This document shows, piece after piece, positions 1-64,000 of a DNA stretch of 64,000 nucleotides. The position numbers and the translations under genes were made by a program. The stretch comes from Candidatus Peregrinibacteria bacterium RIFOXYA2_FULL_41_18. Lineage in GTDB: Bacteria > Patescibacteriota > Gracilibacteria > UBA1369 > UBA12470. Location: assembly GCA_001788795.1 (NCBI GenBank), contig MFXH01000003.1, forward strand, positions 1 through 64,000, written 5' to 3'. The notes under the pieces were generated by a model that ran no database searches, was not told the DNA's origin, and was given only the letters and a program-made list of their open reading frames with translations. Each line of letters opens with the position of its first letter. Position 1 is the first letter of the stretch.

Positions 1-567
1 GTTTATTTTGTTTATTTCCGATGTTTGGTATGAACAGTTTTGCGCTTCCGATCCTTCGAATCCCGTGTAGCATTCGATCGATATCTCGTCTTGAATGGTT
101 ATAGTGCTTGGTAGTGTTATTTCGGCTGTTGCTTTTAATATCGAAGCCTCCCATTTCGTTCCGATAGTATCTCGGTACAACCTTGCTGAGTTTTCGTTCG
201 GAAATTCGAGTCCGTTTATTATTTCGTATGTGATTACATATGTTTCAGGTTCTTGCAGTAATATATTCGGGTCACCGATTCTAATCTCTATCGTTCCCCA
301 GCTGTTTGATATTGTGTAGGGAAGGTTTTCGTTCTTCTCATTAGTGATGGATTTCAACGAAAAATCACCTGAGGCCGATTCTATTGTGCGATAAATGCCG
401 TGATGCGCTTCTTCTGAGAAATTCGCAATTATTGTTTCTTGGATAGTTAAGCTTGAGTCGTTGTTTACCGTTATTTGAGTGTCGTAAGAATCGATCCACC
501 ATGTTGAGGCGAGGGCTTGAGGCGCAAAAAGTAGCGCGATGAATATGGTGAAAAACAATTTTTTCAT
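1..567 (-). CDS. DUF2207-like secreted/membrane protein, N-terminal part (runs off left edge)
   Basis: Reverse strand from 567: MKKLFFTIFIALLFAPQALASTWWIDSYDTQITVNNDSSLTIQETIIANFSEEAHHGIYRTIES...; signal peptide plus DUF2207-like N-terminus; open to window edge; ATGA overlap with upstream gene. Confidence 0.7.
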   Translation of the reverse strand, partial: MKKLFFTIFIALLFAPQALASTWWIDSYDTQITVNNDSSLTIQETIIANFSEEAHHGIYRTIESASGDFSLKSITNEKNENLPYTISNSWGTIEIRIGDPNILLQEPETYVITYEIINGLEFPNENSARLYRDTIGTKWEASILKATAEITLPSTITIQDEISIECYTGFEGSEAQNCSYQTSEINKIN

Positions 568-2648
568 AAATATTGTATTGCCCTATTGTCGAACGAAATT
601 ATTTTTTTCGCCTTAACTGCGATTTTTTTTATCTTCAACATTGTTGATGGCAATGCGTAATCTTGGAATGGCAAGCTTGATGGAGGAGGGAATGGAAGTT
701 TAAAAATTATAAGAGTTTTAACGTCGGGCTTCATTGTTCGCCAGAAGTCGTATGTTCCTATTAGTACGGAAGTTTCAGGAGAGTTTTCGTATGTAAGTGC
801 AATTTTTCCAAGTCCTCCCGAAATGTCCTGTGCCAATATTGAAATGCCTTCTTCTTTCATTTCAAGAGCCAGTTGATGATGCAATTGTTCGGCGGCTCTT
901 TTTGAATTTGTTAAAACGAAGACAGGTTTTTCAAGTGTTGGTAATTCGTGCGTAAGTTTATGGGCGACTTTTGCAGAAAAATCTTCCGCTTTTTGATTTG
1001 GCAGGTCCGATACCGTTTCGATGTATGGTTCGTTTTTCTCCTGTATTTCTACGGTTGTGTCGATTGGTAAAGCGAGAATTGATTTGAGGAATTTTCCTTG
1101 AGGATTTTCATTCTTGAACGTAATTGCAGATGAGATGAGCGAGAGTTTCGCAGGGATTCTCCAAATTTTTCGAGATAAAATTTCCCCAATGTTTTTTGGT
1201 GTAATTGTCATCATCGGTTCGCCGTTTTGATTGACCGTTATTTCGATTTCCGTTTCGAGGCTTGAGTTCAAAAATGTTAAAAACGACTTTTCTTCGGATT
1301 CCGGCAGGTTTGTAATTAGATCTGTTATTTTGCCGATTACATCTTTGCATTTTGCCCATTCTTGAGTTGATTCAATTTGGCTGTCGACTTTTAGTCCGTA
1401 ATATTCCGCATATTTTTCATGCACCATTCCGACGTATGCCATAAGCATTGTTATCTTGTCTTTTACTTCTTGCGGTAGGTCGGAGGTGGCAAATCTTTTT
1501 TCAAAATACATTACAGTAAGCGCTTTTTTTGCGTTCGTATAAAATTCGTCGATATCTCCAATTATAAGATGTGCGTTTTTCAATATCTCTTCATTTTTGA
1601 GGGTTATGCGCGCGAGCGTGAAGTGGTCCATTGTTATGATCTTGCTCGCTGACATTTTTCTCGCGATTTCTTGCGGGAATTTTTTATGCGCATAGTCAAA
1701 CCATAAATCTTTTGTGTTTTGAGAGAGATGTAAGTCGCGGCGCGATATTGTTTCTTTCTCGCCGAGTGAAATTATTTTTAGTGCAAAAGTTGTTTCGTCG
1801 GCTGTTAATGAAGGTTTTTCGAGTAATGCATCAAAAAGTTTTCTGTCCAAATACTGGTTTGGACTTAGAAGCTGGAAGGACTTATCGTTTTCTTCTGTTA
1901 ATTCCGGAGTTGAAATTATCGTTCTGAGTTCCGGATTTTGCGGAATTAAGTTTGTTTCGAAGGTCTCGATTAGTGCTCTGTCGGTAGCTTGCGTGATTTT
2001 TGCCGAGATGTCTTTTGGTGTTTTTTTGTCCGGCTGCGGAGTGAGTGTTTTTTTGTAGTTTTTTGACGCGAAAAGCAAAATTTCTTTCCACGTTATTTCA
2101 GATTTTTTAATTATATCTGCTATTTTATCGAGGTTGTTATTTGTGGAGAAATAAATGTCCAACAATTTGAAAATCGCTTCGATGTTAACTGTTACATCTT
2201 TCAGTGCGCGATGACGGCCGTACTCTTTTATGTCCAGTTTTTTACCAAGTACTTCGAGGCTGTATGATCTTTCTTTCGGAAATGCGATGTGTGCGATATC
2301 CATTGAATCGAGCCGTGGATTTTTCAAGTCGAATCCGTTTGCGTTTAAGAATTCGAGGTCGAAATTTATATTGTGTCCTGCGATTGGCAAGTCGCCTACA
2401 AAACTTATTATTTTATCTTTTATCTCTGTAAGTTTCGGTGCGTCTTTCAAGTCTTCATCTTTTATTCCTGTTAAATTCGTCACGAATTTTGGTAGTGTCA
2501 CCCCCGGATTTATAAAGGACTCAAAAGTTTTTTCCACTTCTCGCGTTTGCAGGTTTACCAAAGCTATTCCGATCTCGATAATTTTATCTCGGTCAGGGCT
2601 AAGGCCGGTGGTCTCGATGTCGAGGCAGATGAAGTGGGGGGAAGGCAT
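564..2648 (-). CDS. DEDDh 3'-5' exonuclease fused to a DinG-like helicase region with degenerate ATPase motifs
   Basis: N-term FICLDIETTGL, HNINFDLEFLN, HRALKDV exonuclease motifs; C-term LIIFKLPFPPPSSLPFQDYALPSTMLKIKK as in DinG; no Walker A seen. Confidence 0.75.
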   Translation of the reverse strand: MPSPHFICLDIETTGLSPDRDKIIEIGIALVNLQTREVEKTFESFINPGVTLPKFVTNLTGIKDEDLKDAPKLTEIKDKIISFVGDLPIAGHNINFDLEFLNANGFDLKNPRLDSMDIAHIAFPKERSYSLEVLGKKLDIKEYGRHRALKDVTVNIEAIFKLLDIYFSTNNNLDKIADIIKKSEITWKEILLFASKNYKKTLTPQPDKKTPKDISAKITQATDRALIETFETNLIPQNPELRTIISTPELTEENDKSFQLLSPNQYLDRKLFDALLEKPSLTADETTFALKIISLGEKETISRRDLHLSQNTKDLWFDYAHKKFPQEIARKMSASKIITMDHFTLARITLKNEEILKNAHLIIGDIDEFYTNAKKALTVMYFEKRFATSDLPQEVKDKITMLMAYVGMVHEKYAEYYGLKVDSQIESTQEWAKCKDVIGKITDLITNLPESEEKSFLTFLNSSLETEIEITVNQNGEPMMTITPKNIGEILSRKIWRIPAKLSLISSAITFKNENPQGKFLKSILALPIDTTVEIQEKNEPYIETVSDLPNQKAEDFSAKVAHKLTHELPTLEKPVFVLTNSKRAAEQLHHQLALEMKEEGISILAQDISGGLGKIALTYENSPETSVLIGTYDFWRTMKPDVKTLIIFKLPFPPPSSLPFQDYALPSTMLKIKKIAVKAKKIISFDNRAIQYL

Positions 2649-2676
2649 GAGGCAGAAGGTATAAGGGATGAGGAAA
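2641..2676 (+). repeat. Degenerate heptamer tract over a start codon
   Basis: AAGGCAT GAGGCAG AAGGTAT AAGGGAT GAGGAAA. Confidence 0.75.
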
Positions 2677-2730
2677 AATACGGCGATATTATCTCCTTTT
2701 TCGCGGGGTTTTGACAGGTGTTTTTTTCGA

Positions 2731-4041
2731 CTAGATAGTTGGAGTCGCTTTGATTTCCTCTATTAGGTTGAGCAGATTGATAACGATTTTGCATGTTTCC
2801 GCTCGTGTAATGTTGTTGCCTGGGGCGAAAAGAGTACTTGAATATCCCGACACAATTCCTCCAGTATAGGCTTTCATTACATATTCATAAAACCAATCTG
2901 ACTCGGAAACGTCTGTGAAAGAATTGTTCCAGTCGGACTCTGTACCTAGGAATTTTTCAGATCCGTCCAGATCTTCTATTTTTGATCCCTTTAGAAGTAT
3001 TTTCAAGGCTTCCGCTCTGTTGATGTAATTTCCCGGTTTGAAAGTTCCATCCGTATATCCTCCTACGATGTCTTCGTCATATGCCGATGTTATATAGTCT
3101 TCATACCAAGCGTCCGATTCTACGTCGGAAAATTTATTCTCATGTGAACCTATTTCGTATTCAAATGCTCCAAGTGCGATTTTTGTTATTTCGGCCCTTG
3201 TTATGTAATTATTTGGTCCAAATGTTCCATCACTATATCCTCCAACCGTGCCCTGCTCTGCAAGGTCGATTATGTAGTCTTCAGCCCAGTGTCCGGTTGT
3301 ATCCGAGAAGGATATTTCTTCCAGCTCTTCTTCCTCTTCTTCGGCTGCGTCGTGAGTCTGGTCTTCTTCCAATTCCGTAACGTTTTCACTAATTTCTTCA
3401 ATCGTAACTTTTACGGATGAACTCATCATATTGAATTCATTTGCTGCCGAAACGTAAAAAGTGTTTACGGCATTTTGTTCCAGTTCGACTTCGATTGCGA
3501 ATGTCCCGTCATAAAGGACATCTGTTTCACCCGTGTCCGAGCCCGTAACAATGACTGTCGCATCTGTCTCGGCAGTTCCCGTAATGGTCATAATGTCGGA
3601 ATCTACCGGAGAAGTTATCTCGTTTACGGTTGGGGTTTCCGGAGCCGAGTGGCTTATTCCGCTAGATGCTTCATATTCTGCCGCCACTTCTACGCCTTCG
3701 ACGATTTCTACCGTTACCGAGCTGGATTGGTCTCCGTCAGCGCCGACTGCGACTACTGAATAGAGGTTTGTTGATTCTTGTCCTAGGGCTACGGTTTTTG
3801 ACCACGCGCCGGTTTCATCTGCATAAGTTGGTGAAAGCTCATACGGTCCGCCCGTTACTATTATTTGTGCGTTTGGTTCTGCGGTTCCCGTTAATGTGAT
3901 CTTTTCAGCGTCAACAGGGGAGGGTGGAGTATCTACCACCGGTGGTTGTGTTGCGGTTGTTGTGAATGTTATTACTGCGGTGATTATCAGGCCGGCGACT
4001 ATTGTCGTGATGGCTGCTGGGATTATGATTTTTGTGTTCAT
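2731..4041 (-). CDS. Membrane-anchored surface protein: two Ig-like repeats plus three SLH domains
   Basis: N-terminal TM; repeated ITLTGTAEPNAQIIVTG / MTITGTAETDATVIVTG; three FSDVxxxxWYxxYIxxAxxxxIVxGYxDGTFxPxxxITRAE repeats. Confidence 0.8.
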   Translation of the reverse strand: MNTKIIIPAAITTIVAGLIITAVITFTTTATQPPVVDTPPSPVDAEKITLTGTAEPNAQIIVTGGPYELSPTYADETGAWSKTVALGQESTNLYSVVAVGADGDQSSSVTVEIVEGVEVAAEYEASSGISHSAPETPTVNEITSPVDSDIMTITGTAETDATVIVTGSDTGETDVLYDGTFAIEVELEQNAVNTFYVSAANEFNMMSSSVKVTIEEISENVTELEEDQTHDAAEEEEEELEEISFSDTTGHWAEDYIIDLAEQGTVGGYSDGTFGPNNYITRAEITKIALGAFEYEIGSHENKFSDVESDAWYEDYITSAYDEDIVGGYTDGTFKPGNYINRAEALKILLKGSKIEDLDGSEKFLGTESDWNNSFTDVSESDWFYEYVMKAYTGGIVSGYSSTLFAPGNNITRAETCKIVINLLNLIEEIKATPTI

Positions 4042-4051
4042 GGGGGAGGGT

Positions 4052-4080
4052 TAGAGATAAGAGATAAAAGATAAAAGATG
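4052..4080 (+). repeat. Degenerate heptamer tract (AAAGATA family)
   Basis: AGAGATA AGAGATA AAAGATA AAAGATG. Confidence 0.85.
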
Positions 4081-4090
4081 TTGGTTGTGT

Positions 4091-5179
4091 TTAAAGTAGG
4101 TTTATAAATTTGTCGAATAAAAAGCCGGTATCTACAGGGCCCGGAGTTGATTCGGGATGAAATTGTACCGAGAAAAAAGGAAGAGATTTGTGCTTGATGC
4201 CTTCAACCGTTTTATCATTTTGATTTATGAACCAAACTTTCCAATCTTTCGGCAGGGTTTTTGCGTTTATTGCGAATCCATGATTTTGGCTCGTTATATA
4301 GCATCTGTCTGTTTCGAGGTCTGTGCATGGTTGATTTTGCGCGCGATGGCCGTATTTTAATTTGTAAGTTTTTGCTCCTACCGCTATCCCCATTATTTGG
4401 CTGCCCAAGCATATTCCGAATGTCGGGATTTTTTTTGCCAGTGCTTGGCGCATTGTTTCGTGAGTTGCTGTTGGAAGCATAGGATCGCCCGGTCCGTTAC
4501 TGAAAAAAACTCCGTCGAATTTTGTTTTTGATTCAAACGGGTTTTTATCCCAAGGGAATCTTGTGACAGATATGTTTCGATTTAGGAATTCGCGTATTAT
4601 GTTCGTTTTGCAGCCTGTGTCTATCAGCGCAATGTGTTTTCTGCCACGTTTGTAAGTTGTGATTTTTCTGATTGAAACTTCAGATACTATATTGTCGAGA
4701 TCAGGCGCTCGGAATTCTGAGAATTTTAAATTGGGTTCGTTTGTTTTATGTGCGATTATTTGTCCGAGCATTGTTCCCTTTTCTCGTATTTTTTGCGTTA
4801 GGGCGCGCGTATCTACACCTGTTATTCCGGGGATTCCGAACTCTTTCAGCCATGCTCCGAGGCTTTTTTCTGCGTTCCAATGACTGAAATTCTCCGAATA
4901 TTCCGAAACGATTATGCCTCTCAAGTGAATTTTTTCGCTTTCAACAAACTTCATCAACTTGTCTTTGTCTTTCAGCATGGCAGGAACTCCATAATTTCCG
5001 ATTAATGGATATGTTAATGTCAAAATTTGTCCTTTGTAAGAAGGGTCGGTGAAACTTTCCGGATACCCCATCATTCCCGTGTTAAAAACCACTTCGCCTT
5101 CGGAATCCTTGTGTGCGCCGAAAGATTGGCCGGTAAGGATTGTGCCGTCTGAAAGGATGAGGGAGGAAAGAGAAGGCAT
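4091..5179 (-). CDS. carA: Carbamoyl-phosphate synthase small subunit (start set at MPSLSSLILSDG, not the ORF-track start 5257)
   Basis: LSDGTILTGQSFGA, class I GATase GICLGSQIMG and VQFHPESTPGP. Confidence 0.93.
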   Translation of the reverse strand: MPSLSSLILSDGTILTGQSFGAHKDSEGEVVFNTGMMGYPESFTDPSYKGQILTLTYPLIGNYGVPAMLKDKDKLMKFVESEKIHLRGIIVSEYSENFSHWNAEKSLGAWLKEFGIPGITGVDTRALTQKIREKGTMLGQIIAHKTNEPNLKFSEFRAPDLDNIVSEVSIRKITTYKRGRKHIALIDTGCKTNIIREFLNRNISVTRFPWDKNPFESKTKFDGVFFSNGPGDPMLPTATHETMRQALAKKIPTFGICLGSQIMGIAVGAKTYKLKYGHRAQNQPCTDLETDRCYITSQNHGFAINAKTLPKDWKVWFINQNDKTVEGIKHKSLPFFSVQFHPESTPGPVDTGFLFDKFINLL

Positions 5180-5210
5180 AAGGCAGAAGGGATAAGGGAG
5201 AAGGGAGGAG
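5172..5210 (+). repeat. Degenerate heptamer tract over carA start codon
   Basis: AAGGCAT AAGGCAG AAGGGAT AAGGGAG AAGGGAG GAG. Confidence 0.85.
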
Positions 5211-5278
5211 TAAACCGGAAGATATTTTAGGAGTTTATTATTGTTTGTGCAATGCACGTTTTTCGTGATAAGTTTTGA

Positions 5279-6217
5279 ATGGAAATAATCTTAAAAATTA
5301 TGCTTAAAAAGGGTCTATTAAGTTCGAAAGATTTGAGCCGTGCGGATTTGCTTAGAGTTTTTGCGGAAACGGAAAAATTATTGCCCGTTGCTCGTAAAGA
5401 AAAAACATCCAATTTGATGAAAGGCAAAGTTCTTGCGACTCTTTTTTACGAGCCTTCGACGAGGACTCGTTTCAGTTTTGAAACGGCGATGTTGCGCTTG
5501 GGCGGATCGGTTATCAGCAATGCACAAATGAAGGAAACTTCTTCTGTTAAGAAGGGTGAGAGCTTGAGAGATACGGGTCGAGTTGTGTCGTGTTTTGCGG
5601 ATGTTATTGCGATGAGGCATTCGGAGGCCGGAAGTGTTGCGGAGTTGGCGGAAGGGGCGACGGTTCCTGTAATTAATGCCGGAGATGGCGCGAACGATCA
5701 TCCGACTCAGGGCTTGCTCGATGTTTATACGATTTGGCGAGAGTTTGGACGGATTGACGGTCTGACGATTGGAATGGTGGGAGATCTGAAGTATGGAAGA
5801 GTTCCTCATTCACAATGTCAATATTTGAAGAATTTTAAGAAGTTGAAGTTTGTTTTTGTTTCGCCTGATGAGTTGAAGATGCCGAGAGAAATTGTAAAAG
5901 AATTAAAATCTTGCGGTCATGAAGTTGTCGAAACTGCCGATTTGGATGGCGTGATCGGCGAGTTGGATGTTTTAGCCTGTACAAGAATTCAACAGGAGAG
6001 GTTTGCGAGCGAGAAAGAGTATTTGAAATACAAAGGCGTTTATGTAGTTGGCAGGTTGCAAGTGGCAGATTGCAAGAAGAAGATGATTATATTGCATCCG
6101 TTGCCGAGGGTTGATGAGTTGCTGCCGGAGGTTGATTCGGATAAGCGCGCGAAGTATTTCGAGCAGGTGACGAATGGGGTCGCGGTTAGGATGGCGATTC
6201 TTAACTTAACCTTATAA
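5279..6217 (+). CDS. pyrB: Aspartate carbamoyltransferase catalytic subunit
   Basis: FYEPSTRTRFSFETAMLRLGG, HPTQGLLDVYTI, HPLPRVDEL. Confidence 0.95.
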   Translation: MEIILKIMLKKGLLSSKDLSRADLLRVFAETEKLLPVARKEKTSNLMKGKVLATLFYEPSTRTRFSFETAMLRLGGSVISNAQMKETSSVKKGESLRDTGRVVSCFADVIAMRHSEAGSVAELAEGATVPVINAGDGANDHPTQGLLDVYTIWREFGRIDGLTIGMVGDLKYGRVPHSQCQYLKNFKKLKFVFVSPDELKMPREIVKELKSCGHEVVETADLDGVIGELDVLACTRIQQERFASEKEYLKYKGVYVVGRLQVADCKKKMIILHPLPRVDELLPEVDSDKRAKYFEQVTNGVAVRMAILNLTL

Positions 6218-6221
6218 TAAA

Positions 6222-7466
6222 ATGAAAATCCTTCTCAAAAACGGCACGGTCGTAAGTTCGAAGGGCAAGAAGCATTCGGATGTTTTGATCGAAGACGGGA
6301 AGATTGCGAAGGTTGCATCTGGGATTTCCGATGATGCGGCTCGCGTGATCGATTGCGAAGGTGAATTTATTATGTCAGGAGTAATTGATGCGCATGTGCA
6401 TCTTCGCGAGCCGGGTGGAACGCATAAGGAGGACTTTGCAACAGGTTCGAAGGCTGCTCTAAAAGGCGGTGTTACGACAGTTCTTGATATGCCGAATAAC
6501 AATCCTCCAACAGATACGATTGAGAGGTTGTTGGCCAAGTATGAGTTGGCTAAGAAAAAGATGGTTTGCAATTCGCGTTTTTATATTTTGGGGACTGCGG
6601 AAAATCTTAATGATGTTAAAAAAGCCGATATGGCGTGTGGGGTAAAGTTGTTTATGGGCAAGTCGACAGGTGGGTTTGTTATTGATGATGCGACTCTTGA
6701 AAGTTTTTTGAAAAATATAAAAACCAAACCGATAGTTGTTCATGCGGAAGATGAGGAGAGGATTGAGGTGCGAAAAAAAGAGTTTGAAGGAGATGAGAAT
6801 CCTGCTGTTCATTCGCTTATTCGCGATGACGAGTCTGCATATATTGCGGTTAAAAAGGTTTTGCACTTGGCGAAAAAATACGGATCTAAACTGCATTTAA
6901 CTCATGTCAGTACGAAAAAAGAGCTTGAGGTTTTGAAAAAGTTTAAATCCAAGAAAATCACTGCTGAGGTTGCGACGCATCATCTATTTTTGAATAAAAA
7001 TGCATATAAGGATCATGGTAATTTTGTAAAAATGAATCCTCCTTTGCGAAGTGAAGAGGATAGGGTTGCCATGTGGGAGGCTCTGAAATCAGGCTTGATA
7101 GATATTATCGTGACAGATCATGCGCCACATACGATTGCCGAGAAAAAAGAGTCTTATGAGAACGCTCCTTCAGGCGTTCCGGGGCTTGAGACTCTTCTAC
7201 CGTTAATGCTGGATGCAGTGAATCATGGGCAGATAACTTTTGAAAGAATGATTGAAGCGATGTGTGAGAAGCCCGCTTCCATATTTGGGCTGAAAGGGAA
7301 AGGTTTTGTGAAGGCTGGATATGATGCGGATTTGGTTGTTGTCGATATGCTGAAAGAGGGTGTTGTAGGGAAGGGTGGGTATGCCACAAAATGCGGATGG
7401 TCGCCTTATGATGGATGGAAGCTTACTGGGTGGCCGGAGATTGTGATTTGCGGAGGGTCATTTTAA
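6222..7466 (+). CDS. pyrC: Dihydroorotase
   Basis: GVIDAHVHLREPGGTHKEDF, TDHAPHT, PASIFGLKGKG. Confidence 0.95.
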   Translation: MKILLKNGTVVSSKGKKHSDVLIEDGKIAKVASGISDDAARVIDCEGEFIMSGVIDAHVHLREPGGTHKEDFATGSKAALKGGVTTVLDMPNNNPPTDTIERLLAKYELAKKKMVCNSRFYILGTAENLNDVKKADMACGVKLFMGKSTGGFVIDDATLESFLKNIKTKPIVVHAEDEERIEVRKKEFEGDENPAVHSLIRDDESAYIAVKKVLHLAKKYGSKLHLTHVSTKKELEVLKKFKSKKITAEVATHHLFLNKNAYKDHGNFVKMNPPLRSEEDRVAMWEALKSGLIDIIVTDHAPHTIAEKKESYENAPSGVPGLETLLPLMLDAVNHGQITFERMIEAMCEKPASIFGLKGKGFVKAGYDADLVVVDMLKEGVVGKGGYATKCGWSPYDGWKLTGWPEIVICGGSF

Positions 7467-7504
7467 ATTGACCCCAAGAGGTTTTTTATATAGATTTACG
7501 TCCG

Positions 7505-8428
7505 ATGAATAAGACTATTAATTTTCGCGGCGTCAAATTCCCAAATCCGACTGTTCTTGCGTCCGGTATACTTGGCGTAACAGGTGATAGCTTCAAGAAT
7601 GTTGTGCGAAATGGTGCCGGAGGGGTGACTTCCAAATCCGTTTGGTTGGAGAGGCACGAAGGTCATCCCGGACCGGTTATGATGGGAACTGAACATTTTT
7701 ATATAAATGCCGTCGGGTTGCCTGATGGTGGCATTGAGAAAGCGAAAGAGGAGTTGGGCAAGTATCTTGAATGGAAAGAGAGAGCGCCTCTTATCGGGAA
7801 TATAGTTGCAGGAAAAATCGATGATTTTGAGAATATTGCTGGGCAGATGCAGGAAATTGGGCCGGATATTATAGAGGTAAATATAAGTTGTCCTAATGTT
7901 GAAGATGAGTTCGGGCGTCCGTTTGCGTGTAGCACGGTTGATGCCGGATCTGTGACAAAAGTTGTGAAAAAAATTGTTAAGAATATACCTGTTATCGTGA
8001 AGTTGTCCCCGAATGTTGCGAATATCGGCGAGATTGCGAAGGCTTGTGAGGCGAATGGAGCTGATGGTTTGACTGTCGCTAATACTTTTGGTCCCGGAAT
8101 GATTATAGATATAGATACGGCTGAGCCGATTTTGTCGAATAAGGTTGGAGGAGTGAGCGGTCCTGGGATTAAACCGCTTGCCGTTAAGAGAGTTTGGGAT
8201 ACCGCGAGTGCGGTGAAGATTCCAATCATTGGAATGGGTGGCGTTCTGACTGGAAGGGATGTTATCGAGTTTATGATGGCTGGGGCGAGTTTGGTTGGAA
8301 TTGGGGCAGGGGTTTATTATAGGGGTGCGGAGATTTTTGAAGAGGTGAATGAGGAGATTGATGAGTGGATGAAGGAACAAGGGGTGAAAGAATTGAGTGA
8401 TATAGTTGGAAAAGCTGTTAGGAAGTGA
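7505..8428 (+). CDS. pyrD: Dihydroorotate dehydrogenase, class 1B catalytic subunit
   Basis: VNISCPNVEDEFGRPFACS, IGMGGVLTGRDVIEFMMAGAS; followed by pyrK. Confidence 0.93.
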   Translation: MNKTINFRGVKFPNPTVLASGILGVTGDSFKNVVRNGAGGVTSKSVWLERHEGHPGPVMMGTEHFYINAVGLPDGGIEKAKEELGKYLEWKERAPLIGNIVAGKIDDFENIAGQMQEIGPDIIEVNISCPNVEDEFGRPFACSTVDAGSVTKVVKKIVKNIPVIVKLSPNVANIGEIAKACEANGADGLTVANTFGPGMIIDIDTAEPILSNKVGGVSGPGIKPLAVKRVWDTASAVKIPIIGMGGVLTGRDVIEFMMAGASLVGIGAGVYYRGAEIFEEVNEEIDEWMKEQGVKELSDIVGKAVRK

Positions 8429-8432
8429 GGGG

Positions 8433-8533
8433 TAAGACACAAGACATAGACAGCAGAGGAAGAAGTTGAAGAAGTGACATAGTAAAAAACTCTCTTAAAT
8501 CTATAATCTCTAAGCTATAATCTATAAGTTATC
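8433..8533 (+). repeat. Composite tract: AAGACAC heptamers, GAAGTNNNN nonamers, ATCTATA heptamers
   Basis: AAGACAC AAGACAT AGACAGC; GAAGTTGAA GAAGTGACA; ATCTATA ATCTCTA AGCTATA ATCTATA. Confidence 0.8.
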
Positions 8534-8536
8534 TCA

Positions 8537-9340
8537 ATGAACGATATCCCAAAAATTCTGAAAGTTGCCGAGGTAAGGACTGAGAATCCGACTGTGAAGA
8601 CTTATGTTTTTCGTGGATACGATTTGGGTGCTACTCCGGGGCAGTTTGTGAATGTTTGGATTCCGCGTGTGAATGAGAAACCTTTTTCAGTCGCTTATTG
8701 TGACGACAAGGAGTTTTGGCTTACGATTGCGGCCGTGGGACCTTTTAGTAAGAAAATTCATGATGAAATTAAGGTTGGATCGAAATTAGGAGTCAGAGGT
8801 CCTTATGGTCATGGATATACTGTTCCTTCCAAGAAGCATATTGCGCTTTTGGCCGGTGGATATGGAGCGGCGCCAATGTATTTTTTGGCACATGAAGCTG
8901 TTAAGAATGGATGCAAGGTTGAATTTATAGTCGGTGCGCGAAGCAAGGATTTGCTTTTATATACGGATAGAATTGAAAAAATGGAAGGTGTTAAGTTGCA
9001 TGTCGCGACCAATGATGGAAGTGTTGGCGAGAAGGGTTTTAATACTGTTATTCTTCAGAAATTAATAGACGGCGGTTCGATAGATATGGTGGCGACTTGT
9101 GGACCAGAAATTATGATGAAGGGGGCTATGGATATTTGTGAGAAAGCCGGTGTCCCGATCGAGGTTTCAATCGAGAGATATATGAAATGTGGGTCCGGTG
9201 TATGTGGAAATTGTTGTGTCGATGGTTTGGGAGTGCCCGTTTGTAAAAAAGGGCCGGTTATGAGTGGTGAAATGGCAAGAAAAATTGATGGATTGGCGAA
9301 GTGGCACCGTGACAGTGTGGGGATGAAGATTGTTTGGTAA
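8537..9340 (+). CDS. pyrK: Dihydroorotate dehydrogenase electron transfer subunit
   Basis: Ferredoxin reductase-like fold; CGSGVCGNCCVDGLGVPVCKKGPV cluster site. Confidence 0.92.
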   Translation: MNDIPKILKVAEVRTENPTVKTYVFRGYDLGATPGQFVNVWIPRVNEKPFSVAYCDDKEFWLTIAAVGPFSKKIHDEIKVGSKLGVRGPYGHGYTVPSKKHIALLAGGYGAAPMYFLAHEAVKNGCKVEFIVGARSKDLLLYTDRIEKMEGVKLHVATNDGSVGEKGFNTVILQKLIDGGSIDMVATCGPEIMMKGAMDICEKAGVPIEVSIERYMKCGSGVCGNCCVDGLGVPVCKKGPVMSGEMARKIDGLAKWHRDSVGMKIVW

Positions 9341-9360
9341 ATAATAACTTTTAAATTTAT

Positions 9361-10017
9361 ATGGAAAACATCTCAAAGAAAGTTGCGACTGCTCTTCTCG
9401 ACATCGGTGCGGTGAAAGTTAGGATCAATCCTCCGTTTACATGGGTTTCTGGAATCAAGTCGCCAGTTTATTGCGATAACAGAATGATGATTTCTCATGT
9501 TGCCGGACGTGAAACTGTAGTTCAGGCTTTTAAAGAAATTCTTGCCGATAAAATTGCGAAAGGTGAGATGAAAGAACCGGATTATATCGGTGGAACGGCT
9601 ACGGCTGCGATTCCGTGGGCGGCATTTTTGGCTTATGAGCTTAAGAAACCGATGATTTATATCAGGCCCGAACCGAAGGCGCATGGTGCAGGAAAACAGA
9701 TTGAAGGTGATCTCAAAGAGGGGAGTTCCGTTCTGATTGTTGAGGATTTGATTTCGACAGGCGGAAGTAGCGTGAAGGTTGCAGAGGTTGTTAGAAAAGA
9801 GGGTAAGTGCGAGGTTACTGATATTTTTGCGATTGTAAGTTGGGAGATGCCGAAGGCTGTTGCTGCTTTTAAGGAAGGGAATGTGAATTTAACTAATCTT
9901 ACCGGATTTACGGACTTGATCGGATTTGCCGCAGAGAGGGGAGATATTCCTGCTGATAAGGTTGAGATTATCAATAAATTCAAAGAAAATCCTGCGGTTT
10001 GGGGGGATGGGTTGTAG
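9361..10017 (+). CDS. pyrE: Orotate phosphoribosyltransferase
   Basis: VLIVEDLISTGGSSVKVAEVVR PRPP motif; pyr cluster context. Confidence 0.94.
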   Translation: MENISKKVATALLDIGAVKVRINPPFTWVSGIKSPVYCDNRMMISHVAGRETVVQAFKEILADKIAKGEMKEPDYIGGTATAAIPWAAFLAYELKKPMIYIRPEPKAHGAGKQIEGDLKEGSSVLIVEDLISTGGSSVKVAEVVRKEGKCEVTDIFAIVSWEMPKAVAAFKEGNVNLTNLTGFTDLIGFAAERGDIPADKVEIINKFKENPAVWGDGL

Positions 10018-10046
10018 GTCGTAAGTCATAAGTCGTAAGTCATATG
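10015..10046 (+). repeat. Heptamer tract from pyrE stop codon to next start codon
   Basis: TAGGTCG TAAGTCA TAAGTCG TAAGTCA TATG. Confidence 0.9.
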
Positions 10047-10214
10047 AAAAAGATTTATTACGTTGTCGGTGTTGTGATTTTGGTTAGTTTAATGGGTTTG
10101 ATGTTTTATATTTTTGCGAATAACGATATTTCAAATTCCAAACCTCTTTCAGGTGAAAGTTTTGATCAGGATGCATCTAAGATAAATGCTCCTGTGGATG
10201 ATTTTACAAATTAA
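10044..10214 (+). CDS. Small single-pass membrane protein (56 aa), unknown function
   Basis: MKKIYYVVGVVILVSLMGLMFYIFANNDISNSKPLSGESFDQDASKINAPVDDFTN; absent from ORF track; between pyrE and pyrF. Confidence 0.6.
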   Translation: MKKIYYVVGVVILVSLMGLMFYIFANNDISNSKPLSGESFDQDASKINAPVDDFTN

Positions 10215-10224
10215 TTAAAACAAT

Positions 10225-11187
10225 ATGAATTTCGCTGATAAACTTATTGCTGCTGTGCAGAAAAAAGGTAATCCGATTTGTGTCGGTCTTGATCCTAGGC
10301 TTGAACAGATTCCGGCAAGCATTGTTAAGAAAATTACAGATAAGAAAGGGATGACGAAAGAGGCTGCGGCTGAATGTTTTCTTGAATTCAATAAAGGGAT
10401 AATCGATGCAGTTTCCGATATTGTTCCTGTCGTTAAGCCGCAGATTGCGTTTTACGAGCAGTATGGTTTTCAAGGGGTTTGGGCTTTTGAAGAGACTTGT
10501 AAATATGCGCAATCGAAAGGGTTGATCGTTATTGCTGATGCAAAGAGGAATGATATAGGTTCAACTGCCGAAGGCTATTCACGAGCATTTTTGGGCGATG
10601 TAGAGATGTTCGGCACCAAGGCGAAGGGGTTGGATGCGGATGCGCTGACTGTAACGCCTTATCTTGGATACGATGGGGTTAAGCCGTTTATTGAAGATTG
10701 TAAGAAGTTTGGGAAGGGTATTTTTGTTCTTGTTAAGACTTCCAATAGGTCTTCAGGTGAGTTGCAGGATCAGGATATTTTTGGCGAAAAAGTTTCAAAA
10801 GAGTTTGCTCAAGATGAGCATATGAGAGTTTATGAATTAATGGCGCATTACGTCGAATCATGGGGGGCTGATGAGGTGGGCGAGAGTGGCTATTCGAGCG
10901 TTGGGGCTGTTGTTGGAGCGACTTATCCGGCTCAAGCGGAGGTTCTTCGTAGGTTGATGCCACAGGCGATTTTCTTGGTTCCCGGATATGGTGCGCAGGG
11001 TGGGGGAGCCTCTGATGTTAAGCCATGTTTCAATAAAGACGGACTTGGAGCTGTTGTTAATTCCAGCAGGGGTATAATTTTTGCTTATGAAGACAAGGAG
11101 AAATACGGTCCCGATGGATATGCCGATGCGGCGAAAGAGGCTTGTTTAGATATGAAGGAGGATTTAAAAGAGGCTGGAATTTGTTAG
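10225..11187 (+). CDS. pyrF: Orotidine 5'-phosphate decarboxylase (type 2-like)
   Basis: NPICVGLDPRLEQIP, VIADAKRNDIGSTAEGYSRAF, LVPGYGAQGG. Confidence 0.93.
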   Translation: MNFADKLIAAVQKKGNPICVGLDPRLEQIPASIVKKITDKKGMTKEAAAECFLEFNKGIIDAVSDIVPVVKPQIAFYEQYGFQGVWAFEETCKYAQSKGLIVIADAKRNDIGSTAEGYSRAFLGDVEMFGTKAKGLDADALTVTPYLGYDGVKPFIEDCKKFGKGIFVLVKTSNRSSGELQDQDIFGEKVSKEFAQDEHMRVYELMAHYVESWGADEVGESGYSSVGAVVGATYPAQAEVLRRLMPQAIFLVPGYGAQGGGASDVKPCFNKDGLGAVVNSSRGIIFAYEDKEKYGPDGYADAAKEACLDMKEDLKEAGIC

Positions 11188-11250
11188 TATTGATTTTGCT
11201 GTCGATTGGGTCTATTGTTTTGGCTTGAGCAAGCCTCTTAATTATATATT

Positions 11251-11697
11251 ATGAATGCTCGTGTCGAGTCAGGAATGAATGTTCTTATTGGAATTGAAGA
11301 TGAAGATCTTGGCGAAGTCGTTGTGGAATTTCTTGAGCAATGGGAAGAAAGTGATTGTTTTAATATTCATACAGTATCCGGCTCTTTGGCCGGTTTGGCT
11401 GAGCTTGGTGGTGTGCATGGCGATCCTTTTCGTCCAGAATTGCTTATTTATGACTATGAACTGTATGCTTTTTGCAAAAATCGTACGGTTGAGGCTGTTT
11501 CAACCAATGTTGCCGGACGTATTGCCATGATTGTTATTGCTTATGGTGATGTTGAAAAAAGGTTGCCGATTCACGGCTATGATTCAAATAAAATGTTGAT
11601 TGAATTTGTCGATGCTCCGTTTTCGTTCCCGGGAGAATTCAAAAGTGCAATTATGCGATGTTTGAATTTTATAGGACGCGTTGCCGTTAATGATTAG
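11251..11697 (+). CDS. Hypothetical protein; weak resemblance to response-regulator receiver fold
   Basis: ELLIYDYEL and C-terminal DAPFSFPGEFKSAI suggest a degenerate receiver; no firm family. Confidence 0.6.
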   Translation: MNARVESGMNVLIGIEDEDLGEVVVEFLEQWEESDCFNIHTVSGSLAGLAELGGVHGDPFRPELLIYDYELYAFCKNRTVEAVSTNVAGRIAMIVIAYGDVEKRLPIHGYDSNKMLIEFVDAPFSFPGEFKSAIMRCLNFIGRVAVND

Positions 11698-12290
11698 GCT
11701 ACGTCAGGACTATGAGTGATTGTAACGCCGAATACATCTCTTATCATTCCTTCTGTTACTTCTGACATTTCATGTGTTCTGATTTGCGGTTTAGCAAGTG
11801 CTGAAACTGGTAGTTCTAAGATTTTTGCCAGTATTTTTATAATTCTTTTCACTTGGTCTTCTCCAATTATTACTTCCGCCTTATAAATACAGGCGTCTAT
11901 GGCTTCTGCAAGCGTACGTGGTTCATAGTTGGTTTCTACAGATGCTATTAATGGTGTAAGTATTCGCTTGGCAAGTTCAGTTTCGCCTTCTTCCAATTCG
12001 TAAATTTCTCCTGCCAAAAGCATTGCCGATCTGAGTATTCGCGCTTCCGAGTCGGGGTCGTCTTCGACATATGCAGTTGTTTCTGCTCTGTTTGCGAAAT
12101 AATTATACCTCCCGTTGATTTGGCTAAGCGGTTGGTTTCTTGCGATTACTAGCGCCAGTATTTCTCTTGGGCTATCGACTATTTGAGGTGTTGTTGGTTG
12201 GCGCGATTTCCTGAATGCATCAAGGTCTATGATTTCTGCTCCATCTTCATCTTCATCATGGTCTGATTCGGTATCATTTGGCGTATTCAT
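11694..12290 (-). CDS. Hypothetical protein, 198 aa, acidic N-terminus
   Basis: Intact ORF; family not recognised; adjacent to the 12292 ORF. Confidence 0.6.
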   Translation of the reverse strand: MNTPNDTESDHDEDEDGAEIIDLDAFRKSRQPTTPQIVDSPREILALVIARNQPLSQINGRYNYFANRAETTAYVEDDPDSEARILRSAMLLAGEIYELEEGETELAKRILTPLIASVETNYEPRTLAEAIDACIYKAEVIIGEDQVKRIIKILAKILELPVSALAKPQIRTHEMSEVTEGMIRDVFGVTITHSPDVA

Positions 12291-12291
12291 T

Positions 12292-12990
12292 TTAAATGAG
12301 TTTTTCGGTTATTTTATCGCAGGCATCTTTTTTCAATTGGCTTGCCGGTAATGCTTGAGGGATCGGAAGTCCAATAGCTGCTTCTATTGCGCGCGGAGTG
12401 CAGCCAAGTAATTGGCTAAGTACTATTCTTTGTTCTTGGGTTGTCGTGTTGGTAATGTCTGATTGAGGATTTAATATGTCCGATTCAATTATTTCCCTTT
12501 GGGTTTGAGCTCTTGAGGCTACAAGAAAACAAGCGATCCCGAATCTTATTACTGCATTTTGGTTTCCAGTGTTTTCAGGTTTTGGTAGCGAGCTGCTTGC
12601 TGCGACGAGTTGTTCTATTGATACTGATTGTGTTTCGGCTTCCGATTTTTGTGATTTTTTACCAGCTTCATTCATTGATTCCAGAACTTTTAGAAATCTT
12701 CCTATTCTATGTAGTGAATGACCAGCCGGTTCCATTATTTTTTCTAGAGCTGCTCTGAGCGGTTCACCTTCTTTACCGAGTCTGAATTTTGGTAATTCGG
12801 ATAGCTTCCGTCTCATTTCGTCTATGACAACCGTTCTTCCATCTTGTCCGATATCCATTAGATGTTGAGTTTCTTCTACTGTTAAGAACGTTAAATCGCC
12901 TTTTTGCAGTTTTCCAGCGGTTTTTTCCACAAGAGTTTGTTCTATCGAGACCAGCCCTGGACACGGTAGAGACATATCAGGTTTACCCAT
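12292..12990 (-). CDS. Hypothetical protein, 232 aa
   Basis: Intact ORF; family not recognised. Confidence 0.6.
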   Translation of the reverse strand: MGKPDMSLPCPGLVSIEQTLVEKTAGKLQKGDLTFLTVEETQHLMDIGQDGRTVVIDEMRRKLSELPKFRLGKEGEPLRAALEKIMEPAGHSLHRIGRFLKVLESMNEAGKKSQKSEAETQSVSIEQLVAASSSLPKPENTGNQNAVIRFGIACFLVASRAQTQREIIESDILNPQSDITNTTTQEQRIVLSQLLGCTPRAIEAAIGLPIPQALPASQLKKDACDKITEKLI

Positions 12991-13008
12991 AGTTGTTGTT
13001 TAAGCGAC

Positions 13009-13803
13009 TTATTCTAGAGCTTTTTGCGCTTTTGTCAACCGCTGAAGCAGTTTTCGCCAGTCTTCTACCGTTAATCTTTCCGCTCTGATGTTTTCGTCCA
13101 GTCCCAATTCTTGAAAAATTCTGTTCAAATCCTCTTTTTTTACATTCGCCAGTTGAGTGAGATTGCTGATTAGTTTTTTTCTTTTGTGTGAAAAGCCGAC
13201 GTTAATTATTGTGAAAAGTTTCTTAATTTCTTCAGGCTCTATAATCTGTTTGTCGACAGTGATTTTTATAATTGCCGAATCAACCTTCGGTGCCGGTGTG
13301 AAATGCGAGGCTGGGACTGTAGCGATTATTTCAGGATGACCGAAAAGATGAACTTGTATCGCGAGGACACTTAAACTCCCATCTTTTGCGCAGATTTTTT
13401 CTGCCACCTCTTTCTGTACCAATAAAACGATTAGAGTCGGTCGTGATTCCGGTCGTTGTTCTCGGAGAAAATGGTTGATGATGGGGGAGGTGATGTAGTA
13501 GGGGATATTGGCAACCAGTTTATAAGGCGTTTTTGGAGGTGTGAATTCCAGCGCGTTTTGATTTATTAATTTGAAATTTTGATCCTGAAGAAATTTGCAT
13601 TTTAGTTCCGGAATTAAATCTGCATCGAGTTCGATTGCAGTTACGCTTCCGGCGTTTTTGACTAATTCTTCTGTTAAGACGCCATGGCCTGGGCCGATTT
13701 CGATGACTTGATCGTTCTTATTTAAATCTGCCGCAGAGATAATACTTGCGAGAGTTTCCTGATTATTTAAGAAATTTTGACCTAATGATTTTTTAGCTTG
13801 CAT
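13009..13803 (-). CDS. rsmA: 16S rRNA (adenine1518/1519-N6)-dimethyltransferase
   Basis: KSLGQNFLNN, VIEIGPGHGVLTEEL, VANIPYYITSPI. Confidence 0.95.
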   Translation of the reverse strand: MQAKKSLGQNFLNNQETLASIISAADLNKNDQVIEIGPGHGVLTEELVKNAGSVTAIELDADLIPELKCKFLQDQNFKLINQNALEFTPPKTPYKLVANIPYYITSPIINHFLREQRPESRPTLIVLLVQKEVAEKICAKDGSLSVLAIQVHLFGHPEIIATVPASHFTPAPKVDSAIIKITVDKQIIEPEEIKKLFTIINVGFSHKRKKLISNLTQLANVKKEDLNRIFQELGLDENIRAERLTVEDWRKLLQRLTKAQKALE

Positions 13804-14032
13804 TGATTTTGATTAATTTTAACGGGTCTGATTTGCCGCTTATTATCGAGATCGTATTTTTTGGTACGTGGTAATGTTCGCTTAAGAATTTAACCAACTC
13901 CTTATTCGCTTTTCCTTTTTCCGGAGCTGCCGCAATGCGGATTTTGATTGTGCCGTCGGCAAGAGTTCCGGTCAATTCCGTTTTGGCGCTTTTAGGGGTG
14001 ACTTTTATTCTTAAATATATGGGTTCATTCAT
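13793..14032 (-). CDS. DUF167 (YggU-like) protein
   Basis: LRIKVTPKSAKTELTGTLADGTIKIRIAAAPEKGKANKELVKFLSEH. Confidence 0.85.
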   Translation of the reverse strand: MNEPIYLRIKVTPKSAKTELTGTLADGTIKIRIAAAPEKGKANKELVKFLSEHYHVPKNTISIISGKSDPLKLIKINAS

Positions 14033-16815
14033 GCCAACTTGCCTTTAAACAGTGCTTTTCTTAACTCCTCCAGTATGAAAATCGTGGATGATGCGGCAAT
14101 TATAGTTATCCATTCTTTTGCTGTCAGGTGGGTGGTTCCAAGTATTTCTTGGAGGTATGGTATTTCCGCCATGCAGAATGCGATCAATATGGATATTAAT
14201 ATAGCCCCCATCAGATGAGGATTTTTAAAAAAACCTATTTTGAATGCCGAATGGGAGAAGCTTCTTGAGTTTACGGCGCTCCACATTTGTATGAAGACAA
14301 GGAGTATGAATGCAGATGTTGCTGCTTTTAAATACGCTTCTTCGTTCCCCTCAGTGTAGTTGTATTGTTTTAAAACGAAATAAAAATATCCTGTGACGAT
14401 TGATCCTATGAATATTCCCAGATATGCAAAATGGAAGATAAAGCTTTTTTTCAATATCCTCTCTTTTGGATTTCTTGGAGGTTTCTCCATTATATCGGGT
14501 TCTCCCGTCTCAACTCCCAGAGCTATTGCAGGAAGTACGTCGGTACCCAAGTCCACGCACAGTATTAATACAGCAGTCAGCGGTGCCGGAAGTCCAAGTA
14601 TTATTGATGCAAAAATAGTTATGAGCTCTCCTATGTTGCAGGAAAAGGTATAGAACACGAATTTTCTTAGATTTTGGTAGATTTTCCTTCCTTCTTCTAT
14701 TGCCGTTACTATTGTCCCGTAGCTATCATCTGCGAGTACCATGTTGCTCGCTTCGCGACTGACGTCCGTGCCCGCTATGCCCATTGCGATCCCTATATCG
14801 GCGCGTTTAAGCGCCGGTGCGTCATTTACTCCGTCTCCTGTCATTGCAACGATCTCTCCGTTCTTCTTGAGTGCGGAAATTATTTTCAGTTTATGTTCGG
14901 GGCTTACGCGCGAGAAAATAATTTCATCATTTGTTTTTATTACTTTCGATAGTCTTATCTCGGAAAAAGTTTCAAGTTCCGCTCCTGTTATTATGCGCGG
15001 ATTTTTTGACGAAACCATCCCGACCTGTCTTGCGATTGCTTCCGCCGTAGGTCCGTAATCGCCTGTGATTATATAAGTTTTTACTCCTGCTTTGTGGGTT
15101 AGTTCGACCGCTTGTGGTACTTCTTGGCGCGGAGGATCCATCATGCCCATTAATCCTATAAAGATCATATCTCCCTCCGTGTCTTTTTCTTCATATTTCT
15201 TCTCTTTTTTAATCGTTTTATATGCGAATCCGAGGACTCTCAATGCCGAATTAGCCATTCTGTCGTTATTTTCGCGAATCTCTTTTTCTAATTGTTTGGT
15301 TATTTCTACCAGATGATTATTTACGAGTGCGCGTGTGCATTTGCTCATTATTACATCTGGTGCTCCTTTTATCAGTACAATCGCTTCTTTTTCATATTTA
15401 CTTGAACATACGACAGCCATAGTTTTTTTCTCGGAAGAAAAAGGTACTTCAAGCATTCTTTTCCATTGAGAAAATGTTTTTATTGTTTCAAAGCCCATTT
15501 TCTCACTTGCCGTGAGCAGTGATCCTTCTGTTGGGTCGCCGATTATTTTCCATTTGTCTTTTTCCTGTACCAGTTTTGAGTTGTTGCAAAGCGTTGCCGC
15601 TTGGCTTAGGAATTTTAACGAAGTGTGTAGTTCCAGATTTTTTTCCGATAATGAGTTTAAGTTATGATCTTCAAACTCATCATTCGGATCGTCCGGTTCC
15701 GGTGAGAGTGAAATTTTTACGTTTGTTCCTGTGATATGAAGAGCTCCACGTGGTTCATATCCTACTCCTGTTACATCCATGTTATATCCCGGTATGAAGA
15801 TGTTCTTAACTGTCATTTCGTTTTTCGTAATTGTTCCGGTTTTATCAGTGCAGATTACGGTTGTTGATCCAAGAGTTTCCACAGACGATAATTGTTTCAT
15901 TATTGCGTTTTTTTTCGCCAATCTTTGCACACCGAGAGCGAGTGCTATTGTTATTGTTGCAGGTAATCCTTCCGGTACAGCCGCTACGGCGACCGATGTC
16001 GCAAAGAGTATTGTTTCCGCGAAAGATGTTCCTTGAATGAAATATCCTACGCCAAACAATATTATCGATATGACCAGTGTTATTTTTCCCGCGAATACGC
16101 CAAGCTTGAAAAGTTCTTTTTGCAACGGGCTTAAATCTTTTTTCGTACTTGTTGTTAAATGAGCTATTTGGCCGAACATGGTTTCCATGCCTGTTTTTAT
16201 TACCACCGCTCTTCCGTTGCCTTTTATGACCGAGGTCCCCATGAAGATCGTATTTTCTCTTTCGTCCAGATTGAGCTGTTTCTTCTCTATTATTTCACTG
16301 GTTTTCTTAACGGGATGAAATTCGCCGGTTAGAGTTGATTCATCCATTTCCAAATTGTTTGTTTCGATCAACCTTGCGTCAGCGCTTACTTGATCACCTT
16401 CTTCTATCAGTAAAATATCCCCCGGTACCAAATCGCGAGCATCTATTATCTTTTCGTTTCCGTCTCTTATGACTTTTGCATGCGGTTGTACCATTCTTTT
16501 CAGTGCTTCTATTGCTTTCTCCGCTTTGAATTTCTGAATAAAACCTATCAATGCATTTAGCACTACGATCCCCAATATTACAGACATATCCACCATTTTT
16601 CCTCCGAGTCCCGCCAAGACGGCTGCAGCTATAAGAATTAGGATCATTAGATCTTTGAATTCGCCGAAGAACTGGATTATGAGCGGAACTTTTCTTTTTC
16701 CTTTTATTTCATTAGATCCATATTTTTTCTGCAATTCTTTTATTTGGGAGGACGATAGTCCTTTTATGCCTGTTGAGAATGTTTTGAAGATTTGGTTTTT
16801 GTCTTTTGTGTGCAT
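14029..16815 (-). CDS. P-type cation-transporting ATPase (type II, Ca2+-like)
   Basis: ICTDKTGTITKNEMTV, AVPEGLPATITIALALGVQRLAKKNAI, MTGDGVNDAPALKRADIGIAMG. Confidence 0.93.
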   Translation of the reverse strand: MHTKDKNQIFKTFSTGIKGLSSSQIKELQKKYGSNEIKGKRKVPLIIQFFGEFKDLMILILIAAAVLAGLGGKMVDMSVILGIVVLNALIGFIQKFKAEKAIEALKRMVQPHAKVIRDGNEKIIDARDLVPGDILLIEEGDQVSADARLIETNNLEMDESTLTGEFHPVKKTSEIIEKKQLNLDERENTIFMGTSVIKGNGRAVVIKTGMETMFGQIAHLTTSTKKDLSPLQKELFKLGVFAGKITLVISIILFGVGYFIQGTSFAETILFATSVAVAAVPEGLPATITIALALGVQRLAKKNAIMKQLSSVETLGSTTVICTDKTGTITKNEMTVKNIFIPGYNMDVTGVGYEPRGALHITGTNVKISLSPEPDDPNDEFEDHNLNSLSEKNLELHTSLKFLSQAATLCNNSKLVQEKDKWKIIGDPTEGSLLTASEKMGFETIKTFSQWKRMLEVPFSSEKKTMAVVCSSKYEKEAIVLIKGAPDVIMSKCTRALVNNHLVEITKQLEKEIRENNDRMANSALRVLGFAYKTIKKEKKYEEKDTEGDMIFIGLMGMMDPPRQEVPQAVELTHKAGVKTYIITGDYGPTAEAIARQVGMVSSKNPRIITGAELETFSEIRLSKVIKTNDEIIFSRVSPEHKLKIISALKKNGEIVAMTGDGVNDAPALKRADIGIAMGIAGTDVSREASNMVLADDSYGTIVTAIEEGRKIYQNLRKFVFYTFSCNIGELITIFASIILGLPAPLTAVLILCVDLGTDVLPAIALGVETGEPDIMEKPPRNPKERILKKSFIFHFAYLGIFIGSIVTGYFYFVLKQYNYTEGNEEAYLKAATSAFILLVFIQMWSAVNSRSFSHSAFKIGFFKNPHLMGAILISILIAFCMAEIPYLQEILGTTHLTAKEWITIIAASSTIFILEELRKALFKGKLA

Positions 16816-16816
16816 G

Positions 16817-16845
16817 GTAGGGGACTAGGGAGTTAGGGCTTTAGG
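16817..16845 (+). repeat. Heptamer tract filling the trmD/ATPase spacer
   Basis: GGGACTA GGGAGTT AGGGCTT TAGG. Confidence 0.7.
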
Positions 16846-17494
16846 AAGATAAATGAGATTGGCGCCATTCTTCTATTTTTGCGTGATTTCCGCTTAGGAG
16901 TACTTTTGGAACACTCATTTTTTTGAAAACTTCCGGACGCGTATAGTGCGGATACTCTTTTTTTCCGTTAAGTTTTTTTGTAAAAGAGTCTTCAAGTGCC
17001 GAAGTGTCGTCGTGTAATACTCCCGGCAATTGTCTGGTTACAGCATCTATCAGAATCATTGCAGGCAATTCTCCTCCCGTAAGTACGTAATCTCCTATTG
17101 AGATTTCCTCGTCTATTATCGTGTCTCTTATGCGTTGGTCTATTCCCTCGTATCTTCCGCACAGAAGTATCATATTCTTTAGTTTTGCGAGCTTAAGCAC
17201 CTTTGAATGGGTTAGAGTGGCTCCATGAGGTGTTAAGAAGATTACAGGGCCTTTATTTTTCTTTTTTACAGCCTTTACTGCATCAAAAATCGGCTGGCAT
17301 GCCATAACCATGCCCGCACCGCCTCCATAAGGCGTATCGTCAACCTTTTTATGTTTATCTTTTGAGTACTTGCGAATATCGTGTGCTTTGACGGTTATAA
17401 GTTTTTTATCTATAGCTCGTCCAATTATAGAATGCTCGAAATAAGGGTTTCCATCTATGAACTGAGGGAAGATTGTTAGTATGTCGAAGCGCAT
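16841..17494 (-). CDS. trmD: tRNA (guanine37-N1)-methyltransferase
   Basis: MRFDILTIFPQ, DDTPYGGGAGMVM, EEISIGDYVLTGGELPA. Confidence 0.95.
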   Translation of the reverse strand: MRFDILTIFPQFIDGNPYFEHSIIGRAIDKKLITVKAHDIRKYSKDKHKKVDDTPYGGGAGMVMACQPIFDAVKAVKKKNKGPVIFLTPHGATLTHSKVLKLAKLKNMILLCGRYEGIDQRIRDTIIDEEISIGDYVLTGGELPAMILIDAVTRQLPGVLHDDTSALEDSFTKKLNGKKEYPHYTRPEVFKKMSVPKVLLSGNHAKIEEWRQSHLSS

Positions 17495-17501
17495 GGTGGA
17501 G

Positions 17502-17533
17502 GAATACAGAATATCGAATAGCGAATACCGAGT
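17502..17533 (+). repeat. Heptamer tract (GAATNNC family) upstream of trmD
   Basis: GAATACA GAATATC GAATAGC GAATACC GAG. Confidence 0.85.
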
Positions 17534-17573
17534 GCTATATTAACAAAATAGCGAAGAGTCTTCCATCTGCTTT

Positions 17574-17593
17574 CTGTAATTCTGTAACTCTGT
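17574..17593 (-). repeat. Octamer tract adjoining rpsI stop, opposite orientation
   Basis: plus strand CTGTAATT CTGTAACT CTGT. Confidence 0.7.
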
Positions 17594-18013
17594 TTATCTT
17601 TTCGACCACTGTGGTGCTCTTCTTGCTCTTCTGAGACCAAACTTCTTTCTTTCTTTGATTCTTGCGTCTCTTGTGATTAAGCCAGCTTTCTTAAGTGTTA
17701 GGCGTATTTCTGCATCATATTCCAACAAAGCTTTTGATATGCCATGTCTAATCGCTTCAGCTTGTCCTTTTTGTCCGCCACCTTCTACTGTTACAGTTAC
17801 GTCAAAATCATTTTCTTTCTTTACCAACTTCAATGGGGTTTTGATAAGAGGTATCAAAGCGCTAACTTTTATATACTCTTTTACGTCTTTGCCATTAATA
17901 GTCATCTTGCCTGTTCCTTTTTGTAATTTCACTCTTGCGATAGCCCTCTTTCTTTTTCCACAAGAATAATGATATTTACCTGATGATTTTGTAGTTGATT
18001 TCTCTTTTGGCAT
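17594..18013 (-). CDS. rpsI: 30S ribosomal protein uS9
   Basis: GKRKRAIARVKL; C-term RRARRAPQWSKR. Confidence 0.96.
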   Translation of the reverse strand: MPKEKSTTKSSGKYHYSCGKRKRAIARVKLQKGTGKMTINGKDVKEYIKVSALIPLIKTPLKLVKKENDFDVTVTVEGGGQKGQAEAIRHGISKALLEYDAEIRLTLKKAGLITRDARIKERKKFGLRRARRAPQWSKR

Positions 18014-18032
18014 AAATTTATTAGAGTTGAAA

Positions 18033-18473
18033 TTACAAATTTATTTTTTCCGGAGTTTGAGCTGTCTGTTCATGTGTAGGACCAGCATAAACGTGCAGTT
18101 TTGACATTACATGCATTCTTAATCGTGTTCGCGGAATCATTCCAAGTACAGCTTCCGTAATTAATTTTGTCGGTTTTTCTGCAAGCATTTTCTTGGCAGA
18201 TGTAAGGGTATAGTGACCCATCCAGTCCGTGTGCTTGAAATAATTTTTATCTTCAAGTTTTTTACCTGTTAGTTTAATTTTGTCAGCGTTTATAACTACA
18301 ACATAGTCTCCACAGTCTAAATGAGGGGAGAATGTTGGCTTATTTTTTCCTCTTAGAATCACAGCTAATTTTGTAGCAATTTTACCAAGAGTTTTTCCTT
18401 CCGCGTCTACAAGATACCATTTTCTGGTCTTGTTCACTTCTTCGAGTTTTGGGGAGTATGTTTTTGATTTCAT
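18033..18473 (-). CDS. rplM: 50S ribosomal protein uL13
   Basis: WYLVDAEGKTLGKIATKLAVILRGKNKPTFSPHLDCGDYVVVINADK. Confidence 0.96.
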   Translation of the reverse strand: MKSKTYSPKLEEVNKTRKWYLVDAEGKTLGKIATKLAVILRGKNKPTFSPHLDCGDYVVVINADKIKLTGKKLEDKNYFKHTDWMGHYTLTSAKKMLAEKPTKLITEAVLGMIPRTRLRMHVMSKLHVYAGPTHEQTAQTPEKINL

Positions 18474-18475
18474 AA

Positions 18476-18829
18476 TTAAATTAATTCTATTATTACCATT
18501 GGAGCTGCGTCTCCGACTCTATCACCCATTTTTGTAATTCTGGTGAAGCCGGAGCTTTTGTTTTCATATTTTTTCACCAAAACTTCCATCAATTTTCTTG
18601 ATGCGATTTTATCTGTAAAATATCGGTTTGATTCTCTGATTGCATTCATTTTATTGTCTTTTTTCGCGTTGTTTATAAGTCTTTCTATATAACTCTTCAA
18701 CGCTTTTGCTTTTGCTTCAGTTGTTTTGATTTGTTCGTAAATTACTAACGATTGAGCTAAATTTCTAAGCAAACCGGCTCGTCGTCCCGCTCTTAGGCTT
18801 AACTTATTTTGTTTCTTTTGATGTCGCAT
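18476..18829 (-). CDS. rplQ: 50S ribosomal protein bL17
   Basis: MRHQKKQNKLSLRAGRRAGLLRNLAQSLV. Confidence 0.95.
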   Translation of the reverse strand: MRHQKKQNKLSLRAGRRAGLLRNLAQSLVIYEQIKTTEAKAKALKSYIERLINNAKKDNKMNAIRESNRYFTDKIASRKLMEVLVKKYENKSSGFTRITKMGDRVGDAAPMVIIELI

Positions 18830-18870
18830 GTTAGTTGGTAGCTAGTAATTTGTAGTTATAGTAGTTTGTG
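18830..18870 (+). repeat. Heptamer tract upstream of rplQ
   Basis: GGTAGCT AGTAATT TGTAGTT ATAGTAG TTTGTG. Confidence 0.65.
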
Positions 18871-18892
18871 AGAGGAGGGAAACTTATCTTAT

Positions 18893-19870
18893 TTATTGCT
18901 CTTCTGCAAGTGTTAAATTTCTTTCTTTCAACGCATCTTCCACTTCTGTAAGCGCTTTTTTGCCGAAACCTCTTAGGTTATTCAGCTTGGATTCTGTGCA
19001 CTTCGTCAATTGTTCGATCGAACCGATTCCTCCGTTTATCAGAGAGTTCAATGTTCTTGGAGATAGTCCCAAAATTTCAATCGGAGTGTACATTTCCTGC
19101 TGAGGTTTTTTCGACTCTTCTTCGGCGGTCTTGCGAGCAATTTTATCAAAATCACTCATGAATTCCGCTTCAACCGGAGTTTCCGACTTGTCGAATATTC
19201 CGAAATAAGATTCGAGAACGTTAGCTGCGAATTTTATTGCGCTTTCTGGGTCGATTGAGCCGTTTGTTTCGATTTCCATTATCAACTTGTCCAAGTTTGT
19301 CATTTTGCCTACGCGAGTAGCCTCAATGTCGTACTTGATTCTCTTTATTGGAGTGAATACTCTATCGATTTCTATTACTTCAGCGTCTTGTCCTTCTTTC
19401 TTTTCTAGAGTAGATGGCTTGTAGCCTACGCCTTTTTCAACCATTACTTCCATTTCTAATTTGCTGTTCTTGTCCAGAGTCGTTATGTAGAGATCCTTAT
19501 TTAATATTTCAACATCGCTCGAAGTCTTGAAGTCCTTCGCTGTTATTTTTCCTGCTGTTTTTGCAGATAGAGTGATAACCGAGACCTCTTTGGTATCCTT
19601 CTTTAAATGTAATTGCTTCAAATTCAAAACGATATCCAAAATTGAATCTTTTACGCCCTTTATAGTCGTGTATTCGTGAGATATCCCTTTTATTTTTACA
19701 CCTGCGACCGATGCGCCCGGAAGAGATGACAAAAGCACTCTTCTCAAAGCGTTCCCCAAAGTCATGCCGTATCCTGATGGCAACGGACTTACGGTGATTA
19801 CGGCGTAGTTATCGCCTTTCTTTTCAACCGTGATTTTTGGGAGTCCGATTTCTTCTTGGATAATATGCAT
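18893..19870 (-). CDS. rpoA: RNA polymerase alpha subunit
   Basis: PLPSGYGMTLGNALRRVLLSSLPG; C-terminal alpha-CTD. Confidence 0.96.
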   Translation of the reverse strand: MHIIQEEIGLPKITVEKKGDNYAVITVSPLPSGYGMTLGNALRRVLLSSLPGASVAGVKIKGISHEYTTIKGVKDSILDIVLNLKQLHLKKDTKEVSVITLSAKTAGKITAKDFKTSSDVEILNKDLYITTLDKNSKLEMEVMVEKGVGYKPSTLEKKEGQDAEVIEIDRVFTPIKRIKYDIEATRVGKMTNLDKLIMEIETNGSIDPESAIKFAANVLESYFGIFDKSETPVEAEFMSDFDKIARKTAEEESKKPQQEMYTPIEILGLSPRTLNSLINGGIGSIEQLTKCTESKLNNLRGFGKKALTEVEDALKERNLTLAEEQ

Positions 19871-19913
19871 ATGTAAGAAGATAGGTTAGGTGATATATAA
19901 TTATTTTTGTTTT

Positions 19914-20540
19914 TTATTTCGAGTAGAACTCAATGATCATCTTGGTATCTACTGCAGATTCCATATCCTCTTTTTCAGGCATATTGATGACCTCTCCTTT
20001 TAGACCGCCTAAGTCTACCTTTAGCCATTTTGGAGATTTGAATTTTTTATCATTTTTCGCTTTTTCAAAAAGCTTGCTTCCTTTTTTTGTCTCATATACT
20101 TCAAAAGAATCTCCTACTTTAAGCTGTATCGATGGGATATCAACTCTTTTTCCATTTACCTTGATGATACCATGTCCTACGATCTGCTTAGCCTGATTCC
20201 TAGAATCGGCCAATCCAGCTCTGTAAATTATATTGTCCAATCTTGTTTCTAGCCCTTTTTGCAAAGCCAACTCGGTTGAACCAGTTTGCTTGATAGCTTT
20301 TTCATAATAAATTTCGAATTGTCTTTCGGCAATTCCATAAATTCTCTTGGCCTTTTGCTTAGCTCTAAGCTGTTTTGCGTATTCAGTTTGCTTACCGAAT
20401 GCATTTTTCGCCAATTGACCCGGAGCATAATTTCTTCTTGTAATTGCGCATTTCTGACCTTCACATCGAGCGCCTCTTAAAAAAAGTTTTTCTCCTTCTC
20501 GGCGGCATAATTTACATTTTGGTCCTGTGTATCGAGACAT
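19914..20540 (-). CDS. rpsD: 30S ribosomal protein uS4
   Basis: MSRYTGPKCKLCRREGEKLFLRG; S4 domain RLDNIIYRAGLADSRNQAKQIVGHG. Confidence 0.96.
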   Translation of the reverse strand: MSRYTGPKCKLCRREGEKLFLRGARCEGQKCAITRRNYAPGQLAKNAFGKQTEYAKQLRAKQKAKRIYGIAERQFEIYYEKAIKQTGSTELALQKGLETRLDNIIYRAGLADSRNQAKQIVGHGIIKVNGKRVDIPSIQLKVGDSFEVYETKKGSKLFEKAKNDKKFKSPKWLKVDLGGLKGEVINMPEKEDMESAVDTKMIIEFYSK

Positions 20541-20546
20541 GTGTAT

Positions 20547-20583
20547 TAATTAGTGATTAGTGATTAGGCAGGAGGCAGAAGTT
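20547..20583 (+). repeat. Heptamer tract upstream of rpsD, reaching rpsK stop
   Basis: TTAGTGA TTAGTGA TTAGGCA GGAGGCA GAAGTTA. Confidence 0.8.
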
Positions 20584-20956
20584 AAACTTTTCTTGCTCTA
20601 GGCTTTCTGCATCCGTTGTGAGGAACCGGTGTTCTGTCAAAAATAGCTTCGACTTCAAGTCCGTTAGCGATCAAAGCTCTTACAGACTGCTCTCTTCCGG
20701 CGCCAACGCCTTTTATATAAACATCAACCTTTTCCAATCCATATAATTTAGCTTTATTAACAGCGTTTTCTGCTGCCACTTGTCCTGCGTATGGAGTTGA
20801 TTTCTTAGTGCCTTTGAATCCGCTTGTACCTGCACTGCTCCACGCTATAGCATCACCTTTATCGTCTGTTATCGTCACGATAGTATTGTTGTAACTTGCA
20901 TTAATGTATACGTTGCCTTTTGTTACACTTCGTCTTTTTTTTGTGCTGGTTGCCAT
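20582..20956 (-). CDS. rpsK: 30S ribosomal protein uS11
   Basis: NTIVTITDDKGDAIAWSSAGTSGFKGTKKSTPYA; PVPHNGCRKPRARKV. Confidence 0.97.
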   Translation of the reverse strand: MATSTKKRRSVTKGNVYINASYNNTIVTITDDKGDAIAWSSAGTSGFKGTKKSTPYAGQVAAENAVNKAKLYGLEKVDVYIKGVGAGREQSVRALIANGLEVEAIFDRTPVPHNGCRKPRARKV

Positions 20957-20957
20957 T

Positions 20958-20996
20958 GTTAGTTAGTAGTTAGTAACTTGTAACTGGTAGTAAAGA
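20958..20996 (+). repeat. Heptamer tract upstream of rpsK
   Basis: GTTAGTA GTTAGTA ACTTGTA ACTGGTA GTAAAG. Confidence 0.8.
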
Positions 20997-21034
20997 GGGG
21001 AGGCGGGATAAGCAGATTGTATCCTTATCGTTTA

Positions 21035-21415
21035 TTAAGTCTTTGTTTCTTTCTTTTTTCCGCTGCCCATTGTTACGCGGCGACCTCTCTTCGTTCTTGC
21101 ATTAGTCTTAGTCCTCTGTCCTCTTACCGGCAACCTTCTTCGATGCCTGTATCCTCTATACGAACCGATATCCTGCAATCTTTTTACGTCTAATGAAATT
21201 TTTCTCCTTAAATCTCCTTCTGTAGGCAATTTGGCGATATAATCCCTTAACTTATTTACATCCGCCTCGCTCAAATCTTTCACTTTTACATTTCTGTTGA
21301 TATTCAAATCATCTAGGATCTTCGCACTTAAGCGTCGACCAATTCCGTATACATACGTTAGTCCAACTTCTATTCTTTTTTCACTTGGCAAGTTTATGCC
21401 ACAGATACGTGCCAT
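21035..21415 (-). CDS. rpsM: 30S ribosomal protein uS13
   Basis: [45 protein letters not shown]. Confidence 0.97.
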
Positions 21416-21432
21416 ATTGATTTAAGTTAAAA

Positions 21433-21546
21433 TTATCCTTGTCTTTGCTTGTGCTTTGGATTCTCGCAGATTATGCGAACAACGTTTTTTCTTCTGATGA
21501 TTCTGCATTTATCGCAGATTTTTCTGATTGATGGACGAACTTTCAT
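21433..21546 (-). CDS. rpmJ: 50S ribosomal protein bL36 (37 aa; absent from ORF track)
   Basis: [37 protein letters not shown] translated from reverse strand. Confidence 0.95.
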
Positions 21547-21554
21547 AGTTTTCT

Positions 21555-21785
21555 TTATTTATGCCTGAATGTAATTCTGCCCTGTCTCAGCTCATAGGGT
21601 GTAAGCTCAAGCGTTACCTTGTCCCCAGGGAGTATGCGTATGTAATTCATTCGCATTTTTCCTGATATATGAGCCCTTACTACGTGGTTCAGCGGAGAGT
21701 TTTGATCGCTGATTTGGACTTCAAATTCCGTACTGGGTAGACAACTCAACACTACTCCTTCAACTTGAATTGTGTCTTTTCCCAT
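21555..21785 (-). CDS. infA: Translation initiation factor IF-1
   Basis: [19 protein letters not shown]...[38 protein letters not shown]. Confidence 0.95.
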
Positions 21786-21895
21786 GTAGTTTTAAGGGGT
21801 GTTTTAACCTGTAAACAGGTGTTTTGATACAAAAAGCTCTTGGATTTTATAGTAATGGATTGGCTATTGCAAGGCTTTTTTCGCGTATTCTTAAA

Positions 21896-22651
21896 TTAGC
21901 TTGACGAAGTTAGTATTTCGTTGCCCTGCGCTGTTACGAGAACGGTATGTTCAATTTGTGCCGCTAGCGAGTGGTCTCTTGTAACGATTGTCCAATTATC
22001 TGATAGTGTTTTTATAAATCTACCACCTATTGCGATAATCGGTTCAATAGCTAGAGTCATTCCGGGTTTCAGAGTGAATCCCTCTCCTCTTTTACCATAA
22101 TTGTTTATGATTGGAGGTTCATGAAGTCGTTTTCCTACGCCGTGTCCTGTTAATTCTCTTATTATGTGATATCCGGCTTTGTGTACAACTTCTTGTATTG
22201 CAAATCCTATGTCTCCTGTTTTATTGCCTGGTCTGATTTGGCTTATTCCTGATGCAAGCGCTTTTGCGGTTGTTTTTATTAAATTTTCGGCTTCAGCGTT
22301 CTTTTCTCCTTCTACTACAAGAGAGATCGCGGCATCTGTTATCATTCCATCCAATACAATACCGCAATCTATACTTAAAAGATCTCCGGATTTTAGTTCT
22401 TTTGTGGTTGGTATTGCGTGGACAACTTCATCGTTGATAGATGAACAAATTACCGCCGGATAGCCTTTATATCCAAGGAATGCCGGTTTAACGTTTTCTT
22501 CTTCGCATATTTTAAGCGCCAAAGAATCCAGATCCAAAGTGGTTGTTCCGGGTTTTGCATTTTCGCGTAATCGCTTAAGAAGATTTCCCAAAATTCGTCC
22601 GCCCTTGCGCATTGCCTCGATTTCAAGTGATGTTTTTATTGGGATTTCCAT
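21896..22651 (-). CDS. map: Methionine aminopeptidase
   Basis: CSSINDEVVHAIPTTKELKSGDLLSIDCG; ELTGHGVGKRLHEPP. Confidence 0.95.
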   Translation of the reverse strand: MEIPIKTSLEIEAMRKGGRILGNLLKRLRENAKPGTTTLDLDSLALKICEEENVKPAFLGYKGYPAVICSSINDEVVHAIPTTKELKSGDLLSIDCGIVLDGMITDAAISLVVEGEKNAEAENLIKTTAKALASGISQIRPGNKTGDIGFAIQEVVHKAGYHIIRELTGHGVGKRLHEPPIINNYGKRGEGFTLKPGMTLAIEPIIAIGGRFIKTLSDNWTIVTRDHSLAAQIEHTVLVTAQGNEILTSSS

Positions 22652-22659
22652 GAGCCTAA

Positions 22660-23298
22660 TTAAGAAAGATAATTCTCTAGTGCTTTTTCGAGGTCGCGAT
22701 CTACGTCTTGAATCGACTGATCTCCGTTTACCGATATCATTTTGTTTTCCGATTGATATTTCTTGATTACCGGCATTGTTTCTTGTTGAAATGCTTTCAG
22801 ACGCGTATTTATTGCTTCGGCATTATCGTCCTTCCTTGTAACCAATTCGCTTCCACATTTTTCACATTCGTTTTTTGTGTACTGAGCCGGATAAACTTCT
22901 TTGCATTTGCCGCATATTCTTCTGGTTGTTAGTCGTTTTATGGCGGTTTCTTCCGATATTTCAATAAGCACCCCAATAAAATCTCTTCCGAGTTTCTTCA
23001 TAAGGGCATCGAAAGTCTCCGCTTGTTCCATTTTTCTAGGTATTCCATCAAAGAGTACGTTAGTTCCGAGTTTTATGGTTTTTGCAAAATTTTCTATAAT
23101 TTCCATTACGATTTCGTTCGAAACCAAATGTCCTGCTTCAATTATCGACTTAATTTTCTTGCCGAGTTCTGAATCGGCAGATGCCAGTTTGCGAAGTTCT
23201 GCTCCTGTTTCAAAAACTTGAATTCCGTGTCTTTCAGCAAAAATTTTACCTTGAGTTCCTTTTCCGGATCCCTGCATGCCGAATAAAACTATATCCAT
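22660..23298 (-). CDS. adk: Adenylate kinase with four-Cys LID
   Basis: GMQGSGKGTQGKIFAERHG; CGKCKEVY...CEKCGSEL. Confidence 0.93.
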   Translation of the reverse strand: MDIVLFGMQGSGKGTQGKIFAERHGIQVFETGAELRKLASADSELGKKIKSIIEAGHLVSNEIVMEIIENFAKTIKLGTNVLFDGIPRKMEQAETFDALMKKLGRDFIGVLIEISEETAIKRLTTRRICGKCKEVYPAQYTKNECEKCGSELVTRKDDNAEAINTRLKAFQQETMPVIKKYQSENKMISVNGDQSIQDVDRDLEKALENYLS

Positions 23299-23306
23299 GA
23301 TGTGTA

Positions 23307-23340
23307 GGAATTACGAAATACGAATAACGAATTACGGGAG
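23307..23340 (+). repeat. Heptamer tract (GAATNNC family) upstream of adk
   Basis: GAATTAC GAAATAC GAATAAC GAATTAC GGGAG. Confidence 0.85.
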
Positions 23341-23373
23341 TTATTGTAAGCGTGAAAGATTTGCAAAACAAGA

Positions 23374-24672
23374 CTAATAGAACTTTTCGTAGTTGTGCAT
23401 AATCAACTGTGCGTTGATTTGGCGAATAAGTTCGAGAACTACTCCTACTACGATAATCATTCCAGCTCCACTGATCAACATTGGAACTGATCCCATTGTT
23501 GAGCTTGCCAAAGTTTTTTGCATTAAGATTGGCATGACAGCTATGAATGCGATGAAGAGTCCTCCGAATAAATTGAGATGATTCGAAACTTTTTTCAGAT
23601 ATTCAGCAGTTTGCTTGCCCGGTCTTATTCCCGGTATGAATCCGCCTCTCTTTTGAATGTTTTCAGCAACATCATCAGGATTGAAAGTTATCGAAACGTA
23701 GAAATAAGTGAATGCAATGATCAGAGCTGCATAAAGGAATATGTATATTCCTGTTCCGATTTGAAAAGCTGATTGCAACCACTCACCGGTTGCGATTACC
23801 CATGCCGACTCTCCGTTGACCATGAATTGTCCCAATATTCCTGGGAATGTAATCATTGATACTGCGAATATGATAGGTATCATACCTGCCTGATTTATTC
23901 TTATTGGTAATGATGCCTGTTCGCCTTTTGAAACACCTGATCTTCCCGAGTATGTTACTGGTATTTTCCTCTGACCTTCAGTTATAAGAATTATTATTAC
24001 AGCCAAAATGACTGTTATCAATGCGCCTGCCGTTAAAGGTATAAGTCTTGAATTATCTTCTGTTGCCAATGCTAACGCTTGTCCTGCAACGTTTGGTAAT
24101 CCTGCTATAATTCCAGAGAAAATTATTATCGAAACTCCATTTGAGATTCCTTTTTCAGTAATAAGTTCTCCAAGCCACATAAGCAACATCGTGCCTGCTG
24201 TAATTGTAAGCATGATAGGCAATATGACGGCAGGGGAGTTCATGTCTTTTATTATTTCTACGCTTGATTGAGAGTTTAATAACAATATCATTCCATATGA
24301 CTGAATGAAGGCCATAGGTATCGTCAGAATTCTTGTATACTGAGTGATTTTTTTCCTTCCTTGTTCGCCTTCTTTCGATAGGGCTTCCAGTCGTGGTATT
24401 ATTACCTGTAAAAGTTGAATAATGATCACGGCGTTGATGTATGGAGATAGGCCCATCAATACAACAGAGAAATTCTTAGTGCTTCCTCCCATAAGTAGGC
24501 TGAATGCTCCAAGTATCTTATTCCTTTCAAAAACCGTTTGAAGAGCTTCCAAGTCTACCCCCGGTATTGTTATATGTGCCAACATTCTGTAAACAACTAT
24601 CATTGCTACAGTAAACAGCAATTTATTTCTTAAATCTTTAGCTTGCCAGATTTGGCCTAGGTATTTGAACAT
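23374..24672 (-). CDS. secY: Preprotein translocase subunit SecY
   Basis: Multi-TM protein; SGRSGVSKGEQASLPIRINQAGMIPIIFA; FIPGIRPGKQTAEYL. Confidence 0.96.
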   Translation of the reverse strand: MFKYLGQIWQAKDLRNKLLFTVAMIVVYRMLAHITIPGVDLEALQTVFERNKILGAFSLLMGGSTKNFSVVLMGLSPYINAVIIIQLLQVIIPRLEALSKEGEQGRKKITQYTRILTIPMAFIQSYGMILLLNSQSSVEIIKDMNSPAVILPIMLTITAGTMLLMWLGELITEKGISNGVSIIIFSGIIAGLPNVAGQALALATEDNSRLIPLTAGALITVILAVIIILITEGQRKIPVTYSGRSGVSKGEQASLPIRINQAGMIPIIFAVSMITFPGILGQFMVNGESAWVIATGEWLQSAFQIGTGIYIFLYAALIIAFTYFYVSITFNPDDVAENIQKRGGFIPGIRPGKQTAEYLKKVSNHLNLFGGLFIAFIAVMPILMQKTLASSTMGSVPMLISGAGMIIVVGVVLELIRQINAQLIMHNYEKFY

Positions 24673-24683
24673 CTATTTGTTTG

Positions 24684-25211
24684 TTATTTTTTCGATTTCT
24701 TGGTTTTCTTCGCAGCTTTCTTTTCCTCTTTTTTCTTCTTGATTGCGTCTTTCCTGTTTTTCTTTATATTACCCTGATGTTCTACTTTTCCATTAGCAGC
24801 CTCGATCTTTTTTACAGCCTCGGCAGATGCATTTTCAACGACTACTGTAAGCTTTTTTGTTAGCTTACCTTGGCTTAATAACTTAACAGGCTTCTCTACA
24901 TTTTGAATGAGCCTTTGCTTCTTCAATGCTTCTTTATCAACCTTTGTTCCGTCCTTGAAAACTTCAAGCTGGAATACGTTAATAATTTGGTATCTTACTT
25001 TTGTAGGATTTTTAAATCCTTTGAGTTTTGGCATTTGTCTGATCAGAGGTGTTTGCCCTCCAATGAAGCCTCTTCGGATTTTCCCGCCGGCTCTTGCAGT
25101 TTGTCCTTTTCCGCCACGACCGCAGAAAGTTCCTTTTCCAGATCCATTTCCTCTGCCTACGCGCATTTTTGCCTTTTTCTTTTGAGCAGGTTTTAAATTA
25201 TTCAGTTTCAT
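24684..25211 (-). CDS. rplO: 50S ribosomal protein uL15
   Basis: RVGRGNGSGKGTFCGRGGKGQTARAG. Confidence 0.95.
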   Translation of the reverse strand: MKLNNLKPAQKKKAKMRVGRGNGSGKGTFCGRGGKGQTARAGGKIRRGFIGGQTPLIRQMPKLKGFKNPTKVRYQIINVFQLEVFKDGTKVDKEALKKQRLIQNVEKPVKLLSQGKLTKKLTVVVENASAEAVKKIEAANGKVEHQGNIKKNRKDAIKKKKEEKKAAKKTKKSKK

Positions 25212-25232
25212 TAGATTGAGGTGATTATTGGC

Positions 25233-25826
25233 TTAGTTTGTTTTTGCAGGTTTTTTTTCGACTTTCTTCTGTTCTTGAGGTTTTTCAGTTTTCTCAACAG
25301 TAGGTTTTGTTGGTGCTACTGGTTGTGCTGCAACTTTTTTTGCAGGTTCAGCTCGGAATCTAAGTTTCTTAAGTGCTTCCAAAGTTGCTTTTACGCAGTT
25401 GATCTTATTGCTTGATCCCAATGACTTGCTCAAGATGTTTTGTATCCCTGCCAATTCTACGACTTTTCTTACTGCGCCACCAGCTATAATACCGGTACCT
25501 TCGCAGGCAGGCATTAACAATACCTTTGCGCTTTTGAATTTGGTTTGAATTCGGTGGGGGACAGTTCCTTGATATATGTTGATTTTCGTGATGTTCTTTT
25601 TACCCTTTGCTACAGCTTTTTTGATTGCGCCTTGTACTTCCGTAGCTTTGCCAATTCCAATTCCTACTTTTCCTTTTTTATTCCCAAGAACTACCGTTGC
25701 TCGGAATCTTAATCTTCGTCCACCTTTCACTACACGTGTAACGCGATCTATTTGAATAACTTCTTCAATAAATTCCTTTTGTTCTTGGCCCTGTCCTCTG
25801 TTTTTATTGAAAGGTTTTTTTCCCAT
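25233..25826 (-). CDS. rpsE: 30S ribosomal protein uS5
   Basis: IDRVTRVVKGGRRLRFRATVVLGNKKGKVGIGIGKA. Confidence 0.96.
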   Translation of the reverse strand: MGKKPFNKNRGQGQEQKEFIEEVIQIDRVTRVVKGGRRLRFRATVVLGNKKGKVGIGIGKATEVQGAIKKAVAKGKKNITKINIYQGTVPHRIQTKFKSAKVLLMPACEGTGIIAGGAVRKVVELAGIQNILSKSLGSSNKINCVKATLEALKKLRFRAEPAKKVAAQPVAPTKPTVEKTEKPQEQKKVEKKPAKTN

Positions 25827-25850
25827 GTTCTTAAGTTTTTTATTAATCTT

Positions 25851-26189
25851 TTAAAATTTTAAACCTGCTTCTCTTGCTCCATCAGCAATCGCTTTTACAC
25901 GTCCATGATATCGGTAACCGTTTCTGTCGAAAACACATTCCGTAATTCCTTTTTCAATCGCTTTTTTAGCCAGTTCCATTCCTACTTCTTTCGCTTTTTC
26001 CATTTTCTTTCCTTTCTTTATTTTCAAATCTGAAGCTGAACATATTATTTTTCCTGCGGTATCGTCTATCAACTGAGCATAGTTTGCGATTGCGCTTCTA
26101 AAAACAAGCAATCTTGGCTTTGTGCCTTTAATTTTCTTCAAAACACGTGCATGTCTCCTGTTTTTTTGTTCTGCTTTACTATTTTTCAT
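25851..26189 (-). CDS. rplR: 50S ribosomal protein uL18
   Basis: [19 protein letters not shown]...[27 protein letters not shown]. Confidence 0.95.
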
Positions 26190-26215
26190 ATTAAATTAAA
26201 TTGTTTGTGAATTTA

Positions 26216-26785
26216 TTATGCAGCTCCTCCGCCACCCGCACTAGCTGCCGTTTTACCTGCTTTTCTTCTTATGTGTTCATCAAGATACTTGATTCCTTTT
26301 CCTTTGTAAGGCTCGGGCTTCTTGAATCCTCTTATGATTGCGGAACTGTGACCGACCAACTCTTTATCTATACCTTTTACCGTGAATAGAGTCTTCTTTT
26401 CCGCATCGATTTCTATGGTTATACCTTCTGGTATTGGATAGTTTATAGGGTGAGAATAGCCCAGATTTAATACAAGTTTTTTACCCTGTAATTGAACACG
26501 GAAACCTACTCCTATGATTTCAAGACTTTTTTGAAATCCCTCGGAAACGCCTTTCACCATATTGTTGATCTTTGACCTTGTAAGTCCATGCAAACTTTTC
26601 GCCAGTTTTTCGTTGTTTTTTCTTGTTACAGATACTCCATCTTCTTTGATTTCTATATCTACAAGTTCATGAGGCATTAGCTTCAAAGTTCCTTTTGGTC
26701 CTTTTACAGCTATTGATCCATCACTTTCTTTTGTAATGCTTACGCCGTTAGGTATATGGACTAATTTTCTTCCTATTCTTGACAT
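26216..26785 (-). CDS. rplF: 50S ribosomal protein uL6
   Basis: MSRIGRKLVHIPNGV; EPYKGKGIKYLDEHIRRKAGKT. Confidence 0.96.
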   Translation of the reverse strand: MSRIGRKLVHIPNGVSITKESDGSIAVKGPKGTLKLMPHELVDIEIKEDGVSVTRKNNEKLAKSLHGLTRSKINNMVKGVSEGFQKSLEIIGVGFRVQLQGKKLVLNLGYSHPINYPIPEGITIEIDAEKKTLFTVKGIDKELVGHSSAIIRGFKKPEPYKGKGIKYLDEHIRRKAGKTAASAGGGGAA

Positions 26786-26795
26786 GTTTATTTAT

Positions 26796-27179
26796 TTAAT
26801 AAATTTCGCATAGAAGTTCGCCGCCAAGTTTCTGCCTCCTAGCCTCGCTATCATCTATAACTCCTTTTGAAGTTGAGATAATAGCTATTCCAAGACCATG
26901 CAATACCCTTGGTACATTTGAGCCTTTTATATAAATCCTTTGTCCCGGCTTAGATATTCTTTTTAGATTTATAGGTTCTTCTCTTTTTGGAAGCGTTACC
27001 TCAAGTTCTTTTTCATGTTCGTTCGTATGCATTTTGATATTTGCAACGAATCCTCTCTTTTGCATGACTTTCAATATTTCACTCTTCAAATTCGAATAAG
27101 GGACTGTAATTATTTCCTTTTGTACCTTTGAAGCGTTTCTGATTCTCGTCAGCAAGTCTGCTATTGGATCTGTATTCAT
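26796..27179 (-). CDS. rpsH: 30S ribosomal protein uS8
   Basis: DPIADLLTRIRNASKV; STSKGVIDDSEARRQKLGGELLCEIY. Confidence 0.96.
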   Translation of the reverse strand: MNTDPIADLLTRIRNASKVQKEIITVPYSNLKSEILKVMQKRGFVANIKMHTNEHEKELEVTLPKREEPINLKRISKPGQRIYIKGSNVPRVLHGLGIAIISTSKGVIDDSEARRQKLGGELLCEIY

Positions 27180-27199
27180 TATTTAAGTGAGTTAGTTGA

Positions 27200-27424
27200 T
27201 TACCAAGATGATTTTCTGACTCCCATGACTTCACCTCTCTGAGCTAATTCCTTGAAACAAATTCTGCATAACTCGAATCTTCCCATGTATCCTCGTACTC
27301 TGCCACATAGCTTGCAGCGATGATAAACTCTAGTTGAGAACTTAGGCTTCTTGCCCTTGCTCAAGGCTTTCATATAGTTTTCTTGTCTGCGCTCGCATTT
27401 AATTTTTAATGATTTTTTTGCCAT
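27200..27424 (-). CDS. rpsN: 30S ribosomal protein uS14, zinc-binding type
   Basis: [39 protein letters not shown]. Confidence 0.95.
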
Positions 27425-27438
27425 GTGATGTTTGAAAA

Positions 27439-28014
27439 TTATTTAGCGGATGGTGATTTTATTTCGTCTTTGAAAGGGAAGCCTAACGCTTTCAGCAATA
27501 CATAACCTTCGTAGTTGTTTTTTGCACTTGTTGCAATTGTGATTTGCAAGCCATGAGGTCTATCTATATTTTCCAGACTTATTTCAGGGAAGATATTGAT
27601 GTCTTTTATGCCAAGATTGTAGTTACCCATTCCGTCGAATCCTTTTACGCTTATTCCTCTGAAATCTCTTGTTCTCGGTAGTGCTACGTTAACAAGTTTG
27701 TTTATAAAATCATTCATTCGGTGTTTTCTCAGTGTTACGCTTACTCCTACAGGCATTTTTGCTCTTAAATGGAAATTGGAAATAGCTTTTCTTGATTTTG
27801 TAACTATTGGTTTTTGACCGGTTATATCTGTTATGTTTTTAACAACAGGAGTAAAGTCTTTTCCTCCAGCCCTTATATAAGTTCCAATGCCAACATTTAC
27901 TTTTACTTTCAAAAGTTTTGGTAAAGCTAGAATGTTTTTAACATTTAGTTCATCCTTAAGATGTTTTATCATCTCTTTTTTTTCTACGGTCTGTATTTTT
28001 GCTTTGGTTGCCAT
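27439..28014 (-). CDS. rplE: 50S ribosomal protein uL5
   Basis: [49 protein letters not shown]. Confidence 0.96.
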
Positions 28015-28064
28015 GTGAATTAAGATATTGGGTTAGAACCTTAGTGGAAGGGGAGAGGGAGTTA

Positions 28065-28406
28065 TTATTTTTTCTTTTTAGATTTCGATTCGACTGATTG
28101 ATCTACGACCTCTTTGCATTTTTTGCATACGCGTCTCTTTTTCTGGTCTTTTGAGATTACATATCCGATTCTTACCGCTTTTTTGCATTCAGGACATATT
28201 ACTTTTGCGTTTGATGCGTCAATCGGTGCTTCAAATTGTATTTTTTCTCCTTTTCTCGTTGCAGTCTTCTTGATATGTCTTACTTTGATATTTACCTTCT
28301 CTACAACTATTGAATTTGTTTTTTTCATTACACGCATTACCTTGCCTTTTTTGCCTTTATCTTTTCCTGCAATTATTAGTACGTTGTCGCCGGTCTTTAT
28401 TTTCAT
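28065..28406 (-). CDS. rplX: 50S ribosomal protein uL24
   Basis: MKIKTGDNVLIIAGKDKGKKGKVMRV. Confidence 0.95.
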   Translation of the reverse strand: MKIKTGDNVLIIAGKDKGKKGKVMRVMKKTNSIVVEKVNIKVRHIKKTATRKGEKIQFEAPIDASNAKVICPECKKAVRIGYVISKDQKKRRVCKKCKEVVDQSVESKSKKKK

Positions 28407-28426
28407 TGTATTAAGTGGTTAGTCTT

Positions 28427-28795
28427 TTATAGAACGTCCGGAGCAAGTGAAATTATCTTTTGGAATTTTTTCTCTCTTAATTCTCTTGCTACAGGTCCGA
28501 AAACGCGTGTTCCTTTTGGTTCTCCGTCTTTATCCACAATAACTATTGCGTTATCATCGAATCTTATTGCTGAACCATCTTTTCTGTATACTTCTTTTCT
28601 TGTTCTGATTATTACAGCTCTCTCTATAGCCTTCTTCTTCACTAATCCTCTAGGTGAAGCTTCTTTTACTGCGACTACAATTACGTCGCCGACATGCGCA
28701 TATCTTCTCCTTGATCCTCCAAGGACTTTTATGCATTTAGCTGACTTAGCTCCTGTGTTGTCTGCTACCTGTAATATTGTTTGTTGTTGAATCAT
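28427..28795 (-). CDS. rplN: 50S ribosomal protein uL14
   Basis: [28 protein letters not shown]. Confidence 0.97.
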
Positions 28796-28828
28796 TTTGT
28801 GATAGGAAGTTAGGGCCTTTGAAAGCTA

Positions 28829-29077
28829 CTAGGCGTTTGTTGTTTTTTTAGGTTCCGGTTTAACTGTTGTCCATCTCTTAAGTTTACTTAACGGTCTTGT
28901 TTCATAGATTGTTACAGTGTCTCCTTCTTTGCATTTATTGCCTTCATCATGAGCATAGAATTTATTCGAAGATCGATATTTTTTCTTGTACTTCTTGTGC
29001 AATTTATACTCGTGTACAGTTACGACTATCGTATCTTTCATCTTGCTACTTGTGACTATTCCTTTGATTGATTTCAT
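28829..29077 (-). CDS. rpsQ: 30S ribosomal protein uS17
   Basis: GIVTSSKMKDTIVVTVHEYKLHKKYKKKY; ETRPLSKLKRW. Confidence 0.95.
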   Translation of the reverse strand: MKSIKGIVTSSKMKDTIVVTVHEYKLHKKYKKKYRSSNKFYAHDEGNKCKEGDTVTIYETRPLSKLKRWTTVKPEPKKTTNA

Positions 29078-29087
29078 AACTTAATTA

Positions 29088-29282
29088 TTACTTTTTTGGA
29101 GTTGATTTTTCTACAGTGTGGATCTGGGCAATGTATTTCTTGTATGCCTTTACCATATGAGATTTTTTATCCTGATTTGTTTTTAGGTTATTTCTTGCTT
29201 GTACGAGTTTCTTTCTTGCAGTTGCAAGTTCTTTTGCCAATTCTTTTTGTCCTATTTTTCTCAATTCTTGTAGTTCCAACAT
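29088..29282 (-). CDS. rpmC: 50S ribosomal protein uL29
   Basis: Position in S10-spc order; LQELRKIGQKELAKELATARKKL. Confidence 0.9.
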   Translation of the reverse strand: MLELQELRKIGQKELAKELATARKKLVQARNNLKTNQDKKSHMVKAYKKYIAQIHTVEKSTPKK

Positions 29283-29291
29283 TTTTAGGAT

Positions 29292-29714
29292 TTAGTTAAG
29301 ATCGTGTGATGTGACGAACTTTGTTTTAATAGGTAGTTTGTGTTTAGCCAGAGTCATAGCCTTCCTAGCCGTTACTTCATCCGTTCCTTCCATCTCGAAT
29401 AGTATTGTTCCTGATTTTACTAGAGCTACATATTTTTCTACCATACCTTTTCCACTACCCATCGGTACTTCGGCAGCTTTTTGAGTGATTGGTTTATGAG
29501 GGAATATTCTTATCCATATTTTTCCACCTCTCTTTATGCATCTCGACATTGCCTTTCTGGCAGCTTCAATTTGTCTTGATGATACTTCCAGTGTTTCTTG
29601 CGACTTGAGTCCAAACGAGCCAAAAGCTAAAGTGGCTCCTTTGTGAGCTTTTCTTTTGAAACAACTTCTCATTCGATGCGACTTTCGATATTTTTGTCTC
29701 TTTGGTAATAACAT
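29292..29714 (-). CDS. rplP: 50S ribosomal protein uL16
   Basis: [43 protein letters not shown]. Confidence 0.97.
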
Positions 29715-29717
29715 GGT

Positions 29718-30470
29718 TTAAGATTTTTTTGATGTAGGTTTACGAGGCTTTCTTTCCGGTGCAGATAAAGGCATTTCCATTCTTTCAGTTCTTTTTTCTG
29801 TTAATGCTTTTGAATATGGATTTATAGTCGTGTTCAGGTCTTTCTTGAAGATATCTCCTTTGTATATCCATACTCTTATGCCGATAGCTCCATAAGTTGT
29901 GAATGCAGGACAGAATCCGTAATCAACGTCAGCTCGGAATGTTTGAAGAGGGATTTTGCCTTCTGTAAAAGTTTCATCTCTTGCTATTTCAACTCCGTTC
30001 AGTCTTCCAGTAACGAATACCTTTGCTCCTTTCGCACCGGCGTCCATAGCCTTTTGGATAGTCATTTTCGCACCTTTTCTGTACGAAATTCTTTTCTCCA
30101 CTTGTCTTGCTATAGATTCCGCTGCCAACTGAGCATCTAAATCAGGTTTTTGTATTTCAACGATGTTTATCTGAAATCTTGAACCAAATTTCTTTTCCAA
30201 GTCTTCTCTAAACTTTTCGATCTGTTCGCCCTGATGTCCGATTATTACACCCGGTTTTGCACTGTGGATATTGATAATTGTCTCGTTTGCGTTTCTAAGT
30301 ATTTGAATTGCAGATACGCCAGAGTCCTTAAGTGTTTTTCTGATATATTCTTTAATCTTAATATCTTGATGCAAAAGAGATATGTATTTTTTCTTCGGAG
30401 CATACCAGCTTGAATCCCATTTTCTAATTATTCCTATGCGTTGAATTTTTGGATGAACTTTTTGTCCCAT
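29718..30470 (-). CDS. rpsC: 30S ribosomal protein uS3
   Basis: MGQKVHPKIQRIGIIRKWDSSWYA; KPGVIIGHQGEQIEK. Confidence 0.96.
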   Translation of the reverse strand: MGQKVHPKIQRIGIIRKWDSSWYAPKKKYISLLHQDIKIKEYIRKTLKDSGVSAIQILRNANETIINIHSAKPGVIIGHQGEQIEKFREDLEKKFGSRFQINIVEIQKPDLDAQLAAESIARQVEKRISYRKGAKMTIQKAMDAGAKGAKVFVTGRLNGVEIARDETFTEGKIPLQTFRADVDYGFCPAFTTYGAIGIRVWIYKGDIFKKDLNTTINPYSKALTEKRTERMEMPLSAPERKPRKPTSKKS

Positions 30471-30479
30471 TGTTAATTG

Positions 30480-30881
30480 TTATTGTTTTTTGCTAGAAGT
30501 TTCCTTGGCTGGCTCTTTCTTTTCCGTCGTTTTAGCGGTTTCCTTAGCGGCCTGCTCTTTTACATCCAGCTTAACAGTTATATGTGCGTTTCTTTTCAAT
30601 ATAGGAGTGCTTCTTCCGCGAGCTCGCATGATCGATCTCTTGAACATAATACCGTCATTCACGATAATTTCCTTGATATAAAGAGTTGACTTGTCTTGCT
30701 TGAAGTTATTTTCAGCGTTTGCTATCGCAGATTCTATTACCTTTGCAAGAATTCTTGCTCCTTTTCTTGGTACATGCTTGAGGAAGGTGACAGCTTCTCT
30801 TGCGTCTTTACCGCGTACTAATTTAGCTACGAGGTTAACTTTTGTCGGTGATGTTCTGGTATTTCTTAATATTGATTTCAT
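30480..30881 (-). CDS. rplV: 50S ribosomal protein uL22
   Basis: RTSPTKVNLVAKLVRGKDAREAVTFL; RGRSTPILKRNAHITVKL. Confidence 0.95.
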   Translation of the reverse strand: MKSILRNTRTSPTKVNLVAKLVRGKDAREAVTFLKHVPRKGARILAKVIESAIANAENNFKQDKSTLYIKEIIVNDGIMFKRSIMRARGRSTPILKRNAHITVKLDVKEQAAKETAKTTEKKEPAKETSSKKQ

Positions 30882-30889
30882 TTGTACGT

Positions 30890-31183
30890 TTATTTAGATG
30901 GAGTTGCTGTCTCTGCTTTTGCTATTTGTCCTCCGTGAGCCTTGAATTTTCTTGTGAAAGAAAATTCTCCAAGTTTGTGTCCGACCATGTTTTCAGTGAC
31001 GAACACAGGTACATGTTCTTTTCCGTTGTGGACCGCGAACGTGTGTCCTACGAATTCCGGAGCTATAGTGCAAGACCTTGACCATGTCTTAATAATTTTC
31101 TTATCTCCACTTTCGTTCATTTTCTGAACTTTTTTCACTAGACGCGGGTCTACATATGGTCCTTTTTTTGAACTTCGAGACAT
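30890..31183 (-). CDS. rpsS: 30S ribosomal protein uS19
   Basis: [44 protein letters not shown]. Confidence 0.96.
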
Positions 31184-31201
31184 CCTTAAATTAGTTAAAA
31201 A

Positions 31202-32056
31202 TTACTTATGTTTTATTTCTTTTCCTCTCTTATCGCGTATCCTGAATTTATCCGTGATATTCTTTCTTTTTCTTGTTTTAAATCCAAGAGCTGGCATTCC
31301 CCATGGAGTTTTTGGATGCTTCAAGCCTATTGGAGTTCCACCTTTACCTCCACCATGAGGATGGTCGCAAGGGTTCATAGCTTTTCCTAATACTTCCGGT
31401 CTCTTTCCCATCCATCGTTTTCTTCCGGCTTTTCCTATTTTCAAATTGCTATGTTCAATATTGCTAACCTGTCCGATCGATGCGAAGCAGTCTTTTGAAA
31501 CAAGCCTAACTTCTTTTGATGACAACTCTACCTGAGCGTATTCTCCATCTATTGCAACCATTTTCGCGCTTGATCCTGCGCTTCTGCACAATTGTCCGCC
31601 TTTACCTTTTGAAAGCTCTATATTGTATATAGAAAATCCAGCCGGAATTGCGCTTAATTTCATTCTATTTCCCATCTTAACCTTAGCTTTGTTTGCACAA
31701 AGTATTTTCTTTCCAGCCTTCATTCCCTCCGGAGCAAGATGGTATTTCTTTTCACCATCTTTATACGTGACCAACATAATATATGCCGTTCTATTTGGGT
31801 CGTACTCTATTGCAGTTACGCGACCTTCTATATTCAATTTCTTTGTTTGATCGAAATCTATCATTCGGAGCATTCTCTTGTGTCCGGCACCTCTATGTCT
31901 TACCGTCAAAATGCCGTTGCAGTTTCTTCCACCAGTCTCTTTTTTGTAAGTGCAAAGTCTTTTTTCACGCTTCTTGCCTTTTGTAAGTTCTTCAAAAGTA
32001 TACTTACTATAGTTTCTTCGTGCGTTTCTTTCTGGTTTTACTTTTATTACTGCCAT
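31202..32056 (-). CDS. rplB: 50S ribosomal protein uL2
   Basis: GRNCNGILTVRHRGAGHKR; MNPCDHPHGGGKGGTPIG. Confidence 0.97.
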   Translation of the reverse strand: MAVIKVKPERNARRNYSKYTFEELTKGKKREKRLCTYKKETGGRNCNGILTVRHRGAGHKRMLRMIDFDQTKKLNIEGRVTAIEYDPNRTAYIMLVTYKDGEKKYHLAPEGMKAGKKILCANKAKVKMGNRMKLSAIPAGFSIYNIELSKGKGGQLCRSAGSSAKMVAIDGEYAQVELSSKEVRLVSKDCFASIGQVSNIEHSNLKIGKAGRKRWMGKRPEVLGKAMNPCDHPHGGGKGGTPIGLKHPKTPWGMPALGFKTRKRKNITDKFRIRDKRGKEIKHK

Positions 32057-32061
32057 TTTAG

Positions 32062-32361
32062 TTATTTAACGTTTGGTACTTTATTGAAATCGAATTTCTG
32101 ACCTTTCTTGATAGTTACAATTGCCTTTTGTCCGCCTTGTCTTTTCTCGAACTCATTTCTGTTCTTAACGAGTCTTACCTTCCTGAAGACCGGCAATATG
32201 TTGATTTTTACCGCATCAACTCCATATATATCCTTAAACGCTCTTTTAATGTCGATCTTTGTGGCGTTCGAATTGATTATAAATGTGTATTTTCTTGCCC
32301 CTTCTCCTTGAAGGCTTTTTTCCGTGACTACTGGTTTTTTGATGACTTGAGATGAATCCAT
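32062..32361 (-). CDS. rplW: 50S ribosomal protein uL23
   Basis: VIKKPVVTEKSLQ...YTFIINSNATKIDIKRAFKDIYGVDAVKINI. Confidence 0.95.
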   Translation of the reverse strand: MDSSQVIKKPVVTEKSLQGEGARKYTFIINSNATKIDIKRAFKDIYGVDAVKINILPVFRKVRLVKNRNEFEKRQGGQKAIVTIKKGQKFDFNKVPNVK

Positions 32362-32372
32362 TTGTAATTGAA

Positions 32373-32999
32373 CTAATTATTAAGGAAAGTTTTTTCTATC
32401 GTTTCGAATGCGTCTTGAAGGATTAAAAGATCTTCAAATTTCATTACCTTTTCAACGCTCAAATTTCTTGCGTCGATTGCTTTTGCATATTTCATATTTG
32501 CGCTTGCCCTGAAAATCGTTTTGTCTTTTGTTGGGGCAACAATCAATACGGTTTTCTTAACAGGTAATTTCTTAATTAATTCGGCTATAATCTTGGTCTT
32601 TGGTTCAGCTTCGTATTTATCAAGAGCAAGGATATGTCCATCTTTTGCCTTTGCGGATAATGCGCAAAGTAAAGCTTTTGTATATTGCTTCTTAGGCATT
32701 CTCTTCTCAAAATTCCTGTCGAACCTTGGACCAAATGTTACAGCACCTTTTCTGTGCTGCGAGTTCCTTGTTCCACCTTGTCTTGCTCGTCCGGTATGTT
32801 TCTGAGGATGAGGTTTCTTCGTAGACGTGCTTACTTCACCTCTTTTCAAAGTGTGAGCAACTGCAGTTCTTCTGTTTGCCTGAGTCATTACGACTGCTTG
32901 ATGAATCAATCCAACATTAACATCTAATCCGAATACATCTTTATTTAGATCGATTGAACCTGTTTCTTCACCAGACTGATTGTATAGCTTTGCTTTCAT
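32373..32999 (-). CDS. rplD: 50S ribosomal protein uL4
   Basis: KPHPQKHTGRARQGGTRNSQHRKGAVTFGP. Confidence 0.95.
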   Translation of the reverse strand: MKAKLYNQSGEETGSIDLNKDVFGLDVNVGLIHQAVVMTQANRRTAVAHTLKRGEVSTSTKKPHPQKHTGRARQGGTRNSQHRKGAVTFGPRFDRNFEKRMPKKQYTKALLCALSAKAKDGHILALDKYEAEPKTKIIAELIKKLPVKKTVLIVAPTKDKTIFRASANMKYAKAIDARNLSVEKVMKFEDLLILQDAFETIEKTFLNN

Positions 33000-33004
33000 T
33001 GTAA

Positions 33005-33586
33005 TTATTTTTTCTTGATGATTACTAAACTGCCGTTTCCGCCCGGGACTTGACCCTTGATACCAACTAAATTCTTTTCTTTATTGAGATATACTACCTG
33101 AGCGTCTTTGATAGTTAACGTCTGTCCGCCCATTCTTCCAGGGAGCTTCTTGCCCTTGCAGACGCGACCCGGTTTAGCACGAGCACCGATTGAACCCGGC
33201 TCTCTATGGTTGTGCGAACCGTGAGTCATCGAGCCTCCTTTGAAATGATATTTCTTAACGACACCTTGGAAGCCCTTACCTTTTGATACACCGGTTACTT
33301 TGACAACTTCATTCTCTTGGAACATTTCTACGGTAATCAAGTCACCTTTCTTAGGTGCAGACGTAGGGTCTACGCGGAACTCTCTTACAAAGTAGAATTT
33401 CTTATTCTTGTTTGGCTTATGTAACTTGCTAAAGCCCAGGACTACCGCCGGATATCCATCTTTTTCAGTTGTCTTCAGCTGAACCACTTCATTAGGTTCG
33501 CATTCTACGACTGTAAAGGGGATCACACGACCGTCATCTTGAACCAGACGAGTCATACCGAGTTTTCTGCCTAGTATTCCAGGCAT
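33005..33586 (-). CDS. rplC: 50S ribosomal protein uL3
   Basis: GILGRKLGMTRLVQDDG; KGKGFQGVVKKYHFKGGSMTHGSHNHREPGSIG. Confidence 0.96.
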   Translation of the reverse strand: MPGILGRKLGMTRLVQDDGRVIPFTVVECEPNEVVQLKTTEKDGYPAVVLGFSKLHKPNKNKKFYFVREFRVDPTSAPKKGDLITVEMFQENEVVKVTGVSKGKGFQGVVKKYHFKGGSMTHGSHNHREPGSIGARAKPGRVCKGKKLPGRMGGQTLTIKDAQVVYLNKEKNLVGIKGQVPGGNGSLVIIKKK

Positions 33587-33743
33587 AATTTGTATAGGTT
33601 ATGGAATTTCATTCCGAGGTGTTGGCTTTAAGTCCTATGTAAGGAGCCTTCATCCTCATGTAAACGTGCAAAAATTGAATGTGCGGAGGTAATTTATATA
33701 TTTCTCTTTCGCGAGTCAATAGATTTTTTACTTTTCTTTGAAT

Positions 33744-34073
33744 TTACTTACCTTGTTCTGATGTAATCATCTTGATTTCGATATCTACGCCAGCAGGCAA
33801 GGCCAAGTTCGAAAGTGATTCTATTGTCTTTGGAGTGCTTTCTCTAATATCTATAAGTCTCTTATGAGTTCTGATTTCGTATTGTTCGCGTGCGTTCTTG
33901 TGTACGAAAGTCGAAGAGTTTACTGTGAATTTCTCTATTCTTGTAGGCAACGGAATCGGACCGGCTATAATTGCGCCAGTTTTTTCAGCGGTGTCGATAA
34001 TAAGCCTAGCAGCTTCATCAATGACCTTGTGGTCAAAGGATTTAATCTTGATTCTGATCTTTTGCTTGGACAT
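33744..34073 (-). CDS. rpsJ: 30S ribosomal protein uS10
   Basis: [66 protein letters not shown]. Confidence 0.97.
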
Positions 34074-34079
34074 GGGGGA

Positions 34080-34129
34080 AGAAGTTAAAGAAGTAGAAGA
34101 AGTAGGGGAAGTGACATAGTTGAGATAGT
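34080..34129 (+). repeat. Nonamer tract (GAAGTNNNN family) upstream of rpsJ
   Basis: GAAGTTAAA GAAGTAGAA GAAGTAGGG GAAGTGACA TAGTTGAGA TAG. Confidence 0.9.
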
Positions 34130-34151
34130 GGAAAATCCGGGACGATATGTT

Positions 34152-34354
34152 CCGGCGGGGTAGGCGAGCTTAAGAATTAAGCTTGTCGATATGATATTAA
34201 TCATTTCCCCTGCCGGGGGCCGAAAGCATTAAAATCAATGTTTCGGACTTGTTGTTTTGGACTCGAACACCCGGACGATTGGAGTTTTGCTGATGCAAAA
34301 CAGTTTATCTGATGGTCTCGGAACCGCTTCGCTTTCCGAGACTATCATCCGGGC
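34152..34354 (-). ncRNA. Candidate structured RNA between tuf and rpsJ: two three-way-junction modules plus an intervening bulged hairpin
   Basis: Minus strand: P1 GCCCGGATGAT/ATCGTCCGGGT (34344-34354 with 34269-34279) enclosing GTCTCGGAA..TTCCGAGAC and GTTTTGC-ATCA-GCAAAAC; hairpin CCGAAA-CATT..AATG-c-TTTCGG (34220-34246); CCGGCaGGGG/CCCCGCCGG (34152-34160 with 34207-34216) enclosing two hairpins. Confidence 0.5.
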
Positions 34355-34369
34355 GATTTGAATCAAAAA

Positions 34370-35560
34370 CTATTCTAAGATCTTTGCTACAACCCCAGAA
34401 CCAACAGTTCGTCCACCTTCTCTGATAGCGAATCTTGTTCCTTCTGTTAATGCTATCGGGGCACCCAATGTGACAACCATCTTGATGTTGTCTCCCGGCA
34501 TAACCATTTCTACGCCAGCTGGTAATTCGATCTCACCAGTTACGTCAGTTGTTCTGATGTAGAACTGAGGCTTGTAACCTTTGAAGAATGGAGTATGACG
34601 TCCACCTTCTTCTTTTGTAAGTACATAAACCTCTGATTCGAATTTCGTATGAGGAGTGATTGAACCCGGCTTAGCAAGAACTTGTCCTCTTTCAATCTCT
34701 TCACGTTCGATACCTCTCATGAGAAGACCTACGTTATCTCCTGCTTGTCCCTCGTCCAATGTTTTCTTAAACATTTCTACACCTGTTACGACAACTTTTC
34801 TTGTGTCTTTTATACCAACCAATTCAACTTCATCATTTATGTGTACGATACCTTGATCGATACGACCCGTTGCAACAGTACCTCTTCCTTTAATAGAGAA
34901 TACGTCTTCAACCGACATCAAGAACGGTTTGTCGAGAATTCTCTTTGGTTCAGGGATGTATTCATCAAGAGTCTTGAGCAATTGCAAGATCGGTTCTGCG
35001 TCTGGACCTGCTGGGTTTTCAAGAGCCTTCAAAGCCGAACCCTTAATGATAGGAGTCTTGTCTCCAGGGAATTCATATTTTGTTAACAAATCGCGGATTT
35101 CCATTTCTGAAAGTTCTGCGATTTCAGGATCTGCAACGTCCATTTTGTTCATGAATACTACGATGTATGGAACGTTAACCTGACGAGCCAAAAGAATGTG
35201 TTCTCTTGTTTGAGGCATAGGGCCGTCTGCAGCAGATACAACGAGAATAGCGCCGTCCATTTGAGCAGCACCTGTAATCATGTTCTTAACGTAGTCGGCA
35301 TGTCCCGGACAGTCAACGTGAGCATAGTGTCTTTTGTCTGTCTCGTACTCTTGGTGAGAAGTAGCGATTGTAATACCGCGCTCTCTCTCTTCAGGAGCAT
35401 TATCGATTTTATCGAAAGGTATAAATTTATTTAGACCTCCGAATTTCTTTTCAGCTACGGCTGTAATTGCAGCTGTCAAAGTTGTCTTACCGTGGTCGAT
35501 GTGACCGATTGTACCAACGTTTACGTGTGGTTTTGTGCGTTGGAAAACTCCGTCTGTCAT
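34370..35560 (-). CDS. tuf: Translation elongation factor Tu
   Basis: [61 protein letters not shown]. Confidence 0.97.
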
Positions 35561-35629
35561 ACTTTTGGTTGTTAGAAAATTTTAACTTATGCGGGGAGAT
35601 TGTATTTGAAAGGGTGTCAAATTGCAAGG

Positions 35630-35672
35630 AGAATTACAGAGTTACAGAATTGCAGAGTTGTAGAAAGCAGAT
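35630..35672 (+). repeat. Octamer tract in the fusA-tuf spacer
   Basis: AGAATTAC AGAGTTAC AGAATTGC AGAGTTGT AGAAAGCA. Confidence 0.85.
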
Positions 35673-35689
35673 TTGAGAAGGGGAGAGGC

Positions 35690-37798
35690 TTATTGTTTTA
35701 TGCCGCGTTCTTCCTTGATCTTTAGAGCTATGTTGTTTGGTACTTTTGAATAATGTCCAAGCTCCATAGTATATCCGGCGCGTCCTTGCGACATTGAACG
35801 AAGGTCTGTTGCATAGCCGAACATTTCCGAAAGTGGAATCAGAGCTTTGATAAATTTCACCATACCTCTCGTTCCCATCTCTTGGATTTGACCTCTCTTT
35901 GAATTGATATTTCCCATTACGTCTCCCATGTATTCTTCCGGAGTTGTAACTTCAACTCTCATGATAGGTTCAAGCAATACAGGATCTGCCGCCTTTGCGC
36001 CTTTTTGGAAAGCCATCGAGCCGGCGATTTTGAATGCCAATTCGGATGAGTCTACGTCATGGTAAGAACCGTCGTAAACTTCTACTTTTACATCCACTAC
36101 AGGATATCCTGCAACTACACCTCTTGTAAGCGATTCCTTGATACCCTTATCGATAGCAGGAATAAACTCTCTTGGGATTCTTCCTCCAACGACGGAGTTG
36201 ATAAATTCATAACCTTTTCCTGTTTCATTTGGTCCGACCCTGAGAAGTACATGACCATATTGACCATGACCACCTGTTTGCTTAACGTATTTTTCTTCAG
36301 CTTCGACTGTTTTTTGAATTGTTTCTCTGTATGCGACCTGAGGCTTACCTACATTGGCTTCAACCTTGAACTCTCTCTTAAGACGATCAACTATGATATC
36401 AAGATGGAGTTCGCCCATACCTGCGATAATAGTTTGACTGGTTTCTTCATCGCTTCTAACGCGGAATGTCGGATCTTCTTCGGCAAGCTTTTGAAGAGCG
36501 ATGCCCATTTTTTCCTGATCGGCTTTTGTCTTTGGCTCGATCGCTATATCGATAACCGGTTCAGGGAATTCGATTGATTCGAGGAGAATTGGATGTTTCT
36601 CGTCGCAAAGAGTGTTGCCTGTTAGTGTTTTCTTGAGACCCACAACTGCGGCGATATCTCCGGCTTTTACCTCTTTAATTTCCTCTCTGTGGTTTGCGTG
36701 CATTTGCACAAGACGACCAATTCTTTCTTTCTGCTGAGATGTTGTGTTGTAAACATAACTACCAGCTTCCAGCGTTCCCGAATAGACTCTTATGAAGGCG
36801 AGTTTTCCTATGAATGGATCTGTAGCGATTTTAAATGCCAAGGCTGAAAAAGGTGCATCGAATTTAGGTTCTCTCGGTTCCATTGCATCGTTGTCAGGAT
36901 TTTTGCCCATCATCGGAGGCACTTCAAGAGGGGAGGGCAAGTACTTGATTACTGCATCCAAAACCAATTGAAGACCTTTGTTTTGCAAAGCAGTTCCACA
37001 CATGATTGGGTAGAAATGGCGTGCAATTGTTCCGAGACGGATTCCCTTCTCCAGTTCTTCCGTAGTAAGCGTGTTTTTCTCTAAGTATATATTCATTAGA
37101 GACTCGTCGTTTTCGGCAACTTTTTCCATTAGGTTTTGTCGTGCTTGATCAACTTCTGCCTGCATTTCTGCCGGAATCTCTATCTCTATAATTTTTTCTC
37201 CGTTATCTCCTTCGAATGTGAACGCTTTTTTATGTACGAGATCAATTATTCCTCTGAACTCACTTTCTTGTCCTATAGGTAATTGAATAGGTATTGCGTC
37301 TTTTGAAAGCCTCTTAAGAATTGAATCGACGCTCATTTTGAAATCCGCGCCAATCTTATCCATTTTGTTAACGAAAGCGATTCTTGGTACGTTGTATTTT
37401 TCGGCTTGTCTCCATACTGTTTCAGATTGAGGCTCTACACCTTGCGAGCCGTCGAATACTGCAACACCTCCATCAAGAACGCGAAGCGATCTCTCTACTT
37501 CGGCCGTGAAGTCAACGTGTCCCGGAGTATCAATCAAGTTAATTCTATGAGTGTCAGTTGTGCCGAGCGGTGCCCAGAAACAGGTTGTTGCGGCTGATGT
37601 AATAGTAATACCTCTCTCTTGTTCTTGTTCCATCCAGTCCATAGTAGCTGCTCCTTCATGCACTTCTCCTATTTTGTGTATTTTTCCGGTATAAAAAAGG
37701 AATCTTTCGCTTACCGTTGTTTTTCCGGCATCGATGTGCGCGAAAATACCTATGTTTCTAAGTTTGTGCAGGTCTGTTACCGTGGGTTTGTCCGCCAT
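35690..37798 (-). CDS. fusA: Translation elongation factor G
   Basis: [55 protein letters not shown]. Confidence 0.97.
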
Positions 37799-37820
37799 AT
37801 AAATTTTGGTTAATTAAAAA

Positions 37821-37850
37821 AGTCACAATGTGACTGAGTGACTGATTGCT
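37821..37850 (+). repeat. Octamer-like tract upstream of fusA
   Basis: AGTCACAATGTGACTGAGTGACTGATTGC. Confidence 0.6.
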
Positions 37851-37855
37851 GGAGT

Positions 37856-37883
37856 ATTATATGGTGGAAAACCTTAAAGTCAA
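37856..37883 (-). promoter_or_regulatory. Predicted sigma70-type promoter upstream of fusA
   Basis: Minus strand TTGACT (37878-37883), 16-nt spacer, TATAAT (37856-37861). Confidence 0.6.
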
Positions 37884-38016
37884 GGGAAGGGAATTTTTGC
37901 AAGCTTTCGATCCCGTGACGAGAATCAATGTCCCGTTATTGGTTCTCTCGAGCATGTATGATGCTCTCAAAAAGTATTTGGTGTTATAGAAATAACAGGG
38001 TTCGTTCTGCTCTCTG

Positions 38017-38517
38017 TTATTCAGCATATTGCTCCAGAATATCCGCTAATTTATTATTCGACTCGATGAGGGCGTTGTAGTTTTCGTAAATTTCCGTGTC
38101 GTATTTGCTGACTGACTCTAGGTCTGTTTTATAATCACCGGACTTATAATAATTAAGCATTTGGGAATATACAGTTAGACATTTTCCCGAAGCTGAAATG
38201 TAAATCGCCAACTCTTCTTCCACTACTGTTTCTTGTTCAAGGCTCTTGCTTGTTAAAGATAGAAGAGATGGAATTTTCTCAGACTCTTCTGTGGCTTTTT
38301 CCAATGCCGATTCCATTGCCACTGTGTCCAATTCCGTTTGTTCCGTTACTATTTCAGGGATGCTTGAGTCGTAAGCTGTTATGGTCTCTTTTATTAGGCT
38401 TGAATTTGAGTCCAGAGTTTGGGCAATTTCGTTATTATATTCTATTGCCGAAAGTTCCCCGCATCCGGCTAGCGAGAGTATGAATATTGGTAAAAGTGCG
38501 ATTTGTATTTTTTTCAT
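38017..38517 (-). CDS. Putative lipoprotein (start set at MKKIQIALLPIFILSLAGCG)
   Basis: Lipobox LSLAGC; ORF-track start at 38553 lies in a repeat tract. Confidence 0.75.
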   Translation of the reverse strand: MKKIQIALLPIFILSLAGCGELSAIEYNNEIAQTLDSNSSLIKETITAYDSSIPEIVTEQTELDTVAMESALEKATEESEKIPSLLSLTSKSLEQETVVEEELAIYISASGKCLTVYSQMLNYYKSGDYKTDLESVSKYDTEIYENYNALIESNNKLADILEQYAE

Positions 38518-38538
38518 GTTTTTGTGTTTAGTAAGGAG

Positions 38539-38575
38539 CAAGACACAAGACACAGATAGCAGAAAAGATTGTAGA
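38539..38575 (+). repeat. Heptamer tract (AAGACAC family) upstream of lipoprotein gene
   Basis: AAGACAC AAGACAC AGATAGC AGAAAAG. Confidence 0.75.
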
Positions 38576-38610
38576 TCGCAAGTCAGGCTGTTGTTTGGGT
38601 GACCTGTGTT

Positions 38611-39066
38611 CTAGTATTTTGCGAAATGAGCGAAAGCCTTGTTAGCTTGAGCCATCTTGTGTGCGTCTTCTTTCTTTTTTATAGCTGTTCCCTGTTGGTT
38701 GGCAGCATCCATTAATTCCAATGCTAGCTTGTTTGCCATTTTCATTCCTTTTTTTGCCCTTGAGGCTTCAAGGATCCATCTGAAAGCAAGCATGGTTTGT
38801 CTTCCCGGTTTAACTTCGATAGGTATTTGGTAAACAGCTCCGCCAATTCTCTTAGGCCTTACCTCCATTGCAGGTTTTACGTTTTCAATTGCTCGTTCGA
38901 ATATTTGTTCAGGATTTTTTCCGCCTTTTTTCTTAAGTTCTTCAAGCATATCTGCGAAAATTCTTCGGGCTACTGTTTTCTTTCCTCTCTTCATAACGTA
39001 ATTAACGAACTTCTCTTGAAGAGGAGTTGAACCGTCCGGTATATATGTACATTTTTTTTGTCCCAT
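38611..39066 (-). CDS. rpsG: 30S ribosomal protein uS7
   Basis: LQEKFVNYVMKRGKKTVARRI; RPKRIGGAVYQIPIEVKPGRQTMLAFRWI. Confidence 0.96.
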   Translation of the reverse strand: MGQKKCTYIPDGSTPLQEKFVNYVMKRGKKTVARRIFADMLEELKKKGGKNPEQIFERAIENVKPAMEVRPKRIGGAVYQIPIEVKPGRQTMLAFRWILEASRAKKGMKMANKLALELMDAANQQGTAIKKKEDAHKMAQANKAFAHFAKY

Positions 39067-39070
39067 GATT

Positions 39071-39103
39071 GATAGTAGTTGGTATAAAGTATTAAGTATT
39101 ATG
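39071..39103 (+). repeat. Heptamer tract upstream of rpsG
   Basis: GTATAAA GTATTAA GTATTAT GCG. Confidence 0.65.
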
Positions 39104-39113
39104 CGATGCGCCT

Positions 39114-39527
39114 TTATTTCTTCGGTCTTTTAGCTCCGTATTTTGAGCGTCCTTGTTTGCGGCCATCAACTCCTTGAGTATCCATCGTGCCTCTTATGAT
39201 GTGGTATTTAACACCCGGCAAGTCCTTAACGCGTCCTCCTCTTACCGTTACGATTGAGTGTTCTTGCAAATTATGTCCTTCTCCTGGGATATATGCAATT
39301 ACCATTTCACCATTAGTCAGTCTTACTGTTGCAACTTTTCTCAAAGCCGAGTTAGGCTTTTTAGGCGTTTTCGTAGTTACCTTTACGCAGACTCCGCGCT
39401 TTTGAGGGCATGGTAGTGCTACTGGAGCGTTCTTCAAGTTGTTTGCAATTAATTGCAGCGCTGGAGATTTGCTCTTTTTGATTTTCTTCCTTCGTCCTTT
39501 TCTGACTAGTTGGTTTATTGTTGGCAT
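39114..39527 (-). CDS. rpsL: 30S ribosomal protein uS12 (start set at [12 protein letters not shown])
   Basis: [69 protein letters not shown]. Confidence 0.97.
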
Positions 39528-39653
39528 GTGTATTAGATATGTATATGGGGATTGCGTTCGCAATCTGGCTATAATAAGGCGCAAATGAGCGCTTTGCTTC
39601 CTTTGCGCTGGCTGGGGAACTTTATACTATTTTTTTCTTGAGTGCAAGATTTT

Positions 39654-42600
39654 TTATTCTTGTCCAATTCTTTTTCTAAAAATCGCTCCTGCCGGAATTA
39701 ATTTACCGATGATTACATTCTCCTTCAATCCTCTTAATTCATCTACGCGTTTGGTTGTTGATGCTTCGACCAGTACGCGGATTGTTTCTTGGAATGACGC
39801 TGCCGATAGCCAGCTTGAAGTATGTAGAGCAATTCTTGTAAGACCAAGCAATAGTCTTTCTGTTTCTGCCGGACGTTTTCCCGCTTTCTTCATTTTCTCA
39901 TTTGCCTTTTCAACCTTGATTGAATCTACGATTTCTCCTGTTAGGAAGTCTGTATCGCCAGAGTCTATGATTCTTGTTTTTGAGAACATTTGTCTTATGA
40001 TGATTTCAATATGCTTGTCGTTAATCGTTTGACCCTGTGAAGCGTAGATGCTTTGTACTTCGGACATGATGTATTTTTGCACCACATAGAGTTCTGTAAG
40101 CTTCTGAAGATCTCTCAAGTTGATATGGCCTGAAGTTAGGGGAGTTCCGACTGTTATCATTTCGCCATTCTTAACTTTCAAGGTTCTGTTGCTTGGGATT
40201 TCGTAAACTTTTTCTACGGTTCCTTCGCTTAAAATTACAATTGTAGTTTTTGTAATTTTTTGAACAGTACCTTTACCTTCAGTTCGCAATTCTTGTTTTT
40301 TCGTCTTGTTAACTGCTATCACTTCACCTTCTTTCACTTTGTCGCCTTCTTTTATGTTTAACTTGAAGTTCTTACTGATATGGTAAATCAGTTCGATTGG
40401 ATCTGTGCTTACTATGCGGACTTCGTTTGTTGCTACTTTGTGCTTGATCTTAACTTTTCCTGCAACTTCGCTTATTACAGCTGGTGATTTAGGAGGTCGT
40501 GCTTCAAACAACTCTTCAACGCGAGTCAAACCTTGTGTGATATCCGATTCGCCGGCGACACCACCCATGTGGAATGTTCTCATGGTTAGCTGAGTACCCG
40601 GCTCGCCGATACTCTGTGCCGCGATAATACCGACAGCTGTTCCGAAGTCTACAGTCTTGTTCGTTCCCAAGTCTCTGCCATAACATTTCTGGCAAATACC
40701 ATCTTCTGTTTTACAGGTCATGACGGATCTTACAGATACTTGTTCGACGTCATTGTTCATGATTACCTTGATCTCATTGTTTCCTATTTGTTCGCCTTTT
40801 TTGATTAATACTTCACCTGTTTTTGGGTGTACTACATGTTCAGCAAGAGTTCGTCCATATATTCTGTTTTCGAACGCCTCACCGATTCTTTCACTCTCTG
40901 CTTCAGTGATGCAATGTTTGTGATTAGATCCGCAATCTACTTCCTTGATAATGATATCTTGAACCGCGTCGACAAGACGGCGAGTAAGGTAACCTGCTTC
41001 AGCTGTTTTCAAAGCTGTATCTGACTTACCTTTTCTACCTCCGTGAGTGGCAATGAAGTATTCCAAGATTGTGAAACCTTCTTTCAAGCTGGACTTAACA
41101 GGAAGTTCGATAGTCTTACCGGCCGGATTAGCCACGAGACCTTTCATACCGCAGAGCTGAGTAATCTGTCCCCAGTTACCTCTGGCCTGAGAGTCGATCA
41201 TATAGAAAATATCGTTGTTCTCGTTGAATGTACTTACCATTGCTGTTGTTATGTCTGCTTTTGCTCGAGACCAAATTTTGATTGTGTTGTTGTATCGTTC
41301 ATCTTCAGTTACGAGACCTTTCCAATATTGATTGTTGATTTTTCTTACTATTTCATCTGCAGTTTCAACGATCTTGGCTTTTTCTTTCGGGATTTGCATG
41401 TCTGTACTTGCAATAGATAGGCCTGAAAGAGTTGCATATTTAAATCCTATGTTCTTAATGTCGTCTGCAAGAAGTGCTGTTTTTGCAGGTCCGGCTTTTT
41501 CAAGAGATTCAGTGATCAAGTTCTTGAGATCTCCTTTTTTCATTACTTTATTCTTGTACTCGAGTTCGGTTGGAATTATTTGATTGAAAAGCACGCGTCC
41601 TACGGATGTTTCAATGATTTTTTCGTTTATTCTTACCTTTACGATTGCTTGCAAATGGATATTGCCAAGTTCGTAATGAAGTATCGCTTCTTCTGCATTT
41701 CCGAATACCATTCCTTCGCCTTTCTTGCCTTTGTGTATTTGAGTTAGATAGTAACAGCCGAGTACCATATCTTGAGCGGCATTGATGATAGGTCCGCCTG
41801 ATGATGGCTTGAGCAAGTTGCTTGTAGAAGCCATAATTGTCCTTGCTTCATCTTGAGCTGATTTCGAAAGAGGAATATGTACAGCCATCTGATCTCCATC
41901 GAAGTCGGCGTTGAAAGCGGCGCATACGAGAGGATGAACCTGAATAGCTTTACCTTCTACCAAGACCGGTTGAAAAGCTTGGATACCAAGTCTGTGAAGC
42001 GTTGGAGCGCGGTTTAAGAGGACATAATGTCCTATTGTTACTTCTTCAAGAATATCCCATACTTCTTTTTTGCCCGACATAATGAGTTTTTCCGCATTCT
42101 TGATGTTATGAGCGAGGTTGTCTTTTATAAGTCTGCCGATTACGAATGGTTTGAAAAGTTCAAGAGCCATTGTTTTCGGAAGTCCACATTGATTCAATTT
42201 CAATTTAGGACCGACGACGATTACGGAACGACCTGAGAAGTCCACGCGTTTACCAAGCAAGTTTTGTCTGAAACGACCTTGTTTGCCTTTTAACATATCC
42301 GATAGGGAACGGAGTTTTCTCTTATCTCCCGTGTTGAATACAGTTTTTCCTTGTCGCGCGGAGTTGTTGATAAGAGTATCTACGGCTTCTTGAAGCATAC
42401 GTTTTTCATTTCGGCAGATTACTTCAGGAGCGCCGATTGCCATAAGTTTTTTCAAACGGTTGTTTCTGTTGATTACCCTTCTATATAAATCGTTCAAGTC
42501 AGATGCTGCGAATCTTCCTCCGTCCAATTGAACCATAGGTCTTAGATCCGGTGGAATTACAGGAAGAATTGTCATCACCATCCATTCCGGCTTGATTCCC

Positions 42601-43469
42601 GCTTTAAGCAAACTTGCTACAAGTTTTGCTCGTTTGATAAGTTTCTTCTTTTTTTGACCGCCCGCTTTTACGATTTCTTTTAACAAATCTTCTTCCAGCT
42701 TCTTCAATTCAACATTCTTGATAATATCCCTGATAGCTTCCGCTCCGGTATTCGCCTTGAAAAGATGACCGAATTTCATAGACATGTCTCTATATTGAAG
42801 TTCGGATAGGACTGCGCCTACGTGCAAACTTGCCAAATCTTCTTTGGCTTTTTGATGTTGTCCGATAAGCTCATCCGATTTTGAAGCCGCTTCTTTCTCT
42901 ATTTCTTCGATTTTCTTTGCTTTTAATTCCTTTGCAATTTCTTTAGATTTCTCGATTTCCTTTGTTTTTTCTGCGTATTCTTTCTTGATTTTCTGCTTGT
43001 AGTTTTTGAATTCATCTTTCAATTGTTCTTCAGACTCCTTCTTGGTTTTTTCATCAACTTGAGTGACTATATAAGCTGCGAAATATACAACCTGTTCAAT
43101 AGTTTTTACCGGTAAATCCAAGAGCAAGCCGATACGGCTCGGTGTGGATCTCAAAAACCAAATATGAGTTACTGGTACCGCCAACTTGATATGTCCCATG
43201 CGTTCGCGTCTTACGATTGAGCGAGTTACTTCGACTCCGCATTTTTCGCATATTACGCCTTTGTACCTGATGCGCTTGTATTTTCCGCAATAACATTCCC
43301 AGTTTTTCGTTGGACCGAAAATCTTTTCGCAGAAAAGACCGTCTTTTTCCGGTTTTTGAGTGCGATAATTGATAGTTTCCGGTTTTTTGATTTCACCATG
43401 TGACCAGGACAAAATTTGTTCCGGCGATGCGACTGAAATCGCTATGGTGTCGAAGGTTGTATGTTTCAT
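39654..43469 (-). CDS. rpoC: RNA polymerase beta' subunit
   Basis: [55 protein letters not shown]. Confidence 0.97.
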
Positions 43470-43475
43470 ATGTGG

Positions 43476-43530
43476 ATAAGAGATAAAAGATTAAAGATAA
43501 AAGATTGAAGACTAAAGACTAAAGACCCAG
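43476..43530 (+). repeat. Heptamer tract filling the ssb-rpoC spacer and including the ssb stop codon
   Basis: AGAGATA AAAGATT AAAGATA AAAGATT GAAGACT AAAGACT AAAGACC. Confidence 0.92.
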
Positions 43531-43974
43531 GTCCATGTCGATTTTTTCATTTTCTGGGGCAGGTTCGTTAGATGCGGATTGATCTTCTTCCGATATTACT
43601 GCGTTTTCTTCTGACGGAACATAATCTTCTTCGCCGTCCTTCATTCTTTTTTCAAGCATGATCAAATCTTGAACTATAATTTCGGTTTTGAATTTCTTTA
43701 CTCCTTCAGGAGTTGTCCAGTTTCTGGTTTTCAGATAGCCTTCAATGTATAAAAGCTTTCCTTTTCTTACATATTTTTCACAAATTTCAGCTAGGCGCGA
43801 CCATGCCACAAGTTCATGAAATTCCGCCATGCTGTGCTGTTCGTTGCTTGAGGTGATCCATCTTCTATTTGTTGCAAGACCGAATGTGCATACGGCTTGT
43901 CCGTTTTCAGTTTGGCGGACTTGGGGATCTCTCGTTACGTTACCTATTAAGATTACTTTGTTTACGCTTCGCAT
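43519..43974 (-). CDS. ssb: Single-stranded DNA-binding protein
   Basis: MRSVNKVILIGNVTRDPQVRQTENGQAVCTFGLATNRRW; KGKLLYIEGYLKTRNW. Confidence 0.93.
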   Translation of the reverse strand: MRSVNKVILIGNVTRDPQVRQTENGQAVCTFGLATNRRWITSSNEQHSMAEFHELVAWSRLAEICEKYVRKGKLLYIEGYLKTRNWTTPEGVKKFKTEIIVQDLIMLEKRMKDGEEDYVPSEENAVISEEDQSASNEPAPENEKIDMDLGL

Positions 43975-44007
43975 ATGTTATAGACATTAGAGATTACAAA
44001 GGGTGTG

Positions 44008-47000
44008 TTATTCGTTGGAGTTTTCATCTTCTTCAATTCCAAATCCTTCAGTGTCCTCTTCTGAAACCGGATCTTCTTCCATTTCATCAAGTTTTGATTC
44101 ATCAAATTCTTCTTCGGCATCCTCATCACCCTCTTCAGGTTCATCTACCACCGAAGTGCTTGGTTGTTCTCCTTCAGGAGTGTCAACCACTAGGTTTTCT
44201 TCAGAGGCCAAAACCTCTTCTTTTGTATATATCTCTTCTTCCTCTTCTTCATCTATTTCGCTTTCTACCATTTCGACGTTAAGACCCAAGCTTTGAAGCT
44301 CTTTTACCAATACGTTAAAGCTTTCCGGTGTGCGAGGCTTCTTGATAGGTTCATCTTTTACGATAGCTTCATAAGCCTTCGCCCTTCCGTAAACGTCATC
44401 TGATTTAATTGTTAACATCTCTTGCAATACATGAGCTGCTCCATAAGCTTCAAGAGCCCAAACTTCCATTTCTCCGAATCTCTGTCCACCGTGCTGAGCT
44501 TTTCCTCCAAGAGGTTGTTGTGTGACAAGGGAGTATGGTCCGACAGAGCGAGCGTGAATCTTGTCTTCAATCAAGTGGTTAAGTTTCATCATGTAGGCAA
44601 TACCAACTGTTGTTTTATGATCGAAAGGTTCACCCGTTCTACCATCGAACATTTGGATCTTTCCTTCGTTTGGAAGCTTAGCTTCTTTCAAAGCCTGTTC
44701 GATTTCATCAGTTGTAATACCTTCTAACGGTGGAGTCGCAATCTTATATCCAACTTCTTTTGCCGCCCAACCCAAGTGTGTTTCCAAGATCTGTCCAATA
44801 TTCATACGACTTGAAACACCAAGCGGGTTCAATATGATATCAACTGCGCGTCCATCCGGTAGGTAAGGCATGTCCGCTTCAGGTACTATTATAGAGATGA
44901 CACCTTTGTTACCGTGGCGACCTGCCATTTTGTCACCGATTGAAATTCTTCTTGTTTGAGCGACGTCAACTTTTAATTGTTGATTAACTCCTGTTGGAAG
45001 TTCATCTCCGGCAGTTCTGTCGAAGAGTTGAACACTTACAACCTTTCCGCCTTCTCCACCGGGGAGTCGGAGTGAAGTGTCTTTTACATCGCGAGCTTTT
45101 TCCCCGAAGATTGCTCTTAGAAGTCTTTCTTCGGCAGTTAATTCGGTTTCACCTTTAGGAGTTATTTTGCCTACCAATATGTCTCCTTCTCTTACAGATG
45201 CGCCGATTCTTACGATGCCTCTTTCGTCCAAGTCTTTTAATTTAGCTTCGCCGACATTTGGAATATCGCGAGTTACTATTTCAGGTCCGAGCTTGGTATC
45301 GCGAATATCTATCGTGAATGTTTCGATATGAACCGAACTATAAGTGTCCTTGTGAAGAAGTCTTTCCGATAAAATTACGGCGTCCTCAAAGTTATATCCT
45401 TGCCAGCTCATATAGGCTACAAGTACGTTTTGTCCAAGAGCTAATTCGCCATCATCTGTTGATGCGCCGTCAGCGAGGACTTCATTTTTCTTAACTTTTT
45501 GTCCTTTTTCGCAAACCGCTCTTTGATGGAAACAAGTCGCTTGGTTTGTGCGTTCGTAAACTCTGAGAGAGTAGGTTTTCTTATGTCCGTTGTCATACAT
45601 TACCGTGATTTCGTTTGCATCTACGCTTGTTACCGTGCCCGGACCATCTGCCATTATTACTTGTCCCGAGCTTTCCGCCGCTATTTTTTCAACACCGGTT
45701 CCAACTATAGGAGCGCTTGGTTTAAGAAGAGGAACTGCCTGACGTTGCATGTTTGAACCCATCGAAGCTCTTGTATTGTCGTCATGCTCCAAAAATGGGA
45801 TCAAGGATGTCGTGATTGATATAATCTGTTTTGGAGAAATATCTATATGTGTCAGATCTTTTATGTGAGCGAGGATAGGTTCGCCGTTTGCACGAGCCGC
45901 AACGCGGTTTTCTACGAATTCGCCTTGAGGGTTTAATATGGAGTTTGCTTGAGCGATAATTAGTTCTCTTTCGTCTTCTGCGTCGTAATATGTGACGTCA
46001 TTCGTTACGTAGGTTCTTACCGGAATTTCTTTCAAATCTTTGATCTTTTCTATTTCCTTTGCTTCTTTTTCTCCTATAACATCTCCAGAACTGACAATTA
46101 CTTTTCCAGCCTTACTCTTAACTTCTCCTCCAGCCGTATGTCCTTCGAGTTTTTCAGCTTTATTTTCGCATGTTCGTGAAATTTTTCTGAAAGGAGTCTC
46201 GATAAATCCATACTGGTTTAATCTTGCATAAGACGCCAAGTGGACTACGAGACCGATGTTTGGTCCTTCAGGTGTCGCAATAGGACATATTCTTCCGTAA
46301 TGAGATTGATGTACGTCGCGAACATCGAAGCTGGCTCTTTCTCTTGAAAGACCTCCCGGACCCATAGCGGAAAGTCTTCTCTTATGAGCTAATTCCGCAA
46401 GAGGATTTGTCTGGTCCATGAATTGAGATAACTGAGAGCTTGCATAAAATTCTCTTAAAGCTGCCGTAATCGGGCGTGAGTTGATAAGTTGAGTAGGAGT
46501 GATTGCGTCAAGTTCCATAACCGTCATTCTGTCTTTTGCAATTCTATCCGTTCGTAGCAAACCTACACGGAACTTATTCTGAACAAGTTCGCCAACAGTT
46601 CGGATTCTCCTGTTAGATAAATGATCTATGTCATCCGGCTTACCCTCTCCGTTATTTAGATTAATCAAATGTCTTAAGATGTGTATCAAATCGTCTACTT
46701 GGAATGTGTGATATTTTTTCTTGTTAGGTGTGGTTAATCCGAATCGTCTGTTTAGTTTGTATCTCGCCACAGAACCCATGTCGTATTTTCTGTAGTCGAA
46801 GAACATTGATTCAATAAGAGATTTTGCATTTTCAGGAGTTGCCAAGTCGCCAGGGCGGATTTTTCTATATATGCTCTTATATGCTTCGTCGGCATCTTTT
46901 GCTGGGTCTTTTTGAAGCGTTAAGAAAATCTGATCTTTTGTCGGATCTTTTATTAGGTCTTTGCAGATCTTTAGGATTTTTTCATCCGTATCAAATCCGA

Positions 47001-47559
47001 ATACTCTTAGAAGGCTTGTGATATAAATCTTTCTTTTCCTGTCGATCTTTACGCTTATTACTCCTTTCTTATCTGTTTCGATTTCGAGCCATGCGCCTCT
47101 TTTTGGTATGATTTTCGCCGCATGATTATGAGGATATCCAGCTATGCGTGAGAAGAATACACCCGGTGATCTTACGAGCTGGCTCACTACGACGCGTTCA
47201 ATTCCGTTTATAATAAAAGAACCTGCTTCAGTCATAAGCGGTATTCCTCCCAAAAACACATCCTGTTCTTTAATTTCACCGCTTTCCTTATTGATAAGCT
47301 GAACGTGTACTTTTAAAGGTGATTCGTATGTGAGATTTTTGTTCTTACATTCTCTTGCGGAGTGTTTCGGCTCTCCAACCGAGTGATCTAAGAAGTGTAA
47401 TTCAAGCTTCTTGCCCGAGAAATCTGTAATAGGGGATATCTCGTCTAGAAGTTCCTTGATACCTTCTTTCAAGAACCATTTGTAACTATTCGTCTGTATT
47501 TCTATAAGATTCGGAAGAGGGTATTCAAACAAAGGCTTGTGCAGGAATTTTCGTTGCAT
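44008..47559 (-). CDS. rpoB: RNA polymerase beta subunit
   Basis: SSQLSQFMDQTNPLAELAHKRRLSAMGPGGLSRERASFDVRDVH; GDKMAGRHGNKGVIS. Confidence 0.97.
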   Translation of the reverse strand: MQRKFLHKPLFEYPLPNLIEIQTNSYKWFLKEGIKELLDEISPITDFSGKKLELHFLDHSVGEPKHSARECKNKNLTYESPLKVHVQLINKESGEIKEQDVFLGGIPLMTEAGSFIINGIERVVVSQLVRSPGVFFSRIAGYPHNHAAKIIPKRGAWLEIETDKKGVISVKIDRKRKIYITSLLRVFGFDTDEKILKICKDLIKDPTKDQIFLTLQKDPAKDADEAYKSIYRKIRPGDLATPENAKSLIESMFFDYRKYDMGSVARYKLNRRFGLTTPNKKKYHTFQVDDLIHILRHLINLNNGEGKPDDIDHLSNRRIRTVGELVQNKFRVGLLRTDRIAKDRMTVMELDAITPTQLINSRPITAALREFYASSQLSQFMDQTNPLAELAHKRRLSAMGPGGLSRERASFDVRDVHQSHYGRICPIATPEGPNIGLVVHLASYARLNQYGFIETPFRKISRTCENKAEKLEGHTAGGEVKSKAGKVIVSSGDVIGEKEAKEIEKIKDLKEIPVRTYVTNDVTYYDAEDERELIIAQANSILNPQGEFVENRVAARANGEPILAHIKDLTHIDISPKQIISITTSLIPFLEHDDNTRASMGSNMQRQAVPLLKPSAPIVGTGVEKIAAESSGQVIMADGPGTVTSVDANEITVMYDNGHKKTYSLRVYERTNQATCFHQRAVCEKGQKVKKNEVLADGASTDDGELALGQNVLVAYMSWQGYNFEDAVILSERLLHKDTYSSVHIETFTIDIRDTKLGPEIVTRDIPNVGEAKLKDLDERGIVRIGASVREGDILVGKITPKGETELTAEERLLRAIFGEKARDVKDTSLRLPGGEGGKVVSVQLFDRTAGDELPTGVNQQLKVDVAQTRRISIGDKMAGRHGNKGVISIIVPEADMPYLPDGRAVDIILNPLGVSSRMNIGQILETHLGWAAKEVGYKIATPPLEGITTDEIEQALKEAKLPNEGKIQMFDGRTGEPFDHKTTVGIAYMMKLNHLIEDKIHARSVGPYSLVTQQPLGGKAQHGGQRFGEMEVWALEAYGAAHVLQEMLTIKSDDVYGRAKAYEAIVKDEPIKKPRTPESFNVLVKELQSLGLNVEMVESEIDEEEEEEIYTKEEVLASEENLVVDTPEGEQPSTSVVDEPEEGDEDAEEEFDESKLDEMEEDPVSEEDTEGFGIEEDENSNE

Positions 47560-47566
47560 ACTTATT

Positions 47567-47607
47567 AGAAGTTAGAGAAGTAGAAGAAGTGACGGAGTAA
47601 CTTAGCG
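47567..47607 (+). repeat. Nonamer tract upstream of rpoB
   Basis: GAAGTTAGA GAAGTAGAA GAAGTGACG GAGTAACTT AG. Confidence 0.9.
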
Positions 47608-47736
47608 ATTTGATGCATCGGTTATCAATGCTTTTACTGCAAAATTAGCAAAAGCATGTGTGCGTGTGGCTTTTCTATCTGTCCATAACTCATTCGAATC
47701 CCATCATTAACGGGATAATCCGATAGCGCCGAAGGG

Positions 47737-47764
47737 ATTATATAGGGAAGCGTAGGGGAGTCAA
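47737..47764 (-). promoter_or_regulatory. Predicted sigma70-type promoter upstream of rpoB
   Basis: Minus strand TTGACT (47759-47764), 16-nt spacer, TATAAT (47737-47742). Confidence 0.6.
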
Positions 47765-47790
47765 CAAAGCTCCCAAAGTCGACTTGACGA

Positions 47791-48642
47791 TTACGAGTTT
47801 TTGTTGGCGATTACGATATCCTGATAAGATGTCCAATGCGATTCTCCCGACCATTTTCCTCGAAGGATTGTCAGGTTTTTATCGAGATTATTTTTGGCGA
47901 AAGTTTTCTTGATCCATTCTTCCCTAAATCCTATTTCCGCTTCCGGAACATTTTTGTGCGAATAAAAACATGGATCGGAGCCGTATTGATATTTAAGTGT
48001 GCAATATGCTGAGCCGTTTTTGATGTTTTCTTCGGCGGTTTTGTCTATTGAGAAGAATGTTAGAAAAACTTTTCCGTTTGGCTTCAGCACACGCGAAATC
48101 TCTTTCAGATATTGTTCCACCTGAAGAGGAAGCATGTGAGTAAAGACAGATGTGGCGAAGATGAAATCGAATTTTTCGTTTTGGTACGGGAAGGTGAAAT
48201 TTTCCGCCTGAATTTGTCCTTTTTTATTGTAATACTTGTTGAAAATATCGACGTATTGGAATTGAAAGTTCGGATGTTTCGGGGTGATGTTTTCTTGGCA
48301 CCATTTTACGCCTCTTTTGTCGATGTCGAATCCGTTTAGTGAACCTTTTTCGCTTATGTATTTCGTGAGTGGAATTGCCATTCTGCCTATGCCGCAGCCG
48401 ATGTCTAATATATGATATTCCGGTTTGAGATTGCCTTTGTTTTTGAAAAGTTCCGCAAACTCGTCGCCAACTTTTTTAAACTCGCTTGACCCTACGAAGT
48501 TAAGGCGTTTTGGCGGATAAGACGTATCCCTTTTGCCTGTAATCGTTTCTATTAGATCTTGTGCTGAATAATAGATGTATTTGAGGGTTTTTTTGACACT
48601 TACGGGTAAGAGATATTTACCGATTTTTTTTAGTTTTTGCAT
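47791..48642 (-). CDS. Class I SAM-dependent methyltransferase
   Basis: YHILDIGCGIGRMAIPLTKYISEKGSLNGFDID; EISRVLKPNGKVFLTFFS. Confidence 0.85.
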   Translation of the reverse strand: MQKLKKIGKYLLPVSVKKTLKYIYYSAQDLIETITGKRDTSYPPKRLNFVGSSEFKKVGDEFAELFKNKGNLKPEYHILDIGCGIGRMAIPLTKYISEKGSLNGFDIDKRGVKWCQENITPKHPNFQFQYVDIFNKYYNKKGQIQAENFTFPYQNEKFDFIFATSVFTHMLPLQVEQYLKEISRVLKPNGKVFLTFFSIDKTAEENIKNGSAYCTLKYQYGSDPCFYSHKNVPEAEIGFREEWIKKTFAKNNLDKNLTILRGKWSGESHWTSYQDIVIANKNS

Positions 48643-48693
48643 GCGGAAAAACTAACCTGTTTTCAGATATGTTACAAGAGATTTTTTACAGGG

Positions 48694-49440
48694 CTATTCC
48701 TTTGTGTACTTTTCGATAAACGCTTTTGATTCTTTCAATACGTTAAGGGCCTCGGTCTTATCTTTTGCGTGCAATAGTTTCGGATTGATTTTTATTGAGA
48801 CTGCGCCTTTGAAATCGTCTGCGGCAAGACGGCTGATCAAGCTCTCCAACGGAAGAGATCCTCGTGTTAGAGGTTGGTAGCCTTTTCCTTTTGAAACATT
48901 TGAAATATGAATGTGAACTAGAAACTTCTGAAGATTTCCGTAAGCTCCCAAAATATCTTCTTTCTTCTCTGCTGCGCGAGATGTGTCGAGACAAGCGTGT
49001 TTGAATTTTTTAAGTTCGGACATGCTATTCATGACGCGTTCAGGAATGAAGCCGAGCCACATCTTATTTGGTGCATTTTCCAATGCGATGGATATTTCTT
49101 CTTTTTTCCTGATGTTTGGAACTTCTTTTTTAAGCCAATCTGAATATTTTCTATCTAGAATTTTCGGAGGTTGTACAATTATAACCTTTGTTCCTAATGT
49201 TTTTGCCATTTCGATTGCAAGGTTCAAATCTTTTGGTTTTGCATTGTCCATTGTTTGAATTGCAACAACTGGTATCCCTATTTCTGTTGAGATTTTTGCT
49301 ACATACTCGGGGTCTGTTGTATCAAAATCTTTTGGGTCCATAGCCAAATCAATTCCGTCGAATCCCAATTCTTTTGCGAATTCGAAGATGCGGTTTAAGC
49401 CATATCCCTTCAAAGTGTCTGTTGAAAGAGCGATTTTCAT
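48694..49440 (-). CDS. Sugar phosphate isomerase/epimerase-like TIM-barrel protein (start set at MKIALSTDTL)
   Basis: FAKELGFDGIDLAMDP; ISIALENAPNK; CLDTSRAAEKKEDILGAYGN...VHIHISNV. Confidence 0.75.
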   Translation of the reverse strand: MKIALSTDTLKGYGLNRIFEFAKELGFDGIDLAMDPKDFDTTDPEYVAKISTEIGIPVVAIQTMDNAKPKDLNLAIEMAKTLGTKVIIVQPPKILDRKYSDWLKKEVPNIRKKEEISIALENAPNKMWLGFIPERVMNSMSELKKFKHACLDTSRAAEKKEDILGAYGNLQKFLVHIHISNVSKGKGYQPLTRGSLPLESLISRLAADDFKGAVSIKINPKLLHAKDKTEALNVLKESKAFIEKYTKE

Positions 49441-49468
49441 ATGTTTTTGTTTTAATTTACTTCTTAAG

Positions 49469-49497
49469 ATTATACCAGAAAAAACGGTTTCGGTAAA
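49469..49497 (-). promoter_or_regulatory. Predicted promoter for the TIM-barrel gene
   Basis: Minus strand TTTACC (49492-49497), 17-nt spacer, TATAAT (49469-49474). Confidence 0.5.
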
Positions 49498-49510
49498 GAT
49501 TGTTATATAA

Positions 49511-49540
49511 AAAACCCCGCAATGCAAGCGGGGTTTTTTT
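49511..49540 (-). terminator. Rho-independent terminator (bidirectional-looking) after the CARDB/SLH gene
   Basis: AAAACCCCGC-aatgcaa-GCGGGGTTTTTTT. Confidence 0.85.
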
Positions 49541-49560
49541 ATTGTTTGTCTACAAGTCTT

Positions 49561-52500
49561 TTACAGGCCTAAAGTGTCTATCGTTTCAATTATTATTTTT
49601 GATACTTCTGCTCTGTTGATTGAAGAGCTGTAACCGAATGTACCGTTGCTGTATCCTGATATAATTCCCATGTCTTTTGCATATTCCACTTCTGATAATG
49701 CTGTTCCCGCAAGTGAATCGTCCGTGAAACTGCTTTCATCATAAGAAGGGACTTCTATTTCAAGAGCTTCAAAAAGCATCTTTATGATTTCCGATCTTGT
49801 AGCTTCTCTATTAAGATCAAGGTCTTCATCTTCGATTATGCTTAACTCCAACTCTTCAGCTTTTGCAATGTATCCGCTTGCCCAATGGTTTGCTGCAGAT
49901 CCAAGATTTGGGATTCTGTCCGAAGATCCTTGTCCTGTTGTTTCAAGGATTATCTTTAGTGCTTCGGCGACCGTTACATTGTTTCCCGGTTTGAACTCTC
50001 CAAGAGCGTTTCCGTCCTCATCCTTGTAGCCGGAAATAATTCCCTTGTCGTTCATAGACTTGATGTATTCACCGTACCATTCCCCGATATCTACATCCTT
50101 GAATGGATTTACGCCGTCTTCATATAAAGTTTCTTTTATACCGTCTTGATTTTCTTCATATAATTCCACGGCATCTTCAACTGTTGATGCTGTTATGGTG
50201 GCAAGGAATGAATTTGTGGCCGAATCAGATTCCAATAACGGAGTCTTCAAGAAATTATCTAGGATCCCTTGGAATTTTTCATTTACATCGTCATCGGAAG
50301 AGTCTTCCATGTCCTGTCCGAACATGTTGAAATTGTCGGATAAACTTCTTAGGTTATCAAAAATATTATCTGTTTCGTCGTCGCTGTAATCGTTCAAGTA
50401 TCCTATTAGTTGAATGTCGATTTTGTTGTCTGTGCTGCTATCCAGATCGTAAGTTCCTAGATCGTCAGTGCCGTAAATCTTGATTTCCTGATCTGCTATC
50501 CATATGTCTATGTATCTGGACGGATCTGTATCGTCGTTTACAGGATAAACATAAAGGAGGATTCCATCCCAGTGATTGTATATCTCGCTTGTGAATGACA
50601 CTCCTGCAGTTGTTTCATCGTAGGAATCTGTTTGACTGTCTTCAAATAGCAAATCTGTTACCGGTATCACTTTGAATTGACCTGTGTCGCTTGAGTTTAT
50701 CATTCCGGTGTATTCCTGTTTGATATCTCCGTCGTTGTGATAATCGAGATCACCGATTCTTACAAACATTATACTTGGGTTGAAAAGCAGTCCGTCGTTC
50801 AATGTTTCAGAGTCTGTCGGCAGTGTTACGGTGAACGTATCTGCATTGTTTGTTTCATCCGTTTCGTCGATGTAGTCGTAATAATCTACTGTTGCAGTTG
50901 CCGTATAAGATGAGCCATCAGTCAGAGAGAAATTTGACATTCCCCATGAGTAGAAGGTTTTGCAATTTCCATCTGCTGGAGTCATTATTCCGAGGGTATT
51001 ATCATATCCGTTTGCGTTGAAATTGATGTATGCGAATTTGCTTATTTTGGTATCTTCGTCCGCGCATACCGTCATGTAGAAATTAGTATAATCGCTTTCT
51101 ATACCTGAGTCGCTTACCCATAGATCGTATGTTGCAGAAGATGAATCGGTTGATCCACTTGTTACGGTTTCTGTTCGGCAATCGTTGCTTGAATTGGCAT
51201 CGCTTGTTGAAGAATCAGGGTATAAGCATGCTTTTATCGTATGTGTTCCGTCCAAAACTTGAGGTTGCACTTCAGATGTATCTCCGGAATCTCTGAAGGT
51301 TTGGTCTGCAAGTGTTGAAAGGCTGTAAGTCCATTCCAAAACATCGTCTATGTATATGTATAAAGAACCTCCCGCGGTACTTGGGTAATCTTGAGATCCT
51401 TTATTTCCAATTGTTATTGTTAAATATGTTTCATTGGAAATATCTCCTACGTATAAATCTGGATTAACATCGTCATCATCTGCGAATGTTACTGATAATG
51501 TTGATGAATTGTTGCTTTCGCTTGATTCATCCAACACGTCTGCCGAATCAACCTCTGCCGTAAGGCTGTATGTTCCTCCGCCGAGTTTATCTATCGAGAA
51601 AGTCTCAAAGCCATCCGAATAGAATGTTGAGCAGCTTCCGCCGGAAGGATTTGTGATAGTTTTGGTGTTGCTATATCCGTTTGCTGTAAATTTAAGACTT
51701 ACCGATGTACTTGTGCTCGTGTCTTCGGAAGAACAAACTTTTGCATAAAAAGCGCTATATGTCGCTGAAGCTCCTATCTCGCTGATATAAAGGTCATCAG
51801 TCGTAGCATCTTCTTCGACGGCGAATGTCGTTGTTAGTTCATTGTTTGTTTCGTCCGCTTCCGAGATTGAATCGTCAGGGTCAAGCGTTACCGTAAGTGT
51901 ATATGCGGTTCCTTCGTTGATAGAAAAAACGGAAGTTCCCCATGAATATATTGTCTTGCATACGCCATCTCCCGGAGCTGTAAATGTAAGTTTATTGTCG
52001 TAATTGTTGGCGCTAAATGTTATTTCGGTGCTGCCTACGCTGCCGCTATCTGTTCCGCATATTGTTGCGTAAAAAGATGTTCCATCGTCGGCAAGGCCGA
52101 TAGCCGATAATTTCAAATCAGTTGTAGTGCTCGGAATTGTGAAAGTTTCCGATAGAGAATTGTTTGTTTCATCTTCTTCCGTTACTGCGTTTGCCGGATC
52201 TACCTCAACTGTAAGAGTATATTTGGTTCCTTCTGATAAAGAAGAAAAATATGTTGCTATTGAAACGTATTCGGTTACGCATGCGTCTGATGCCGGAGCC
52301 GTAATCGACTTGGTTTTTGAAGAAGAACCTGCAGTAAATTTCAGATTTATTGTAGATAGATCGTTTGTATCAAGTCCGCAAACTTTTGCGTAGAACTTGG
52401 TGTAATCGCTACTTATTCCGACATCGCTTATGTACAAATCAGGATAAGTTGTCTCTGTTGCTGTGCTTGAGATTGTTATTGCTTCCGATTCTTCGTTGTT

Positions 52501-52893
52501 TGTTTCATTGTCTTCATCGAAATTATCGTAATAGTCTATTGTTACGGTTAGAGTTGTCGTATCACCTTCTTCTAATTGGAAATAGCTGTAATTCCATGAG
52601 TAATATCTCTTGCAATCGTCTTCCGGAACTGCGTTCAATTCCATAGTTTTATCCAAACCGTTTGCATGGTAGTTAATAACCACTCCTTCAGCTGTCATTC
52701 CATCCGTACATACGTCAGCATAGAAATACTGAGGATATGTGGTGTCTATACCGATATCATCTATGTAGATGTCGTTATAATCTATAATCGTTGTTTTGAT
52801 TATAGTTTCCGTAAGAGTGAACGCCCCTGCACTTGGCACCAAAGAAGTGAGTGCGAATAGTGCCGTAATGGTTGTTGCGATGAGTTTTTTCAT
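49561..52893 (-). CDS. Large secreted surface protein: about six CARDB-like repeats plus C-terminal SLH domains
   Basis: Signal peptide MKKLIATTITALFALTSLVPSAGA; repeats DLYISDxGI..FYAKVC..C..YS..EGTxYTLTVxVDxxDxxxExxETNN; SLH-type FKDVDIGEWYGEYI, NRAEVSKIIIE. Confidence 0.8.
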   Translation of the reverse strand: MKKLIATTITALFALTSLVPSAGAFTLTETIIKTTIIDYNDIYIDDIGIDTTYPQYFYADVCTDGMTAEGVVINYHANGLDKTMELNAVPEDDCKRYYSWNYSYFQLEEGDTTTLTVTIDYYDNFDEDNETNNEESEAITISSTATETTYPDLYISDVGISSDYTKFYAKVCGLDTNDLSTINLKFTAGSSSKTKSITAPASDACVTEYVSIATYFSSLSEGTKYTLTVEVDPANAVTEEDETNNSLSETFTIPSTTTDLKLSAIGLADDGTSFYATICGTDSGSVGSTEITFSANNYDNKLTFTAPGDGVCKTIYSWGTSVFSINEGTAYTLTVTLDPDDSISEADETNNELTTTFAVEEDATTDDLYISEIGASATYSAFYAKVCSSEDTSTSTSVSLKFTANGYSNTKTITNPSGGSCSTFYSDGFETFSIDKLGGGTYSLTAEVDSADVLDESSESNNSSTLSVTFADDDDVNPDLYVGDISNETYLTITIGNKGSQDYPSTAGGSLYIYIDDVLEWTYSLSTLADQTFRDSGDTSEVQPQVLDGTHTIKACLYPDSSTSDANSSNDCRTETVTSGSTDSSSATYDLWVSDSGIESDYTNFYMTVCADEDTKISKFAYINFNANGYDNTLGIMTPADGNCKTFYSWGMSNFSLTDGSSYTATATVDYYDYIDETDETNNADTFTVTLPTDSETLNDGLLFNPSIMFVRIGDLDYHNDGDIKQEYTGMINSSDTGQFKVIPVTDLLFEDSQTDSYDETTAGVSFTSEIYNHWDGILLYVYPVNDDTDPSRYIDIWIADQEIKIYGTDDLGTYDLDSSTDNKIDIQLIGYLNDYSDDETDNIFDNLRSLSDNFNMFGQDMEDSSDDDVNEKFQGILDNFLKTPLLESDSATNSFLATITASTVEDAVELYEENQDGIKETLYEDGVNPFKDVDIGEWYGEYIKSMNDKGIISGYKDEDGNALGEFKPGNNVTVAEALKIILETTGQGSSDRIPNLGSAANHWASGYIAKAEELELSIIEDEDLDLNREATRSEIIKMLFEALEIEVPSYDESSFTDDSLAGTALSEVEYAKDMGIISGYSNGTFGYSSSINRAEVSKIIIETIDTLGL

Positions 52894-52993
52894 TTTTCGA
52901 TTGGGTTAGTTGGTTGATTTATATATGTATAATGTTTTATTTTTGAAATATTACACTAAATGCATTTATAGGCATTTCTTTTTACCACAAATT

Positions 52994-54295
52994 CTATCTA
53001 GGGTCAATCGTCTTCTGTCCATTCATGTACGGTATTAACACTTTGGGTATTTTCACCGATCCGTCTTTTTGCTGATAGATCTCCAGTATTGGTATGAGTA
53101 TGCGAGGAGATGCGACACAAGTATTGTTCAGCGTATGGCAGAAATTGATCTTACCTTCGCTGTTGCGGTATCGAAGGTTGAGTCTTCTTGATTGGAAATC
53201 GTGAAATGTTGAACAGGAGTGAGTTTCTCCGTAAGATTTTCTGCTTGGCATCCATGTTTCTATATCGTTTTTATAGTATTGGCCTCTGCCCATGTCGCCC
53301 GTGCATACTGCTACGACTCGATAAGGGAGGTTGAGGTCTTGAAGAACTTCCTCGGAATTCTTAAGAATGAGTTCGTGCATTTTTTTGCTTTCTTCGGCAT
53401 CGTTCTTGCAGATTATTACCTGCTCGATTTTTTGGAACTGGTGAATTCGGTAAACGCCTTGAGTATCTTTCCCGTAAGTTCCAGCTTCTCTTCTATAGCA
53501 GGTTGAAAATCCGCAATAGAGTTTGGGTAACGTATCTTCTTCCAAAATCTCATCGTAATGATAAGAGGTAAGGGCTACTTCGGCAGTTCCTGTTAAGTAT
53601 TTATTGTCTGATTCTATGGCTCCGCCTTTTTCTTTTTGAACGCCAACCGTGTAGGCTTGTTCTTCTCCTCCTGGGAAATAAGATGTACCCATCATCGCTT
53701 CGTAATTTACGAGAGTTGGTACAATAAAAGGAGTGAATCCTTTTTTAGTTAATTTATCGAGTGCATACATCATGATTGCCATCTCGAGTCGCATTCCTTC
53801 GTTTTTCAGAAAATATGATCTTGACCCTGCGATCTTCGCTCCGCGAGGCATATCTATAAGGTCGCATTTTTCCGCGATGCTCATATGGTCGAGAGGTTCG
53901 AAGTCGAATTTCGGAAGCTTGCCCCAAGTGTAGAGTTCCTTGTTTTCGCTGTCGTCTTTGCCTTCCGGTGTCTCCGGTGATGCCGGCATGGGGAGGAATA
54001 AGAGTTTTGTTTTCAGTTCCGGTTCCAGTGACTCAAGTTGGGGAGATAACTCCTTTTCTTTGTCGCTCAATATCTTTGTTTCTTTGATAGCCTTATTTTT
54101 TTCGTCTCCTTGCAGTTTTGCGATTTTGTCTGAAGCAATCTTCTTTTCTGCGCGTATTTTTTCTATTTGCTGTTTGAGCTCGCGAACCTGTTTGTCGAGC
54201 TTTATTATTTCGTCTATATCAAGCTTTATGCGTTTTTGAGTGCAGGCTTTTTTGAATATTTCAGGATTTTCGCGAAGAAGTTTCAGGTCGATCAT
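52994..54295 (-). CDS. serS: Seryl-tRNA synthetase
   Basis: MIDLKLLRENPEIFKKACTQKR; TGTAEVALTSYH; CFSTCYRREAGTYGKDTQGVYRIHQFQKIE. Confidence 0.96.
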   Translation of the reverse strand: MIDLKLLRENPEIFKKACTQKRIKLDIDEIIKLDKQVRELKQQIEKIRAEKKIASDKIAKLQGDEKNKAIKETKILSDKEKELSPQLESLEPELKTKLLFLPMPASPETPEGKDDSENKELYTWGKLPKFDFEPLDHMSIAEKCDLIDMPRGAKIAGSRSYFLKNEGMRLEMAIMMYALDKLTKKGFTPFIVPTLVNYEAMMGTSYFPGGEEQAYTVGVQKEKGGAIESDNKYLTGTAEVALTSYHYDEILEEDTLPKLYCGFSTCYRREAGTYGKDTQGVYRIHQFQKIEQVIICKNDAEESKKMHELILKNSEEVLQDLNLPYRVVAVCTGDMGRGQYYKNDIETWMPSRKSYGETHSCSTFHDFQSRRLNLRYRNSEGKINFCHTLNNTCVASPRILIPILEIYQQKDGSVKIPKVLIPYMNGQKTIDPR

Positions 54296-54353
54296 AGTCG
54301 TTAGATGAAGAATAAAAAACTATAAGGAGTTTATATCAAAAAAAATGGATTTT

Positions 54354-54857
54354 CTATATCACTTTTTTAATCTTAATTGTTGAAATCATTAGTACCGCTA
54401 AGACTAAGTATAGATATGGTAAAAATTCTACAGGAGCGTGTGCGAACCAGTATATTGCTATTATCACACTTGGTAACGGTATTGGCATTCCTTCGTAGCC
54501 GCCTTCTACAGGTTTTGTGTTAAATCTTGCGAGCCTGAGTATTCCGCAAAGTGCGAAAATTATTGCGCTTATTATTGTTAATAATGAATTACCGGTATTG
54601 ATTAAAAATATTGCAGGTGCGACTCCAAAAGATATAGCATCCGAGAGTGAGTCGAGATCGTGTCCGAGAGTTGTTGTCTTTTTAGTTAGTCTTGCAGTTT
54701 TTCCATCTAGGAAATCACACGTTATTGCCGCAAGTATCATGTAAAGAGCCATGCTAGGATTGTTATCTAGCGATGCGCGGATTGAGAGAATTCCAAAAAC
54801 TGCGTTTCCGAGCGTGACCAAGTCGGCGATAGTGAGGGATTTTATGAATTTTAGCAT
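54354..54857 (-). CDS. pssA: CDP-alcohol phosphatidyltransferase, probably phosphatidylserine synthase
   Basis: DGKTAR-x8-GHDLDSLSD matches DGxxAR(x8)GxxxDxxxD; adjacent to psd. Confidence 0.85.
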   Translation of the reverse strand: MLKFIKSLTIADLVTLGNAVFGILSIRASLDNNPSMALYMILAAITCDFLDGKTARLTKKTTTLGHDLDSLSDAISFGVAPAIFLINTGNSLLTIISAIIFALCGILRLARFNTKPVEGGYEGMPIPLPSVIIAIYWFAHAPVEFLPYLYLVLAVLMISTIKIKKVI

Positions 54858-54860
54858 GAA

Positions 54861-55478
54861 CTAATAATTAGCAATTATTGTTCGACCTGCGAATACTTTA
54901 TCACCTTTTTTAATTTTCAGCTCGAGTTTAGGAATTATTAATGTTACCTGACTTCCTAGGCGTATAAGACCAAGGTCCTGGCCTTTTTCAACCTGTTGCA
55001 TTTCGCGAACAAGACTTACCGTACGGCGCGCCACCATGCCAGCTATTTGGATTATTTTCAGTTTCAAATCTCCTTCAATGATGAATTCCTGATGTTCGTT
55101 TTCCGCGTAAGTGTTTATGTCGATTTTTTTTGATAGAGCGTTTCTATGTTTGCCCTTTGTCCATTTCACCATTTTTATTGTTCCTGCGATCGGGGCTTTT
55201 TGAAAATGGACATCCAGCGGAGTCATAACTATTGAAATAAGCCAGCCTGAATCTTTTATAGTGTCATCAAGCCAGACTTTTATGCGATTTTTCCCTTTTT
55301 GTATCTCAGCTATTTTGTTTGGCGTGATCTCTGTTATGCTCGATATTTTCCCCTGTGCCGGACTGATTATATTGCGTCCCGACGGAATTTGTATTTTTGG
55401 GTTTCTTAGGAACCAGAGCTTGTAGAAAAGCATGCTTGATATCAGAAGGCCTAGGAATGCGTATATAAAATTTTCCAT
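54861..55478 (-). CDS. psd: Phosphatidylserine decarboxylase, short form
   Basis: N-terminal TM; IPSGRNIISPAQGKI; MTPLDVHFQKAPIAG; IRLGSQVTLIIP self-cleavage region. Confidence 0.88.
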   Translation of the reverse strand: MENFIYAFLGLLISSMLFYKLWFLRNPKIQIPSGRNIISPAQGKISSITEITPNKIAEIQKGKNRIKVWLDDTIKDSGWLISIVMTPLDVHFQKAPIAGTIKMVKWTKGKHRNALSKKIDINTYAENEHQEFIIEGDLKLKIIQIAGMVARRTVSLVREMQQVEKGQDLGLIRLGSQVTLIIPKLELKIKKGDKVFAGRTIIANY

Positions 55479-56247
55479 GTTTTTTTCGGGTTGCCGCTAG
55501 AAGATATAGGCTTCGTATATATATTTCAACAGCATGTATGATTTCTGGGAATGTTTCTTTGATTATTTGTTGTTTTATTTTTTTGCCTGTTAAAAACTTT
55601 TCGTATACTTGTGTTTGGCTGATGCGGAGGGCCTTGTCCATTAAGAATGTTTTTAGATCTTCTGGGTTTTGAAAAGGTTCCAGAGATGCGTTTTTTCGAA
55701 ATGTGCGGTAATTCTTTATGATTTTTTTTGTATTGAAAAACATATATCTGGCGCATGCAAATTCAAACCTGCTGTGTTTGCCGAATAGAAGATTTCCCAT
55801 GTCTGGTTTTGAGTGATCCCAGTGTGGGTCGTGCCAATTGCTCCATCCTTTTATGTTTTTTAATCGGTGTCCTTTGTGGTGGGCCGGAGTTAGTCCGTCT
55901 ACAACGAAATGCAAGCCTCTCGCGCATGTAAAATGTGCGAGTTTTCTCTGCAATTTGTTGTCCGAATTCATTTCAATACAAGCTATTTTAAATGCCTCTA
56001 TCGCATTGTTGATTGCATCGCCGTCATCTGTTAGAGGATTGTACATGTGGTCAGAAACAAGTCCGATTTTTCTCGACCATTTGCCGTCCGGTCCGTAATA
56101 GCCAGAATGAAGATCGAGGCTTATTGTTCCCGGGAATCCGTTTTTTTTCTTTTTCGCGAGAGCATGGCGATAACCGATCTCATTTATCATGTGATGAGTC
56201 GAGGCGCCGTCTAGGTTGAAGAATTGGAATCCAAATCCTGAGAACAT
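55306..56247 (-). CDS. Putative zinc-dependent phospholipase C-like protein; C-terminus overlaps psd out of frame
   Basis: THHMINEIGY; LAHFTCARGLHFVVDGLTPAHHKGH His-rich pattern; family call tentative. Confidence 0.5.
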   Translation of the reverse strand: MFSGFGFQFFNLDGASTHHMINEIGYRHALAKKKKNGFPGTISLDLHSGYYGPDGKWSRKIGLVSDHMYNPLTDDGDAINNAIEAFKIACIEMNSDNKLQRKLAHFTCARGLHFVVDGLTPAHHKGHRLKNIKGWSNWHDPHWDHSKPDMGNLLFGKHSRFEFACARYMFFNTKKIIKNYRTFRKNASLEPFQNPEDLKTFLMDKALRISQTQVYEKFLTGKKIKQQIIKETFPEIIHAVEIYIRSLYLLAATRKKHGKFYIRIPRPSDIKHAFLQALVPKKPKNTNSVGTQYNQSGTGENIEHNRDHAKQNS

Positions 56248-56249
56248 AG

Positions 56250-56298
56250 GGAAGAAGAAGTAGGGGAAGTAGAAGAAGTGACGTAGTGACTTAGTGGA
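56250..56298 (+). repeat. Nonamer tract filling spacer between the BASS gene stop and next start
   Basis: GAAGTAGGG GAAGTAGAA GAAGTGACG TAGTGACTT AGTGG. Confidence 0.9.
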
Positions 56299-57208
56299 GG
56301 TGTTTTGATATTTGTTTGAAGATTCCCGGCATGGTGTTCCAAACCAATTGAGAAACGATTGTTATCAATACAACTTCCGGCGGGAAGAATTCTACAGCTA
56401 TTACGAATGCTAGGGAATTGTTCATGTACGTAAGCGATGTGGATATTGCGATTTTGTCTTCTCTAGGACGCCAAAACGCAAGTATATATCCTATGAAATG
56501 CATTAGTACGAATAAGATTATAAGCGCTACAAGTTGGCTTATTATACTTAATGGATTTGTTAAAAAAGTTTCTGATTGGGGCGCTATGCCGATCCACATT
56601 AGCATAGCCATTAATATTATATTTGTTGGACTTGCGTATTTCTTTATGGATTCGACTAGCGGTTTTGTTTGTCCGATTTTTTTTATTATTTCGGCAAAAA
56701 TTATTGGAATAAAAATCATGAAAGCAAGGGTTGCAGCCATGCTAAGCGGATTTATTTCCAATGATTGAGAAGTTAGTGTTTTGAATAAAAAAGGCATTGT
56801 TATCGGCGACATGATCGCGCATACAACTATTGTTACGAGAGACAATGCAGTTGATCCTCCAAAAAGTTCTGTTAAGACGGGGGATGCCATTGCCGGTGGC
56901 GTTGCAGACATCAGAAGCAGTCCGACTGCAAGGCTTGGGCTTATGTATTTTGCCGTAAAGAAGACTGCAGTTGGTATTACAAGCATCTTCATAATGAAGA
57001 TGTATATTGTCAGTTTTGGTTTCCTGAGCTGCGAGACAACTTGCTTAAAATCAATTTTCAAAGCCGTTAGTAGCAGCATCAACATTAATACCGGCTTGAT
57101 TGTAGGCATCATGAATATTCCTGCCTGTGGCAGAAAAAGTCCCCCTATAAGAGCTAAAAACAGTACTATCGAGAAATGATTTTCTATCAATTGAGATGCT
57201 TTTCCCAT
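56291..57208 (-). CDS. Bile acid:sodium symporter (BASS)-family transporter
   Basis: About 9-10 TM helices; LMSATPPAMASPVLTELFGGSTALSLVTIVVCAIMSPITMP. Confidence 0.75.
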   Translation of the reverse strand: MGKASQLIENHFSIVLFLALIGGLFLPQAGIFMMPTIKPVLMLMLLLTALKIDFKQVVSQLRKPKLTIYIFIMKMLVIPTAVFFTAKYISPSLAVGLLLMSATPPAMASPVLTELFGGSTALSLVTIVVCAIMSPITMPFLFKTLTSQSLEINPLSMAATLAFMIFIPIIFAEIIKKIGQTKPLVESIKKYASPTNIILMAMLMWIGIAPQSETFLTNPLSIISQLVALIILFVLMHFIGYILAFWRPREDKIAISTSLTYMNNSLAFVIAVEFFPPEVVLITIVSQLVWNTMPGIFKQISKHLH

Positions 57209-57220
57209 GACGATATTCTA

Positions 57221-57257
57221 CTGTCTAAAATTGCTATCTCATAGCGATTTTAGACAG
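57221..57257. repeat. Near-perfect 17-bp inverted repeat with 3-nt loop
   Basis: CTGTCTAAAATtGCTAT-ctc-ATAGCgATTTTAGACAG. Confidence 0.8.
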
Positions 57258-57445
57258 TCATCCGATATTATGTCCGGTGTTAGAGCTCCCAAGATTTTTC
57301 CTATTCTCTTCTTTATTTTTTCGGATAATTTTCTGATCGTCTGATTCCTTCCCATGGCGATTTCCATAGCGCCAAAAATCACTGTTCCCAAAGCTTTTCT
57401 AATAGGCTGAGATGTCTCTTCTTGATATTCTCGAAATTCTCCCAT
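57239..57445 (-). CDS. Small hypothetical protein (68 aa)
   Basis: MGEFREYQEETSQPIRKALGTVIFGAMEIAMGRNQ...; intact ORF filling the gap. Confidence 0.45.
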   Translation of the reverse strand: MGEFREYQEETSQPIRKALGTVIFGAMEIAMGRNQTIRKLSEKIKKRIGKILGALTPDIISDDCLKSL

Positions 57446-57516
57446 ACTAAAATTGTATTTATGAGAGTCTTTCTAGAGGATACTACCTGTGAATTGATTG
57501 TAAAGATTCAGTTTGT

Positions 57517-59517
<2,001 letters not shown>

Positions 59518-59524
59518 CAAGGAA

Positions 59525-59551
59525 TTAGCACACGGCATTGTAGAGTGCTAA
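59525..59551. promoter_or_regulatory. CIRCE element (HrcA operator)
   Basis: TTAGCACAC-ggcattgta-GAGTGCTAA versus consensus TTAGCACTC-N9-GAGTGCTAA (one mismatch). Confidence 0.92.
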
Positions 59552-59565
59552 TATACTCTTGTCAA
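59537..59565 (-). promoter_or_regulatory. dnaK promoter overlapping CIRCE
   Basis: Minus strand TTGACA (59560-59565), 17-nt spacer, TACAAT (59537-59542). Confidence 0.85.
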
Positions 59566-59569
59566 TTTT

Positions 59570-60070
59570 TTATTGAGCCCCTGAGCCGACTTGTACTTTT
59601 GCCGGTTTTATAGCCATTCCTTTGAACGCAAATCCTTTTTCGAACTCTTGAATTATGATGTCTTTTTCGCCCGATCCTTGCATTACGGCTTCGTGAAGAT
59701 TTGGATTGAATTTTTCTCCTACGGTTTTTATTTCTTCAAGTCCGAGAGAGGTGAGGGTGTCTATCAGCTGTTTTTCTATAGCTTGGATTCCTTTTACCCA
59801 TTCATCATCTTTCAAATTTTCAGGTAGATGAGCAAAAGCTCTTTTTAGATTGTCGACTGTTGGAAAGAGAGATTTTATCAGTTCTACATTTGCGAAAATC
59901 TTTAGACCTTCGCGTTCTTCATCGACCCTTCTTCGAAAATTCTGCAGATCGGCCGCAGACCGTTTGGCCGTTTCTATAAGAGCTGCGTGTTCTTCTGTTA
60001 ATTTTGCTAATTGAAGTTTTAGATTCTCGAAATCCTCAGGTTTAAAATCTGATGTTTTTTGTTTTGTCAT
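59570..60070 (-). CDS. grpE: Nucleotide exchange factor GrpE
   Basis: DLQNFRRRVDEER; FNPNLHEAVMQGSGEKDIIIQEFEKGFAFKGMAIKPAKVQVGSG. Confidence 0.93.
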   Translation of the reverse strand: MTKQKTSDFKPEDFENLKLQLAKLTEEHAALIETAKRSAADLQNFRRRVDEEREGLKIFANVELIKSLFPTVDNLKRAFAHLPENLKDDEWVKGIQAIEKQLIDTLTSLGLEEIKTVGEKFNPNLHEAVMQGSGEKDIIIQEFEKGFAFKGMAIKPAKVQVGSGAQ

Positions 60071-60072
60071 GT

Positions 60073-60795
60073 TTAAATTTTTATTAGTCTTGAGACCTCT
60101 TCAAGGAGGGCTTTGTTATATGCGTAAGGCATTCGACACGGACCGAGAATTCCTATGAAGCCTTTAAATCCTTCGATTTCATAAGTTGTTACGATGATAC
60201 TGCAGCTTTCTATTTGTTCGATTAAATTTTCTTCTCCAATAAAAATCTTTACGGTCGATCCTATGTTTAGCGACTCCAGTGTTTTCACCAAGCTGGTTCC
60301 TTCTTCAAGTACTTCTATTATGTGTCTTGCTTTAAGCGGATTTTCCACGAATTCAGGTTGTTTCAAGATGTTTGAAACTCCGAGGTAAAATGTTCTTTTG
60401 TTATCCGGTATTGTTGCAAAACTGATATTGGATGTCGCTTGTGATAGTAGGGCGACAGCATCATAAATTTTTTCTTTTGCTTTTTTGAGTTTGTACTGTT
60501 CGTTAAGGTGCTTAATGTTTTCGTTTGCGATTGTGCGTGCCTTGTCGAAATCCACAAGTTCTTCTACGTATAGCTTATATCCTGCTTGAGTCGGAACTCT
60601 TCCAGCAGATGTGTGCGGCTGGGTGATAAGTCCTAGTTCTTCAAGTTGCGCCATGTCGTTTCTGATCGTGGCTGTGCTTACCGATAGGTTATAGCTTATA
60701 ACTATCGTTTTTGAACCGACAGGTTCGGCTGTTTCTATAAATTGTTTTATTATTGCGTGGAGAATCTTCTGTTTGCGCGGGTCTAGAGGGAGCAT
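60073..60795 (-). CDS. hrcA: Heat-inducible transcription repressor HrcA
   Basis: ILHAIIKQFIETAEPVGSKTI; SVSTATIRNDMAQLEELGLITQPHTSAGRVPTQAGYKLYVE. Confidence 0.94.
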   Translation of the reverse strand: MLPLDPRKQKILHAIIKQFIETAEPVGSKTIVISYNLSVSTATIRNDMAQLEELGLITQPHTSAGRVPTQAGYKLYVEELVDFDKARTIANENIKHLNEQYKLKKAKEKIYDAVALLSQATSNISFATIPDNKRTFYLGVSNILKQPEFVENPLKARHIIEVLEEGTSLVKTLESLNIGSTVKIFIGEENLIEQIESCSIIVTTYEIEGFKGFIGILGPCRMPYAYNKALLEEVSRLIKI

Positions 60796-60800
60796 GGGGA

Positions 60801-60839
60801 GGAATTACGAATACCGAATGTCGAATACCGAGAAGAAGT
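60801..60839 (+). repeat. Heptamer tract (GAATNNC family) upstream of hrcA
   Basis: GAATTAC GAATACC GAATGTC GAATACC GAGAAG. Confidence 0.88.
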
Positions 60840-60872
60840 TTATAGGGAGAGGAGGGGATTTGCAAGGGAGGG

Positions 60873-60901
60873 TTGACGCATGATCCATTTTGCCTTATAA
60901 G
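60873..60901 (+). promoter_or_regulatory. Predicted promoter upstream of a small ORF
   Basis: TTGACG (60873-60878), 17-nt spacer, TATAAG (60896-60901). Confidence 0.55.
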
Positions 60902-60928
60902 GATGTCTTATTTTTTAATAAATTAAAC

Positions 60929-61126
60929 ATGCGTTCAATAGCTGATGCTTTTGTTATTGCCAGTATGGGCGAGCTGGATAAAGGTTCTGTTCAACAGGAT
61001 CGCGCTTCCGAGTTGCCTAGTGATGGTAACGGTAATCCTTCTTCTTTTGATTTAGAAGTGGCGCAAAGAATGTTTGCCGGTAACTTAAAAAGCGGTCGTT
61101 TGCAGGAAGAAGAACAGGCTAAATAG
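60929..61126 (+). CDS. Small hypothetical protein (65 aa); start chosen downstream of predicted promoter
   Basis: MRSIADAFVIASMGELDKGSVQQDRASELPSDGNGNPSSFDLEVAQRMFAGNLKSGRLQEEEQAK. Confidence 0.5.
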   Translation: MRSIADAFVIASMGELDKGSVQQDRASELPSDGNGNPSSFDLEVAQRMFAGNLKSGRLQEEEQAK

Positions 61127-61757
61127 TTGTATTCACTTCTATTTTTATCTTTTCTTTCGTAATCGGATGTGTGAATTCGATTTTCCATGCGCGCAGAAAG
61201 AATTTACCTTTCCCTTTTAGTTTGCGTTGGTAATTGTTATTGAACATCCTGTCTCCGTATTCAGGATCTAGTACGAGAGGATTTTTTATCATTGCCAGAT
61301 GTTTTCTGATCTGATGTTTTCTGCCCGTTTCTATTACAACTTCCAGTAGCGATGTAGGTCCGAATTTTTTGAGAATTTTGTAATGCGTTATTGCCGGTAC
61401 TTTTTTTGCGGCCGTGCGTGCTTCTAGAGGTATTTTTATTGTACTTTCTTCGAATCGTGGAACCCCTTTTACCAGTGCAAGGTAGGTTTTTTTCGTATCT
61501 TTTTGCTGAAAAATGCTTTCAAGCTGATTCCTGTTTTTATCATATTTGCCAAACATAATTACGCCGGAGGTGTTCTTGTCCAATCTGTGTAAGAGATATG
61601 GTTTGAAATCTTTTCCATTCAAATCAGCCCATCTTCTTACCATGCCTTGTATTGTTTTCCCTTCCGGTATGTATTCCGCAGGTACGGAAGCAATACCTTC
61701 CGGTTTATCTATTGCAAGCAAGTAAGGGTCTTCATAGATGATGTTAATTCCGTCCAT
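61119..61757 (-). CDS. RluA-family pseudouridine synthase
   Basis: YLLHRLDKNTSGVIMFGK; ETGRKHQIRKHLAMI. Confidence 0.9.
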   Translation of the reverse strand: MDGINIIYEDPYLLAIDKPEGIASVPAEYIPEGKTIQGMVRRWADLNGKDFKPYLLHRLDKNTSGVIMFGKYDKNRNQLESIFQQKDTKKTYLALVKGVPRFEESTIKIPLEARTAAKKVPAITHYKILKKFGPTSLLEVVIETGRKHQIRKHLAMIKNPLVLDPEYGDRMFNNNYQRKLKGKGKFFLRAWKIEFTHPITKEKIKIEVNTTI

Positions 61758-61866
61758 TTTTATATATTTATACTTTTAGAAGGTTATCATTATGGTTTCT
61801 GAAAAGCTATTTTATATTGACTTGATTACTATCGGTTGGTAATAAACTCTCTTAACATGTTTATTT

Positions 61867-62469
61867 ATGGAGGAGTCTTTGACCCACGTTGATATCCCTT
61901 TTGATCCCGAGGCCAGTCCGATTTTTATAATTCAAGGTTGGGACGGGCCGTTTTCTCATCGTATTCACGGTAAGCGCGACTTGCGTTATTCTGTCGATTT
62001 TGCTCTTCCGCTTGGTACACCCGTTTTGTCAGGAGTTTCAGGGGTGGTTAAATGCGTGTGGATATCAGGTTTCTCATACGACGGTGTTGATTTGGTGAGT
62101 GGTTTAGGCATGACCGGAACATTTGTTTCAATCGCTCCTGATCATAATTCTGATCTTAGGGTTGTGTATTCACACCTTGATCCAAATAGCTTATGTGTTG
62201 ACAGAGGTGATCATGTGGAATCGGGAACCGTTTTGGGCAAAACCGGTTTGAGCGGATGGGTTGGTCCCATACCTCATTTGCATACTCATATTCAAAGATC
62301 CGTTTGCAAAGGTCCTTCAGCAACAATACCATTTTCAATAAATGGTATTGCGGGTTCATTGGCTGATGCCGAAGTTGTGATTCGGACTGAAAGGCAGTTC
62401 CTCGGTTTTGCAAAAATAAGGGATCAAATTGCCAGTAGGGCAGGTATTATTATGGCTTCTATTGGTTGA
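61867..62469 (+). CDS. M23-family (LytM-like) metallopeptidase
   Basis: [64 protein letters not shown]. Confidence 0.85.
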
Positions 62470-63463
62470 TATAGGCTGCCAACTCTACGAGGCGAACAGA
62501 ATAGCCCCATTCGTTGTCGTACCAAGCCAAGACCTTAACCATATTTTCCCCAACGACCATTGTCGATTCGGCATCTACGATTGAAGATCTGTTATCTTTT
62601 ATGAAGTCGCTGGAAACCAAAGGTTCTTCGCAGAATCCCAGAATGCCTTTCAAGTATGTTTCTGAAGCTTCTTTGAGTGCCTTGTTAACTTCTTCGACTG
62701 TTACAGAAATGTTAACTTGGCATACGAGGTCGACAATTGAAACCGTTGGAGTAGGAACTCTTACAGATAGGCCGTTTAATTTGCCTTTTAATTCCGGAAG
62801 AACTTCTCCGATTGCCTTTGCGGCTCCTGTTGAAGTTGGGATCATATTTAAACTTGCAGCTCTTGCTCTGCGCATATCTCCTTTGTGAGATGCGTCTAAG
62901 ATGTTTTGGTCGTTTGTGTATGAATGAATTGTTGTCATCATACCTTTGATAATGCCGAATTTGTCGTTTAAGACTTTTACTACCGGAGCTAAGCAGTTCG
63001 TCGTGCATGATGCGTTTGAAACTATCTTATCAGTTTCCGGTTTGAATGTTTGTTGGTTTACTCCGATAACGATTGTTCTATCGAGGTCTTTTCCCGGTGC
63101 GGATACTATTACTCTTTTCGCTCCTGCTTTCAGGTGTTTTTCAGTTCCTGTTCGATCACGGAATACTCCTGTTGATTCTATTACTACATCTATTCCCAAA
63201 TCTTTCCATGGCAGTTTCTCAGGATCTCTTTCGCCGGTTGTTACAATGTCTTTCCCGTTTACAGTCATTAAGCCTGTTCCGTTTGTTTTTACGTCGCCCT
63301 TGAATTGACCATAAATCGAGTCGTATTTAAGGAGATGTGCCAAGTTACTGTTTGGTGATGGATCGTTTATGGCTATTACATCTACAAGATCGGCCATCAT
63401 ATTTGCTCTGAAGAACGCGCGTCCGATTCGACCGAATCCGTTAATTGCTACTCGTGGTTTCAT
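62459..63463 (-). CDS. gap: Glyceraldehyde-3-phosphate dehydrogenase
   Basis: [52 protein letters not shown]. Confidence 0.97.
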
Positions 63464-63469
63464 GTGAGA

Positions 63470-63497
63470 AGGGAGGTAAGAGATAAAAGATTGAAGG
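63470..63497 (+). repeat. Heptamer tract (AAAGATW family) upstream of gap
   Basis: AGAGATA AAAGATT GAAGG. Confidence 0.7.
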
Positions 63498-63581
63498 AAT
63501 TCAAATTACGGTATGGATTATACATGAAAAATATTGTGTCAATCGATGCAAACCCTTGTAATAGCCTTGACGAGTGTCTTG

Positions 63582-63630
63582 CGGAATTGTAGAAGTGTAG
63601 AACTGTAAAGGTGTAGAATTGTAGATGTAT
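63582..63630 (+). repeat. Octamer tract running into the start codon of the Sua5-like gene
   Basis: GGAATTGT AGAAGTGT AGAACTGT AAAGGTGT AGAATTGT AGATGTAT GG. Confidence 0.9.
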
Positions 63631-64000
63631 GGACATTAATTTGGACAAAATTGTTGAGGTTTTACGAAATGGTGGAGTTGTTACGCATCCAACCGATACT
63701 TGTTACGGTTTGGCGTGTGATATTTTTAATCAAAAAGCTGTTGATAGGTTGTATGAATTAAAGCAGATGCCTAAAAATAAGCCTTTAAGCATTATTGTTG
63801 GGTCTTTGGAAGAGGCTCGAAAATATGGAGTATTTAACGATAAGGCTCTGGAGTTGGCCAAAAAGGGATGGCCCGGAGATTTAACACTTGTCCTCAGCCG
63901 TACTTCAGAGGTTCCTACTTATTTGAATAACGGAATTGATACGATAGGCATTAGAATTCCTAGTGACGAGCTTACCCTTGAGATGCTTAAGAGGTGGGGT
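63629..64000 (+). CDS. L-threonylcarbamoyladenylate synthase (Sua5/YrdC/YwlC family), 5' part; runs off right edge
   Basis: MDINLDKIVEVLRNGGVVTHPTDTCYGLACDIFNQKAVDRLYELKQMPKNKPLSIIVGS...WPGDLTLVL. Confidence 0.9.
   Translation, partial: MDINLDKIVEVLRNGGVVTHPTDTCYGLACDIFNQKAVDRLYELKQMPKNKPLSIIVGSLEEARKYGVFNDKALELAKKGWPGDLTLVLSRTSEVPTYLNNGIDTIGIRIPSDELTLEMLKRWG

Follow-up and report, generated by a model that had tools for sequence, protein, structure and literature searches.

Short tandem heptamers, known as STRR, occupy the spacers of heterocystous cyanobacteria, and heptamer repeats next to genes are seen in several phyla of bacteria, with no cause yet generally accepted. In Xanthomonas and Nostoc, GGGAATC / GGGGA(C/T)T heptamers are intergenic, number from tens to ~180 copies, and lie nearer to the 5' neighbouring ORF, whatever its direction (PMC4692102). 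No replication-strand preference was seen for the Xanthomonas heptamers (PMC4692102). The TAACTGA direct repeats of the Beggiatoaceae are heptamers that end just before starts, in a setting of few ribosome binding sites; they constitute one start-oriented motif spread widely over unrelated genes (PMC4679880). Among long simple sequence repeats with units of 5-11 nt, heptamers dominate in many bacteria and polymerase slippage has been proposed, according to the account given in a later paper (Mrazek 2007, as cited in PMC4679880).

The spacers of the Peregrinibacteria genome studied here carry tracts with the same geometry as the Xanthomonas and Nostoc heptamers: they have a period of 7, are intergenic, and lie against the ORF that is 5' of them on the G-rich strand. 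A first-pass annotation of this DNA, which knew of no description for this lineage, was therefore incomplete on that point, while the likeness that it drew to cyanobacterial heptamers is supported. Unlike the Xanthomonas and Nostoc repeats, however, the tracts here belong to many families within one genome, have periods of 7-9, turn over between related genera, and are strongly polarised by replication strand. We found no GGGAATC/GGGGAYT family among the frequent words or unit catalogues, and the units are not built for G-quadruplexes. Because the unit and strand features differ, we do not claim membership in the Xanthomonas/Nostoc class. The cyanobacterial STRR differ in unit and lineage, as well as in the several periods and ordered composites present here. 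In contrast to the Beggiatoaceae repeats, there are many motifs, and 3' gene edges are used as commonly as 5' edges; no TAACTGA family was among the units found. The long simple sequence repeats, as characterised in the paper that cites them, are long and near-perfect, whereas these tracts are mostly short and imperfect and follow rules of placement and strand.

The window, a stretch of 64,000 bases (contig 3, bases 1-64000), comes from a 1.24-Mb genome rated 99% complete, whose TrmD has Candidatus Peregrinibacteria GW2011_GWF2_43_17 (81%) and CG2_30_44_17 (75%) as its nearest named relatives. We sampled 813 kb of this genome, later enlarged to 978 kb, along with two members of the same family, G001 (370 kb) and G002 (471 kb), and 20-kb pieces from further relatives. 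A simple script took long ORFs as genes, and some of the start positions may therefore be wrong. Tracts were detected with Tandem Repeats Finder and our own scans, using dinucleotide-preserving shuffles as the null. A strong tract genome-wide is one with a 5-12-nt unit and a score of at least 10; in the window, spacers of at least 20 nt were tested for tracts scoring at least 8.5, with p taken from shuffles of that same spacer. Exact lag matching gives low scores to tracts with imperfect units, such as those of G002, which makes the counts there lower bounds.

Strong tandem tracts occupy 105 of 495 spacers in the 813-kb sample, compared with 5 after dinucleotide shuffling. The tracts are thus real and genome-wide, as the first-pass annotation proposed, and the shuffles rule out chance or composition as their source. 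Lag 7 dominates the spacers (z=13.7-22 over shuffled spacers genome-wide, with harmonics at 14 and 21), and there is a weaker genome-wide excess at lag 8 (z ~7) and lag 9 (z ~3-4). Since 68 of the 105 tracts are lag 7, a tandem period of 7 holds; the median tract length is 27 nt. A generic effect of AT-richness was rejected as well, because Clostridia loci show their excess at lags 9, 10 and 12 and little at 7.

Within the window, the 53.1 kb of coding DNA contains no tract of period 7-8 and the 5.6 kb of spacer contains 12, which bears out the earlier claim that they lie in spacers and rarely inside genes. Tracts scoring at least 8.5 are present in 18 of the 46 spacers of at least 20 nt, with 15 at p<=0.01 against shuffles of their own spacers. 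The figure of at least 24 spacers given previously was too high, as about 18 pass a test and some of the quoted tracts are weak. Tandem Repeats Finder and our scans recovered the named families where they had been reported, and many unrelated families do share a common period. Rfam gave no match within the 64-kb window. The tracts are as follows.

4053..4079, plus strand: family C, AAGATWA (named AAAGATW earlier), period 7, taking up the spacer ahead of the 2731-4041 start (p=0.005)
5180..5210, plus strand: AAGGSAK, period 7, in the leader of the minus-strand gene 4091-5179 (p=0.005)
8462..8483, plus strand: a copy of family A (GAAGTNNNNGAAGT-GACATAGT) in the spacer between divergent genes
8498..8527, plus strand: AATCTAT, period 7, in the leader of 8537-9340; the plus strand is pyrimidine-rich (p=0.005)
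10018..10044, plus strand: family F, TAAGTCR, period 7, right behind the stop of 9361-10017 (p=0.005)
17502..17531, plus strand: family E, GAATNNC, period 7, 7 nt ahead of trmD (p=0.005)
17572..17593, minus strand: family D, AGARTTAC, period 8, right behind the stop of 17594-18013
20549..20581, plus strand: ATTAGTG/GGCAGAA, period 7, before 19914-20540 (p=0.005)
20960..20989, plus strand: family G, AGTTAGT, period 7, before 20582-20956, with other heptamers in both relatives (p=0.01)
23305..23336, plus strand: family E, GAATNNC, period 7, before 22660-23298, annotated at first pass as adk (p=0.005)
34079..34120, plus strand: family A (GAAGTNNNN x3 at 34079-34112, then GAAGT-GACATAGT), between the conserved rpsJ leader and the start (p=0.005)
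35630..35664, plus strand: family D, AGARTTAC, period 8, between the EF-Tu and EF-G genes (p=0.005)
38539..38554, plus strand: family B fragment (CAAGACACAAGACACA; named AAGACAC earlier) (p=0.005)
39082..39101, plus strand: GTATTAA, period 7 (p=0.005)
43475..43518, plus strand: family C, AAGATWA (named AAAGATW earlier), period 7, taking up the spacer ahead of the 1271-aa gene 39654-43469 (p=0.005)
47568..47590, plus strand: family A 9-mers (GAAGTNNNN) before the 1183-aa gene 44008-47559, annotated at first pass as rpoB
56257..56287, plus strand: family A, 9-mers GAAGTNNNN (56257-56279) then GACGTAGT, before 55306-56247 (p=0.025)
59475..59514, plus strand: family A, 9-mers GAAGTNNNN (59475-59506) then GACGTAGT, before dnaK (p=0.005)
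60808..60831, plus strand: family E, GAATNNC, before 60073-60795, annotated at first pass as hrcA
63584..63625, plus strand: GAATTGTA/GAAGTGTA, period 8, beyond the GAPDH gene 62459-63463 (p=0.005)

Two families had been described as simple tracts and are instead ordered composites present in tens of copies. Family A has the form (GAAGTNNNN)n-GAAGT-GACRTAGT; family B is TAAGGAGCAAGACACAAGACACAGACAGCAGAG, sometimes followed by A. The family A 13-mer GAAGTGACRTAGT occurs in 97 copies here and in 1 copy in the order's 88 other genomes, and the family A motif is absent from G001 and G002. Both composites begin at a stop codon and sit between the stop and the terminator hairpin, most copies of A and B being found after stops, whereas C and E mostly precede the starts of opposite-strand genes. 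Clipping of proteins by the tracts was rejected, as 70% of the A genes with an orthologue end at the identical residue.

The many ordered copies of A and B at unrelated loci, each adding length to its spacer, could be non-autonomous insertions specific to both strand and boundary, such as a single-stranded DNA transposon or a REP-like element; insertion into single-stranded DNA has a known replication-strand bias. We regard this as very unlikely. A and B have no defined ends, inverted repeats or constancy of length, searches of the genome for a Y1 transposase and a reverse transcriptase gave no match, and relatives hold unrelated units in the same slots. Inverted-repeat elements spanning the whole spacer were also discarded, because the left and right tracts are mostly of different families.

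Tracts lie at 72 of 437 3' gene edges and 47 of 557 5' edges genome-wide. They therefore follow stops as often as they precede starts, contrary to the earlier statement that nearly all lie before a start codon. In the window they appear before starts because 58 of the 66 genes are on the minus strand while the purine strand of the tracts, like the T3/G3-rich strand, is plus. Throughout the genome, tracts adjoin whichever gene lies 5' of them on their purine/G-rich strand. This strand reads outward from the abutted gene in 84 cases and inward in 10, in either gene direction. When the tracts are recounted in the strand frame by GC sign the result is weaker, because family B has more C than G.

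Our initial reading, that gene edges alone set the polarity, was revised because the purine strand is nearly constant along each contig, in agreement with third-position T/G skew. We use "replication-linked" for the T3/G3-rich strand, which is defined from third-position skew and not from a mapped leading strand. In strongly skewed stretches, assigned by third-position skew alone, tracts fall on the T3/G3-rich strand by 83:8 (p=8e-17). The polarity extends across families (A 64/72, B 26/29, C 10/10, E 18/23, H 7/7), and in G001 it is 28:2 by GC sign. The contig with dnaA shows no skew switch; ribosomal protein genes are on the T3/G3-poor strand and the 16S gene is on the T3/G3-rich strand. In Xanthomonas the same placement occurs without a replication-strand preference, and placement and strand choice may therefore have separate causes.

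A polarity this strong is what a DNA signal would display if spaced cores at gene edges bound a protein that reads direction, as with Chi or KOPS. Judged by its sequence, family A resembles a binding array, with GAAGT cores set apart by free letters: the core is fixed every 9 nt, the intervening letters are diversified, and the species has ~97 copies of the 13-mer. Such a signal is nonetheless quite unlikely. The 99% complete genome has no match to the FtsK/SpoIIIE domain (PF01580), which makes KOPS improbable, the placement is common to several unrelated families, and the motif is missing from G001 and G002.

The genes that the tracts abut become G-rich at synonymous sites near the tract. Where A or B follows a gene, G at its 4-fold sites climbs over ~20 codons from ~0.16 and reaches 0.73 in the final four, where C drops to 0.01. 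Genes without a tract rise from 0.18 to ~0.28 at the end, and tightly packed genes are flat. In the strand frame, G rises only in the left gene, at 3' ends (OR 6.6, p=1e-56) and also at the 5' starts of opposite-strand genes (OR 2.1, p=4e-8); the right gene shows no rise. The gradient is strong in this genome only and does not tell mutation and selection apart. Orthologues in G001 and G002 that lack A or B still reach G of 0.51-0.54 at those ends, compared with 0.23 mid-gene, on 35 and 48 sites only. The present tracts were accordingly rejected as the sole direct cause of the G-rich ends, and the shared G-richness indicates a pressure that predates them.

These codons could instead be under selection together with A and B, if the composites were purine-rich, C-free trailers affecting release, termination or mRNA stability. 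The start of A and B at the stop codon (TAG in 66% of A cases and 29% otherwise), their position ahead of the terminator hairpin, and last codons that are G-rich and C-free even in orthologues would all suit an RNA element of this kind. But the same family also stands ahead of starts in antisense orientation, gene 3' ends on the opposite strand carry it far more rarely (A: 43 vs 4), and the same-strand G rise is found at the 5' ends of opposite-strand genes. We consider a 3' RNA element highly improbable.

Comparison with relatives shows that the contents of a slot are replaced. Read along the gene, the 20957-21034 slot holds ACTAACT units in the window, AATCTCT in G002 and CCTAAAT in G001. 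Elsewhere, a family A tract corresponds to an AGTCAGT array in G001 (slot L019), and another to a AGTTACAGAG tract in G002 (slot L198). Where the orthologous spacer lacks a tract, spacers with one are longer, with a median difference of 25 nt for G001 and 47 nt for G002; for spacers without a tract the medians are -1 nt and +6 nt. Because relatives fill identical gaps with different repeats, these gaps appear to have been rewritten repeatedly in a fixed direction. The finding also supports the earlier suggestion of a process rather than one mobile repeat. A lag-7 signal extends to further Peregrinibacteria and to some Patescibacteria outside that group (G108, G113, G099), and not to most of the sampled classes.

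The tracts before starts raise the question of translation. Starts carry no Shine-Dalgarno signal (3.4% vs 2.8% shuffled): the motifs are about as frequent as in shuffled sequence in this genome, G001 and G002 alike, and across the same order (3% vs 3% shuffled). This lineage thus shows no sign of using them. Loss of the anti-Shine-Dalgarno sequence was rejected, as the 16S 3' end is GGAATACCTCCTTT and keeps CCTCC. Without Shine-Dalgarno use, leader sequences matter for how such cells begin translation. Tracts before starts might then serve as G-poor, pyrimidine-rich, unstructured leaders on which ribosomes load, each repeat being bound by an RNA-binding domain of the kind found in ribosomal protein S1. 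G is ~8% just upstream of starts, a protein with several S1 domains is encoded, in further Peregrinibacteria the heptamers stop just short of starts, and tracts in this genome and G001 tend to precede the same genes (Fisher p=0.025). Yet the corresponding co-occurrence with G002 is not significant, the same families appear after stops in the opposite sense orientation and between convergent genes, and tract orientation follows the replication-linked strand. We consider a leader function unlikely.

Our best reading, held tentatively and from sequence comparisons, is directional slippage together with copying of arrays into unconstrained slots. Lineage-specific arrays would be added as extra length to intergenic slots without function: the gap from stop to terminator, the gap from promoter to start, or the DNA ahead of a promoter. 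Those of period 7-8 would grow by replication slippage. In A8, E and C a unit resembles its neighbours more than it does units at other loci, as slippage predicts, and this is not so in A9 or B; adjacent A 9-mers are identical in 4.4% of cases, compared with 10.6% for units of other loci, which is the opposite of slippage. The few ready-made composites, A and B, may additionally have been copied to tens of loci. Growth would be directional, the purine/G-rich strand being the T3/G3-rich replication strand, so that arrays press on the gene at their 5' side until coding constraint halts them. Selection would purge arrays within genes, and G-rich arrays from the G-poor leaders used without Shine-Dalgarno. 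The G-rich synonymous sites at abutted gene ends would be the mark of a long-standing strand-specific pressure. Slippage and copying with a strand-linked direction account for most of the facts, and would need no specific function for the tracts.

A broader proposal is possible, if doubtful: that the gene boundaries of Peregrinibacteria are rewritten by a directional process tied to replication, laying down purine-rich arrays of period 7 to 9 on one replication strand, driving them up to the gene on their 5' side, imposing synonymous G on the last or first codons of the 5'-side gene, and replacing the units between genera. The system offers three measurable rules, namely the edge used, the strand used, and the synonymous-site gradient in one neighbour. 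Because relatives also hold other units in the same slots, strain comparison can separate mutational from functional explanations. If true, a replication-linked directional process may also explain the placement of heptamers in Xanthomonas and Nostoc.

The promoter -10-like word TGGTATAAT was found in 21 of the 495 spacers sampled from the genome (G000), and in two orthologous spacers a tandem tract is placed on the upstream side of the box, not within the leader. Separately, a longer dispersed repeat that includes CTATAATATCTGCGATATTCCAATTCGGAACC and contains a TATAAT-like box is present in 7-9 sampled spacers of the relative GW2011_GWF2_43_17 (G002), the spacer before trmD being one example.

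Shine-Dalgarno motifs precede start codons at background frequency, despite an anti-SD core that is retained in the 16S rRNA. Its 3' end reads GGATGGAATACCTCCTTT (positions 1788-1826 of L218, the stretch G000:C9:50201-52300); the usual 3' end sequence is GGTTGGATCACCTCCTTT.

One upstream region, in window coordinates:

34121-34369, minus strand: rpsJ upstream leader, a candidate ribosomal leader RNA

This leader is conserved in G002 and carries the G+C-rich blocks GGCCCGG, CGGCAGGGGAAA, GCCGGAAC and CGTCCCGG. An Rfam search with the region returned no match.

Strand skew at third codon positions divides the G000 contigs into two classes, both inside a single genome with a contamination rating of 0.57%:

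C1, C3, C6, C9, C12, C14-C16: strong third-position skew (about 0.3)
C2, C4, C5, C7, C8, C10, C11, C13: almost no third-position skew

Searching the same genome, rated 99% complete, for the FtsK/SpoIIIE domain (PF01580) gave no match. The window's genes for ribosomal proteins, EF-Tu and EF-G, usually highly expressed, are carried on the strand poor in third-position T and G in G000, as they are in the relatives G002 and CG2_30_44_17 (G001), while the T3/G3-rich strand carries the 16S gene. Because of this arrangement, the usual leading-strand sign may fail here.
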